DNA of 64,000 bases from Strix aluco. Its lineage: Eukaryota > Chordata > Aves > Strigiformes > Strigidae. Shown here piece by piece: positions 1 through 64,000 of this stretch; within the stretch, counting starts at the first letter, position 1; each line of letters begins with the position of its first letter. The DNA lies in assembly GCF_031877795.1 (NCBI RefSeq), contig NC_133931.1, forward strand, positions 25,914,264 through 25,978,263, read 5' to 3'. The notes under the pieces were generated by a model. It saw only the letters and a program-made list of their open reading frames with translations. It did not search any database and had not been told where the DNA came from. The position numbers and the translations under genes are program-made.

Positions 1-109
1 TTGATCAATGAGCAGCTTCCGTTCATCATCCTTCAGCAGTTTTATGAACAGCTCATGCGATGAAATCATGAAGACAAGCTGAAGATCTTCCAAACCCAAA
101 CACAAGTTT
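1..109 (-). CDS. INTS8: INTS8 coding exon 12 (cut by window edge)
   Basis: The acceptor TTTGTTTAG lies at 111-110. The exon encodes [20 protein letters not shown] through [10 protein letters not shown] and is still open at base 1. It is a strong match to INTS8. The remaining exons lie outside the window. Confidence 0.93.
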
Positions 110-3100
110 CTAAACAAAAAAGTAAATACATGAACAAGAAGCTGCTGCTTATTTTTCCAGTTATAGGTTCTCGAAACATTTATTGTGCGTTATTACATTG
201 TTTACACAGTGTAAAGTCATGTTATCTTAATATGGGTACATACTTGAGAAATGATGCCATTTTTCTCTTCAACGCTTCAGTAGTATTGTCCAAGTTTATT
301 GATCTTGAACAGACCTGGAAAAGAGAGAGGAAAATAATTAAGCAGTTCCTTAGAACTCTTAAAATACTTAGTTACAGATCGAGTTACTGCCCAGTTTTCT
401 GACTCTCAATTAGTATCAGCCAGTACCCCTCTCCGTCAAGGGAGGCAACAAAGTTATCTGATAAACACTGTAGCCATCACAGATGGGTCAGTTTCTTTCA
501 ACATATACCCAAGCCAGGCTGCTTCAGACAACTGTGATCTTCCCTCAGACACAATTCACATTCCTTTTTCCTATTCCTCTGACTTTTAGGTGTGCTGACA
601 CAGAGTATCACAGTATCAGTCACCCTCACAAGATCATTAACTACATAACAAAGCCCTTTCACATGAGTTTAAAAATGAACCACTTCCACGTGCAAAAACG
701 TACGATTGACTAGGACTTTTTTTTTTTTTTAAAAAAAAGCAGCAGGATAACTTGACAGTTGAATTTAATTGCCAGCTTGCAAGAAATAAACATATTTCAC
801 AAAAAAAAAAATCATAGTATGAGCAACTGATGGAACAGCTTTTACTTGCTCTGAAGTACAGAATACTGTCAGTCAGTTTTTGCCACATGCTTGAAGAGAC
901 AAGCAAAAGACAAGGCTCAAATTAAGAAAAGAAAGTATGAAAATAACAGCAAAGCAGCAAAAGGATTAAGTTTAGTTTAGACAATAATAGTTTCCTTAAA
1001 AGCTTCACTAAGGGTAAGAATTTAGGTCTCTCACAGGATAACTGTGTGAGGTAGCTCAGGAGAGGTAGCTCAGGATCATTTCATGACATGCTAACTTTTA
1101 CAACAAAGCTGGTAAAGGAAAGTGATCCTCTTCAACAGGTAACTTCTTTTTCTAGTATCTCTCTCTGTTTTGGAAAATTTTTTCTTTGTTCCTTGAAAAC
1201 AAACGTTCAACAATATCTCTATATAATTTAATGATGTCAGGAATAGCAGCAATTTCAAATCCAAGCTGAAGTAACAGGTCAACACTGGTTCCTACCCAAC
1301 AGATAGAAACAGAGATATAAGTATAGATGCAAGACTGATCACTAAGTCTAATTGTACTGACTGCAAAGAAGTTGAATAAAATTTGAGAAGTTACCTTACA
1401 AAGTATTTGTCTCTGCTTCAGAAATCTGAGCATTACTTGCAACAATAACACAGTTACATGGGGAGGTATCTCACTAAATAACATTTCCCCTTCTAATTTC
1501 AGATAATTTCTTACCTCAAGGAGAAAGTCTATCTTCTCTTTGCTGGGTTTCAGGAACAGCTGACAAAACTGAATATCAATTGTTCGACCCTGCAGTACAT
1601 CGCAGACTGTGTTGCACACACAGACTTTGAAACAAACTTCATCCAGAGCATCGTTCCTGCATGAACACAAAACCGAAGACCACGGAATGTCTCTGACAAA
1701 CACAGAGTTGGTATCACAGCAGAGCTCCAGGGGCCAGATCCCAAGACAAGTTTGGAGCACATGCCTCTGTCCAAGACTGCACTCAGAAAAACTCTACTCA
1801 GGATCTACTTCAGTTTACCCAGGACCTCACTTTCTTTAAAAGAAAATTCCCTCCCTGCCCATAGCTCTGTTTCACATGCAGATTTCATCATTGCTTCTGC
1901 CTGAGCGCCACTGGAACTCCGACTAGAGTGGCATGACTGACACAAAGATGCACTGCTTCTCAGCGAGCATGCCCTGAGCATGGCTGACAGCCCCAAAGAC
2001 TTCAGAAATATTTATGCATCTCAGAATACACAATCATTGGACAAAAATCAAAGCAAATAACCAGAAATTATGGCTCCCTTTGACCAGATTGCAAATTCAT
2101 GCTCCTCCATCGTTCCCTGTCTAGTACTCATCACTGAAGGCAGTTCATATCAGCCATATTAGAGATTAAAACATCCCTACACAGTGCTAAGCTACAGCCT
2201 CTAAGGTCCTCTTCTAAGAGATGTTTATTTGACTCTTCTCTGGCAGGAGTGAAAGCTGAATTCAGTAACTGCTAAGCTCTTAAACAAGAGGCTGTCACCA
2301 TCGACAGCTCTTTTTCCTCACACACGTTTGTAAAACTGAGTCTCTCACTTCAACTGAAATACTTGTAGGCATCTTCCCTCCAGAGGCGGCTTATCACGAC
2401 TATATGGAGATGCTTTCCATACAGCCCCGATTCAAGTGCCTAAGTTCCACAGAAGGTTGAATTTTGGATGCGGCCATGTACTCAGCATTTCTCATTTGGG
2501 AGCCATCCACAAGCTGCCCTTGTAGTGTGCCTAATTCTCTCTGCTTATTATAGATGTTTTCTTACTATAAATGTACCATACCAATCCTTCAGCCTTGGGC
2601 TAGGCCAGCAGTGCACAAGGCTCCTAATCACAGGTAACTAGACTGCCAGTGTTCCCAATGAAGCACAAGTCTACAACATTATTGCTTAGTATGGTTAGCC
2701 TGACTAGCTTTGACTTCAAGTTTTAGAAGACATTTAGAGGCATTAACTTAGTTATAATTTTTTTTATATATATACACACACACACACATGCGTGATTATG
2801 ACATAAATAAAAAACTCAGTAAAGCGGTAAAAATAAGTGTTAATACTCATTACATTTTTCCCAGATGTGGCTACAGTGAGATACATCACAACATAGCTCC
2901 TTAGTTGGAGGATGCAGTTTAGACTATTGCTAACAGAAATAAAGGCTGAAGTTTCTTGGATGAAAGTAATTCATTGTTAGAAGATTCTGTATACTTTCCA
3001 TGAAAAACGTAACTCATGAAAATTGCTTTTCATCACCGTTGAGCGGATCATTATTAAATGTCTCACCCTTGTTGAGCTTTTTGGAAGAGTTCTCTCAGCA

Positions 3101-6100
3101 CCGATTGCCTGAACTGAACTGGTAAACTGAGGGTTAGATTATCTTCAAGAAATATCTTCACTAAGTCCTATAATACAAGCACAGTTGGAAAAGTCAATGA
3201 ATAATGCAAAAGATACAGATAAAGTAATTTTCTATTTGGTAAAAATGATCAAACTAACAGAAGCAGCTTGCACCCGTATGTAATACTAAAATTCATTAAA
3301 CAACCAGAAAGGGCCCAAGCGACAAAAAAGTTCTCTATCATCAGAGAATCAAAGAAAAAAAACCCCAAACTTGCATATCCCAGCAGCAACATTCCCTGAA
3401 ACCCAAAGAATTAGATTCTACCTGAAAAATCCATACATCAGCTAGTAGGAATTATTTACATTGTATGGAATCCAAGATATTTTAATCTAGCATGTTTCAG
3501 ATTATGCTGTATTCCTACATACATGTGTTCTAAACCAGTATGTTAATGGTTAACTGGAAGACTTAAATTTATTAAAATCCCTACCAGTTCAGGTAGAATC
3601 ATCCATATGGAGTGACAGAAAAAACCTCAAATATATGTGGCTTTATTTAAGCACCCTACCTGATAGTTGCCAGATTTCATACAGCTATGGATTTGACTAT
3701 AAGGAGTTGCCTGTTGAGATGCATCATCAGAAGATGAGGTAAGAACTCCACAGGCTTGACAGTACCCAGCCAACCGTTCTTCATCTATGGTAAAATGAAG
3801 TGACGACGAACCATTCTGAAAAGTAAGTCAATCAAATCTTAGTGGCCAAAATATTATGAAACATAAACTTACTTCAGAAACACAAAATGGAGACTCACGG
3901 TTCCCCCAAGTAGCAGCAAAGCAACAAAAGAATGTGCATGTACACACTTTTTTTAAAAGCATACTTTTGTATGTGCTCTTTACAACTTAGACCATGTTTT
4001 GTCTATTTAAATAAAAATCTCAGCTCTGCAGTTTTGTGAATATAAATATGAAGTAAAATAAAAAAGGAAGCATACCTTAATTGTAAATGAAAATGTTGGA
4101 TTTTTTAAAAGGTCAGAACATGACAATCTGATTTCCAAAGGAAAGTTAGATTTAAAAAAAAAAGAATAGGAAGTGCTCTATGGCTACCTTACTCAAAAAC
4201 CCATCACCACAATGGACACAGAATATACTGTTCAGTCAAGTTAATCTTAGTACCGCAAATGATAATCTTGCATTTCTTATGTCAGTACAATTTGTGTAAG
4301 AGAATATTCATTACAAAATGTAGAACAAAGCAGCAATATACTGCAGTCAATTAATAATTTCAAATAAGGCACAATGTGAAAAAAAATTGCTGTCAAAAAT
4401 CCCATTAAGTTCCTTCAAAAACTATGCATACCATTAACAGTTAAGTTGCTAAAGAAGGAAGCAATAGACAAGGTTTTTTTAGAACAGTTGAAGATACATA
4501 CTAATAAAATACTCATTACCTTTGCAATCAACTCCTTTGTTTTGAAAAACTTTTCTTTAGCATTTTCATGAACAGCTGCATTTGTAGCTCCTTGCTGAAA
4601 ATAGATTGCACCCAAATCATAGCAAACCTGCAAAACAGCATTGATATAAACCACATTATCTTGGAAATTTATGTAACATATTAGGTCAAGATTAAGTAAT
4701 TCAGCTCAAACCTTACAAGTACTTTAAACTATTCCTAGCTTTATCTAACGTACCAACATACACTGCATACCTTTCCCCACATATTACAATTGTTTCCTCG
4801 TCAACTGTGATCTCAGTATGAGTAATTCTACACAGGTATTACAACAAAATTACAGAATGATTTCCACATAATTAAGAACGATGCAATAAGCTGTCCTTGC
4901 CATACAATGGCTTACTTGGGGCGGGGGGGGGGGGGGGGGGGGGCAGTGAGGGCTTGGGGATGAGGGGAAGCAACAATATTTACAGTGTTGAAAAGGTTCT
5001 AATAATGCAAAAAGAACTCAGTAATATCTCACTGCATTAAAAAAGAGCACATTAAATATTAATAGAAAAATACTCCTATTTATCTCAAAAATATTAACAC
5101 CATTGAAAGAAACAGATATAAACTGAAAGCTTTGGTATAGAATGTAAGCTACCTGGCACTGTATCTCTTCTGCACTGATTTTCAGTCCAGCTGTGGAACT
5201 CTCCGTTTCTCCATTCACCATGCCAGGCTCCATGGCTAATAAATCCAGAGTTCTTATAGTGTGGACATAAAGATCTTTGTTTAATTTAAGTGCTCCTTCA
5301 AGGACCAGGATGGAATCAGCAGCCTGCTCTTTCAACTGCAATAGTTCAAATGATGCATTGAAAAAAATTAACTTCTTGGTTTTGAGTTTAGGTCTGGGTT
5401 TAAATTAACACTAGAAATGTAACAGTACAGTAAAGGATAGTAAAAAAAAAAATAATTTCCTTATACACCTGTCTTATTGCTATGTAGAATCTGCTCCTGT
5501 ATTTCTTGTACAACAGATGTGTGACTTCAGTTTCAGGTACTCGGAGAAACAGGATCAAACCCTTACTTCCAACTGAAACAAAACACTTTCTCTGTTTCAC
5601 CTGTCCCTTTTTGGCCATTTTGGAGCATCAAATTATGCAACAGTCAGACTGTAAATGTTATTATTTCACAGCTGAAACAAAACCAGCTTCTATGGGAACA
5701 GCAAGGTTTTTTTTTCCAAAATTTTGATGAAGTGGTAAAACAGTTAAACATCATTCATGCTCATTTGAAAAAATGTGAGAGTAAAAAAATTGTAGAAAAT
5801 GTATAATAGAAATTCATTAACTGATTCCAAGTAGCACAAGAGTAGGAAAATGAGATAGGCTACTTATGGAAGCATTCTGTTGAAAGCTACATACAGAAAA
5901 CACTCAGCTACTAAGACCTTTAAAAAAAAAAAAATCATTTTAAGTGCTGAATTCTGCTGCCATATGATTTTGCAGCTCAAGCATGGTATGGCCTTAATTA
6001 CTAATCACACACTGATTTTGTGGAGGCTTGCCCAATTCATACGGCTCCAAGGATCGGCTGATTAAAGAATACTTCTAAAAGTGCAGAGACAACACCGTCC

Positions 6101-9100
6101 AAAATGCACGCAGTGGAACTGTAGCAAATAACAAGGTAAATGTATCAAATCCAACAAAACTGTGATGCAACTGTTTATTTCCTGTCCATTTGTATTTACA
6201 TGGAAATTCAAGAAAAAATAAGAGAGGAAAAAAGTCTCACCACTTTCAAAATATTTTCAGTTAGTTCCTTTTCTTGCTGCATCTGGTTCATCCTGGAAAA
6301 TGGAGAGAAAAGGTCAGGATCTCAATTATAAAGCAAACTTGCATGCTATTTTACTTCACATTCTAAGACCATAGCAATTCATTCATATAAGTTTTGCTTA
6401 ATTACGTTTTAAACATCATTATGCAGGACCACTGACTGACTGTTCTTACCTATCTACATACAGACTTATGTAACAAGATAGTTTTGGATGAGAATGTGGT
6501 TCAATAAAATGGAAGTTACTAAGTTTTTCATTGTGTTTTTCTTTAAAAATCAGATTGTTAATATTAGCAAAACTATCATGAAGAAATCATCTTCCACAGC
6601 CTCAAGTCTCTTGAAGCTTCACTATTTAAGTCTTCTCAAGCATGCATCAGTGGCAGAAGCGTGTTCATGTGTTTACGTAAAAATTAGAAGTATTTTGAAA
6701 TTATCTCCCCATACAGAAGTTTTTGATTTAGGATTAGACTCTGATACGTATAGAATGATACAAGATTTATAGTAAAATGATTATTTTTAATCAACATACT
6801 TAAACTCTCTCAAACAAGTATGCCCTAATGCTAGAGTAGAAAATTAACATAAAACACAGGAAAAGCACCACTGAGATACTCCCACCTTTATTGGAAAAAA
6901 TTATAACATAAGTCAATTCCAAGGACAGGTTGTAACTAAAGCTACACAACTTCAAGAATGCAAAATGATTACTGACTTTACATTACAAATTATTGCCTAA
7001 GGAAGCAAAGTAAAATACTTTGTTGTTCCTCAGGTTATCATACATAATGTGGTGAATTGTTATAATAAAACAACCATATTAAGCAAGCTACTGTAAGTTA
7101 AAACAAGAAAAGTACCCTGTCTAAACTAGAGAACAAGCATTCTGTCTAAGCAAATTGCCATCTCCCTTTCTCCCACGATTTTTCATGCCTCTATGAAATC
7201 ACAGAGATTATAACATACTAAAAGAGTAGAATGACAGACAAGTACATACATGTATCAAGCATGTCTGACAGGAAAATAAGAACATACTTGAAATAAATGC
7301 AAAGTTTTCCATGCTACAACTAGCCATTTTAAACAACTGTATGTTATTAATACGATTTAATCCACTTAGAAATTAAATTTCTGATTACAAAATACACAAA
7401 AACCAAGTAAATTATACCTGTAACTTACACATTTAACTGAGGTGGACCAGGTTTTGCTTGTTTTACAGGAAAACTACTTTGAACAATGGTCCTTATGGCC
7501 CTACATAGGGGAGAAAATTAAGCAAATAACAGTAATTTGTCTCAGAAGTGTAATAAGCAGATTACATGCCTCTTAAAAGTATCAGTTTATCATTTCAGAT
7601 ACATTATACCATTGGAATACATCCTCTACTCAAGAGCACATCTAATATTTAAGAAATGCTCTTATGTCCATAAAAAGCTAAAAGACAGCAAGATTTTTAT
7701 TTTTATAAGGTGACAGTTCAAACCACAACCTTGACTATGTTTTTAGGGAACAAAATCAGCTGTAGAATAGCTTTTCAGACTCAGTTCCACTCTGTAACCT
7801 ACCTACAGGTCACAAAACAATTATTACTTTGAGATTCCTTCTCCTTCTATGTACAAATATATAGATAGAAGAGAACATGGCTTTGTTCTATCATAATTTT
7901 AAGATTATTGCCTTGAAGTAGTTTACCATCTGTTGTAGAGTAGTATTGCCATTGCAGTAGTTGGGGGTAAGCTGGACAGGTCTACATCCACATGTTTAGT
8001 TCCTGGGGGAACTTTGCTGATACACAGAAGTTCATTCAGTAGCATGTTCAATACAGGGACAGACAAGCTATTAAAAAAAAAAAAAAAAAAAAAGAGAGAA
8101 TCAGATACTTCATATAGTAATCCTACTTCTGGAACATTTAAATAATATCGCTACTATTCAGTACTATATTATTACCTAACATCCCATGGAAGTAAGGGTA
8201 GTATGTTTATTTAGCATAATGAAATGCTCTGTATCAGATAGCACTCTAGATCAGGTATGTAAAGCAGTTACCAGTACTAGCAGTATAAGTTAAGCCCAAG
8301 TGGAAGGTTGCCCTGACAGCTGAACTACTACTATGCACCACTGTGTTAGTCCATACAGACATATCTCTAGAATGATCTAGTCACCTGTAACAGCAGATCT
8401 CAACTAGTAAATTCTTTTCAAAGTAGTCCCAGATCATACTTCCAGAAGGTAAACAACCACACTTCCAATGCAAATGGAATTTAACTCACATAAAGGGAAC
8501 ATTTCTCTGTTTGGTTTATCTCCCTTTCTGCAGCATCCACCAGCAAACAGGGACATTAAGACTAGGAACTAGAATAGAGTACTGTAAACACTGTAAGTTG
8601 TATTATGTAGAATATACATTAGCTGGGACAGAACCTTTCTTGATAAAATGACAAGGCAGGCAGGCTGGACTGCATCACTCCAAGCTTTTGAGGTGTAATT
8701 TAACACAACTGAAACACTATTACTAATTTCAACATTATTTAAAATTAGAAGTGGTCAGCTACTGCCGAAGTACCTTCGCTCTTGTGAAAAATTTGCATTC
8801 TTTGCAACCAGCATTGAAAACAATCAGAGAAACTACACTTTTAGCAACTAAAGCCAGAATTCATGTTTAACAAATTCTAGGTCTTGCGTTATATCAGACT
8901 CCAGGTCTGTTATCAAGCTATTATTTTAAACTAACAAACACTGTTTTACTATGGTCCAGGAATCTTGTTTTCATTGGCAGAAGTAGAACATCATTCAACT
9001 GTTTATAACAGCAGAAATTTTAGAAGAAAAACTTGGCTCAAGATGCTATTTTATTCCTTTTTGACTGAACCTTTGGTTATAATCAGTTAAAAACAAAACC

Positions 9101-12100
9101 ATGTTTCTTAATTAAAAACAATCTTAGGCTTCATGAGCTAAACAGAACAAGAACTCTGAACTACTATATAGAAATGCTAAGTTAGTAGTTGAAATTACTT
9201 CAGATTGGTTCCCAAAAAGCACCACAGATGGACAAAACAATCCTATCAAAACCCAGAAACAGAACAGTAGTGTCATACAGTGGGGCTTATTTTTGAATCG
9301 GGATTATACCTGCATTTTAGGAAGTAAAGGTACTAATTGAGTTGCTGGAGCATGTCCAAAGAGCAACAAAGCTGGTGAAAGGTACAGAGCACAAGTCTTA
9401 TGAGGAACGCCTGAGGGAACTGGGGTTGTTTAGCCTAGAAAAAAAGAGGCTCAGGGGAGACCTTATTGCTCTCTACTGCTACCTGAAAGAAAGTTGTAGC
9501 AAGGGGGGTGTGGGTCTCTTCTCCCAAGTAAGAAGAAATAGACAAGAGGAAATGGCCTCAAGTTACACCAGGGAAGGTTTAGATTGAATATGAGGAAAAA
9601 TTTCTTCACCGAAAGTGCTGTCAAGCATTGGATCAGGCTGCCCAGGGAAGTGGTGGAGTCACCATCCCTGGAAGTATTTAAAAGACATGTAGATGTGGTG
9701 CTTAGGGACATGGTTTAGTGGTGGACTTGGCAGTGTTAGGTTAATGGTTGGACTCAACCATCTTAAAGGTCTTTTCCAACCTGAATGATTCTACGGTTCT
9801 ATGCAAGTTACAACTGGGGCAAGTACTGCCCCACTAAGATTTTGCGCCACTGAAGTGCAGCTCCCTAATGTGCTGCCAGACTAAAGAAGTTCCCAACTAT
9901 TCTACCTCACGAGACCATTCAGCAGCTGAATTTGGGTTAAGTAAATTCAAAGGAAAAATGCAAAGGTGGAGTCTGTTTCAACAGTCAGTTCAGTGATCTA
10001 GTTCATAGATGTATGGAGTTTTTTTACATTACAAAACTGGAGCAAACCCTTCAACTTCAAGCATGTCACAATAGGGAAACTTAAGCTAGTTTTGTCACTG
10101 AAGAAAATGTAACATAAAATTCATCTTTATGCAGTTAAGATGTGCACATCTTAATGTCTAAGACCCACTATTCTTCCTCTCTAAATTATAAACAGCATTG
10201 ATTTGCTCACAGATTTTGCCTTTATCAAAACCTTTTTCTAACTCACAGATGATATCGAACTTGATTTTAGTTGTCACACCCAAGACTCTTCTTAACATAA
10301 GGAAGATACTGTCAGAAAAGGGAGCAAGACAGATTTCCATTCGTTAAAATACAGATATCAAGCCATTTCAGTTTAGTAATTTCAGCATGAAGTAGTACAG
10401 ACTATACCTTTTCTCCAATACATCCAAATCCCACTTCAGATGAGCAGCAACTTTAAGAGCAAGAAGTTTTAAAATGCGGTTTCTTTTGTTATCAGGTGGT
10501 GGCTGGACTTGGTTCTGTTCATTCACTGATGGTTTTGAAGCTTGTTCCAAGAACTGGACAATCAGCTGTACAGGTGGTGGATCTGCAAAAAGCACAGCCA
10601 CTCTTCAAATTCTTTGTAAGCCCAGAAATTAAGTTCTTGCTGCAGCTATGAACAAGGATCTTATCTCCTGTCATTTATAAGGCTGACAATGTCACCTAGC
10701 AGATTTTAATCCCAAAGGATATCTTGCTTATGCTGACTCAAATCAGACTGTTAACATTTTTTTTTAACCTTCAAGTTTACTTGACCATAGTAACCACACT
10801 CTTACATTTTCATTTATTTTCACTACTTTGTATTAGTTATGTTTTAGTACTTGCATCTACAGAAAATAAATGTCGCCTACTGAAAACACAAATTAGCTGT
10901 TATAAAAATATATATCTACTTGTAATTCTCTTCTGTATTTTAAAATATATTTACAAGCAACTGCTGGTACTTCTGAATACATTTAGAATATACTTTCAGA
11001 CTGATCTAAAACAATGCACCCCCAAATCTCTCCCTTACAATAAGGCAGTCTCTCCAGTACCTTTGAGCTGCTTTGAAAAACTGAAGCCAAATCATAGCTA
11101 TTACACTCTCACTGAACTTTGTGAAACATAAAACTAGCATTAATCATTATTTTAATTGCAAAATAGCAGCGTAAGATCTAAGCACAAAGATATAGCCTGA
11201 CTATGCTTAAATTTACTTTTTTAGAGGCAACAACTGTCCCAGGTTTTCCTGTTCTCTCCACCTGTTTGTAGAATTTGGGTACTGAAAAACATGATTCCCA
11301 CTTATGATTGTCAAAAGGTCAGTTACTTTTAAATATGGTCACTTTTGCATCGGACTAGGTTTCTATTCATTCCAGGTCTGAGAAGACAGCAATTTCAGCA
11401 CCGAACCTTCAAGAGAACTCTAGTTCCTGGCGCTAGCAAGACTTCAATGGGAGAAAACTAGCTGCAAATCGTAATGATTTTTACAAACAACGCTTCACAT
11501 TGTAAAAACAAACAACTTGTAACATTTCCACAGAAAGTTATTTACCACGCAGGGAAGATGAAGAAACTAAGTTATTAAATAGGAAAGTTAATGTAAACCG
11601 AGAAAAATACATTTCTACTCGCGTTAACTAACGCCGCAGAGGCGCGGCTGCACGCCCACTGGGCCTGACGTCCCTGTCCCACCCCCTGCACCGTGACTTC
11701 CCCCCTCTGCAGCCGCCAGTACCGCAGCGTACAAGCCCCCCAGCAGCAGACCCACCCCTTCGCCCCCAAGCCTGCCCTTCGGGCGGGGAATCGCTTGCCA
11801 CTGCGTTACCAGCGCCAGGGAAGCAAAGCCCGGCGGCGCCTTCCCGGGGGGAAGCCAGAGGCAAGGGAGGGAGCAAGGGAGAGAAGGAGGGCGGGAGGCG
11901 GCGCCGATGCGCAGCCGGCAGCGCCAGCAGCAGGCCCCGGGAAGGCGGAGGCAGGGGCCGCGCTACAGGCCGCAGCAGCGAGGGAAGGGACCCGCAGGGA
12001 AACGAGCGAGCGCTTCTTCCCCGAGGCCCGTGAGAGGCCGAGGTGCGACACCAGGCCGCGCCCAAAGCCGAAGGGAGGTGGCCGCCACAGGGCCGGGCCG

Positions 12101-12242
12101 CGCCGCACGCACCGGGAGAGGGCTTCTGCAGGTGCTGCTCCAGCAACGCCTCCTCCAGCAGGAACTCGAACCAGGAGGTCTGCGGCGGCGTGCAAGGCCG
12201 GCTGGAGGTAGCGGCTTCCCGGTCCGCCGCTTCCGCGCTCAT
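1..12242 (-). CDS. INTS8: Integrator complex subunit 8 (INTS8), coding span of 5' half, 12 exons
   Basis: INTS8 is a nuclear subunit of the Integrator complex, which cleaves nascent RNA at snRNA genes and at paused RNA polymerase II; INTS8 links the complex to the phosphatase PP2A. Twelve exons on the minus strand (listed separately) join in phase and encode 480 residues, about half of the roughly 995-residue human protein. The remainder lies beyond the left edge. The N-terminus [16 protein letters not shown] is nearly identical to mammalian INTS8. The WFEF motif, known from family work to be needed for PP2A recruitment, is at residues 24-27. The rest of the visible part is the alpha-helical TPR-like region. 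The start is fixed by homology and lies in a CpG island. Identification is secure; exon borders are by eye. Confidence 0.96.
244..314 (-). CDS. INTS8: INTS8 coding exon 11
   Basis: A 71-base exon encoding [20 protein letters not shown] and SFL, then two bases of Lys. Acceptor TTTTCCAG, donor CTCAA|GTATGT. It matches the INTS8 segment VCSRSVNLEK and joins exons 10 and 12 in phase. Confidence 0.9.
1515..1656 (-). CDS. INTS8: INTS8 coding exon 10
   Basis: It encodes [20 protein letters not shown] through KEKIDFLLE. Acceptor CATGCAG, donor CTTGAG|GTAAGA. It ends in phase 0. The frame stays open past the donor for another 360 bases, which is discussed as a finding. Confidence 0.94.
2757..2791. 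repeat. Simple repeat (TA)n(CA)n
   Basis: A T run is followed by TATATATATA and CACACACACACACA, a microsatellite in INTS8 intron 9 (between exons 9 and 10). Confidence 0.9.
3067..3167 (-). CDS. INTS8: INTS8 coding exon 9
   Basis: It encodes [20 protein letters not shown] through ELFQKAQQ plus two bases of Gly. The acceptor is ATTATAG; the donor is AAGG|GTGAGA, chosen because the next exon then continues in frame with GNDALDE. Confidence 0.92.
3660..3815 (-). CDS. INTS8: INTS8 coding exon 8
   Basis: Fifty-two codons encode [20 protein letters not shown] through MKSGNYQ. It matches the INTS8 segment around the conserved [15 protein letters not shown] core; the serine-rich stretch that follows differs more from mammals. 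Acceptor TTTTCAG, donor CAG|GTAGGG. Phase 0 at both ends. The alignment here is clear but less identical than in exons 2-7. Confidence 0.9.
4520..4627 (-). CDS. INTS8: INTS8 coding exon 7
   Basis: Thirty-six whole codons encode [20 protein letters not shown] through TKELIAK, part of the helical repeat region. Acceptor TTTTGCAG, donor AAAG|GTAATG. Phase 0 at both ends. Confidence 0.95.
4923..4943. repeat. Homopolymer of 21 G
   Basis: An uninterrupted run of 21 G after GCG in the INTS8 intron between exons 6 and 7 (C run on the transcribed-sense strand). Length in long G runs is often misread by sequencing. Confidence 0.9.
5153..5335 (-). CDS. INTS8: INTS8 coding exon 6
   Basis: Sixty-one whole codons encode [20 protein letters not shown] through AEEIQCQ, closely matching vertebrate INTS8. 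The acceptor is ATTGCAG and the donor CCAG|GTAGCT. Phase 0 at both ends. Confidence 0.95.
6241..6292 (-). CDS. INTS8: INTS8 coding exon 5
   Basis: A 52-base exon encoding [17 protein letters not shown], with acceptor TTTTCCAG and donor AAAGTG|GTGAGA. It ends in phase 0, so the following exon begins cleanly with LKEQAAD. Confidence 0.93.
7429..7500 (-). CDS. INTS8: INTS8 coding exon 4
   Basis: A 72-base exon encoding [20 protein letters not shown] and QLN, with Trp and Val codons split at its ends. The donor reads AATGT|GTAAGT; the downstream of two overlapping GT dinucleotides is required by phase. Homology to INTS8 is near-identical. Confidence 0.92.
7927..8067 (-). CDS. INTS8: INTS8 coding exon 3
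   Basis: It encodes [20 protein letters not shown] through AILLYNRW. The acceptor AATAG is preceded by a run of 21 T on the minus strand. The donor is GATG|GTAAAC. Phase 2 in, phase 2 out. Confidence 0.95.
8073..8093. repeat. Homopolymer of 21 A (polypyrimidine tract of INTS8 exon 3)
   Basis: On the minus strand this is 21 T ending 5 bases before the exon 3 splice junction (TTTTAATAG|C), so it serves as the polypyrimidine tract. Confidence 0.9.
9335..9803 (+). mobile_element. CR1 LINE fragment (3' part), plus orientation
   Basis: A 5'-truncated CR1 in INTS8 intron 2. It has the typical segment encoding [15 protein letters not shown], the block around 'aggctgcccagggaagtggtggagtcacc', and the 3' end 'ggtcttttccaacctgaatgattct'. 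Frames are interrupted, so it is inactive. Confidence 0.92.
10408..10582 (-). CDS. INTS8: INTS8 coding exon 2
   Basis: Acceptor TTTTTGCAG precedes 10582 and the donor is AAAAG|GTATAG. It enters with one base from exon 1 (Asp) and ends in phase 2. It encodes [20 protein letters not shown] through [10 protein letters not shown], nearly identical to the mammalian protein. Confidence 0.95.
12113..12242 (-). CDS. INTS8: INTS8 coding exon 1 (start codon)
   Basis: The ATG is at 12242-12240. The exon encodes 43 residues plus one base, ending LQKPSP, followed by a GT donor at 12112-12111. It contains the N-terminal WFEF motif (residues 24-27). The open frame continues far upstream through GC-rich CpG-island DNA, so frame alone does not set the start; homology to vertebrate INTS8 does. 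Confidence 0.93.
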
Positions 12243-12321
12243 CGCGGCCGCCTGCCCCAAAGACACCCCGACAAACAACCGCACAAGCAGCGCCCACCCC
12301 CGGAGCGGGCGGCTGCGGCTA

Positions 12322-12334
12322 CAAGATGGCCGCC
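12322..12334 (+). promoter_or_regulatory. YY1-type site CAAGATGGCCGCC
   Basis: Matches the YY1 core (AAGATGGC), 80 bases upstream of the INTS8 ATG. In many TATA-less housekeeping promoters this motif sits at the transcription start, so it may mark the INTS8 start region. That role is inference from position. Confidence 0.5.
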
Positions 12335-12467
12335 CGCCACCGCCCACCTCGCGCAGACGGAGGGGCGGGGCTACGCGCAGCCCCGCCCCCAGCACGGCAC
12401 CCCCAGCCGATAGGGCTGCGCGGGGGCGGGCCTGTGGTGGAGCCTCGCGCACCCCGCTGGGGCGGGG

Positions 12468-12478
12468 AAGATGGCGGC
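12468..12478 (+). promoter_or_regulatory. YY1-type site AAGATGGCGGC
   Basis: A second, perfect YY1-type motif in the same island, read on the plus strand. The motif includes an ATG with a good initiation context, so it could also begin a short divergent reading frame (see findings). Confidence 0.45.
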
Positions 12479-12720
12479 TGCGGGGACACGGAGGCGGCTG
12501 GGGCTCGGTCCCGTCACCTCGGCGCTCGAGGTGGGGGGGTCGCGGCTTGGCGCTGCCCACACCCCCAGGAGGGAACCTGGTGGAAGAACAGACTAGTCCC
12601 CTCCTGAAATCGGTGTGAGCGTGGGCTGGCGTCACCTCCACCGTGGCGCTGGCTCTTCTGTCACGTCCCAGCACCACCGCAGCCTTCCCTCCACCGGCTG
12701 TCCGCCGTGGCCGTCTCCCC

Positions 12721-14350
12721 ATTGTAGCATCCCCTGTGAGAGGATGGGATGAGCCCTGAGGCCCAGCCCCACCAGAAGAGGTGGCTCTTGCCACCCACCC
12801 TCACGGCCACAGCCTTGTAAATCTTCCCTTGCCTTACCTTTCCCCCCCTTGCCTTCACCTGCTGCTGCTTAATTAATACTAAACACATTTTTTAATTTGT
12901 GGTGACTAGCAGTTATCTAGAGAAGAGAGCAAGAAGGGAGTGCTCAGAGCTGGGCCCTTCCAGTGGTCTGAGCAGACTCTCGCAGCTCAGCCTAAAGTAA
13001 AATGGCTAATCCACGCTCCTCCTGCCTGTGCACACCAAGACATTAAGACCTTGATCCATGAAGAAGGACAGATTCAAATCAAGTGGCAGAAGTAGCTACT
13101 TCCTTTCAGCAGTAACTTCCACCGTTATCAAGATGTCCACATTTACATAGTCCAGGTCTCTCTATGCTACTTTCTAAGGTACAACTAGCCAGGAGCTGTT
13201 TCTCAAGCTTTTCAGATGTCCCTGTACCCAGGATGTCAATGTCTGGGCAGCAAGCAGGATGACTAGCAGCAGCTTCTATTTCAGTCATTTAGCTGAATTT
13301 CTCAACTATTTTACCAAGAAAAGAGTTCACAAAGACTGCACAGCAAGTTTTCTATGTAGATATACAATACAAATCTCTTTTGCTCCAGTCATTGCTGTAA
13401 GCAACTAGGCTGTTTTTCCTTTACTATAGGACTGCTACTCATCTACTCAAAAGCCACAACTTCTGCAGCAAGCAAAACAGGGGTTACTGCATCAAACCAG
13501 TGCCCGGTGTGGCCCTTTCTCAGTCTCAGTCCATCTAACTACGTAGCTAGACAGTGGCCTGCCACCCATAAATATTCTGCATTTTGCTGTAAGTGACCCA
13601 AGGAGGTAGAATAACTTTCCTCTTTCTTGTCTTCCATGAGGACAGAAGTCCATTACATGTCATGACTACAATGTAATTTGTTATCCTCTGTCATGTATGT
13701 TACTTTGTGTCCTCAGTTATTTGAGGGGAAAAAATTAACTACTGCTTTAGCTTTCCTGAGTTATTGTTTAATGCATCCATATGTAAAATGTTCAGTTTCA
13801 GAATATGAATTACAAAATAATCCTCTGGGAGATCATAGTTAGCCTGTTAGCATTATTTGCAGCACATTGTTCAAATTAGTCTCTTCTGGAAGAGACAGTT
13901 TACCAATAATTATGCTAAACTTTATTTGATAACAAGTTCAGAAACAGCAACTTAATAAAGAGCAATAAAAATGTATATGCACTTCACGAAAATGTTCTAA
14001 GAGTTCAAGATTTGGAATGGTTGCCTTACTGAAGTTCTGGGGTTCAGCAGTTTTCATTTGCAGCAGCAACATATGCAATATCCCCAGATTTAAGAGATTT
14101 TGTAGTTTCTTACCACACCGTACATCTTTAGAAAAGAGGAAACATTTACATTAAGCAACATGTGGCTATATGTTAATATAGCTTCAATATTTACTTTTTA
14201 TGAATTCGTAAGAACAATCAATGCCCAGCCATGTGAGACTTTGGCATGAAGGAGTGGCTCATACCAACTCTTTGCTTCAAATCAGTTTAACAAATATTGT
14301 TATTGTAGTATGATCGATATAAATAATTTTATGGAATGAATGCAGATTGT
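12721..14350. other. Intergenic DNA between INTS8 promoter and cadherin 3' end
   Basis: AT-rich sequence with only short chance frames. No exon, RNA gene or recognisable repeat was seen. An additional AATAAA (minus strand) occurs at 13921-13926 and could be an alternative polyadenylation signal for the cadherin. Confidence 0.5.
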
Positions 14351-14356
14351 TTTATT
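14351..14356 (-). terminator. Candidate polyadenylation signal of the cadherin gene (AATAAA)
   Basis: By eye this is the first canonical AATAAA on the minus strand after the stop codon at 15758-15760. It would give a 3' UTR of roughly 1.4 kb. Closer variant hexamers exist (TATAAA near 15300), so the true end is not certain. Confidence 0.4.
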
Positions 14357-15757
14357 GAGTTCACATGGTATTTTTGTTCAATCAGTTCTCAGTGTAAATT
14401 ATACTTGTTCTAATAGTATCAAAATCTTCCTTCCAGGCACAAAACTAATTTACATTTGCATTTTTTATGTCAAGTAAAATGATGAACAGTGATGAAAGAT
14501 CTAATTTTAAAACTATATTTATAAATCAAAGGAAGTGTCAAGACTTCAGTAAAAAACAAACAAGTATCATGTTGTACTGGTAATTAAAAAAAACTGAGTA
14601 GAAAACAATTTTAAAAACCTTAGCACTTCACAGAGCTTTCAAGCACTCTGTAAGCACCTATTAACATTCACACATCACCCCATGCATTGGGAGCTGCCCC
14701 TGTTTCAGAGAGGTAAGAGAGAAAGGGAAAGAACAAGGTGATTTACCCATGGTCACAGAGTTGAGTGTTCAAGTCAATGTTAGATTTCAGAAGCTTCTGA
14801 CTCCCTTTCCATGCTCAAACCACAGTCCTTTTTTGGGGAGTGGAAGTAGGAAAAGGGGAACAGAGTAGGTTTCCCATGCTTTCTGTTTTGAGGATTCAAA
14901 TTTTTACAATGCCTGTCCTGACTGAAAGAGTTCAGTTCCAACTGTTGCCTGGATGCCCTTCTAGTTTTTCTTCACACCTGCTATCAGCTCTTGTTTTCCA
15001 GCTGCAGACTTTGAAGAAGGGTTCCATGTGAAAAGCAAAGTTGGAAATAAAAGCTTACTGAATGGAAACTTTTCTCAGGTCTTACAAATTGTCACACCAG
15101 CAAAGTGCTATTCACAGCTAGGATCTTTCCACTCTTTTCCCCTCTTTACAGGTAATTAGAAAAAGGGTCAGACAGAAAAAGTCTCACACAGTTGAGCAGC
15201 CTGTAATACTGAGTGAGGGGGTGTGTGTGATGTCAAGGGAGATTACAGTTTAGGATAAGACAAAAGCTGACAAGAAAACCAGAAGTTTAAAATGGTTTAT
15301 ATGTAACATTTCTAAAAATTATTTCACAGTCTAAAATGAATGCAATTAAAAAAAAAAATGCCCTACCCATTGTTACTCACCTGATAGGATTCCTATTAAT
15401 ACTAGGGAGAAAATAATTCAAGTTCTTGCATCCAGGATAATTCTAGTAAGTCACTGTGGTCTACACAAATAAAAAGGGATATCATGATGCTATTCTATAC
15501 AAACCCTACATTCCAAAGTTTTCAAGAAAATTCATGCTTTAAAAGTCTTTGCACTTCTACCATTCAATAACTGTTTGTACAGTGCATATAAAAAGACCAT
15601 TCAGATTATCACTCCTGGGAAAAGTGAGTATATTGTACTAGTGTAATTAAACACTTGCATCAATTAAGTTACTTGATGTACCTCATATATAAAAAAGGGC
15701 ATTTTTAGAAGTAGTGTCTATACATCATGACAGTGCGGCAAGTTCCTTTAACTCTGG
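14351..15757 (-). other. Probable 3' UTR of the type III cadherin
   Basis: AT-rich sequence downstream of the stop codon with no long frames and no repeat recognised. It is assigned as 3' UTR by position and by the candidate polyadenylation signal at its far end. Confidence 0.45.
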
Positions 15758-16159
15758 TTACAAATGTTCATTTGAGACCTTATAGAGTTCTTTAAGTTTG
15801 TCAAACTTTGACCCCCACTCTTGGAGGCAATCATAATTTAAATCTTCATCACCACTAATGGAGTCTAAGGAACTAAGGCTCCCTGCTAGAGAGCATTGCC
15901 CCTCTAAGCAGTAAAAATGAATACTGTCAGATGGAAGATTCTGTAGATCGTTGTCTGCATCCCAGATGATTTGAGAAACATATTCCTTGAAGTCTGGGAT
16001 GCTGTTAACAGCTGATGTTGATTGGTTTGGATGTGCATGTTTTGGGACTGAGTCTCTTTTTGGGCCAGTGGGTGTCCTGGAGTGTGGAGCAGCTGCCCTC
16101 AAGGAGAAGTGGGGAATAGTATGGAGAGGTTTCTTCAGTTCATCTATATTGTAAGCAAT
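15758..16159 (-). CDS. Type III cadherin exon w32 (catenin-binding tail, stop)
   Basis: The last coding exon has 133 codons and a TAA at 15760-15758. It begins IAYNIDELKKP, the end of the p120 region. A variable proline-rich stretch follows, then the beta-catenin-binding domain: WDADNDLQNLPSDS, SLAGSLSSLDSISGDEDLNY and WGSKFDKLKELY. These align with the classical ADNDP..AGSLSSLNS..YDYLNDWGPRFKKLADMY pattern. The acceptor is a long T tract ending CCAG. Confidence 0.96.
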   Translation of the reverse strand: MAYNIDELKKPLHTIPHFSLRAAAPHSRTPTGPKRDSVPKHAHPNQSTSAVNSIPDFKEYVSQIIWDADNDLQNLPSDSIHFYCLEGQCSLAGSLSSLDSISGDEDLNYDCLQEWGSKFDKLKELYKVSNEHL

Positions 16160-19100
16160 CTGGAAAAAAAAAGAATGCAAATATCAGAGAGAAACAACAC
16201 AAAAGGAAATAAGTTCCAAAAAATGTTTTAAAACTCAAAGCAACACAAAACTGGATTCTGTGAGTTTTCTACAAGCTGAAGAAAAGAGAGGGCCTAGTTC
16301 AGAGAGGTAAGTTCAGATGATACCAAATCACTTTGCGTAATGATAGTGTTCAGCTAAATCAAGAATGCTGTGTCCAGAGCAGCCTCCTCAAAGGTGGCCA
16401 CATATGACCAGCATTGTGATAGGCACAGATTGGGCTGAAATAGAAGCCTCCCACTCAAGAGTACTTCAGGTTAAAAAAAAAATAAAAAAAGCCAATTGGA
16501 TATGGACAGTAAGTTAAATAAAAGGTCTGGGAAAGGAAGGTGAGGAGAGGTTAGATTTGCAAAGACTGGATTGAAGCTGCGTCATACCTGGTCACGTTCT
16601 CCACCTCCTTCTTCATTGTAATTGAAGACATTTTCTCTAATATCCTCCCAGCTTTCACGCTCTTCAGGAATGTGATAAATTCCTCCTTTCCGAAACCCTG
16701 AACTTCCCCATTGACTCCACACTGTGTAGGAGACCAAGAGTGCTGGAAGAAATAAAGACACATATTTATTATATGACATATGACAAAGTATGATGCATAA
16801 TAAACAAGTAGTTATATGACTCCTGAGATATTAAATCAACTCTTAATTTGACAAGCAAATTCCCAGGTAAGAAATGTGTAATTGTTAATATACAAACAAC
16901 TTATATTCAGGAATGTAAAGAATCATCTATGTATATTACGTCATAAACTTCATTAAAGGGTATTTTACTTACCTAAAGGAATCCATTTAAATAGAAGGCA
17001 TTTTGGCCAATCTCTGGCCTTTCACCAATCCTGAGTAAATAAGATACCCAAAGTAAGTAAAACACTGTTTTAATGAAGGTTACAAGTGTAATATAATCAT
17101 GGAGTCTTTACTATTCTGAGATGTGTATGCAGTTTATCAATATGAAAATAGTTTTATGGTGTTATTTTCAGCCAAAGTGTGCCTGAAACAGGACACACTG
17201 TGACCATCTCTTCCTGCCCCACACTCTTAATGAGGCTTGCCTTGTTAAGATCATAAACTTTCTAGAGGAAGATCTCTTCCTTCCTAATATGTGAATAGTA
17301 GGTACTAGCTGTAGGTCCTACCTATTACAAATGTAAGGGCTCAGGGCAGGTGGGAGTTTCAGATGGATGTGGCTGCACACAGATTCACACACATAGATGG
17401 AAAGCTCTTACTTAAGAAGGATTGAAAATCAGTGATTCTAAAGCGAGAAGTCCTAAATTTGCTTGAACTGGCTTCAAAGCAAGTAAACTGTAACTATGTG
17501 CTGGTGCCTGTCTCTTAGCATCCTCAGGTGAACTCCCAACTGATGATCTCCAGAAAAAGTGAAACACTGATCACAACATCCAAGGGTAAAGCAGACTTGA
17601 TTCAACGGAGCAAGGTACAAGATTAAAAAGAAAGAAAAAAGGTACTTGCTTTCCTACCTAGGAAGACAAGGAGGCACATGCTGATTGCCAGAATAGAGCC
17701 AGAACTGAGTCCAATGGGTCTTCCAGCCTTCACCTGGCTAATTTCACACCATCTTCCCTTGTAACCTTCGGGGCAATGGCAGATAGTCTTGTCTTGGGAT
17801 TGAGCCACACAGGTACCCCCATTCCTACAGGTCCAGTGTCCACAAGGTGATGAAGTACAGTGTCTGAGCCCTGTAAGGTTGTCAGTCACTTCTACCTTCC
17901 CAGCTGGACACCTGAACAACAAAAGCAGAAGACATCTTTTAGGCAAGCAAAGCACGTGGAGTTGTATGTTGTTTTGTGCAAAGTTAGTTAGTATTTCTTT
18001 AAAGCAAATAATTAAAGTATTTTCAATCAAACCACAAATCCACATTGATAGTATGAAATACATTTAAAGTCTAACATAGTGAGCTAGTAGGCTTATGAAA
18101 ACATGAACATATGTTCTGCTTTCCCTATCCAGAAGGTATGCAGAAGAGCTTCACTCCTTCCTTGAAAAAAGGGATCCATCAGCTTCTGAACAGACTAGCT
18201 CTTTTTCTACAGATGTGTTTAAAACCCCTAGAAGGAAATGAATAGCTGAGATCAGTGGGAAAAGGGCTAGCAAGCACTTAGTATAAGCTTTGTAATGTTC
18301 ATTTGGACCTTTGGGACGGATGTAATTGAACTCCTCAGAATGACCCATCTTGTCTTTTAGGACTGCAGAGAAAGTGATTTCTTCTGCTATGTAATTGAAG
18401 AGGCCATGGAGGAATACCCTGAGGGCACAGACCTGCTTTCTGCAGTCCAAAGAAGAAATGCTAGTGAGTAAATGGAAGAGCTTTCATATTGTTCTTCCAC
18501 AAGTAAACTGAAGAAAGGAGTGTCCCAAGGCACACTTAAGACCATCTCACAGCCTCTTTTCATCAAGCCTCAGAAGTGCCAAATTTCAGCTAAATTGAAG
18601 GAATTCAAGTGGCTCCTCTCAGTTCTGCATGTATGTATGTTTGGGGTTTTTAACAGAAATGCCTGTATTTTGATTTGCATATTTTAGCATATATTTTGAA
18701 ATTTTACTTTAAAGAGTGGATCGTCTCCAAGGAACTAACTGTGTAAGATACCAGCTGGTGGGCTTTCGTTCTGACCCTGGGCAGCCAATTTTAGAATCCA
18801 GTTTTGTGACAGTCTAATTTTGAAAGTCTCATTGATTCATACAAAGTATGATTAGTTCCAACTTCTTTACAGAAAATATATGTAAATATATATCTTGTAT
18901 ATGCAATATACATTTTATACATATATATACACACTATATATATATATGCTATATAAGAATATATATATTTTCACACAGAGGAGGAGAGTCCAAAGCTTTT
19001 GCAATCCACCTTTCATCAAAGAGCATTTCACTTCCTCACTGGCCTGTGATCTTCTCACCATGGAAAAAATGGTGGAGTAAATAGGTTCCATATCAGACTT

Positions 19101-22100
19101 GCAGGAAAAGGCCAGTTTGGTCCATGATGGGCGATGAGATGGAGAGAAGGATTTGTCCTTGGGATGCCCCTCTCTGGCCAGCAGCAGCAGGGAATTTCAC
19201 TGCTAGAATCAAGCTGCCTGAACCAAGGTGGAAAGAAAGAGCTTCCCAACCACCCCTGGAGGAAAACAAAAGCTTAATGTACCGGCATTCATATTTTCTC
19301 CACAGGTCTACACAAAGGAAAGGGCTGTGACAGGGGTGGCTGCTGCAGGCACTGGAATGGCATCCCATCATGACACCTTGCCGCCTCAGAATTAAGCCAA
19401 ACTCTGTGTTTTTGCCTTCCACGAGAAGTGGCTGACCATTCAGCTGGACATCACGCATACAACCTGCATCAAAGCAGGGGAGTGTACAGAGAAATACATT
19501 GAGTTAGCAACTTCCCCACCCCCAATACATATGCAGGAGACCTTAGAGCATTGTAGAAAACTTAAAACATTTTTAAGAAGATCCTTATACTGCTTATCAG
19601 TTTTATTTTAGAAGAGCTACATGTGCGTGTGTGGTCTGGCCGATCTACAGATCGGCAATGCCTCTCCCAGACAGCTTGGTTGTACCAATGCAATGATTTA
19701 GCAGAACTGTCCTATGAATCAGGACAGCTCCAGTAAATTAATCTAGATTTAAAGTATGAACTTAAAAGTGGGGCTGAATGAGAAGCAACAGAATGGAAAA
19801 AGCTGTCTTGTTGAACCACAATCTCAAAGTCCCAGTACCCCACTCCAGGAAATCAAGAGAGCACCATGAATTGCCTTGCAAGTCCTTCTCCTCCTACCAA
19901 GAGGTGTTGTGTCTGTTCCTTAAACCCTTCCAAGGCAAAAACGGAGTGAAGATTGCAGCTTGAATTCCCTGCTTGGGTCCTTTAGCATGGGAAATAAAAA
20001 TCTGAAGTGCTATTTTTTGATATCTACAGGAAATGTCACATCTTCACTAGGACCAGATACAATGGCAAATAGAGTTGAACGTTGGCTCTGAATTCCCTAG
20101 TAGAGGAGGTGGGATTTCATGGGCATAGTAGTCTCCACGGGAATTCTTACTCAGGTTTTACACTCTCCAATGCACTCAAAGATGCCACTTTTAGGCTTTA
20201 ACTCCCTCCTTTTAGGAACCCATCATATCACTTACCTTGGAAATCGCTCTCTGAATGATTGGGAAGGCGGTTTCCTAGCACGATGCTTGCCCAATCCATT
20301 TCAAACCATCTATTTGTACCCAAGACAGAGGTTACTTCTCGATCACCTCCACCACTATTAACACGCAGGGTAAATTCATTGTTGTAACGCTCCATGGTCA
20401 GAAGAACCCACTGGCCATTGTTTATACGTAATGTCCTCATTCTCAGAGAGTGATTTTTGTCCCCCATGCTGAAGTTAATGCTAAAGAAACCTTCAACCAT
20501 CTAGAGGAAGATGATAAAGACCTTTAATAACAGAAATGCACTTCTAAATGTTATTACACAGTCCTGCCTCAAGAAATGGACCTGAGTTTTTAAAATTAAA
20601 ATGGCACTCTTGTTTCTAAGTGCTTTATTCCCGAATAAAAATTACAAGAAAACTGCAGGTTTAGGAATTACTTTCTTAAATTATTTTCTTAAATTTTCTT
20701 AAAAAGAGTTATTCTTTACAGGCCACTCTTCTAACTGACATGAACCTTTTTATCAGTCTTCTCCCTATTGATGTCTACCTCTAAGTCTTCCCAGCTGACC
20801 CTTCTGTTACAGTTGCAATAATTAGCCTCTGTCTAGTTAATATAATCCAGACAGCTTTTTTCAACAGCAACACAAATGTAGAGACAAGCTGGAGACAGAC
20901 AGAAGCAAAGGGAGAAGGCAAACAGGACAAAACAGTCTTCCCCATTCATGTGTATTAAATGTACTCACCCGTACATTTTGCAGGCAGTGAAACAACTAGA
21001 ATCTATGCTATGAAAGGGTAATACTGAGAAGGACAACACAAATGGGAATAGTTACCCTCATGTGGAAAACTCTTGCTCTTTATTACATTACAGAATAGGT
21101 GTCTTTAATCAGAAACTGTATCTTCTTCTCTTACTAAGGTACTTCATGAAAAATCAAAAGCACTGAAACAGAATGGCTTTTGGACTGCTCACCTCCAGGT
21201 GGATGTATCCATTCCCATCTGCAGAGGCCAAGCTGAGAAGGGTGCTGTGCGAGATACGGGTACGCACCATCAGCTGGATCCGAGTGCTGTGAGTGCTGAG
21301 GATGCTTCTCAGCTCATAATGGATCCAACTGTCCCTTCCAAAAGCCCATTCTGGAAGAACTAAGCACAACACACACAAAAACAAAGTGAAAATCCCAGAA
21401 ATTATGGCTCCCTCAGATCTCTACTGCTTGAGAATGAACCAGTTCTGAATGCCAAAGTTTTAGTTCTTAAGAAATTTTGTCAACACAATGAAGCATCATG
21501 AGGATGACATAATGATGAAAGTAATGAAGCACCCCGCCGCTGCCAAGGGAATTAAAAGAACAAATCAAGGATACAGAATTTAGGCAGGAAAGAGATAATT
21601 AGATACCATCTCTAACATTCTGCCTGTCACAAGCTACATGTTCTACCCAATCACTTCTACACTGAACCCAATAACTTTTTTTTTAAGATCTGAAATGTAT
21701 CTTCCAGTAAAGTAGTTGGTGTTGATCTGAAGACCAAAAAAAAAAGAGACTCTAATGTTTCTTTCAGTAGTTTAGTCCTGTGGTTAATAACTGCCACTGT
21801 TAGAAAATATGCACTTTACTTCCCATTTCAGTTGGCACAAGAGAAAGCCTCAGGGCAGGCACAAAGTCAAAAGTCATGTGGTTTTTTTTTTTTTTATCAG
21901 AGATTAAGTCAGTGGTTATTATTTTAACTGGGGAAAATGCACTGAAATTAATTCTTTCCCCATTATCCTGGGGAATCCATCTGAGAGTCATCCAGCAGAG
22001 AGTTTGATGAAGATATACTATACACTTCTGTGGAAATCAAAAACCACAAAACCACCCAGACCCTGGTGTTCTTATGCAGCAGGCACCAATTTCAGTCTCA

Positions 22101-25100
22101 CTGACAGCAATCCTAGATCTGCTTGTTCTGGTCACAGCCTAGTTGAAAAAAAAATTCTTCTTACCAAATAAAGACATAGTCCAAGTTAGACAGGAAGAAT
22201 GTTGGATCACCAACAGCTAATCTGAGGTCAGTGTCATGCAAGTAAAAATCCAAAGAGTGCCCAGCTCATCCTGGGGCATTTAGTCTGGTTCTCAGGACAT
22301 GAAATATCAAATGATCAAGAGATTTCATTTCTGTACTCTCTTTTCCTCTCACTGTTTCTCCTCTTTCTTTTCTTTCTTGAAGTGCGTTTTCTTTTCTCCT
22401 CTAGGTTATGCCCCTCATATTATTCTTCCTAACCCACTGCTCTCTCTTGTTCACTGTCTCTGCACCTACAGGCTCTAGCTGATGAGCAAAGATGGGTTTT
22501 CTTGAGGCACCACAGTGACTCCTGTCCTGAGCTGACTGATCCTTGCTGCGAGCATGGCTCGGCCATTCATAAAGCACCAGCTGAACACCAGCATTTCGCA
22601 GCCAAATATATTGGAAGAAGCTGGAACCAATCGATGTTTTCCTATTACATCAGGATATGGCTTATGGATTTTGAGTAATTACTTTCTGAGCGCTTGGTTT
22701 GACCCATAGTGGTAAGGGGTAGGAGCCAATACAGCAGTTGCGTTTGTGAACCAGCATCCCAAGTTAATACAAAAAAGAGTAAGATTTCAACCTAGGCAGA
22801 TGTTTATAAACCAGTATCATCCGTCTGCAAAACATTAATACAAATAACTGAGCTATATTAACCATTTCTGTGGACATTATAAACACTTTAAACAGTGAAA
22901 ACTCCAGGCCAATTATGATTCCAGTCCTCACCCCATTGAACAGACAGCTTCTGCTGAGTAATTTACTGTCACACCTTTTAAGTCTTGTGTGGCAGACGGA
23001 GAAAGGAAGAGAGGGTCTGGCTGCTTGCATAGGGTATTATTGTTCCATATACAAAAAGGAGAAGTAAGTGCATTGAGCTGAAAGGATATGTGTACTACAC
23101 TACCAGCCCTGTCTACTAATCACAACACATTGATTCAACACTAGCTTGAATGTGCTTCTTTCCAGCTGCTCACTGCTGCTCATCCTCATCTGTAGCTCAT
23201 TGAAACTACAGGACTGAGGGGGCTAATTCTCTTCCAACACTACACAAAGCCCCCAAAGTTATGGTGCTCATTATAGACTGTTATGATCAACCCCATTGTT
23301 TGCACCTTGTACCTAGACACGGCAGGTAAAATCCCAATAAACACCTGTAACTCACTTCTGATTTCTGCTTCAGAACAATGGCCAGTGAAGGTATAAGATA
23401 GGGAGGGCAGAGCCAACTTCAAGTGTGTGTCCCCTGTACCCTGAATATGGCTGTGGGCCACTAGGAGTTAAAGAATTTATTTTCTAAATTTTTGAATTGT
23501 GCTAAAATTTGCACTTTCTTACAATGTCTCTGAGGTTTTCATTATCCACCCTTGCATGCTTTTGTCCTCTGATACATATTTCATGCTGAATTTGTACAGG
23601 ATAATGCATTTGCTGGAGCCAGCCTGATATGTCCTCACATGCACTCACTGCTGTGGTCTAGGGGCATTGCACAAGCTTCAATTCATTACAGTGACAGACA
23701 CAAATGCAATTATCCCTGTTTTATAGATGGAAAATTGGGCCTGAGGATAACTTGAGGCCTATACCCCCAATTTGCACAGAGAGAACACACCAAGCTGGCA
23801 ACCTTACCTCTCTTATAACCACTGTAAGGTAACAAATAGTACCATGTTCGTTAAACTACATTTTGTGATCAGTATGATCAGAGAAAGAATGCATGGTGCC
23901 GAATGTTTCATCTTTCACCACTGAGAAATAAGGTGCTGTGATGAAAAGGACAAAACTACTCATCTGACCACTTGCTCTCCCCTACAAAGTAAAGCAGGTC
24001 TCAACAAGACCCTCATCTGTGACATTATCTTTATTCAACAAGAGTTAGAAGGCTCTTTACATCATTACAGGTCTAAATCATTCCCAGAGTACAGCATGGT
24101 CTTATTATGCTACTCAGTTCAAAGTTGTGGCAAATTTAGAGTAGTATGTTTGAGGCAGTTCCCACAGATCCTCACCATGAATTTCTCCCTAGAGCTTGAA
24201 GTACCTTTTTCACATGCTGGTCCAGCATATCCTGGAGAACAGTCACAGCGAAAGAAACCCCAACCACCAACACACTTGCCGTGGGTGCCACAGGAGGCCA
24301 TCCCACCGCTCTGACACATTTTATCCATAAGGACACAGCCGGGAGCGCTGTTCAAGGACTCTGCAGGGCGCTCTAAATCATAGACCTGGAAAAGGACAAA
24401 GAGAAGCATCACATCAGGTGTCTACAGTTAACAGCAGTAAACCCAACAGTGGTCTTAGTAGCCCTACCTTACTATCAACAATGACATTGCGTATGCAGCC
24501 AACAAACCCTCTGAAGTGCCTTTGTGAATCGTGGTAAGGCAAAGTCTTCTTAACTCCACCTAGCTGCAGGGGCTGATGTCCACTGAAGAGCTTACCCATG
24601 CTGAAGGGAAGTGAGGGAAAGAATCAGTGGCATGGAAAATACAGCAACTTGGCTGAATTTTTCCCTTCCTTTTTCCTTAGCTCTTTTGAGTAATCATGTT
24701 TCTAGTTCTTGTTGTTTGTTTTGCTGGGGTTTTTTACCTTTGAGATCCCACAGTCTCTTCAGAGGCTTCACAGGCAGCCAGATCCACTTGGGAGATCTTC
24801 TTAATGACACTGTCATTGTCTCTAACTGAGACATTTACGCAGTGGTCAAGAATCAGCTTCACTTTCTAGAGAAAGGCATTATTTAAAACATTTGCACCCG
24901 GAGACGTGCATACATTTTAATTACACATTTTCTTTCACTTAGCAGAGGGGTGAATAGTAACCAGTAGTTACAGCACAGGAAACTTTATTAAAATAATAAA
25001 CCACTTCCACGTACTAATCTGGAAGGTGTATAACTAAGAAGCCACACAAAAGAAAGATCTGACTCTACCATGACCATGCCAAATCATCGACGCAGTAGAG

Positions 25101-28100
25101 GGAAGACGGGATTTTCTTGGCATTTTCTCAGAGCATACGGTCTGCCAGGTTTCCCATCCCATGTCCTGATATGCCCCCTCAGCTTGTCTTATGGAGGAGG
25201 GGAAGGGGGAGCCTAGCAGATGCCTCCACCAGTGTTATATCAGCAAGATGTTCAGAAAAGCAAGATATTCCCTTACACAAAAGCATATCTATCTCCTTTG
25301 TGCTGCATGTCTAAAGTCACTTGGTGGGGCAGAGTTTCCCACTCAGAGAAATTAAGCGTATTTCCCTCTATCAGTCCAGGAAGCATTTAGCCCCTGTATT
25401 ATCACAACTCTGTGGTCAAAGCAATACATAGGATCATTAAACAGGATCGGACTTCTCCAGGCCTTGTTCTGCTTCATTGCCTTAAGACTAAGGAGATGTC
25501 TGAGCTGACAAACTTCAATCCCTGCTGTTGCAGACATGATGAAACACTGGTTGATGAAAGAGCTCTACAGAAGGGAGGAGGGATTTGGGAAGGGATAATT
25601 AGGTAGATGTGCTTCCACAGGATTGTCCATATTTACACTTGCCTTTCCATCATTTATAATTTTTATATTGTGCCAGCGGCGATCTGCAACATTAACCTTT
25701 TGTGACAGCTGCAGGAAAAGCTCACCAGAGCTGTGTCTTATGGTCAGCGACGGGACGCCACTGGAGAGCTCTGCAAAGAAAAGACTCATTGGATACGCAC
25801 AAACCATGTTCCCACTCAAACCCAGCTGAACTGACTGTTATAGTTAGATTTTAGTTGGAGGAGTTCTTTAGCCAGTTCAAAAAAATCCAACTTCTAACAC
25901 TGGATACAAACCAGACATGCTGGTAAATTGTTCTATATTCTCCTTTTTCTCCAGAACTATCTTTCTGAACCATTTATAAAAAAACTATCAACTAGTACTT
26001 TCAACGCGTAGAATCTAACCTTCACACAAACACAGAGAACAAACACTCTTTAAGTTGCTAACCTAATGCAATGAAATCTTGCCGTTCTCCAGGCTGTCCT
26101 CGTGCCACTGGTCCATGGTACAACAGAAGGCCATCAGCAACTTCAGTGATAAACTCTAAGGAGATGCGGCTCTCAAAGCAAGGCTTAAGGGGAGGGAACC
26201 AGGCATAACCGTGGCCTCTGAAGCTGTGTTTTGTCTGCTGGCAGTCTGGTCCATGGAAATTTGCAGAACATTTGCATCTATGAAAAAATAAATAAAAGCA
26301 AAATTCCACTATCCAAGCAGAAGTTATGAAGGGCTTTTCCCACAGCAGGACTGTCCACTTTAAACATAGGAGCCCATGTTGCCTAGGCCATAGCATAAGT
26401 TAAGCAGAAGGAAAACTCCCATCATAAAATGTTCGCTATTGACTTGTTTGTACAAACACAATTTAGCTTTAGCTCTAAATGATAATATGTGTATGTATAA
26501 TATTCTGTAAATAAATGATGGAGCCATTGTCATATAAAAAGCATATGAAAACCTCTAATCTCTTCAACAAAAAAAAGAAACCCACTTTTCACTAGGCTTA
26601 GTTGTTTAAAGACTTTATAATGTTGACAGGGAAAGCAAAGGAATCATAGAATACCAGGTTGGAAGGGACCCTCAAGGATCATATGGTCCAACCTTTCTTG
26701 GCAAAAGCATGGTGTAGACAAGACGACCCAGCACCCTGTCCAGCTGGATCTTAAAAGTGTCCAATGTTGGGGAATCCACATTTCCCTGAGGGGATTATTC
26801 CAATGGCTGATTGTTCTCACTGTGAAAAATTTTCCTTTTGTGTCCAATCAGAATCTCCCCAGAAAGGGTGTGGGAAGGTAGTACTGCCCAGAAAAAGTGA
26901 GAAGAGGTGTGACAGTCATAGATCTTGTTATCTTCACTCTTATTGCAAGCTACTTGCTGGTTTATTTCCTTTACACTATCAAAAATAGATGCTTGGGGTT
27001 CTTTCCTTAATACTCTGGGGATTCTGTAGAAAAGAGTAATCACAGCATGACAATAACAAAACCTGTAACGCAGAAACCAAAGGAGCAACAGAAATAGGCA
27101 GGAGGACAGGGAGGGAGACCAGCTGGGCCCCTATTTCTTAGTTTCTGCTTCCCATAGATTGCTGGTACCTACTGAGAGCAGAATGACAGGGGTAGGATAC
27201 AGGAAAAGATCACTCACAAAACTACTGAAAATAGAGCAGAAGCAAAGAAACCTCAGAATTGAGCAAATGCTAGATGGCAGAGCCTACCAAGTGTTTCTGT
27301 GCAGCAAAATTTCCCTGGTTGATTACATTTGAGCAGCAACATCAGACTCAGATCTTTACCATGACCAGTGCTTCTGCAGCTTCAGTTTGAGTCCTGTCAC
27401 CCCTATCAAGGGTGCTCAGAAGAGGCTGGCCAGTTGTTTCTGCTTTCCTATGTTGAGATGACAATTTTTAAGCAGACATGCTTAAGGCTTTCCTTCTGCA
27501 AGGGGACCAGGCTCATTCTGAGGTAGTATAGTCCCATCATTTTTTTCATCTTTATACTATTTTATCTATGAGATGTCATTTTTGGAGAAAAATGAGGCAA
27601 GAAATGTGGGAAAGTGGTTGTTAAGCGATGTGATTAAAATGCTTAACAGCATTAAGGTAGGCTGCACAAAATAAGAGCATTTTGCAGGGTGGCATTAATG
27701 GAACCGGTGCAGCCTTTAAACTTCCCAAGGTTTTCCTGGAAACTATGACAGACCTAAGTGCCTGAAAATAGAGGTTTGTTTGCAAGACCTGTGTGTGAAG
27801 TATAACAAAACTCAGATCTGCCACAGCGAGAAGACACACAGTGTTGCCTTCTCAAGCTTCCAGTCATCCTTCTTACAGACTGAACTAGAAGCATTTTGTT
27901 TGCACACCAGACAAAGCTTTACCAACCTGTAGCCCAAATCAGTATCCACACATGTGCCGCCATTGAGACAAGGGTTTGTCTGGTATGAGGAGCAGGAGAG
28001 ATGAGGACTCTCCCGAGCTGCACAGCCACACAGGGCACGACTCAGCACTGTTACAGACACCAGTGAAAAGCTTCCAGCTGTGGTTATTGTTGGCATATGA

Positions 28101-31100
28101 CTCTGTTCATGCTTGCTGATGCATCCGCTGCTATGAGTGCAGTTTGCAGTCACACATTCATCAATGCCAATCTGGGTGGTATTTATATCCAAGATGTTTT
28201 CCAGCTGCGGAGAACAATTAGTTGCATTCATCTGACTTTTCCACATAAAGGAAACTCACAAATGACAGCAATGAAAAGCCCAACTCTTATTTATTTTCAA
28301 AATTAGTTGCTGTGCCACTTCCTTCCAACATCTACCTTACCCTATCCAGCCAAAGGCAGTTCAGCCTGGCATCTGTTAAGGCCAAAGCCTTGGTGTGAGT
28401 CAGTTATAGCATGAGTAAGCACTTAGAGGACAAAAACATTATCACATTCATCATAAACTGAGTGGATAAATTTTAATCACTGATGGTTCTGATGGATTAT
28501 TTACATAGCATCTGAGCTGTATTTTTAATTTGAACTTCTGTCTTAAAAATACTGGGAAGAATAGACAGGCATTGCACACTGAAGAAATACCTTTTCTGGC
28601 AAGAGTGAGTTGGTACTGCAGCACTGATTCTAAACATAACTCTTATTTCAGCCTCTGTGTACCAACAGACACATTTCCAACAGAACAAGTCATTTAACTC
28701 TTATCAATACTCTTTTTGCAAAGAGGGGCAGGAACTTTACTAAATTGTCAATGCACATTTCCAGCATGTTTTTCCACTGGAGAGCAGTTATTTTACTGCT
28801 TTGCCCTCTTAACTCAGAAAGTTGGAACTTTTGACTGGTTTGTGAGTTTCAGCTACAGAACATTTCTGTGTAGAGGATTAAAAATCAAAACATCAAGACA
28901 CCATGCAGTTTTACAGTCTTTTCAATAGGAAAAACATGTTCAGATTCCTAAAAGCCCATTGTGTTTAGGGGACTTGATGTGTATTTATAGGCTGGCTTTT
29001 AAAGCATTCATATTTGAAACTTTTAATGTAAGTGCTAAAGGAGTATACGACTTTACTGATTAAAACTACCCATTTTTCTTACACATTGCTCCCTTAGTCA
29101 TTCTAAGTATGCGCATTCACTAGGCAATGGTTATTATCTGAATAGACACAATGACAAGATGCTGTGGTTTCATATGTAGCATGGATACTTACCCACACTC
29201 TGGAGGCCGCTACATTGCCATTAAGTTTTTCTGCTTTATAATAAGGTGGACCATAAACTGCAAACCAAACATCAATCCCTCGGGTTTGACTTGGACTATT
29301 TAATACACTGAAAATGTGAACGTTTTCTAGTTGGACTGATATAATTTCTGAAAGCAGCTTCTTCATCTGGTAGTATTTACTCTGGTTTTCAGGGGACTGG
29401 GATATGAACTCCTCTGGAGTGATATCTGCGATAGAATTTAAAAAGCTGACAAACACATATCTTGCAACTGTTGTAGCAATAAAAGAGAGAAGCACTACAG
29501 AATAAATATTAAGGTTACAGAAAATGAACTCAACTGCAAATTCAGAAGTATTTTCATTTTTAGGCTCTGAAATTTTCCATGCTGGCTTCTGCTCAGGGTT
29601 TGTGTTCTGAAGCTTTTTCACTCTTATTAATTTCTTTTTTTATTATTATTATTCTTTTAAATCAGAAACATGTTTAAGAAGATTTTACTTTTCTACAAAT
29701 ACTGAAACAATTTGGTGAATTTCAGGAAGACGCTTGTTCAAATAAAGGATTTTTCTGAAATATAAATTGCTGTTTTGTTAAAAACTGGGTGTAGGAACCT
29801 TTAATCTTTGTCTTCTGCATCAGACAAGCATTTCTTGCTGTCTTTTTTCTCCACAGATGCTTCTTCACACGCAGTGTCAGAGGACCGTGCAAACAAAGAT
29901 GCATTTTCAAACCCTTACCCAGAAAACTATTAATTCTCATTACATGTCTAAGACCATTAGAATTCTAAATAGCACAGCAGTAACATTAAGGAGGTAGATT
30001 TCAGTATTATGATCCTAATGTACTTCATCACACTGCTTACCTTTTATTCGTACAGAACCAGCATTATGGAGGGCATCATCTTTGATTTCCTTCACTGTAA
30101 CCTTTACAGTTGAGACAACATCTGGCCAGACTCCATCAATGACTCTAACTCTTATGTTGTATGTTCCTGGTGGGGTTCCTTCTTTAATAGTCAGCAAACC
30201 TGAGTTATCATTAAGGATAAAGTACCTGTAATAAGAGTTAAGCCAAGGAACAAGCTATGAGAAGTTCAAAAGCTAAATAGTAATTATCATCACTGATGGT
30301 TTTTCTGATCTACTTTATTTTGAGAAAGCTATCAAAAAAAGCAGATGTGTTCCCTCATGAAAGGACAGAGCAGAACAGAACTTTTTTACATCGCCTTCTG
30401 TTGGTTCCTAATAACTCTTTGCCAGTATATCAAGAAGGTTTCTTCCTCTTTTATGCCATATTAACTGTGTAGGAAGATTCAGACTACTATAGCCATAACT
30501 TTGGAAACAGTGCAAACTCTTAGTTTAGATAGATTCATTGAGAGTGACACCTCTGTCAAAACTGCCAAATGACACATGTACCTCTCAACCCTGGTCACAA
30601 TCCAGACACTTTGGTGTGAATACATCAAATACAAATAAGGTCTTAAAACCAGTAGTGACACAGAAACACCAGCTGGAGCTTGGATGAAGGACGATGGAAA
30701 TTAATGGGTATTTTTTCTGTAGTGGCTCACTGATACTGATTATGGGTATGACTGTGAACAGGAATTTAGAATGGTGTTCTAGCCCATCAAGCAATGGGAA
30801 GCAAACTAGTTTAGCATGCAGTGTTATTTGCTGCAGCCTCATACTCAGAAGGGCTTTTGGACAGCTACACACAAGCATCTAACCAACAAAATGCTTTCGC
30901 ACACTTGTTTTCAAAAAAAGGCAGTTTAAATACTTTTTACAGTTCTATGTGTGGGCAAGTTTTCCATACATTTCACTCAACTCCCATTTTTATCTCCAAA
31001 TACCTTGATGATTTCCCTTCAAATTGGTAGATTTTGTGATCCCAGTCATCATCATCAGGGGCACGGACCTGGCCCAGTACAGTCGTGGGGAGGATGCCTA

Positions 31101-34100
31101 AAACAACATAGCATATAAGTGGCATAGTCGGACTTCTCACATGTACACAAACAGGTTGTCCATTCAAGCTTTATTGGTTTGTCTTAAGTCTAAAACCTCT
31201 ACAAAAATAGTTGTGATAGTTCCCAAGAGAAGATGTGCACCAGACTGCAAACACCACATGGTGTCCTGCTTATTGGGTGTTTGGTGCATGGCTACATAGA
31301 TTTAATTCAACAGGTGGCTGCAATGAAAAGCAACAGGAAGGAAAAAAGAAAAGCCATATCTGAGGAAAGATGTAAAAGATATTCAGAATTACTCATTTTC
31401 ACTATTTTGGCTGCGGTATCCAACCAAATTACAGAGTGGTTTAGACAGGGCTTGCGTTTTGGCAGGATAAAAAACAAAAATGCTGACTGGGTTATAAAGA
31501 GCAAAAAACAATAGCAAATTGGAGGAAATTACAGCAAGATAGAGAGGATGTCAAAAACATGGTAACCAGACTTATTTTGAGTAGATGCTGAGACTTTTGG
31601 GTGAGATGGAAAGTAGCATGTGTTCTGCTGGTTTTGCATCCTCTCAGCAAGGCTCACAAATTAGTATTTTGTTGTTTTACAAATGCTGTTTCTGAAGGAA
31701 AGGTCCACAGGTATCTGAATTCATAGATCTACTGGGTAAAGAATCGAGGATACACAAAGAAGAGGAAAAAATGTGGGACTTCACCCTATGAAAGGGAACA
31801 GCACAAACCCTGACAACTGAGGGACTGCATGCAAAAAGGAGAGAACACTGTCCCTCTCCTGCAACTGTGGCAACATTCATTGGATATTTTACAGGAGACA
31901 GTATACAGGATGCCCTGGTGTTTGACTTCCACATTATATGAATGTAACTTACAACATGATAGTAGCCTTCTGATTCTGTCTCTCCTTAAAAGTTTAAATA
32001 ACCAAAGATCTGAAGACTTGAATAGTCCCTCCCAGAAATTAACAGTACAGATGAGTTTAACCTTTAAAGATGCAACTGAAAGGGAATTCAGGCTTAATGA
32101 AAAGATCTGGTACTTAGGCTACAAGCAGAGTTTCTCAGCAAACAGCAACCAGACTTGGTTTCAACTTTAAAATAAGCTGAACTTAAGAGTGAGCACACAA
32201 CAGGCAGAACAATGTTTCAGTACAAATATCAACAGCATCTACACAGTAGTTTCTAGTGCGCCCACAATCGACAATCTATTTAATGTGCTATCGAACCACT
32301 GATACATAGCAAAGTAGAAGAGGAAGAAATCACCTGAGCATCCCAAAATCTTTTTACCAGTGTGGTTTATTTTGCTGTTGTGTTTATTATGTGGGGACAC
32401 TGGATCACAAGAGAACTGCTAGCTAATTGCCAAAGCAAGAGGGGAAAGGAGGCTTCTCTCACACTGCCTGCAGCCAACATTCACAGAAAATTCCCCCTTA
32501 ACAGCATTTGTCAGCTGAAGGCCTGTGTGAATGTCTCAGGCAGTTTACACATGAGTTCAGCTTAAGTGGGTTGACTAAAAGTGAATTCAGTCTGGAGGAG
32601 GAAAAAGGTTTAAGGAGGAGGAAGAAGGTTCTCAGCATTCAGACTCATCACTTCTCAGCAACATTATGAATTTTTTAATTTTTTTCTCCCTGAAATGTTA
32701 ATGCTGATGGAGAACTGCATCTCCAAACATGAGACCATTACTCAAGTTTGATAGAAACATGCACAGAATAGCAGCCAGCTATGCTCATCCTTCAAGGATG
32801 GCTCAGTTTTTTCCACAAACCAAGTGGCTCAGAGTCCTGTGCCCCACACACCTACTGCTCTCTGGTGAGGCTTGAGCAAACTTCAGTAGCACCTCTACTA
32901 AGATCTTAGCTTATGTGGAACAGGACAGACTTCTCCTGTGAATCTCACAGCTGCTCCTTTGACCTTACTGTCACACTTGGAAGCAAGCATTAAGAGTGAT
33001 TTACCATCATAGCTGTAAATGAGACATTCCATGTAGCCAGCAGAATGTGGGTGGTCATTTTGGTCCCCGATATTCACTGTCAGTGTGTTGGTGGAGCTCA
33101 TTGGCGGGATCCCGCTGTCTGTGATCAGGATGGGCAGGTAGAACACCTTGTGCACTTCCCTGTCAAAGGTACGCAGTGCAGTGAGCAAGGCACTTCCATT
33201 GTGGAAGTCCTGCAAGTTGAAGTTAGTCAGACTATCAAAATCACTGAGAAGGTGAAAGGAGAAAGGTGCTCCATTAGCAGCAGTGTCTCGGTCCTTAGCG
33301 TACAGCAACGTAGAGGTTTCATTCATTTGGATGACCTGTGGAGAAGCTGTGTTTTCCCAGACCACAGGGTTATAATGAGCCTCAAACTCTGGCCCGTTGT
33401 CATTTACATCCTGCAGAGTCACTAAAACAGTGGCACTGCCAGTCAGAGGGGGCTGCCCCATATCAGTGGCAATGACAACCAGTTGGTACCGTGTCACTGT
33501 CTCATGATCCAGCAGTCTTGCAACTGTCACCCACCCATCACTAGCCACAGAGAACTGGCCACCTGGGTCAGACTTGTTCAGCAGGTGGAAAGAAAACCTT
33601 CCGTTCAGGCCAGAATCCAAGTCTACAGCAGAAACCTGAATAACTTTGGTGCCAATTGGCACATCTTCCCCCAGTGCAGCCACGTCATAGAAGTGGGGGT
33701 AGAAGAAAGGAGCATGGTCATTGGAGTCCTCCACATAGATCACGCAGTGAGCAATGCTGAAGAAATCCATGTCCTCAGCTTTCAGAGTCAAATTGAACAC
33801 CCTCTCATGAGGCTTCTCAAAGTCAATTCGCTTTCGTAGCCGGATAAACCCACAGTTGTTGACTTCATCTGTTTCTATGGAGAACTTGCGGTCGTTGTCC
33901 CCATCAAGGATGCTGAATGTCACCATGGCATTTTCTCCCTCATCTCTGTCCACAGCACACACCACTGCCACCTCAGTGTTAATACTCGCATTCTCAGAGA
34001 CAAATGCCGTGTAGATCCTTTGCAGAAAGACTGGAGCATGATCATTTACATCGGTCACCAAAATAGTGGCAGTGCCTGTCCCAGTGAGCCCTCCTCCATC

Positions 34101-37100
34101 TCTGGCCTCAACCACTACTAGGTACTTGTCCTCCTTCTCCCGATCCAGCGACCCAAGCACTGTATAGATGGTGCCACTAACTGAGTCAATTGAGAACAAG
34201 TTCAGATTAATTTCATTTTGCACATTCTGAATGATGCTGTATGTTAGTACAGCATTCATACCAGCCTTTGGGTCATCAAGGTCCACTGCTGTCATTTCCA
34301 TGACAGCAGTGTCTGCCGGAGAATCCTCAGGGATGTGGCCCGTGAAACAGCCATCCAACACACAGAGGAAAAGGGGTGCGTTGTCATTCACATCTGTCAC
34401 TTCTATGATCACATCTGCAAAGCCAGTCAGTCCCTCTCCACTCTCATCCGTTGCAAGAACAAGAAAGCGCCACGTTGATCGCTTCTCACGGTCTAACCTT
34501 TTATTTGCGCTGATCTCACCTGTGTTCTCATTGATGCTGAATTCGCTACTGGCCCCCTGCCCGTGCAAGGAATAATTAATGGCATTTTGATCAGCCGCTT
34601 GGTCGGGGTCTGTTGCAGAAACCTGGAACAAGCCACACCAGGTAAGTGTATATGTAAAAAAAAAGGGGAAATCACTGTTCTTTTATTGATAGCAGGGGGT
34701 ATTGTGCAGCAAAATAAATACCATGCATTTTAACAGCAGATATCTATTGGTTTGAGACATTCAGGTCAAGTACTCTTTCAATAAACATCATGCATGGCCT
34801 AGAGAAACCATTTAAACAGAGATCATGTTTAGACAGACTATTATATTCTACTTCCCAGTATGTTCTGGAAAGAGATAATAAGTGCAGGAAGAACCAAGTG
34901 AAAGTAATAGCAGATCTGCTGAGCAAATGTTTCTTGTGAAATTCTTTGGAGCTGGAATACAAAGGCAAATGGGGACTGTTTCTCTCTGAGTGAACAGAAG
35001 GCTGCAAAATCAGGGTGACCATACACCCAAAGATGATTATCAGCACAGGCCAGAGAGAACTCCCAACTTCTGATTTGCATCCAGGGATTGTTTGGGAGAC
35101 TGCTAGTTGGGCCAACCAAGCAGTCCTCATGCCAGGGACTGCTCTAACAACAAAACAATGAAGATGATCGAGTTCCAGAGTCAAAGAACAATCCCTGGTA
35201 AAGTTTATTTGGTAGTATAAATGTAGCCAGAGTCCGTGACTTGGATGCATGAGGTACATGTGACAACCCCACTAAGTTTTACAGTTACTCAAAATATGTG
35301 AACTCCACTTTGTAAAGGAAAGCCATCACATTTTTCAATGTTTAGAATCATAGAATCATTTAGGTTGGAAAAGACCCTTAAGATCATTGAGTCCAACCAT
35401 TATTTATGCTGGTCAAGGGAACAAGTCCACCATGCAAATTCAACCAGGCTTTCTTTATTTTCTTCTTTACAGAAAGTTGCTAGCTAAATCTTAATGTCAG
35501 GGCTCACCCACCCTAAAGAAACTATCTTTTTGGATTTGTGTGAATGGATGGGATTGAGGTGAACAAAAAGCCAGGTTTTGCCCTACTTTGTGTAAACTGT
35601 TTTACCTTTAAGACTAGTACAGGCAGATCTGTGAGCTCCTCCAAGACACCTCCCTGGTATTCATTTTGAGTGAAGATTGGTGCTTCGTCATTCTTATTGA
35701 CAACATTGATGATGATAAGAGTGTGGTTTTCCCATTTTCCATCAGAAGCTACAAGCCGGAGCTCATAACGTTGTTCTTGTTCATAATCCAGAGGCTGAGT
35801 AATGAAGACAGTTCCAACCTCAGGTTCCACATCAAAAACTCCTTTCACATTTCCTGATGTGATCTGATACCTTAGTCTGGCATTTGCACCTACAATAGAA
35901 AGCAGACGACCACTGTCTGTCCACTCTCTGAATGCTCAATCCAGCTATACACAGTGGACATGTATCCAAGAGAAACCTTATTTGCCCAGACTTTACAATG
36001 TGCCTGTGAGATAAAACATAGACACAGCCACAAACAATGATCCATGTATGTAATTTGAAGGGTTTGTGTATGGTAGATCGGGGGTTAGGTCTGTATTTAT
36101 ATTTCCAAATATAATTTGCAGTCACAGAGAAGCACCTGTCTATTGATAATGAAGGAATTGTGTGCCTCTAATTTACTGTGTATTGATTTGCCAATAACAA
36201 AAAAATAAAGTACTATTAAAATACTAGAAGCTATTTTTGCTCAATGTTTCCTAAGCCTCCCATTTCAAATGTCAATATTCCTTAACTTTTTTTTTTTTTT
36301 TTAAACCACTGGATGGTGCTAAAATATAAAAGAAATCTCTTTTCATCTCAGAAGAACATTTGACCTGTACAACAGCAGTTGTTTGCTGCAAAACATTTAG
36401 GAACAAAAAAAAATGGTTTGGTGCTTCATGTTTACTTATTTGAAAAGGAAAAAAATACATGACATTGCATTCCAGGATAGAAAGTAATTTCCCAAATTAA
36501 ATAGGTGAACTGCCAGGAGTAGAAAGAATATTCCCATTTTAAGTTGTGAGTCAACTGTGGATGAGAAGACTAGAGCAACATGGATAGCAAAAAAGTGAAA
36601 AGCATGTGCCCAACATTAGTGCTTGTAAGGGCTTGGCTGCCTTTGCAGCATGAGTCTGAGCATCACTTGCTAGTTGCTTTTTCCAAATTCTCTCAAGTGC
36701 AGAGCTGGTTTTAAATGGCCTCTTTACTTTTCCATCATGGGCACTAAGAGGCACAGGCATCACAGCACTGCCACCGAAAGGAATGGTCAGCTCCCACCTC
36801 CTCCCAGCAACACGTTCCTCTGGTGCTCATTTGGGCTCTGTCACCAACGCACCAGCTTGCCTTCTTTTTTTCAATGGGTTTGTTTTTCTCCAGCAAGTTG
36901 AGCTGGACCAGCTCATGAAAGGAGCAAAAAAGCCACAGCAGAAGCAAAGACAGGAACTGCCTGGTGGTGCATGCTGTTGGACTGGCTCAACCCATCTGGT
37001 GTCACCACACTGTAGGGGCAGTTTCACACCATCAGAGTTGATGTAAGTGTGAGCCCAAAAAGAGGTCTGGCTTTCCCTTTTTTCCTGCCTTCTCCCTGCC

Positions 37101-40100
37101 TTAATTTCTGGTCATGTCATCCCACATTTTTCACTGTTGTCAGATTCTTGCACAAGCATATTCAACCCACTAACTCACCAAAAAGCATACAGGTTTGGTT
37201 TTCTTGCAATAGTAATAAGTAAAACTGACTCTCAGGGAGATCTGGAAAGCACAGAGTCAACACAAAGCAAGCACGTTCTCAGAAGTGAGTGAGTTTTTAT
37301 GTTACTCTTGTGAAGTCACAGCAGGGTTGTGACTCCAGGTGATTTCATTCTGCCCCAGAGAGACTGCCAGTTAGCTTTACCTTCGCACTGTGAACCTTAG
37401 CACCTCATAAAAGAAGATGATCCCATGTGTCCAGAACTTCTCTCCTCACTTTTACAAATGCTTGAAATGCTTAATCACCTCCTGAATTCAGATTGTCTAT
37501 GAAGGAAGTAGCCCTACACAAAACACACACTAATACAGAAGGACATGCAGGGTCCACTCACCCTCATCTTTATCACTTGCTGTTGCTGTCACAATAGGAC
37601 TTCCAACATCTCTGTCCTCATCTATGCTGACCTCATACACTGACCGAGGAAATGCTGGAGCGTTGTCATTCACATCACTGACAAAAATCCTTACATAGGC
37701 TGTGTCTAAGAAGGAGATGCAAGAGGAACATGCAGACTAGAAATGACAGAGGTGGAATACCTTGTCATATTCCAGACAGCTCACATACCCCCCAAGTCTA
37801 GAAAAGTTAAGGAACCCAATCTCTGGTATCTTTTACCCAATATATAATTTCTTACTAGTTTTACCTGTGTTGGGTTGCCCATGAACACCAGGTCTAGCAG
37901 ATTCTGAAGAGTCCTGAGACTGAACTTCAATCAAGTAAGAGGCTCTTTTCTCTCTGTCAAAAGATGCATGGGTGGAAATAATTCCTGTCTCAGGTTCAAT
38001 GGTGAAAAATTGGTAATCCTCACTAGCATCTTTCAAAATTAAGTAGTGAACCTGAAAAGGAAATAGTTAAGAGAGGTTGCATGTTTCACTTTCATTTGTA
38101 CGTCCAAGTGCTGTGACCTCCCCCTTCCCTAGTAGACTCCTGGGTCTGTCTACAAAGTAGCAACATTCTGAGGAAAGAGTTCATCTGGACATAATTTTTC
38201 TAAGTCTTTTTCCTATTTTGATACAAAAAAAACAGATTTCTCAAACAGAAGAACATCTGTACTAGTGATATCAAGGCCCATCAAGCCCAGTATTTAATCT
38301 CCAACAGTGGCCAGTAGGAGTAGTTAAGAAGGATCATGAACAACAGGACAGAGAATGTATGGAATAATATCTTCCCTGGTGTTTCCCCAGCTCCTAGCAA
38401 CCCACTGTGCTTCTGATTTAAAAAATAAAAATGGGGCTAACTGAGAGTTTGGGTCCCATTCAACAGCACTGAACAAATGAAAACCTCCACTGATGAAAGC
38501 TATCCATATTTTTCCTTTAACAGAGGTTTGGCTTCCTCCTCTGAAAAAAAAAATTTCCACCCCCAAGTCAAGCCCAGAGCACCACCAGACAGGTTGCTCT
38601 TCGGAAGATGCAAAATGACAGTTACAGAACAGCAGATCTCCACTAGCCAGAGTTGCCTCTCAGAAGAGCTAGTGGGATTTTTTGAAAATGCTCAGGAAGA
38701 AGCACAGAAAATGAGCAGTTTCCTTCATAACACTGCTTTTTCCTAGGGTTGGGTCATTATGACAGTGATGGTCATACGTTGTTTTGACCAACCATTTGAC
38801 CAGTGATGATGAAATTAAATGTTATTTAATTGACCATATTTAAATGGCCATGTTTAACTGACCATAATCACTGATGGTCAGGTAAATAATGAGCTGAAGA
38901 GTCAAGAGTTAGGAAACATGTTCTACAGACACCTCCACTTGTCTTGTCATGGAAGCAAACCTGTGAATCACGCAGCAGTGCTTTGTCACGGTTGCTGGAT
39001 CAGGATAAGCTGTTATGATGCAGGATCCCAAGACTGTGAACAGCATCTTCTCTGCCTGCATCCCATATTATGCACATCAGACATATGCTAGACAAATGCT
39101 TGAGAAGTGTTGTAAGAAGTGTTTGTGGCTCATTACCCTTGTCATCTGCTGTCTGTGCACTCTCACTAGTTACAATAGTAAAACTTGCCTATTGGGAAGA
39201 AAAGAATTGGATGTAAGGTCAAACCTCTCCATGTAGGCCAGAATCCAAGTCCGTAGCTAACACCTGAATCACAGATGTGCCAACGTCAGCTCCTTCTGGC
39301 ACAGACACCTCATAGTTAGAAGACACGAAGAATGGAACATTATCATTGACATCTGCAAAAGGAGGTGATGGGGACCACAGTAAGAAAATGTTTAAAGACT
39401 TATTTTTTTACTGTATCTTTTACCAGTCATAATTTTGCTTGGAAAAAGAACTCACATTGTTCATACTAAGAAGCAATCCTGCTTTGGGTCTTCCCATTTT
39501 CATGGCAGCTATCAGAAGTCATTTTATAGACATTGAGCAGTTTCTGGGAGACAGTGGCCTAATCTCAGCTAAGATGCTAGCTAGTGATTTGACCAGTGAT
39601 CTTCTTATAGGAAGTCCATGAATGCCAGGACCAGGAGGCCTTTCATCCACAGTCTGTAAAGAGCTGGTTATCTACAGCAGTAGTTAATTTCAGCATTTTA
39701 TTAAGGGCTGATTAACACACAATGGAAATTAAAATTGCAGAGTCTACAGAGCTGACAAAGAATGTGTGTAAAACAGTCTTTCCTGGCCTTTGCAGGGCAG
39801 TATAGCCAGACTTATGTTAGGCTGTAGGACCTAATGATTATTTAGGATACAGTTGAACATTAGCCTTCCCTCATCTAACTACTGGCCAATAGCCAAAGGA
39901 AGCATGCTTATGTTCCCACTCTTGTCATCCTGCTCTAAGCCATGGGAGCCCCCTTTCCACGAGCTGGATCACGTGGCCCCGTGTCAGCAGTGCTCATCTT
40001 GTTGCTCTGAGAGAGACTAAATTTCTGGAGAGAAAAGGTATATCTGTGATCTGACATGCTCTGCAGCTTGTGTAATCACCAGATCCAACACAAGACACAC

Positions 40101-43100
40101 AGTGGGATTGTGCAGGTGAAGGAAAGGAAGGGCTGCCCCAGTGCTGGCCATCTGCAGTCAGCTCAGATAAGGCACAAGGCAAAGCCATGTTAAGCTTACA
40201 TCAGTGCTGGCCTTGCTTGTCTTCCTTGCTTCCTGCAAAAGGTATGTACAGTGTTTTGAAGGGCCAGTTGCTGACACATTTTCTCCCTAAAACTGCTGTG
40301 TAGTACCAGGTGAGCACAAGGGACAGGCAGGAGAACTATGGCAGCACTGACTCGGATCCTTTAAACTGCTCTGGAATCAGGTCCTCCTGCTCAACCCATG
40401 ACAAATCAGTTTGGGTTCCTCTTTGTCTGTAAGTCGAGTAAACTCAGAAATGCTACATCTTTTTGCATGTTTCACAGTTTAACAGCCACATTTTAAGAAA
40501 GTCATTTTCCTGTGTCGTGGCACAGTGCCAAAACAGAGGAGCTGTAATGACGGTTCCTCAGATCCATCTGTTTTTATGAAGAGCAGACAAAATTCTTAAT
40601 ATCTCATTCTGCAAACTCTTAAGCACACATTTAATTTAACTACTGCTACACGACTCCATTGATTCTGACACACAACTATTTGCAGGACCGATGTCTTAAA
40701 TTACTTTTTTTTTTTAAGTTGTCAGTGTGAGCTCCTGTAAATCCCAGTTTTCCTTCTCTCTTATATGCATAATCATCTGTGAAATCTTCTTTTCTAACAG
40801 GCTCTTTTTTTCATATTTTATTGAAGAGAATATGTCTTGTTAGAGATAAGTTTCAGCAAGTTCACTGAGCAAGGTAAGGAAAATAAGATGCTATAAAAGA
40901 CTTCCTTTTCTGTGTGCTTGTGCGTAAATTCTGCATATAAAACTTTCTGGTAGTTATTTCTCTCTTAGAGGTGTTTAACTTGCTTTTTTCTTCCACTAAT
41001 GCATACACATGTGTGTAAACCTTTTTTCATATGAAATACTAAGTTATCAAAAAAGGATTTTTGCTTGTGAGCAAAATGAGCAAATTCTGATACCAATAAC
41101 CTCACTACAGGAAAAATCTTTTGGGACAGAGTCCATAATCTACAACGATGCTCAGACCCTGACTTGGAGCACTCTTGCTCTACAAAGCTGAAGGGTTTTT
41201 GCATTGGTAGACTGTGGAAGACAGGACAATTCTGTAATAAAGTAAATTAGGGAAGTTGGATTCCCATTCAGATTAGCACTTAGCACTCATTTCCATGGTG
41301 GTGAGCAAGAAAAATATTTGTGCTGGAGACTTCACTTATCCATATTTTCATCTAAATGTCTACATATCAAAAGTAATTCCACTAATGCTTCAAAAAGCAG
41401 GGATTAAAATCGGATTTATAGTTTTATGTGGATCTACAGGAGTAGAGCCTTACGAAAAGATCCTACTACAAGGAGGGTTGGATCAAATTTTTTTAAATTG
41501 CGCCTATTGTAAGGACACTTCCATTTTCATTTCTAGAGTTTTAATCTCAAGTGTTCAATAGAAAATTCTGAACATAACAAAAACCCCTAAACAGATATCA
41601 AACACAAACCCAATCTATCTGGGCTGTTTCTCTTTCTATAGCACAGAATATTTCCAGTAATACTTGTCTCCTTTCAATAGCTTGGGGACATTTGCTAGAT
41701 TTCTCCTCCTATCAAAAGAAAATCTTTCCAATTACATTTATAAAAGCAGGCACTAGTGTTGTGTCAACATTCAGACAGCTCATTTTTGCACTATCACATT
41801 TCCACATTTGATAGTTGTACTTAGAAATCATCTCAAATAGACCTTTTTAATGACTGCATGACTTTTACAGTATAGAAACGTACAAAGTGTTCTTAGGTGG
41901 CTTGGCATTTCATGGATGTTAACTTAATTCGTGGTGTTATACTAAAAATAACAAGAATATTGTTCTGAATGACCTGTTCTAACATCAGCAAAGCTTACCT
42001 GTTATGTTCACACAAACAGTGGTAAAGGAAGCTAAAGGAGTCATTGCTACGTTTTGTGCCCGGACTGTCAGGGTGAAAAACTTAGTTGTCTCAAAGTCAA
42101 GTGGTTCAGCGACTAGAAGAGAAGCAGATCCATCAGCTCTGTTTGGCTTCAGATAGAAACGAACTGGCATGTTAGTCTCTGGAACTTGACCCTCTTCCAG
42201 ATTATACGTAACCCTGGGATCATCAAGGGGGGATGTGGCTTTGATGGTCTGAAAAAGTAAAGAGCCACCACATATGTTCATGAAGCACAGGGTTGCAAGT
42301 GCTAAATGTTCAGTTTGACGGCAAGAACATACATGTATCTATGTTCTCCAAGAACATACATGCCTGTATGACTTGGATAACAGACAAAAGAGAAACAGTT
42401 TACAGAGCTGAGTTTCATTTTATGACATTTAGACTTGATGCAGGTTTTTAATCAACAGTAAATTTACCTGTCTGTAAATGTGCCAAGCAAGAACTGCATC
42501 ACTGGCTAAAGGAAATAACTCCTCTTTCCTCCTTCCTAAACAAAAGCAATCCAAAAGGAGACTGTTTCTCCACTGAGTTGTACATTTTACCAGGCAAGAT
42601 ACAGACAAAACCTAAGTTGTTTGCAAGTGCGTGGATATTGCATGCAGGAGGAGGAAGGCAGGAATTATCTCGCAATTTATGGAAGAGACCTTAAAAAATA
42701 AGTCTGTACAGGTTAAAAAGGAATTGGTTTGGGTTAGAAGAGCCCAAAGCAAACTACAGCTGTTCCATTCTGCAGTGCTAAACTGAGAAAAGCTGTAGGA
42801 AAGATGCAGGCAGGCAGCGCGGTCCACTGAGGATGGAGTGAGGAGCTGCCCCTTGCTGGGAACACTCAAGGATTTCCCACTCAGGCAGGGCACGGTTCTT
42901 GCTTCTCAGTCAAAGCTGCTGCCTGCAGGAGCACACCCTGAGCGCTGTTGGTGTAAGAAGTCACTGGGAAAACTTCTGTTAGCTGAAACTCCAGCCTATT
43001 CTGCAACAGGTAATCCTGACAAACACTAACTGGGTACGCAGCTGTGAAGGCTGTTAAGGAAACAGCACAACCCAGTAAGGTTGCAGAGTGGGCATCCATG

Positions 43101-46100
43101 CACTCTTAACATGGATCCAAAGCACAACAGAGGAAGAAGCTGAAATGAAAAGAAAATGGAAGGAAGTATTTGCACTTTTAACATACCACTATCTTGGTGT
43201 CACGAATGGTGTTTTCGGGGATGGTTACCCAGTATCTGCTCTGCTCCCACCGGGGTGGCTGGCTGAGTGCATTAGTGACAGTTACCGTCAGCTCCACCGT
43301 GCTGCTTCTGTTCCCTCCATCTGTCGCTACAATATAGTTATTAACGGGCGTTGTCTGTGAAATGAAGAAGATCAAGGCTATTTGCAAACCATTTTGTACA
43401 AATCAAGAGATTGCAATTAACCCTCTGCAATGGGTTTGAGGGGCTGGAGGTTATTCTGTTCCAAACAGAGTCACATTACCTGGGATAGCAGGCGGTTCAC
43501 ATATACCCAGCCCGTGCTGGGGTTGATCTGGAAGTATTCCAGTTGGTGCTCTAACATTGAGTATGTGACAGCAGCATTCACACCTTGGTCACTATCATGA
43601 GCTGCAACATGGAGGAAACTCGTCCCCACTGGAGTGTCTTCGCTGAGGAAGTCTTTGAAAAGACAGAAGTATTGTCAGCAGGTCTTTCTCTGATTTACCA
43701 GGCTGCATGTAACAGAAATACTGTAAAAAAAAAAAAAATCTCTTCATGTGAGATTAAATGTTTCTGTAACGAGGCAGGTTAGAAGATATCGTCACTAACA
43801 GAGTGTCTACCATCCCCTTTTAGTTTCCCCTTCCCTTTCCCCTAACACGCTGGGCTGTGAAGCCAGCTGCCAGTGAAGCAGGTTTACTGCCTCTCCACGT
43901 AGCGCTGGCAATCCCCGCAGCCATCCGCCACCCGCTGCCTCGGATCACAGCCCAGGCTGCTGGGCTCAGCTGCTGATAAAAGCAGGTTGGCTGGCGTCAA
44001 AAGGAATTTTGTGTGAATTGAATGAATCCTGAATGCGAGTGGCAGCAGCAGCATCGCCAGTGGGAGGCAGTAGGTAACCATGAAGCGGGAAGACTCAGGT
44101 CATAGAAAGATCCCCCCAACACCCCAGCGTCTTGGAGAAGCTGCCCAGGGCAAGGTGCAATGAGCATTTTATATGCGCCCCTTTCCTTAGGTTTCACTCC
44201 CTGTTCCCAGCAATCCACCTGAGACAGAAGCTGTGCCTTTGTGTCCATAGTCCTAGACAGACCAGTCCTTCTCTGAACCTGCTTTCATAAACATGATCTA
44301 AAAATCTGGTGACAAAGAGTTGCACAGTCGCAAAGTACCGATTGCACAGAAAGGTAATTCATTTTGTCTTCCTAAAGCCTCATTCTTAGCAGGGACACCA
44401 ACAAAATGATGGGAAATCATGAGCAGTCATTTCCTACTCCCCTCCTTTCCACAACGCATAATTTTATTTAAAGCTATTACATCCCTGCTGGCTGCCTCTT
44501 TTCCACACCCCAGTCTTTAGATTGCTCTGATCTGACTTTGGTCATGCTCTTCCCTCCATCCTCAGCCATCCAGCCCCAATTCCTCCTTCAAATATCTATG
44601 AGTGCTTGCCTGATTAGGTTTTTGAGCCATTTCCATGCACTAAGGCTCCATCAGCTCAGTGTATTGAAACGGCCCTGGCAGTGGGGAGGCTGTCACAGTC
44701 AGATTTAGACAACCCAGTCAGTCTAGTTAATCACTTGATCAGAAACTGTTTCACACCTTTGTTCTCCCTTGTATGTGCCTCCTTTAGCATTTTTGAGGTG
44801 GGACAATCAGATTTGCACACTATTTATGATGTGGAGTGGCCATGTTTTCTGTTTTGGTTTTCTTCCTTAATATCTACAGTCTGTGGCAGTGGGGCAGTAA
44901 AATCTTAAACCACTACCACAGCTTGCTCCATGAACACAAATCTGAGCTTTAATTAGCTTCCCTTGTCCCCCAGGACATTTAGTTGGCCTAGGATTCATGT
45001 TCCTGGTATGTCAGTAACAGCCAAAGCTACTCTCAGAAGAGATTTACTGGCACTAAAATAGATTAATGAAAATTGAATTTATTGCTAAGAAACACTGTAA
45101 AATATCTTTTTTGTGTTTAAATTTATGCCTTTATAGTCAAATCTTGTTAAATAGCATTGTAAGAAAAAATACAAAATTACTTGGAAGGGCTATACTCTCT
45201 CATTTCATGTACTTCTGCTTGCTGCTGGCATAAGTCTTAGACTTACTACATAGAGTTAAGCATTTCTTTAATTTCTGTTTTGCAGACAGATGATAAAATG
45301 CATGGCTTAAATCAGGGATTTGACCAACACCCTAGTGCAGAGGAATAAAGAACCAGCAGTTTCCAGGAAGAATAGAAATGTATGACTAATGGCATTTGAT
45401 CTTGTTAGAGAAGAAGCTATTTTTAATTCTGTGACGTGCAAACATTGATTACTTATGTATAGCTGCTGGAAAAGTGCTATGCATAAAATGACCTCGTTAT
45501 CTGCTGTTTCCCCATCCCAGAGGACTACCTTTGTTTCAGGATCTTTGCTGGTTCTCTGTGTTCATAAAAAAAGAATAAAATCTGCCCATTCCTTAGAAGT
45601 GCTGAAGTCACCATAATTACCAAATGTGACCTCTCAGCTTCACTACTTTTGAAAAAAATAATCCCAGGCAGTTTAATCTGAAAGACATGTTTGAAGGTAG
45701 AGTAGAAAGGTTCATCTTTGCACAAGCATTACCTTTACCTCAAGCACTTCTCTGCTCTGTCTGAAAATATTTCTCTGCAGAACATCACTCCCACCTGACT
45801 TCTCAGAGCTGCTTTGGCCAGGTTTGCAGAAACCACTGGTAGAAATGCAGAAATAGCTATTCCTAATCTGCACGTTTTAACCCGTTTCGTACTTGGAGTT
45901 AGTCACTACTCCATAAAGGAGTAACTCCAAATACTCTAAAAGGTGCAACACAATTTTCTTTCTGTCCTTGTGCGTAACTCTGAAATGTGGATGTATATTC
46001 AGACTATTTCCTAGCAGGTCACTTCTTGTAAAAATCCTGTCATGCAAGCATCCAACCTCTTTTTGAATCCTGCTAAAATGCTGGCCTCTGTGATACTAAA

Positions 46101-49100
46101 GATGACTGACTTCTGAGCCATCTTCAGCTTAATAAGGCATGGGTAACTTTGCCCTACATGACATTTCCATAGAACTGGCAAAACATGTCCAAAATGGAGT
46201 TGTTGCCATGTGCATCATCAATCATTTTTTGCCATTTTGAGGCAGTTATGCTAGGAAGGGCCTGTTCCAGTCCAGCAATGAGGGAGTACACTCATCACTT
46301 GTGGGTGACATCAAGTGTAGAGGGTCCAAGTGTACTGAAGTGCAGGATTTTACTGGAGAAGCATCAAGCAAAATTAAATGGAAGACTGATGAAAAGCACA
46401 TCATGTGGGGATGAAAAAGGGAATGGCACCAGGACAAATGGGAAGAGCTATCTCAGCAGCACAGTTACAGGAGGCATCAGGGTTCACAGCCAATCGCAGT
46501 CTAGAAGCCAAGGATTTTGGGTTGTTTGACAAGAGATAAATACCACTCCAGCCTATTCAAACAGAGGTGCTGTGTCAAAGAGACACAGATGACAATTGCT
46601 CTTCTAGTTGGGGCTGACGACTTCTCAGCTAGGATGTCATGTTGTGTTTTGGGCCATTGCATAAAAATTCAGTTTGCAGAAAAATTAGGCAGGGAAAAGC
46701 TGCAAAGGGAAGGGTTAAGATCTGTCTGATCTGTAGGAGTGAAGACTGTCAATGTTTTTAAGAGTATTGCAATGAATAAAGAGGACAGTGATCAATTCTG
46801 CATATTTACACTGACGATGGATTAAGCTTTAACTGGCTTAGCTAGCAGCAAAGGAAGACTGGTCACCTGAAAAACTGACCACTGTTATAAGGAACTACTA
46901 ACCAGGTTCATGTTGTGGTACTGGAACAGGTAGTTAAGAAAAACTCACACTGATAGCGACTGTTCTGAAACTTGGGATCATTGTCATTGACGTCAGCAAT
47001 AAGGATGGTGATCTGACACACGCCGATCAGCGGTTCCTGTGCCTGGTCGGTAGCGGTAACAGACAGCGTATACTCCCTCTGCTTCTCCCGGTCAAAACTC
47101 TGTGTGGTTGTGATGACTCCTGGGAACACAGACACCTCCTGTTCTGCGTGTCACAGCCTTGGGACTGAACTTGCAGAAAGGGACCAGCACTTCTCCCACA
47201 CAGGAGGAAGCTCTGACTGCATGCAGCACAACCATCAAACTTAATCCACACCAACTGCACAGCGTGTGTCTTGGACAATACCAACTCCAATTCTCCTGTC
47301 TCTCCTCTCCTCACATGCCACATACTGCCAGAAATCAACAGCTTTCTCTCCTACTGCCTGATAAGGAGCTTCAGTCTCAGTACCTTGTTACCTCACTCCT
47401 CATGGAGCACAGAAGGACTTTCTCTTCCTCATCAAGAGGCATCTCTTAGGTTTACTCCAGTGATAGTCCAAGTTACTGAATATTTCAAAGACAGATCGTT
47501 ATTACTCTGGGGAAGAGTCACAGCACAGAAGGCACGAGTGGTGTGACCAGTCACCTCTACTATGGGAGCTGGAGCCTGCTTCATTGAACAGATTAAAACA
47601 GGGTAGAATCATATAGCTCAGTTAATAAATTGAACAATTTTCTCCCAGTATACAGCTTTTCCTCCCCACTGACCAGGTCTCTCTCTGTCTCAGATCTTTT
47701 CTTCTGTTTGGGGGACTTTAAACTGGCCTTCTGGAGGCCACTTCCAGACCTATGTACATACTATGCTAGGGACCAGGATTCTGCTCCTTCATCTAAAATC
47801 CTTCGAGACTGTCTGTCACTGCCCTGTTCTGGTATGAGGGTTTTGCCTCTATACGCACTGCACTGGACCTCCTATTTGTGCAGGAGATGAGAAATAAACC
47901 ATGGCCACACTGAAGGGATGAACAAACTCAAGCTGTCAGTCACACATTCTGCTCTGCATTTTTATGGCTACACTTGATCCAATAGTAAGATAACTGATAC
48001 AGAATAGCTTTTAATCTTCCTATTTATCTGGGGTTTGTTTCCCTACTTAATTTGTCATTTAAATCTCTATCATCTTAATTTAATCTGTGTGCATGGCTAT
48101 CCATATACTCTGAATATTTTTCAGTGTTTATCCACAAGCTGTTACAGCTAACCCTGCAGTTACACCATTAAAGCATGAGTCCAGCTGGACACACTCATAC
48201 AGTGGCATTCTCATTACAATATAACGCCATTTTCATTTTTTTTTCAGGAACCTGAAAGAAACTAACCTGTGTCTGGGTCAATGCTGAAGCCCAGGGAAGC
48301 TCCGTCTTGGTGCATGAGCCCATACTTCACCTCTCCGTTAACGCCAAGGTCTGCATCATAGGCTTCTACCTGTAGTACATATGTGCCTGGAGGCTGATTC
48401 TCCAGAACCCATGTGCTGTCACTGTAGTAAGCGCACTAAAAATACACCCAAACATCCAATGCTATATATTACACAGAGCCACATTAATTTGCTGCACAGT
48501 GTTGATATTTTTTCCAGCATATCTGAGAAGAACGCTGAAGAAAATCACTTCTATTACTTATACTCACAAAGAAATCAAGCTCTAAGGCAGATGAAGGAAA
48601 AAGGAGAATGAAAACTTTACACTTTAAGTATGAAGAAAGCTGGCTGTGTGTTCACTTACAGATTCATTCTGCTCTGCACACACAGTCCCTTCAGCCCGTT
48701 GGCAATCTCCAGTAGCCAAGGAAAGTCTATAACCCCAATTATGGGTGGGAAAAGAATATCTACAGAAAGACATCTTACCTCTCTGAAGACAGGCTTGTTG
48801 TTATTAATGTCATTAACTCCTACAATAACCTCAGCAAAACTGCTGAGAGGGGTGGGTCCCCCTGAGGCATTGTCATCTATCGCAGTGATGTTCAGTGTGT
48901 ATTGTGGCCCTTTCAGGTTGGGTGGTGGGTTTCTGCGGAGTTTAATGATACCTAAATTTGGAAGCATAAAGTGTCATTTTATTTTACCATGTAAACAAAC
49001 AAACGAAATCAAGTGAGCATCACACTTCTCTGCTGCTGTATTGTTGGTTCAGTTTGTACTTTGGTTGCATTCATTCATCTTAAACTGCACAGCCCTTGGA

Positions 49101-52100
49101 CCAGGACATGAAATTTTGGTTGATATTTGGAGAAAAAGCATCATATCAAAGAGCTAATTCTCACTGATATGAAGCATCCCCATTTGCAGATTATATAAAT
49201 AGGGTGCTTTCTTATGATTTTTGACACACAGGTGAAGCAGACTCAATACATATTAGACAGTAAATAACAGTGTTCTAAAACCTCTTTCCTTACCTTTCTG
49301 ACTATCCAGTTCAAAGTTGCCCTCCTCATTGCCTCCCATAATCAGATATAGCAGCCCATCTCCATCAGGGTCCTTTGCCCGAACAGTAGCCACTAAGGTG
49401 CTGGGACCAGCATCTTCCGAAAGGAAAGTTCTGTAACTGATGGACATAAGGGAGCAGTGGCAGCACATTCAGTATCAGAATAACCATCACCATGTTAACC
49501 ATCAGCCAAAGGTTAGAAATTCACTATGAATGTAATTTTTTTTAAGCTTTGGGCATGCAATCATGCAGTCTTTAATCAGCTTAAGACAAGACTTCAAGCA
49601 TCTTTGTCTGGCATACAATTTGTATTTTAGGATTGCAATCCTGCATTTTTCGTATATGTGATTTCCAAGGATCTTTTGGAAGATATCAATATGCCCCGTA
49701 CTACATTACATTGCAGACCAGGATCACTTATCTCCTAAAGATGAGAAACAGGACTAATATCTGTCATGCAGTGTTTCCTATGTCCCTATCTACTAATGGA
49801 AAGCATCAGATACTACAGAGATGATGTAAACCAGTATAATTTTGTAAGTTAATGTACTTATGGTTTGTATTTAAAACATATCCATACTTTAAACTTATGC
49901 CGAAAAGTAGAAATTGTATTCATTCAGGAAACAGGGCCTCATGAAGTTAGCTTATAACACAATCTGATGATGATAAAATTATGTTTTAATGTTTGCTAAC
50001 TACCATCTTTATCTGTCAAATATTTATACATGGACAATCATTTTGAGACCCAGAAGTCAACACAGTCAAAATGATTCCCTATAGAGTTAGGTCTTTTATT
50101 CATTCTGTTCTCTATATATAAATATAAAGTCAATATGCTGGTATCACAACTGGTGTATTTTTTTTATACAATCTAGAAATGAAGGGCCAACTTCTAAAGC
50201 CTTTCTTCATACAAATTACCCCTTGATTTCACTGGTAGTTACAATTGCACTAAACACTGTTTAGCCATGTGTTATTAAGATTACACGTATGAACAGCATC
50301 TATAAAAACCAAAGCAGGTGTTAAAGCTGGCTTACATGGACTGGGAGAAGACAGGAGCCTCGTCATTCACATTGGCCATTCGAATGCGCACAGTCGCTGT
50401 CCCTGTCCGAGGGGGATGTCCTTTATCAACAGCTATCACCACAAACTCATACATATGGTTTGCTCGCTCAAAGTTCAGCCTCTGGTTAGAATTGACGACC
50501 CCGTGACGTGTGATGGAAAAATCAGTGCTCTGGATGAAGTAAGTGATCTCAGAGTTGGAGCCAGAGTCGCAGTCTGTTGCAAGAACTATTGGAGAACACA
50601 TTTAACAGGACAGTCATGCTGCAGAAGAGGTTTGGTTATGCTATTTCCTATCAAGTCAGCTTCAGATACCTTTGGTTTTTTGAGAACAGACATCACCCAA
50701 ATCTGTTTTATTTGTAAAAGCCTTACTTTTGTGGCAAGAGTCTGGGAACTCCGCAGGAGGCTGGGAGTGAAAAAGCAAAACAACTCCTCCCCTCCTCCAA
50801 CCCAGGCTGAGCGATCGCAGCAAGGCGGGCTTGCAAGAGAGCTGTGATCCCAATACTACACAACAAGCTTTGTACAAATAGCAGTCAACACTGGTAATTA
50901 CCACACAATCAATATGCATGTTGGTAGAACATTATCAGTCATAAACTGTGTCCTCACTCTCTCTGGGGATGCCGTTCAAATTTAATTAGCTCCCAGCTAT
51001 GTTATAGCTAAAGTACTTTTTAATTACCTGGCGCTTCAAGGTACAAAGAGTGATTAAACATTCCTCCCCAGCAAGTGTTTATTCAGTATGTTGGGTGTCC
51101 CATCTGCTCAGAAGCAGCAAATTAGCAGAACAAAGAGCTAGAGCTCACAATGTATTATCAAAAGTGATTTTTAAGAGCAGGAGATCACCTCTTTAATTAC
51201 CCTGCCATTTTTCTAGCCAAACAATGAGGCTTCAACTCATACCCACACTGGTATTAAACAAACTCCTTATTCTAGCAGGAGGACACAGATGCAGCCATTG
51301 CAGTAGCACACAGCCTTTCGGAAGTGGATCAGTGATTGCAGTACACGGACACCCTTGCAGACAGCTACAGCATCATCCAAAACTGAGATGAAGAAACGAC
51401 GACCCATCACCATCAGAACATTAACTCAAAAAGGGTAGGGGAAGAGAAAGTTTTGAAAAAGCACACTGAAATGCTGTGCTACTTAGTTGCAAAAAAACCT
51501 CAACTACCTCTACCTGTGGAAAATTACTCATCTCAGTTTAAAAGGACATTTAGGGTGGTTGTAACATTTTGTTTAACATCTCTCAAAATCCTGCTGTGAA
51601 TAAATGTTTGGGTGTGTTACATACTACAAAAGCAAGGATTTTAGAGTTAATCACTCCTCTCTTGCTGTACTGAAAGACAAAATATATCAGAACTCAAGAA
51701 AGACTGAAAGTGACTTAAAATTGTTAAATTTAGTGGTTCAGTATTGTTTTTAGAATGACATGCAGAAAGTGAAAAACATATTTGATTTGAAAAGTTCTGA
51801 TTTAATCTGGGGTCACTACTGAGACATTGTGACCATTCACAAAAATACATTTTATGTGCTAAGGATCATACTTTTTTCCCCCCAGATGTTTTCTGGCAAA
51901 TAGGGAATGTGACATTTGTACATGATAAAAACATGGCCTTACTTTCCAATAGCAACTGGGAATTCCATTCCCCTTCCATTTCATTCCATCCTGCAAAATG
52001 ATCTGCATTGCAAAGGTATTTCGAGGATCATACAGCAACCACAAGCATGTCTGTGCTGGTTCTGCCCATGCTCTGAGCTAGCTTAGTGCAAGCTAACTCC

Positions 52101-55100
52101 AGCTCAAAGCCTAGTATGTCAGCACAAAGTTGCCAGCTTCAACTCTAAGCCTTGCTCTGCCAGCACAGTGGTGCAGCTGAAGCAGTACGTTAATCCCTGC
52201 TGAGAGCATACCTTCTTGTTTTTTAGATCATAGCTTGTTTTCATCCAGACGTCTTACATGTAGTGAGCATATATCTGCCTGTAATGACTAAGTAGACAGA
52301 CTGGCTCAGCTAGTGTAGCATCAGCACTACAAACATGATACAAGCCAGACTTCAAGTGTGTCGAAATAAAAATGGTTGACAACTAAAATCTACATTTACA
52401 TCATCAACAGTTTTAACAAATGGCATATATCCTGGTATATTTTTCATTCACTGATAGCAACCAATCAGCCACAGAATGGCAAAGGCGGCCTTGAATTTGC
52501 ATTTCTTTTTGTTTGTGGGACATCCTGATCTTGCAACATCCCACCCCTCAAGGAACTATAGTCAGGGTAAGAGCTGCTTTTTCTGAGATGGTACTTGCTT
52601 TGGCAGTCAGAGTTAGTGGCACAGTACTCATTCAGCACAGGTTACAGGTGACTGCATGTACCACTTCCTTGCAGCCGCTACCAACACTGATCTGCCTTTC
52701 AACATCAAGTGAGCATTCACCCACCCATTTTTACTGAGCGGGATGTGACACTGTCACTATACTTCCACCCCACATCTTCTTTTTTAAGAAGCCTCTTTCT
52801 CTTGAAATGTACCCTGTGTGGCAAGACAACCAAACGGAATGCAATTGCAAACCATACTGCACAGTTTGCCATTCTGTTTGCTTTGGACATGGGGCATACT
52901 TTTCTTCCCCACGACTGGGTGAATTTTGATCAGCTTTACAAGTCTCCTGGAGAGAAGAGCATTCATCTTTTTAACAAAAATCACATGCTTAGGGATTTTT
53001 AGGAGTTGATTGTTCCAATCAACTTATTTCTTCCCAAGAGCCATTAAACCGAAAAATGAGCCACAGTAAGCTCTGAACTCTCCTGGTAAGTGTTCAGAGA
53101 AAGCAGTCCCTGCAGCCGTGTTATCAGCATGTCACTATGCAAGGGAAGCTAAGCTTCTTATCACCACTGTGACCTGCATGTGTTCAGCTTCAAATTCAGG
53201 AAATTTACATTGTCGTCTTCAAAAGACATGTCTTAGACATGTAAATTTTTGCTAAGTCTTGCCTTGGCACTAACCCATTTCTCACATGGTTCATAAACCC
53301 CCTGAGGTCTCAGCCCATGTTCTTGTTACCTACCCCAGTATCTGTCCCTACTTCCAGTTTGAATACTGACAGCGAGCCTGTAAGCATTCTCCCAGTTTTA
53401 GGCAGAACACATCTGTGGCATGTACCACATCATAACAGACTACTTCAGATCTCAAGACATCTTTGAAGGCATTTAATTGACACCAGTAAAACAGGTTGGA
53501 GAATGGACTTTTGTTCCTTGTCTGTTGGACTCTGAAGACTGAGACAAAAGGTGCAGTATCATCCAAGTTCAGTCTTTATTTATGCAGCCACAGTATTTTG
53601 AGAGTGACCTTGAAGTTTTGGTTGGAACTTGAGGCTTAAAATGATTTCCAACAGCTCTAATCTTTCAGTAGGATTCTAGCATCTAAATATGTTGTCTGTG
53701 ACCTCAGAGTTTATGCGCAAGTGATATGTGGCCATCTTAAACCCAACAAACTTGGAATGATGACTGGTAAGCCACAACCATAAATATAAAACTTCACAGG
53801 CTTTCCAAAGGTTTCTCCTTTAACACTTTGTAAGTCAATTATACAGCATTAATACCTATTTGATAAAACTAGCTGCCCATTTAGAAACTTCTTTTTTTTT
53901 CCTTAACATATTAAGAAAACAAAAACTACTTGCAGCTGCTTCCAGGACACAAAAAGATGAGCAAGTTGACTTAATGGACAGCCACCAGATTTAAAGGAAA
54001 CAAGCTATGGCAATCCAGTGACTTACTGGATTGGCACCTGTCAGCTGCCTCAACTGCTCTTGAAATACCACAAAATTCCTCCTTGGGCACAGCACAGTGG
54101 TCCTCACCTGAAGACACTCACGACTCTACTTCCAGGGTACCTAAAAGCCATCTACAGACCTCCAGGAAAGCTACTATCCACATCTTACAAAGGCAGTGCC
54201 TGCTGTGGAAGAGACAGCACCTCCTCACGGTGAGAACATGAACATGTAACACAAACTAGAAGGTCTGTGGCAAGACTGAAACAAAAGGTACGGGGGTGGT
54301 CCTCACCTTGCAGTAGAGATGTGCCGACAGGAATGGTTTCGGGAATGTTGTCTCTGCTGTAAATGGAGTGCTGGAATTCTGGAGAACAGTCATTTTCATC
54401 GGTGATATGGACCATGACCTGAGATAAAAGGACGTGCTGAGAGGGGATTTTATTTTCTACAGTTAGGAAAATGGGCGCCTCATCCTGGACACTGCCTGGG
54501 CAATCATTGTTTTTGCTGCTGTCCTGTCCTTACACCTTTGATGCTAAACTTTTTCTTGCACTACTCCTGTAACACAGAGGAGTATTATCTCCTCCACTTT
54601 TAAGTAGATGGGAGGCAAAGCCAAAGGGGAAGAGCAAGAGGTATTTTGCAGAGCCTAGATCTGAACCCAGCTCAGAGCCCAGCCTTCTGCCAGGACCATA
54701 AGGCCTCCTCCCTCCTGAGCATCTTCACTGTGTGTGTAACTGGTCCTGCTAACAAGGTAACAAAGATTGCAGAGACAGTGGGTAGGAAGTGAAGTGATCC
54801 ATGTACCTCAGCCACGCTGCTAAGAGTGCTCTCAACTTCCATGGCTTTCAGTAAGAGGTGATAGAGGTGGTGCTCACTCTCGTAGTCCACAGGGTGGGTC
54901 AGGCTGACCTCTCCACTCTCCTGCCTCACCCTGAAGAGTCCGCTGGGGTTCGTCAGCAGAGTGTACGAAAGAGGCTGGCTCTGGAAAGAAACAGCCTCAA
55001 CAACTGCTATTCTGTAAAGAATGAGAGAATAACCTTTGCTTCAAAACAACAACAACAAAACGTGTCTCCTGAGCACCTAGAAGAGGAAGATGAGGATGAG

Positions 55101-57216
55101 GAAAGGTGAATTGCTCATTCTCTGTCAATGGTGGGCTCAGCTTTGTATTCAGACTGGAAATCCCCATACTACAGGGAGCCCACCCACCCTCTTCTCTCAC
55201 CAAACTGATCCCCTGACATAGCAGGGCTGGGGTAACAACCCATTCCAACCCCCATTAACATGAAAACACTTTTTTCTTCCTGACTGTACCCTTCCAAATA
55301 CTTGACAGCAGTTACTGGTTTAGCTTCAGTTAGAGATAAATGAGCTACTACAGTTTTGACTTTCTTTGAAGTTGTATATTCAGAAAAGGAGCAGGTTCAG
55401 AGATGGATGGGAAACCAACAAAGCACAGGGCCTTTCCAGATCCTGCTGTCCACCTTGCCAGGACATGAAATGAACATTTTACCTCCCTACCATGACTTAT
55501 GTTTTGAAGCTCTATCTCACACCAGTCTCTGGCCGGTGTGACAATACACTTTAAGCTTGTCTCAGTGAAAGCTCCAGGGAAGGAGAAAAATTTCCTCCTC
55601 CTCCTCATTCAGTCTCTTTTAAGGAGTAAGTGGCACATCTCCAGCAATTTTTCCTACTTCATCAGCTTATTTTGAGGTTTCCTGCTCCTTAAAGGCCCTA
55701 TGGCACTGCTCCACCTGCTACTTGGAGCCTTAAAAGCCCATGCTGCTCTCAAACAGCTGAACAGTGACAATAAAACCAGAGCCAGCTCGGCAGCATCTCC
55801 CCGCTGTGGCTTGGCTTAGCTACCCTTCACGCAACAGCAGAGCTCCTTGGAGACTTAGCTGTATCTATTTGCACTTCACACGGGTGTTGTTATCTCAAGA
55901 GTCTGGCAATGACTTGCCGTTCTAAAAATTTAAATACAAGTCAAACAGGATACAAACAACTCCAAATCTGGTTAATTAAAACACAGTATTTTTCCAGCAC
56001 TCATTTATATCTGAAGTGCTCCAGGAGATGCGTAGCCAGGAGTTTGGTTGTTTTAATTCATGATGCAATGCAGTAAGACCCCAAGAGCATTAAAATAATA
56101 ATTTCAGCAGAATTCCAGTATCCCAGACTACGCCATGTGCCACACTGGAGACTCTCAAACACCAGAAAAGGCATCATTTCTTTTAGAAAACACAACACTA
56201 TTTTGAAAGTGTAAGAGGCAAACAGTTATGCATAGGCCTGAGAAGCAACAACACAAAAATGTCACTTTATTGTGCTCTGCGAAGTTCCTCTCAGACTGCA
56301 GGCAGGGAGCTCACCTAACAAAGTACAACTTACTTTTCTCCTGCTGGAGTATTTTCAGGGACAGACACACTGTAGGACATGTTAGTGAACTGTGGAGGTC
56401 GGGAGCCTGCCAGGATGGAAACGGAGGCGTAGGGGGTTTTGTTGCCATATTCATCGGTGGCTTCCACAGTAACCACGTACTCCTTGTTCCACGTCAAAGG
56501 CAAGCCAGTCGTCATGATAACGCCAGTATCCTTATCTACTCGGAATCGTTCTTCACCACCTATCAATATGTGCACAAAGCTGGTCTGAAAAATTCCCCAC
56601 AGCGAGAACATTTGCATCTTCACTATTTTAAGGTAAGTTATCCTCAAATCATCTACCTATGTCCTTGCATGCACTTCTTTTTTCCTCTCTAGTTGTGCAC
56701 CTTATCTTTCACTCACACCATGCTCTGTTGACCGGTGCAGTGTAAAAGAGACAAGAATGGATGAGAAATGGAGCCTTAAGCTAACGGTAAGGCTGCAATC
56801 GATTTCAAAATAGAAGTAAAGCAAAGAAAGTGGCAGCGAGAAGGATTCCCACCCACATAACCGTTTTATTTAAAGCACCTCCAGTCTCTTCTTGCTGTAC
56901 CCACTGTATCTTTAAGGATTTCCCAAGGGAAAAATCTATCAATGAAATGATAAAATGGGAGATTGTTAAGAAAAATCTGCAACTTAACAGAATTTTATCA
57001 TGTTTTTCCGAATAGACCTACCTGCAATGAGTGTGTAAGTTATCCCAGCACTGGTGTTCTCATTGTTACCGTAATATGCGACAAGCTGGTAGATGAGAGT
57101 GCCTTTTCGGGCATCTGGATCGACACGTGCCAGGTAGGGGTATGGGTACATGCCCCAGGACAGAAGTTCCTCTTCTGGGGCAAGGAGTGTCACGTGGCAG
57201 AGGTACCAGTCATTAT
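15758..57216 (-). CDS. Type III (nonchordate-type) classic cadherin, Hz-cadherin-like; 32 coding exons, N-terminus missing
   Basis: A single-pass adhesion receptor. Thirty-two exons (listed separately, w1-w32) join in phase to give 2525 residues ending at a TAA. Residue order: about 14 EC repeats (1-1520), a type III membrane-proximal region (1530-1700), EGF (about 1765-1805), laminin G (1810-1994), EGF (2010-2054), laminin G (2055-2210), two EGF-like modules (2215-2315), transmembrane helix (about 2322-2348), and a cytoplasmic tail with p120- and beta-catenin-binding motifs. The EGF/laminin G block is diagnostic of type III cadherins such as Drosophila N-cadherin and chicken Hz-cadherin, and is not found in mammalian classical cadherins. 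The identification with Hz-cadherin rests on architecture and memory of the family, not on an alignment. The signal peptide and any further EC repeats lie upstream of 57216. No symbol is given because none is certain. Confidence 0.93.
16588..16742 (-). CDS. Type III cadherin exon w31 (end of TM, juxtamembrane domain)
   Basis: It encodes ALLVSYTVWSQWGSSGFRKG and the juxtamembrane segment DIRENVFNYNEEGGGERDQ. The latter is almost identical to the p120-catenin-binding region of classical cadherins (EEGGGEEDQ). Acceptor TCTTCCAG, donor CCAG|GTATGA. It ends in phase 0. Confidence 0.95.
17658..17911 (-). CDS. Type III cadherin exon w30 (EGF3 end, EGF4, transmembrane)
   Basis: It encodes RCPAGKVEVTDNLTGLRHC, a six-cysteine EGF (CRNGGTCVAQSQDKTICHC, GYKGRWCE), and the hydrophobic segment IGLSSGSILAISMCLLVFL that begins the transmembrane helix. 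The donor TAG|GTAGGA splits the helix between two exons. Acceptor TTGTTCAG. Confidence 0.93.
18880..18972. repeat. AT-rich TATATA low-complexity tract
   Basis: Repeated 'atatat' and 'tatataca' units in the cadherin intron between w29 and w30. Short frames in it are not meaningful. Confidence 0.8.
19283..19463 (-). CDS. Type III cadherin exon w29 (end of laminin G2, EGF3)
   Basis: It encodes GCMRDVQLNGQPLLVEGKN, closing laminin G2, then GVMMGCHSSACSSHPC and FLCVDLWRKYEC, the first loops of EGF3. The CVDLWR motif is shared, as remembered, with Drosophila N-cadherin. Acceptor GATGCAG, donor GCCG|GTACAT. Confidence 0.91.
20236..20500 (-). CDS. Type III cadherin exon w28 (laminin G2)
   Basis: It encodes MVEGFFSINFSMGDKNHSLR, NNGQWVLLTMERYNNEFTLR and FEMDWASIVLGNRLPN, the middle of laminin G2. 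Acceptor CCTCTAG, donor CAAG|GTAAGT. Confidence 0.93.
21193..21350 (-). CDS. Type III cadherin exon w27 (laminin G2)
   Basis: It encodes EWAFGRDSWIHYELRSILST, TRIQLMVRTRISHSTLLSLA and GNGYIHLE, the first strands of the second laminin G domain. Acceptor CTTCCAG, donor GAG|GTGAGC. Phase 1 in, phase 0 out. Confidence 0.92.
24205..24385 (-). CDS. Type III cadherin exon w26 (EGF2)
   Basis: It encodes VYDLERPAESLNSAPGCVLM and an EGF module: CGTHGKCVGGWGFFRCDCSP followed by GYAGPACEK. The six-cysteine spacing is visible. Acceptor TTTTCCAG, donor AAAAG|GTACTT. Confidence 0.92.
24468..24600 (-). CDS. Type III cadherin exon w25 (end of laminin G1)
   Basis: It encodes MGKLFSGHQPLQLGG and FRGFVGCIRNVIVDSK. 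The LQLGG and FxGCIRNV motifs are the C-terminal hallmarks of a laminin G domain. Acceptor CCCTTCAG, donor AAG|GTAGGG. Confidence 0.93.
24738..24865 (-). CDS. Type III cadherin exon w24 (laminin G1)
   Basis: It encodes KVKLILDHCVNVSVRDNDSV and IKKISQVDLAACEASEETVG. Acceptor TTCTCTAG, donor CAAAG|GTAAAA. Phase 0 in, phase 2 out. The LILDHC strand continues the laminin G sheet. Confidence 0.9.
25643..25770 (-). CDS. Type III cadherin exon w23 (laminin G1)
   Basis: It encodes ELSSGVPSLTIRHSSGELFL and VADRRWHNIKIINDGK, with the W-H-N strand typical of laminin G. Acceptor TTTGCAG. The preferred donor is a consensus GC site, AAAG|GCAAGT; a GT six bases downstream (exon end 25637) is also in frame and would add Ala-Ser. 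Confidence 0.85.
26063..26277 (-). CDS. Type III cadherin exon w22 (end of EGF1, start of laminin G1)
   Basis: It encodes CKCSANFHGPDCQQTKHSF, completing EGF1, then laminin G1 strands: SRISLEFITEVADGLLLYHG and ERQDFIAL. Acceptor TTTCATAG, donor TTAG|GTTAGC. It ends in phase 1. Confidence 0.93.
26641..26860 (-). mobile_element. CR1 LINE fragment, minus orientation
   Basis: It begins 'aatcatagaataccaggttgg', the reverse complement of a CR1 3' end, and continues with 'catatggtccaacctttctt' and 'ctgaggggattattccaatgg'. It lies in a cadherin intron between w21 and w22. Confidence 0.88.
27927..28204 (-). CDS. Type III cadherin exon w21 (EGF1, first part)
   Basis: It encodes LENILDINTTQIGIDECVTA, a cysteine-rich stretch, then the EGF start NPCLNGGTCVDTDLGY. 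The last EGF loop is completed in w22. Acceptor CTCCGCAG, donor ACAG|GTTGGT. An alternative GT five bases downstream would break the frame. Confidence 0.91.
29193..29425 (-). CDS. Type III cadherin exon w20 (NC region)
   Basis: It encodes DITPEEFISQSPENQSKYYQ, MKKLLSEIISVQLENVHIFS and GPPYYKAEKLNGNVAASRVW. The ITPEEFI and GPPYY segments correspond to the nonchordate-specific NC region of type III cadherins. The acceptor TATCGCAG is chosen because it gives the GSVRI-K-DITPEEF junction; an upstream AG would add a non-homologous stretch. Donor TGG|GTAAGT. Confidence 0.9.
30041..30225 (-). CDS. Type III cadherin exon w19
   Basis: It encodes YFILNDNSGLLTIKEGTPPG, TYNIRVRVIDGVWPDVVSTV and ends HNAGSVRIK. 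This is an EC-like fold without calcium motifs that continues into the NC region. Acceptor ATTACAG, donor AAAAG|GTAAGC. Confidence 0.91.
31004..31097 (-). CDS. Type III cadherin exon w18
   Basis: It encodes ILPTTVLGQVRAPDDDDWDH and KIYQFEGKSS, then two bases of Arg. This opens the membrane-proximal region. The TVLGQV..DDDDWD motif is shared, as remembered, with the corresponding part of Drosophila N-cadherin. Acceptor TTTTAG, donor CAAG|GTATTT. Confidence 0.9.
33005..34622 (-). CDS. Type III cadherin exon w17 (large exon, EC10-EC14)
   Basis: A 1618-base exon carrying most of EC10, all of EC11, EC12 and EC13, and EC14. Calcium linkers read DVNDNAPLF, DVNDHAPVF, DSNDHAPFF and DVNDNGPEF. The last junction, DQNDHPHSAGYM, is degenerate. 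Acceptor TGTTCCAG, donor GATG|GTAAAT. All other EC repeats are split over small exons. Confidence 0.96.
35345..35420 (-). mobile_element. Short CR1 3'-end fragment, minus orientation
   Basis: About 75 bases: 'aatcatagaatcatttaggt' followed by a match to the CR1 3' end reading 'attgagtccaaccat'. It is a severely truncated insertion in the intron upstream of w17. Confidence 0.85.
35606..35889 (-). CDS. Type III cadherin exon w16
   Basis: It encodes the rest of EC9 (GANARLRYQITSGNVKGVFD, QPLDYEQEQRYELRLVASDG, linker VNKNDEAPIF) and the EC10 A strand (LEELTDLPVLVLK). Acceptor ATTGTAG, donor AAAG|GTAAAA. It ends in phase 0. Confidence 0.93.
37562..37705 (-). CDS. Type III cadherin exon w15
   Basis: It encodes the end of EC8 (TAYVRIFVSDVNDNAPAFPR) and the start of EC9 (YEVSIDEDRDVGSPIVTATA, SDKDE). 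Acceptor CTTCTTAG, donor GAGG|GTGAGT. It retains the full DVNDNAPAF calcium linker. Confidence 0.92.
37865..38051 (-). CDS. Type III cadherin exon w14
   Basis: It encodes the body of EC8: VHYLILKDASEDYQFFTIEP, ETGIISTHASFDREKRASYL and IEVQSQDSSESARPGVHGQP. Acceptor TTTTCAG, donor ACAG|GTAAAA. Confidence 0.92.
38270..38450. mobile_element. Possible ancient amniote LINE fragment
   Basis: The stretch with 'ccagtatttaatctccaaca', 'cagtggccagtaggag' and 'tccctggtgtttccccagct' resembles an old repeat common in bird and reptile introns. It is assigned from remembered pattern only. Confidence 0.35.
39225..39352 (-). CDS. Type III cadherin exon w13
   Basis: It encodes the EC7-EC8 linker DVNDNVPFF and the first strands of EC8: NYEVSVPEGADVGTSVIQVL, ATDLDSGLHGE. 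Acceptor TTTTGCAG. The donor, GAGAG|GTTTGA, is weak after the GT but is the only one that joins w14 in frame before a stop. Confidence 0.88.
39353..41998 (-). other. Cadherin intron between w12 and w13
   Basis: About 2.6 kb. Nothing beyond short chance frames was seen; no repeat recognised. Confidence 0.5.
41999..42248 (-). CDS. Type III cadherin exon w12
   Basis: It encodes the body of EC7: TIKATSPLDDPRVTYNLEEG, LLVAEPLDFETTKFFTLTVR and the last strand ending VCVNIT. LDFE replaces the usual LDRE. Acceptor TTTTTCAG, donor ACAG|GTAAGC. Confidence 0.92.
43187..43354 (-). CDS. Type III cadherin exon w11
   Basis: It encodes the rest of EC6 (TTPVNNYIVATDGGNRSSTV, ELTVTVTNALSQPPRW) and the start of EC7 (VTIPENTIRDTKIV). 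The EC6-EC7 linker lacks DxNDN. Acceptor TTTCACAG, donor AGTG|GTATGT. Phase 0 at both ends. Confidence 0.91.
43480..43652 (-). CDS. Type III cadherin exon w10
   Basis: It encodes the first half of EC6: FLSEDTPVGTSFLHVAAHDS, DQGVNAAVTYSMLEHQ and STGWVYVNRLLSQ. Acceptor TTCAAAG, donor CAG|GTAATG. Phase 1 in, phase 0 out. Confidence 0.92.
43653..46948 (-). other. Cadherin intron between w9 and w10
   Basis: About 3.3 kb. Short chance frames on both strands, including a 114-codon plus-strand frame at 46185-46529 without recognisable domains. No clear repeat. Confidence 0.5.
46949..47119 (-). CDS. Type III cadherin exon w9
   Basis: It encodes the second half of EC5: GVITTTQSFDREKQREYTLS, VTATDQAQEPL and the linker IADVNDNDPKFQNSRYQ. 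Acceptor GTTCCCAG. The donor is CAGT|GTGAGT, selected over an overlapping GT two bases earlier by phase with w10. Confidence 0.92.
48267..48435 (-). CDS. Type III cadherin exon w8
   Basis: It encodes the first half of EC5: CAYYSDSTWVLENQPPGTYV, then QVEAYDADLGVNGEVKYGL and FSIDPDT. Acceptor TTTTTAG, donor ACAG|GTTAGT. The DADLGVNGEV motif is a typical calcium-binding DxD strand. Confidence 0.92.
48779..48951 (-). CDS. Type III cadherin exon w7
   Basis: It encodes the second half of EC4: GIIKLRRNPPPNLKGPQYTL, NITAIDDNASGG and the linker VNDINNNKPVFRE. Acceptor AATTTAG, donor GAG|GTAAGA. It ends in phase 0. Confidence 0.92.
49294..49430 (-). CDS. Type III cadherin exon w6
   Basis: It encodes the first half of EC4: TFLSEDAGPSTLVATVRAKD, PDGDGLLYLIMGG and FELDSQK. 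The acceptor is AGTTACAG; the alternative CAG six bases upstream would break the frame. Donor AAAG|GTAAGG. Confidence 0.9.
50336..50585 (-). CDS. Type III cadherin exon w5
   Basis: It encodes the body of EC3, from VLATDCDSGSNSEITYF through LNFERANHMYEFVVIAVDKG to the linker ANVNDEAPVFSQS. Acceptor CCAATAG, donor CCAT|GTAAGC. Phase 1 in, phase 2 out. Confidence 0.93.
50586..54306 (-). other. Cadherin intron between w4 and w5
   Basis: About 3.7 kb, one of the largest introns. No exon, RNA gene or repeat recognised. Confidence 0.5.
54307..54418 (-). CDS. Type III cadherin exon w4
   Basis: It encodes the EC2-EC3 junction: VMVHITDENDCSPEF (calcium-linker variant DENDCSPEF), then the EC3 A strand ending IPETIPVGTSLLQ. 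Acceptor ATCTCAG, donor CAAG|GTGAGG. Confidence 0.91.
54807..55011 (-). CDS. Type III cadherin exon w3
   Basis: It encodes most of EC2: IAVVEAVSFQSQPLSYTLLT, GLFRVRQESGEVSLTHPVDY and the strand ending STLSSVAE. Acceptor CTTTACAG, donor GAG|GTACAT. Phase 2 in, phase 0 out. Confidence 0.9.
56334..56559 (-). CDS. Type III cadherin exon w2
   Basis: It encodes the rest of EC1 (GGEERFRVDKDTGVIMTTGL) and the start of EC2 (YSVSVPENTPAGEK). The EC1-EC2 linker reads ILAGSRPPQF and lacks the DxNDN calcium motif. The acceptor TTGATAG is demanded by phase, although a stronger-looking CAG lies 26 bases upstream. The donor is GAAAA|GTAAGT. Confidence 0.87.
57022..57216 (-). CDS. Type III cadherin exon w1 (most 5' exon identified)
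   Basis: Acceptor TTTTGCAG, donor GCAG|GTAGGT. It enters in phase 1, so at least one exon lies upstream. It encodes NDWYLCHVTLLAPEEELLSW through ITYTLIAG. The second half is the first part of window EC1; the WYLCHVTLLAPEEEL segment is not a standard EC strand and may belong to the end of an N-terminal module. Confidence 0.88.
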
Positions 57217-58941
57217 CTGCAAAAGATGCACAGATTTCTAGACAGCTTGTTCATAAACTTTAATCAGGAATGTTTAAGATCTTATCCATTATTATTTGTA
57301 AACAAACTGAATTGCCCATCACATTCATCCTCTCACATGCACAAAAAATTCAGTATAGATACAGACTTTGGCAGCTCGATGTGGATTAAATGCAGTTAAC
57401 AACTAATTAAAAATACTTTCAATAATAGCTTTTAATTAGTTAGATATGCATATTAAATACTATGTCAGTTATACCACTTGCTGTGACACTGTTTTAAGTG
57501 CATACTTATCCAGACTCGGGTGAAATTCGGTCTTTTTGTTTTCAACAAATTCGGTGTAAATGGTGCCAGTTTTACCAAATCAGGTTTAGGGCTTTGTACT
57601 GGGTCTGGCCACCACAGGCTTATTAAAATATTTCTCTTAAAAATCAGTGGAAGTGGTAAGCAATCAAAACTCCCTAAAATTCTTCCAGCTCAAACACGAA
57701 TTTGGTTAATTTTCTCAAACCACTGGATATTCAAGGAAAGTGGGGGAGTAGAAAAGTACATATGAGAAACACATGTTGTCTGCCTCATAAAATGATTGCA
57801 TACTTGAACAAACAGCGCTGAGGTTTCAGGTCTGTTAAGGGCTACACCACTATCAAAAGAAACACCCACCGGGTGTACGTATGTCTCATACAGGAAACCC
57901 CTGATCTCTGCCTTCAGGAAGGCCACATTTCACATAGGATGGAAGAGGACAGCATCACACGGAAAAAATCAGCACCAAAAGCAAGAAGTAAGCTAGAAAT
58001 TCCAAACATTTTTTAACTGTGGTCCTCAGGGATCCGATACTAAAGAAAAGACTACCCACAGATAGAGACATCCACTGACACACAAGACCTGTATTTACGA
58101 GCAGCCTTACCCCACAGTAAAAGTATGTGCTGGACAAATTGCCAGAGGTAATCATTCCCAGGAGGGAAAAGACTTCATTTAAATTTTGTGGGTTTTTAAA
58201 AGTATTTAAAATAATATGACACATGGTTTCTTTAGCTAGCAGAAGTTCTTAGATTACATGGTCTCTGGATTTCTAATGTACTGGCATTGCACACATGGAA
58301 ACATTTGTTAACCACGCTCCTCTAAGAATTTTTTTCTCTGTATTGCTTGCTGTAGCACAAGGCATAGCCCTCAGCACGAGCTAGTGGCCCACAAGAGCAG
58401 CTGTAGCAGTCGGTATTTTATCCATAGACAAGAGGGAGGGCTGAGAAACACACGTCTTAATTAGCCCAGCTATAGACAATGTCATTTTGCTAGGGTCAAG
58501 TACAGAATGAAAACTTGTAGGCACGCAGCTAATAAAACATATTTTTGTTCACACATTGTTCCAATTCAGGCAATTCTATTTTCTGCAGAGTCAAGCATTT
58601 TTCCCATTCTCATTCCCTTTCCCAAACTAGAGGATGATTTCAAAGAACTGTAATTTTACAGATTATTCCTTAATATTATCCCATGTAGGCGATGCAAGTG
58701 TTAAATCAATCAATAACAAAGTCCTAATCCTACTGTAAGAATTGTAAAAACCACCACCATCTCAAAATGTCAGCCCTAAACCAGAGCTTTATGCTTTAAA
58801 AAAGACAGACAAGGGAATAAATTTCACTGACTTCAGGACACCATATCAGGGGAAATATTTGTGTTGTTCAAATTAATGATAATTTTCTGAACTTCTACAA
58901 AAACTTCACCTCCTCCCTCTCTGAAATGTGTATTTAAATAG

Positions 58942-59500
58942 ACTCACAGAATCATAGAATCACTTAGGTTGAAAAAGACCCTTAGGACCATTGAGTCCAA
59001 CCATTAACCTAACACCTCCAAGTCCACCACTAAACCATGTCCCTAAGCACCACATCTACATGTCTTTTAAATACCTCCAGGGATGGGGACTCCACCACTT
59101 CCCTGGGCAGCCTGTTCCAGTGCTTGACAACACTTTCAGTGAAGATATTTTTCCTCATATCCAATCTAAACCTCCACTGGCACAACTCGAGGCTGTCCCC
59201 TGAGCCTCCTTTTCTCCAGGCTAAACAATCCCAGTTACCTCAGGTGCTCCTCATAAGATTTGTGCTCTAGACCCTTCACCAGCTTCGTTGCCCTTCTCTG
59301 GATACTCCAGCACCTCAACGTCCTGCTTGTAGTGAGGGGCCCAAAACTGAACACATTATTCGAGGTGTGGCCTCACCAGTGCTGAGCACAGCAGGATGAT
59401 CACTTCCTTAGTCCTGCTGGCCACATTATTTCTGATACAAGCCAGGATACTATTGGTCTTCTTGGCCACCTGGGCACACTGCAGGTTCATACTCAACCCT
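58942..59500 (-). mobile_element. CR1 LINE fragment, minus orientation
   Basis: It begins 'cacagaatcatagaatcact' and runs through the inverted CR1 3' region, including 'ctgggcagcctgttccagtg' and the stretch around 'ggcctcaccagtgctgagca'. It belongs to a CR1 cluster upstream of the cadherin exons. Confidence 0.92.
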
Positions 59501-59539
59501 CACTGAACCTTGGTAAAATTGTAACACTAGCAAAGCCTC

Positions 59540-59720
59540 AGATCATAGACCCATGGGATGGCTGAGCTTGGCAGGGACCTCTGGAGGTCATCTGGTCCAA
59601 CCCCCCTGCTCAAGCAGGGCTATCTAGAGCCGGTTGCTCCGGACCATGCCCACATGGCTTTTGAATATCTCCAAGAAGGGAGACTCCATAACCTCCCTAG
59701 GTAACCTGTTCCAGTGAACT
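59540..59720 (-). mobile_element. CR1 LINE fragment of another subfamily, minus orientation
   Basis: Contains 'gggacctctggaggtcatct' and 'ccaagaagggagactccata', the inverted 3' part of a different CR1 subfamily from its neighbour. It abuts an older, oppositely oriented fragment. Confidence 0.88.
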
Positions 59721-59724
59721 AAAG

Positions 59725-60115
59725 TTCTGGGGACTGGATTTCAAGAAAAATGTGGACCAGCTGTAAGCGTGCAGAGAGGAGCAAAGAACACAACCAGAAA
59801 ACATGGTCTGTCAGAAAAGGTGCCAAGACCTGGAGATTTTCAGGAGACTGCGAGGGACATGGTAACAGTGCTTTAAGATGATGAAGGACTGATGTATGAA
59901 GCCAGTCAGATGTTCCCTAACCCATGAAACAAAAAGTAACAAACCCTCATTCCCAAGGAAAACCTTTGCGTTAGATGGAGGGCTGGGCAGAGGGAATCCC
60001 CCAGCAATTTTTGAAATATAAGGAGCACTTGATAGCAGCTGGAGAGGTGAGAGATCATCCATCAGTGAGATCTTTAAGACCTGACTAGACAAATATCTGC
60101 CAGCAAACACTTTGT
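59725..60115 (+). mobile_element. Probable old, diverged CR1/L3-like fragment, plus orientation
   Basis: Segments such as 'agaaaacatggtctgtcaga' near the start and 'ctgactagacaaatatctgc' near the end resemble, in order, the conserved blocks of ancient CR1/L3 3' regions. The match is remote, so this is tentative. Confidence 0.5.
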
Positions 60116-60644
60116 TATACCAAAGCCTGCCTCTAGGCAGGGGCACAGTACCAGCAAGACTGTTAAATCCTTTCCATCACACTTTAATTCCCCTGCCCTT
60201 CAGCTTTTGCATTTCATTGATTTCTGAAGCTTACATGTTCACATGTCACTCATTCCCCAGCAGCCTGAGGGAATTTCTAGCACAGATATTCTTTGGACCT
60301 TGTGCTTTTCTTTACTGTTCACTTAAAGGTAAGAAGTGAGAGAAGGAGTGAACGCCACTCTAGAAACAGACAGTGCCACACATGAAAGGAAAAACAGAGG
60401 ATGAGCCCAAACCTGTAGGGCTGTGGCACAGCAGCAGTTGGTAATAAACTTCAGCTATCAGGTGGAACATCTTTCTGCAGATGAGAAGTGGCTCACTTTT
60501 TCAGCCTCTCGGCATTTATGTCTGCTTTTAAGGCTTGAAGGAGCAGAGCTGTTCTCTCTGTGCAAGTAAACAAAACTTAAACTAAAGCAACCTGCAAGCA
60601 TGCTGACAAAACAGTCCATGCATACAGATATCAGAGCTCTAATT

Positions 60645-60975
60645 CTGGCAGGGAGAGAATGGAAGTAGTGAGGTGGGTGTCAATCTCTTTTCCCAAGTAA
60701 CAAGTGACAGGATGAGAAGAAACAGCCTCAAGTTGTGCCAGGAGAGGTTTAGATTGGATATTATGAAAAATTTCTTCACCAAAAGGGTTGTCAAGTGCTG
60801 GAACAGGCTGCCCAGGGAAGTGGTGGAGTCACCATCCTGGAGGTATTTAAAAGACACATAGATGTGGCGCTTAGAGACACAGTTTAGTGATGGACTTTGC
60901 GGTGCTACGTTAACAGTTGGACTCTATGATCTTAATGGTCTTTTCCAATCTAAACAATTCTATAATTCCGTGAAG
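60645..60975 (+). mobile_element. CR1 LINE fragment, plus orientation
   Basis: The CR1 3' region with 'tcaagtgctggaacaggctg', 'agggaagtggtggagtcacc' and the end 'cttttccaatctaaacaatt'. A short frame encoding [15 protein letters not shown] is CR1-derived and not a host gene. Confidence 0.92.
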
Positions 60976-62329
60976 AAGAGATTGTTATAAAGGTCAGGTC
61001 TAAGTTGGAGCGAGTCCCAAAGTCTAAAAAAATCAGTGTTGAACATGCAACAGAGACTAACCAGAGGCCAATCAAACAGCACTATTCTGCCCTATCATTC
61101 AGAAAAAGCTGTTCAGAAGCAGCACTTTAAGCCTTCACTACTCAGGAACACAAACATTTCTGTTCTGGTAGCTGTCTCCTCCTTGCACAGACACCAGACG
61201 TGAGAAACTCAAGGATTTTAAGGTGTTAAAGACACATGGCAATCAAATACTATGGAAAATTATTGCTTTGACTTGAAACAAGTCAGTGAAACAAAAACAG
61301 TCTTGATAAAGCAGGGTTTTTTCCAGCAATGCATTGTTTTTTCAACTGTTGTAACTGCAAAGGCATTAACAGATCAAGCCTCTGAAATCAATAGTGTTTT
61401 ATTTTGTTCCACTGACACAACCGCAGCATCCTATTAAATCAAAATGCAACATCACACAGTGATGTTACAGCTCACCCATTTTGTCAATATGAATCAACCA
61501 CTGAAAAGGAGGAAATAATCAGGAAATCAGGCTCTATATCCTGTAAAACAAGACTATCAACAGTATAAAACACCTGGCCTCTGCACCACAGATTTGAAAG
61601 AGTCTTGGTATGATCAATCTAGAAAAGAATATTAAGGGACTGGTTTTACTTGATACAAGTAAATTCCCAAGGCTTCAGCTCTACCACTTGTTTACATATA
61701 AGAAAGGTAGGTCAGGGATGGCATGAAAAGAATGTCAACCAACCACCAGCCAAGAGGAACCAAAGTAAAAGGGTTAGGACGTAGCAAGTGCAAGGGTGAG
61801 GGAACTCACCACATGACCATCCATACTAACTTTCTGTCTTTGAGGGCAAAAGACACTTCACCAGATCAGAGCAGATAGACCTGCACCATCCTGGGACAAG
61901 AGCATGAAAGCAAAGAAAGAACTGGAAAAGGATTTTAAACTGCAAGTGGCTATTCTTGCAAGCTTGTATCAATTTTGTGTTCCTTTAATCATTTCTTTTC
62001 CTCCCTTAACAGAAGGAAGAAATGTGATAGAGTAATTTTCTTTTCCCGAGATGAGGATTATAGCTGCACTGACTGATGTGGGTTTGACGAGACTAATGTT
62101 GGGAAGCTGAGAAGTAAAAAATGTACATAAAAAATGTTAGTTTATGTTTTGCTTATATTCCCTCCGGCAAAATGAATCATTTGAATGTAAAAGAGACAGC
62201 ATGGTATGCAAAGATGTTTCTGAAGTACCCAGCTTGAAACAAGACATCAAGGCGGGATGCCTACACAGCCCCTCATTATGCTGTCAGTCCACACTGTTAT
62301 CCCTCAGTGGCAGGGCAAGACAACAGGAG

Positions 62330-62893
62330 CTTTGCCTCGCTATTGAACCCTCACCTCTACTCCACTCTCGTGAGACCCCACCTGCAGTCCTGTGTCCAGC
62401 TCTGGGGACCTCAACATAAGAAGGACATGGACCTGCTCAAGCGAGTCCAGAGGAGGCCACAGGGATGATCAGGGGGCTGGAGCACCTCCCTTACGAGGAC
62501 AGGCTGAGAGAGTCGGGGTTGTTCAGCCTGGAGAAGAGAAGGCTCTGGGGAGACCTTATAGCGGCCTTCCAGTACTTAAAGGGGACCTACAAGAGAGCTG
62601 GAGAGGGACTTTTTCCAAGGGCATGTAGTGATAGAACAAGGGATGATGGCTTTAAACTGAGAGAGTGTAGATTTAGATTAGACATAAGGAAGAAAATCTT
62701 TACTGTGAGGGCGGTGAGACACTGGAACAGGTTGCCCAAGGAAGCTGTGACTGCCCCCTCCCTGGCAGTGTTCAAGGCCAGGTTGGACGGGGCTTTGAGC
62801 AACCTGATCTAGTGGAAGGTGTCCCTGCCCATGGCAGGGGGGTGGAACTAGATGATATTTAAGGTTCTTTCCAACCCAAACCATTCTGTGAAA
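62330..62893 (+). mobile_element. CR1 LINE fragment, plus orientation (longest copy)
   Basis: The longest CR1 copy of the plus-strand cluster. It contains 'ccacctgcagtcctgtgtcc', a frame with [20 protein letters not shown] and RHWNRLPKEAVTAPSLAVFK, and the end 'ttctttccaacccaaaccat'. The tail of the frame is intact but the element is 5'-truncated. Confidence 0.93.
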
Positions 62894-63044
62894 TCCACAC
62901 CTGAGAAATGACCATCACAGCTAAGAAACTCTTGTCATCTTCAGGACTGAAACACAAAATTAGTTTCAAATGACCTGTATTTCCTCAAATTAAAAATAAT
63001 GTAATTGCCAGAAAACATCTGACATACTGAATAAGTTAATAAAC

Positions 63045-63086
63045 TTCTATCTCAAATATCATTAAAAAATGATATTTGAGATAGAA
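63045..63086. repeat. Perfect inverted repeat: 19-bp arms, 4-base loop
   Basis: Left arm 63045-63063, loop AAAA at 63064-63067, right arm 63068-63086. The arms are exactly complementary over 19 bases. It lies in AT-rich DNA just downstream of a CR1 copy. Function unknown. Confidence 0.9.
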
Positions 63087-64000
63087 AATATCTTGTGCAT
63101 ATATATATATATAAATGTAACTTGTCCTAGAAGTCCTATAAATGCTTGTTCTATAAATTTGCAATTTTCCTTAAAAATTACAATTTTCAAGAGTAATTTT
63201 TTAAAAATGTAATTGGATATATTGAACAATATGAAAAGATCAGTGTGTTTCGGTAGAATAAAAAAGGGAAAAAAAAGGACTCATTTATCTAGGCTTACAT
63301 TGCCTTCAGGCTCCAGAGCCCACTGCAGACAGGGCAGGCAGGGAGGCAGCTGGGTAAAATGCTTCACAAGCAGCAGCTGGACAGCAGGCAGCGGCCAATG
63401 AACACCACCGACATGATGTGTTCCCATGTTAACACAGCACTTCAGCGTGAAGCTGGAGGAACCATCACCTATTTTTGAGATCTATAGCAGAGATCAGAGA
63501 CTCTGCTTGCCACAAGAACAGTTTTTATTTTCTTTTTGGTTTTTAACATTACAGTCATCAGGGGTTACAATGTGCAGCTCATGCTCCAGTCTCCCAAATG
63601 TATGACAGATCTGAGGAGCCTCAGGAAAGATCAAGAGAAGGAAAACAAAGGGGATTTGTGCAGGAAGATGAGAGAAAACACAAGACTAATTGGAAACTGT
63701 AATCCTTAGAGTTTAAAGATACTACAAACCCCTCCCCAACACAGAGTGATTTAAAGATAAGCTGCTGACAATGATGAATACTTCCCTTCCCTTAGCTATC
63801 AGTCCCATCCCCTTGATGAGGCTCCAGTGGAGAGGACAGGGAGACAAGGCCTCCTACTCTTCTGGGGGAGCAGAAAAGAAGCCCCGGCTGTCATCGCTGA
63901 CATCAGTGCAAGTCAACAGGGCTAGAACTGGGGTGAAAACCCCCATTGGAGTTACTTAAACCACAGGCATGATGGATGGCTGAAGCACAGAGAAACAGCA

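Follow-up and report, generated by a model that had tools for sequence, protein, structure and literature searches.

The minus strand of the 64,000-nucleotide window of Strix aluco DNA analysed here carries, from position 57216 down to 15758, coding exons 2-33 of the gene for Hz-cadherin. These 32 exons join in phase into 7595 bases encoding 2530 residues, and the sole stop codon, TAA, is terminal. The exon boundaries were set by alignment to the protein P0001 of Athene cunicularia, to which the spliced product is 97.3% identical, with all 2530 residues aligned and no gaps. The initial model had been built from codon usage together with splice signals. Gene finding by codon usage had overlooked several exons and added false ones, and was dropped for P0001 homology. 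A preliminary description, made from the sequence alone, had given the same coordinates and the same count of phase-consistent exons; exon chaining, and then the alignment to P0001, reproduced both exactly. Its model length of 2525 residues was nearly right.

The 31 introns within the window all end in an AG acceptor, and 30 of them start with a GT donor. The remaining intron, which follows position 25643, has a GC donor and falls in the part of the gene coding for the first LamG domain. GC-AG introns are a recognised minor splice class. The window contains no Rfam match at the gathering threshold. An open frame on the plus strand (62420-62812) has the look of a CR1-type LINE, an element frequent in bird genomes, and would correspond to its 3' part.

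The exons of the preliminary model are thus real, but they do not constitute the whole gene, as exon 1 lies outside the window. The proteins P0127 of Tyto alba and P0002 of Pitangus have about 330 extra residues at the N terminus. When the first 260 residues of five relatives were searched against the window, no exon 1 emerged, and the extra residues are matched by a single open stretch upstream of it. Exon 1 comprises 1048 coding bases at C1:25988033-25986986 (73770..72723 on the scale of the window), about 9 kb beyond the end of the window. Its initial ATG is followed by a hydrophobic signal segment; a GT donor is present, and the exon is spliced to exon 2 in phase 1. The full Hz-cadherin has 2880 residues encoded by 33 coding exons, with no stop or frameshift. 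Exon 1 encodes the signal peptide and at least two EC repeats, and a third EC-like stretch can be discerned in it by eye. A run of arginines is present in exon 1 at residue 254 of the full-length protein, between the N-terminal EC repeats. It possibly represents a furin-type site, and would then be a candidate prodomain boundary.

The extracellular part is dominated by EC repeats. A hidden Markov model trained on nine repeats of the same owl protein gives 17 matches: two in exon 1, 14 consecutive repeats (residues 377-1866 in full-length numbering; 33051..57136, where Pfam PF00028 also matches) and a weak EC-like match (residues 1887-1963; 30075..31083; c-E 0.0019) ahead of the nonchordate (NC) domain. 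Pfam, for which the protein was run in two halves, reports Cadherin in 10 and 5 stretches, Ig_Shg once, Laminin_G_2 twice, and PF00008 EGF and PF01049 once each. The NC domain corresponds to Ig_Shg (28043..30077; PF24811, E 1e-20). It is followed, on the same strand, by EGF-like module 1 (26247..27994), LamG domain 1 (24471..26153; PF02210), EGF-like module 2 (24209..24316), LamG domain 2 (19432..21222; the second Laminin_G stretch, part of which is matched by Laminin_G_3) and EGF-like modules 3 and 4 (17737..19362). For the EGF-LamG-EGF-LamG-EGF-EGF series proposed in the preliminary description, Pfam confirms both LamG domains and the first EGF (clear PF00008 match); the second EGF has a weak EGF_Teneurin match (E 1e-4) and a cysteine pattern seen by eye, and the last two were recognised from their cysteines by eye. 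Only two segments of the protein pass the hydropathy cut, namely the signal peptide in exon 1 and a single transmembrane helix (16726..17706), which is interrupted by an intron (17658/16742).

The cytoplasmic tail is encoded by the exon with the juxtamembrane, p120-type region (16588..16742), identified by alignment to tails of type I/II cadherins encoded in the owl genome, and by the final coding exon (15758..16159) with the beta-catenin-type region, where PF01049 scores 77.2 bits (cut-off 24) at 15779..15958. The tail aligns at all eight type I/II classical cadherin loci tested in the same genome, which were taken from 20 PF01049 matches, with 31-47% identity. Seven of these alignments cover both regions, and the one with L005 covers the beta-catenin-type region only. 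The approximately 14 EC repeats, the one transmembrane helix and the p120/beta-catenin tail anticipated by the preliminary description are therefore all present at the level of sequence.

Type III classical cadherins are defined, in an excerpt of PMC5473995, by 14-17 EC repeats followed by the arrangement NC-CE1-LG1-CE2-LG2-CE3. The owl protein has 14 EC repeats in the window, two in exon 1 and one weak extra match. Ig_Shg, EGF, LamG and LamG follow in this order by Pfam, the EGF between the LamG domains being weak and the last two being assigned by eye, and a single transmembrane segment leads into a predicted p120/beta-catenin tail. The proposal that a bird genome contains a type III classic cadherin is borne out by this EC array, the NC domain, the EGF and LamG modules, the transmembrane helix and the catenin-type tail. 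The DN-cadherin of Drosophila and further type III cadherins from invertebrates, as the same excerpt describes them, share with the owl protein an EC array followed by NC, EGF, LamG and a catenin tail. The three N-terminal EC repeats of a fish type III cadherin are reported there as too divergent for detection, whereas two N-terminal repeats of the owl protein score in exon 1. The type I/II classical cadherins resemble the owl gene in their tail, but have five EC repeats and neither EGF nor LamG domains (PMC5473995, same excerpt), which separates the owl gene from them.

A named counterpart is available from chicken. P0015, which its source names 'cHz-cadherin isoform X3 [Gallus gallus]', shares 89% identity with the owl model over 2056 residues; it ends ahead of the transmembrane helix, and the comparison with chicken covers the part up to there. 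The owl gene, Athene, Tyto (Tyto alba is 93.0% identical to owl Hz-cadherin) and P0015 fall into one clade in both trees, of 44 and 54 sequences. For the larger set, a zebra finch record with a long branch and a sturgeon-INTS8 fusion were taken out of the smaller one and twelve sequences were added. Both trees were midpoint-rooted, and no invertebrate sequence was among the listed matches. Protein search, identity and trees agree on one-to-one orthology with chicken cHz-cadherin, which is what the preliminary description had concluded. According to an excerpt of the macaw genome paper (PMC3648530), orthologues of cHz-cadherin lie on chromosome 2 of chicken and zebra finch, and the gene was therefore already known in birds. 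The owl and chicken genes share clade and, by that excerpt, a chromosome-2 type of location (PMC3648530); the species is the only difference found in the part compared. The owl gene is the orthologue of an already published bird gene, and the finding is correct and ordinary.

The larger tree also contains a second group. The Hz clade comprises 32 of the 54 sequences (support 0.992) and the second clade 22 (support 1.0), and Callorhinchus is present in both. Judged from these sequences, jawed vertebrates hold two type III cadherins, whose split predates the divergence of sharks and bony fish, and the owl has both. The second vertebrate type III cadherin (recorded as 'neural-cadherin-like', with the zebrafish-type name si:ch211-186j3.6) has the same Pfam architecture including the tail (P0110), but is only about 53% identical to owl Hz-cadherin, forms a separate clade and lies on another chromosome. 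In the owl, its matched extent is C14:12517821-12561296 on the plus strand (G000; L013, L015). Its large exon is 97.8% identical to that of Bubo bubo and 95.7% to that of Glaucidium. A TAG in this exon was considered as a stop codon and rejected, as it is located at the exon start and represents the splice acceptor. An excerpt of a spider paper describes two spider neural-cadherins. In the literature searched, which included few subscription journals, there was no report on type III cadherins of platypus, on the two-paralogue history or on the platypus tail described below.

Three other readings of the locus have to be weighed. A long EC array combined with EGF and LamG modules is also found in FAT- and CELSR-type atypical cadherins, which have no link to catenins. 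Ranked by E-value, the PDB entries that match the large EC exon best are CELSR1 chains, and the Pfam EC models of CELSR2 and FAT4 match parts of the owl protein. That PDB search, however, concerns EC repeats alone, and Cadherin-2 covers most of the exon (34-538). FAT and CELSR proteins are without a classical catenin tail and CELSR proteins have seven transmembrane segments, whereas the owl gene encodes a catenin-type tail, one transmembrane segment and an NC domain. Best matches to FAT- or CELSR-type proteins lacking catenin tails, which the preliminary description had named as evidence against its reading, were not encountered: the tail matches PF01049, and the best 120 of 6658 relatives are all neural-cadherin-type or unnamed, with long coverage. 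An atypical cadherin is extremely improbable.

The identical architecture of the two paralogues, and the public records that name both of them neural-cadherin or neural-cadherin-like, make it conceivable that the gene in the window is the second paralogue rather than Hz-cadherin. It shares about 53% identity with the second group, but 78% with alligator Hz-cadherin and 97% with Athene; the owl's own second paralogue sits on C14, and the two clades are separated with supports of 1.0 and 0.992. The chance of such a confusion is negligible. The single GC-AG splice site at 25643 might be taken as a sign of a decaying or non-functional copy, but 2880 codons without a stop or frameshift, the gapless alignment to Athene over 2530 residues and the conserved tail make decay very improbable too. 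It is almost certain that the locus contains an apparently intact owl gene for Hz-cadherin, by its sequence a type III classical cadherin, and one of two such genes in jawed vertebrates that arose by a duplication older than the separation of sharks from bony fish.

The surroundings of the two paralogues have a component in common. Genes of the DPY19 family give 32 exon matches in the owl genome, distributed over three loci: C1 at 25.999-26.025 Mb, about 11 kb from exon 1 of Hz-cadherin; C14:12590355-12615274 (12.590-12.615 Mb), at a distance of about 29 kb from where the matched exons of the second cadherin end; and C1 at 154.9 Mb. The second cadherin is thus located near a DPY19-family gene, as Hz-cadherin is. 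That two of the three DPY19 loci adjoin the two type III cadherins suggests a duplicated segment. The relative orientation of cadherin and DPY19 gene is not alike at the two loci. From the human map, we take the DPY19 genes to be DPY19L4 and DPY19L3.

On the other side of Hz-cadherin lies INTS8. The sturgeon protein P0039 (Acipenser sinensis) consists of a type III cadherin, which shares 71% identity with the owl cadherin over 1605 residues, fused with the TPR repeats of INTS8. This fusion is evidently a run-on gene model from the cadherin into INTS8, and it shows the synteny to be old. The INTS8 part of P0039 matches four places in the 10 kb that adjoin the window on its left, on the strand that also encodes the cadherin. 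Pfam finds no family on the two open reading frames of the window thought to be INTS8, and it is therefore the exons outside the window, to its left, that place the gene. With these exons and the sturgeon model, the placement of the locus upstream of INTS8 in the preliminary description holds. The stretch 11628-12800 of the window is GC-rich and open in several frames on both strands. It is probably the first exon of INTS8, a CpG-island exon read from the minus strand, and the open frame near 12 kb presumably encodes the INTS8 N terminus.

Homophilic, calcium-dependent adhesion and coupling to actin through catenins are established for the cadherin family. By combining this with the domain structure, a likely mode of action can be outlined. 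The EC repeats would bind, in a calcium-dependent manner, to the same protein on an adjacent cell, and the NC, EGF and LamG domains would form a compact membrane-adjacent part. The tail is predicted to couple the protein to actin via p120- and beta-catenin. Tanabe, Takeichi and Nakagawa reportedly described chicken Hz-cadherin (cHz-cadherin) in horizontal cells in 2004. By analogy with the chicken orthologue, a role in retinal horizontal cells may be expected in the owl, not necessarily only there. For DN- and DE-cadherin, an excerpt of PMC8325961 describes EC repeats that form adhesive units, and a membrane-proximal part resembling a globule. According to an excerpt of a review that cites the chicken papers, certain cadherins are subtype-specific in horizontal cells (PMC4949263). 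A study of chicken trachea, also in excerpt, lists cHz-cadherin among the transcripts altered by challenge and line (PMC5424241), which argues that expression in chicken is not confined to the retina.

The history of the two genes in mammals is less ordinary. An excerpt of PMC10734073 already calls the loss of type III cadherin in mammals apparent, and the preliminary description expected the same at this locus. Each protein search scored about 7,950 candidates, all annotated proteins with lengths of 0.55-1.75 times that of the query, and one name was shown per cluster. With the owl query, platypus is the sole mammal among the best 120 of 6658. The platypus protein, P0073, is an automatic prediction of 2355 residues and an Hz orthologue. 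When it was used as the query, 1299 proteins passed at E 0.001, and among the best 120 the query itself is the only mammal, although teleosts and sharks are reached. With the alligator second paralogue as the query, 1906 passed, and the best 120 include no mammal, although again teleosts and sharks are reached. A full-length therian orthologue should outrank fish, whereas decayed remnants would be absent from annotated proteins. The expected loss thus agrees with the lack of therians among the best 120 relatives of P0073, but does not extend to platypus. Since platypus keeps an Hz orthologue, 'lost in mammals' would narrow, pending the therian locus, to 'lost in therians' for Hz-cadherin.

The preliminary reading would have been countered by an intact mammalian copy at the locus; the predicted platypus protein goes half way towards that, and its beta-catenin region is strongly diverged. 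The platypus and owl proteins are 65% identical in the EC repeats, 61% in the NC-EGF-LamG block and 92% in the transmembrane segment, and identity falls to 40% in the beta-catenin region (81 sites). Among the other 20 Hz proteins compared, this region is present in 17, with 57-95% identity to the owl, and three records are without it; no other Hz tail in the comparison is as diverged here as that of platypus. PF01049 does not match P0073 at E 0.001, but does match P0110 of the second group. The tail divergence alone is no proof of lost function, because the owl Hz tail likewise shares just 39-46% identity with four tails from the second group. Platypus does not have the lowest identity to the owl in the p120 region, at 50% over 36 sites, against 43% for Xenopus and 40% over 15 sites for Varanus.

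By combining these observations, we lean, if only slightly, towards the following course of events. The two cadherins would be a whole-genome-duplication pair, each near a DPY19 gene. The second one would have been lost before the monotremes branched off, and Hz-cadherin would persist in platypus, its beta-catenin tail eroding, and have been lost subsequently in therians. The p120 region, in which platypus does not stand out, takes a little off the confidence in this course.

Specialist attention is best directed at the two-paralogue history and the platypus tail, and the mammalian history is the part to pursue. The second paralogue is clearly distinct, yet the names in public records do not separate the two genes. 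A complete 33-exon reference with its GC-rich exon 1 can now be used, and the DPY19 gene, Hz-cadherin and INTS8 are firm neighbours by which the empty site in therians can be located. With platypus as a possible intermediate, the timing and manner of the loss of the nonchordate-type cadherins in mammals become directly testable. If the above course is true, platypus would capture an adhesion gene in the course of a decay that began at its tail.
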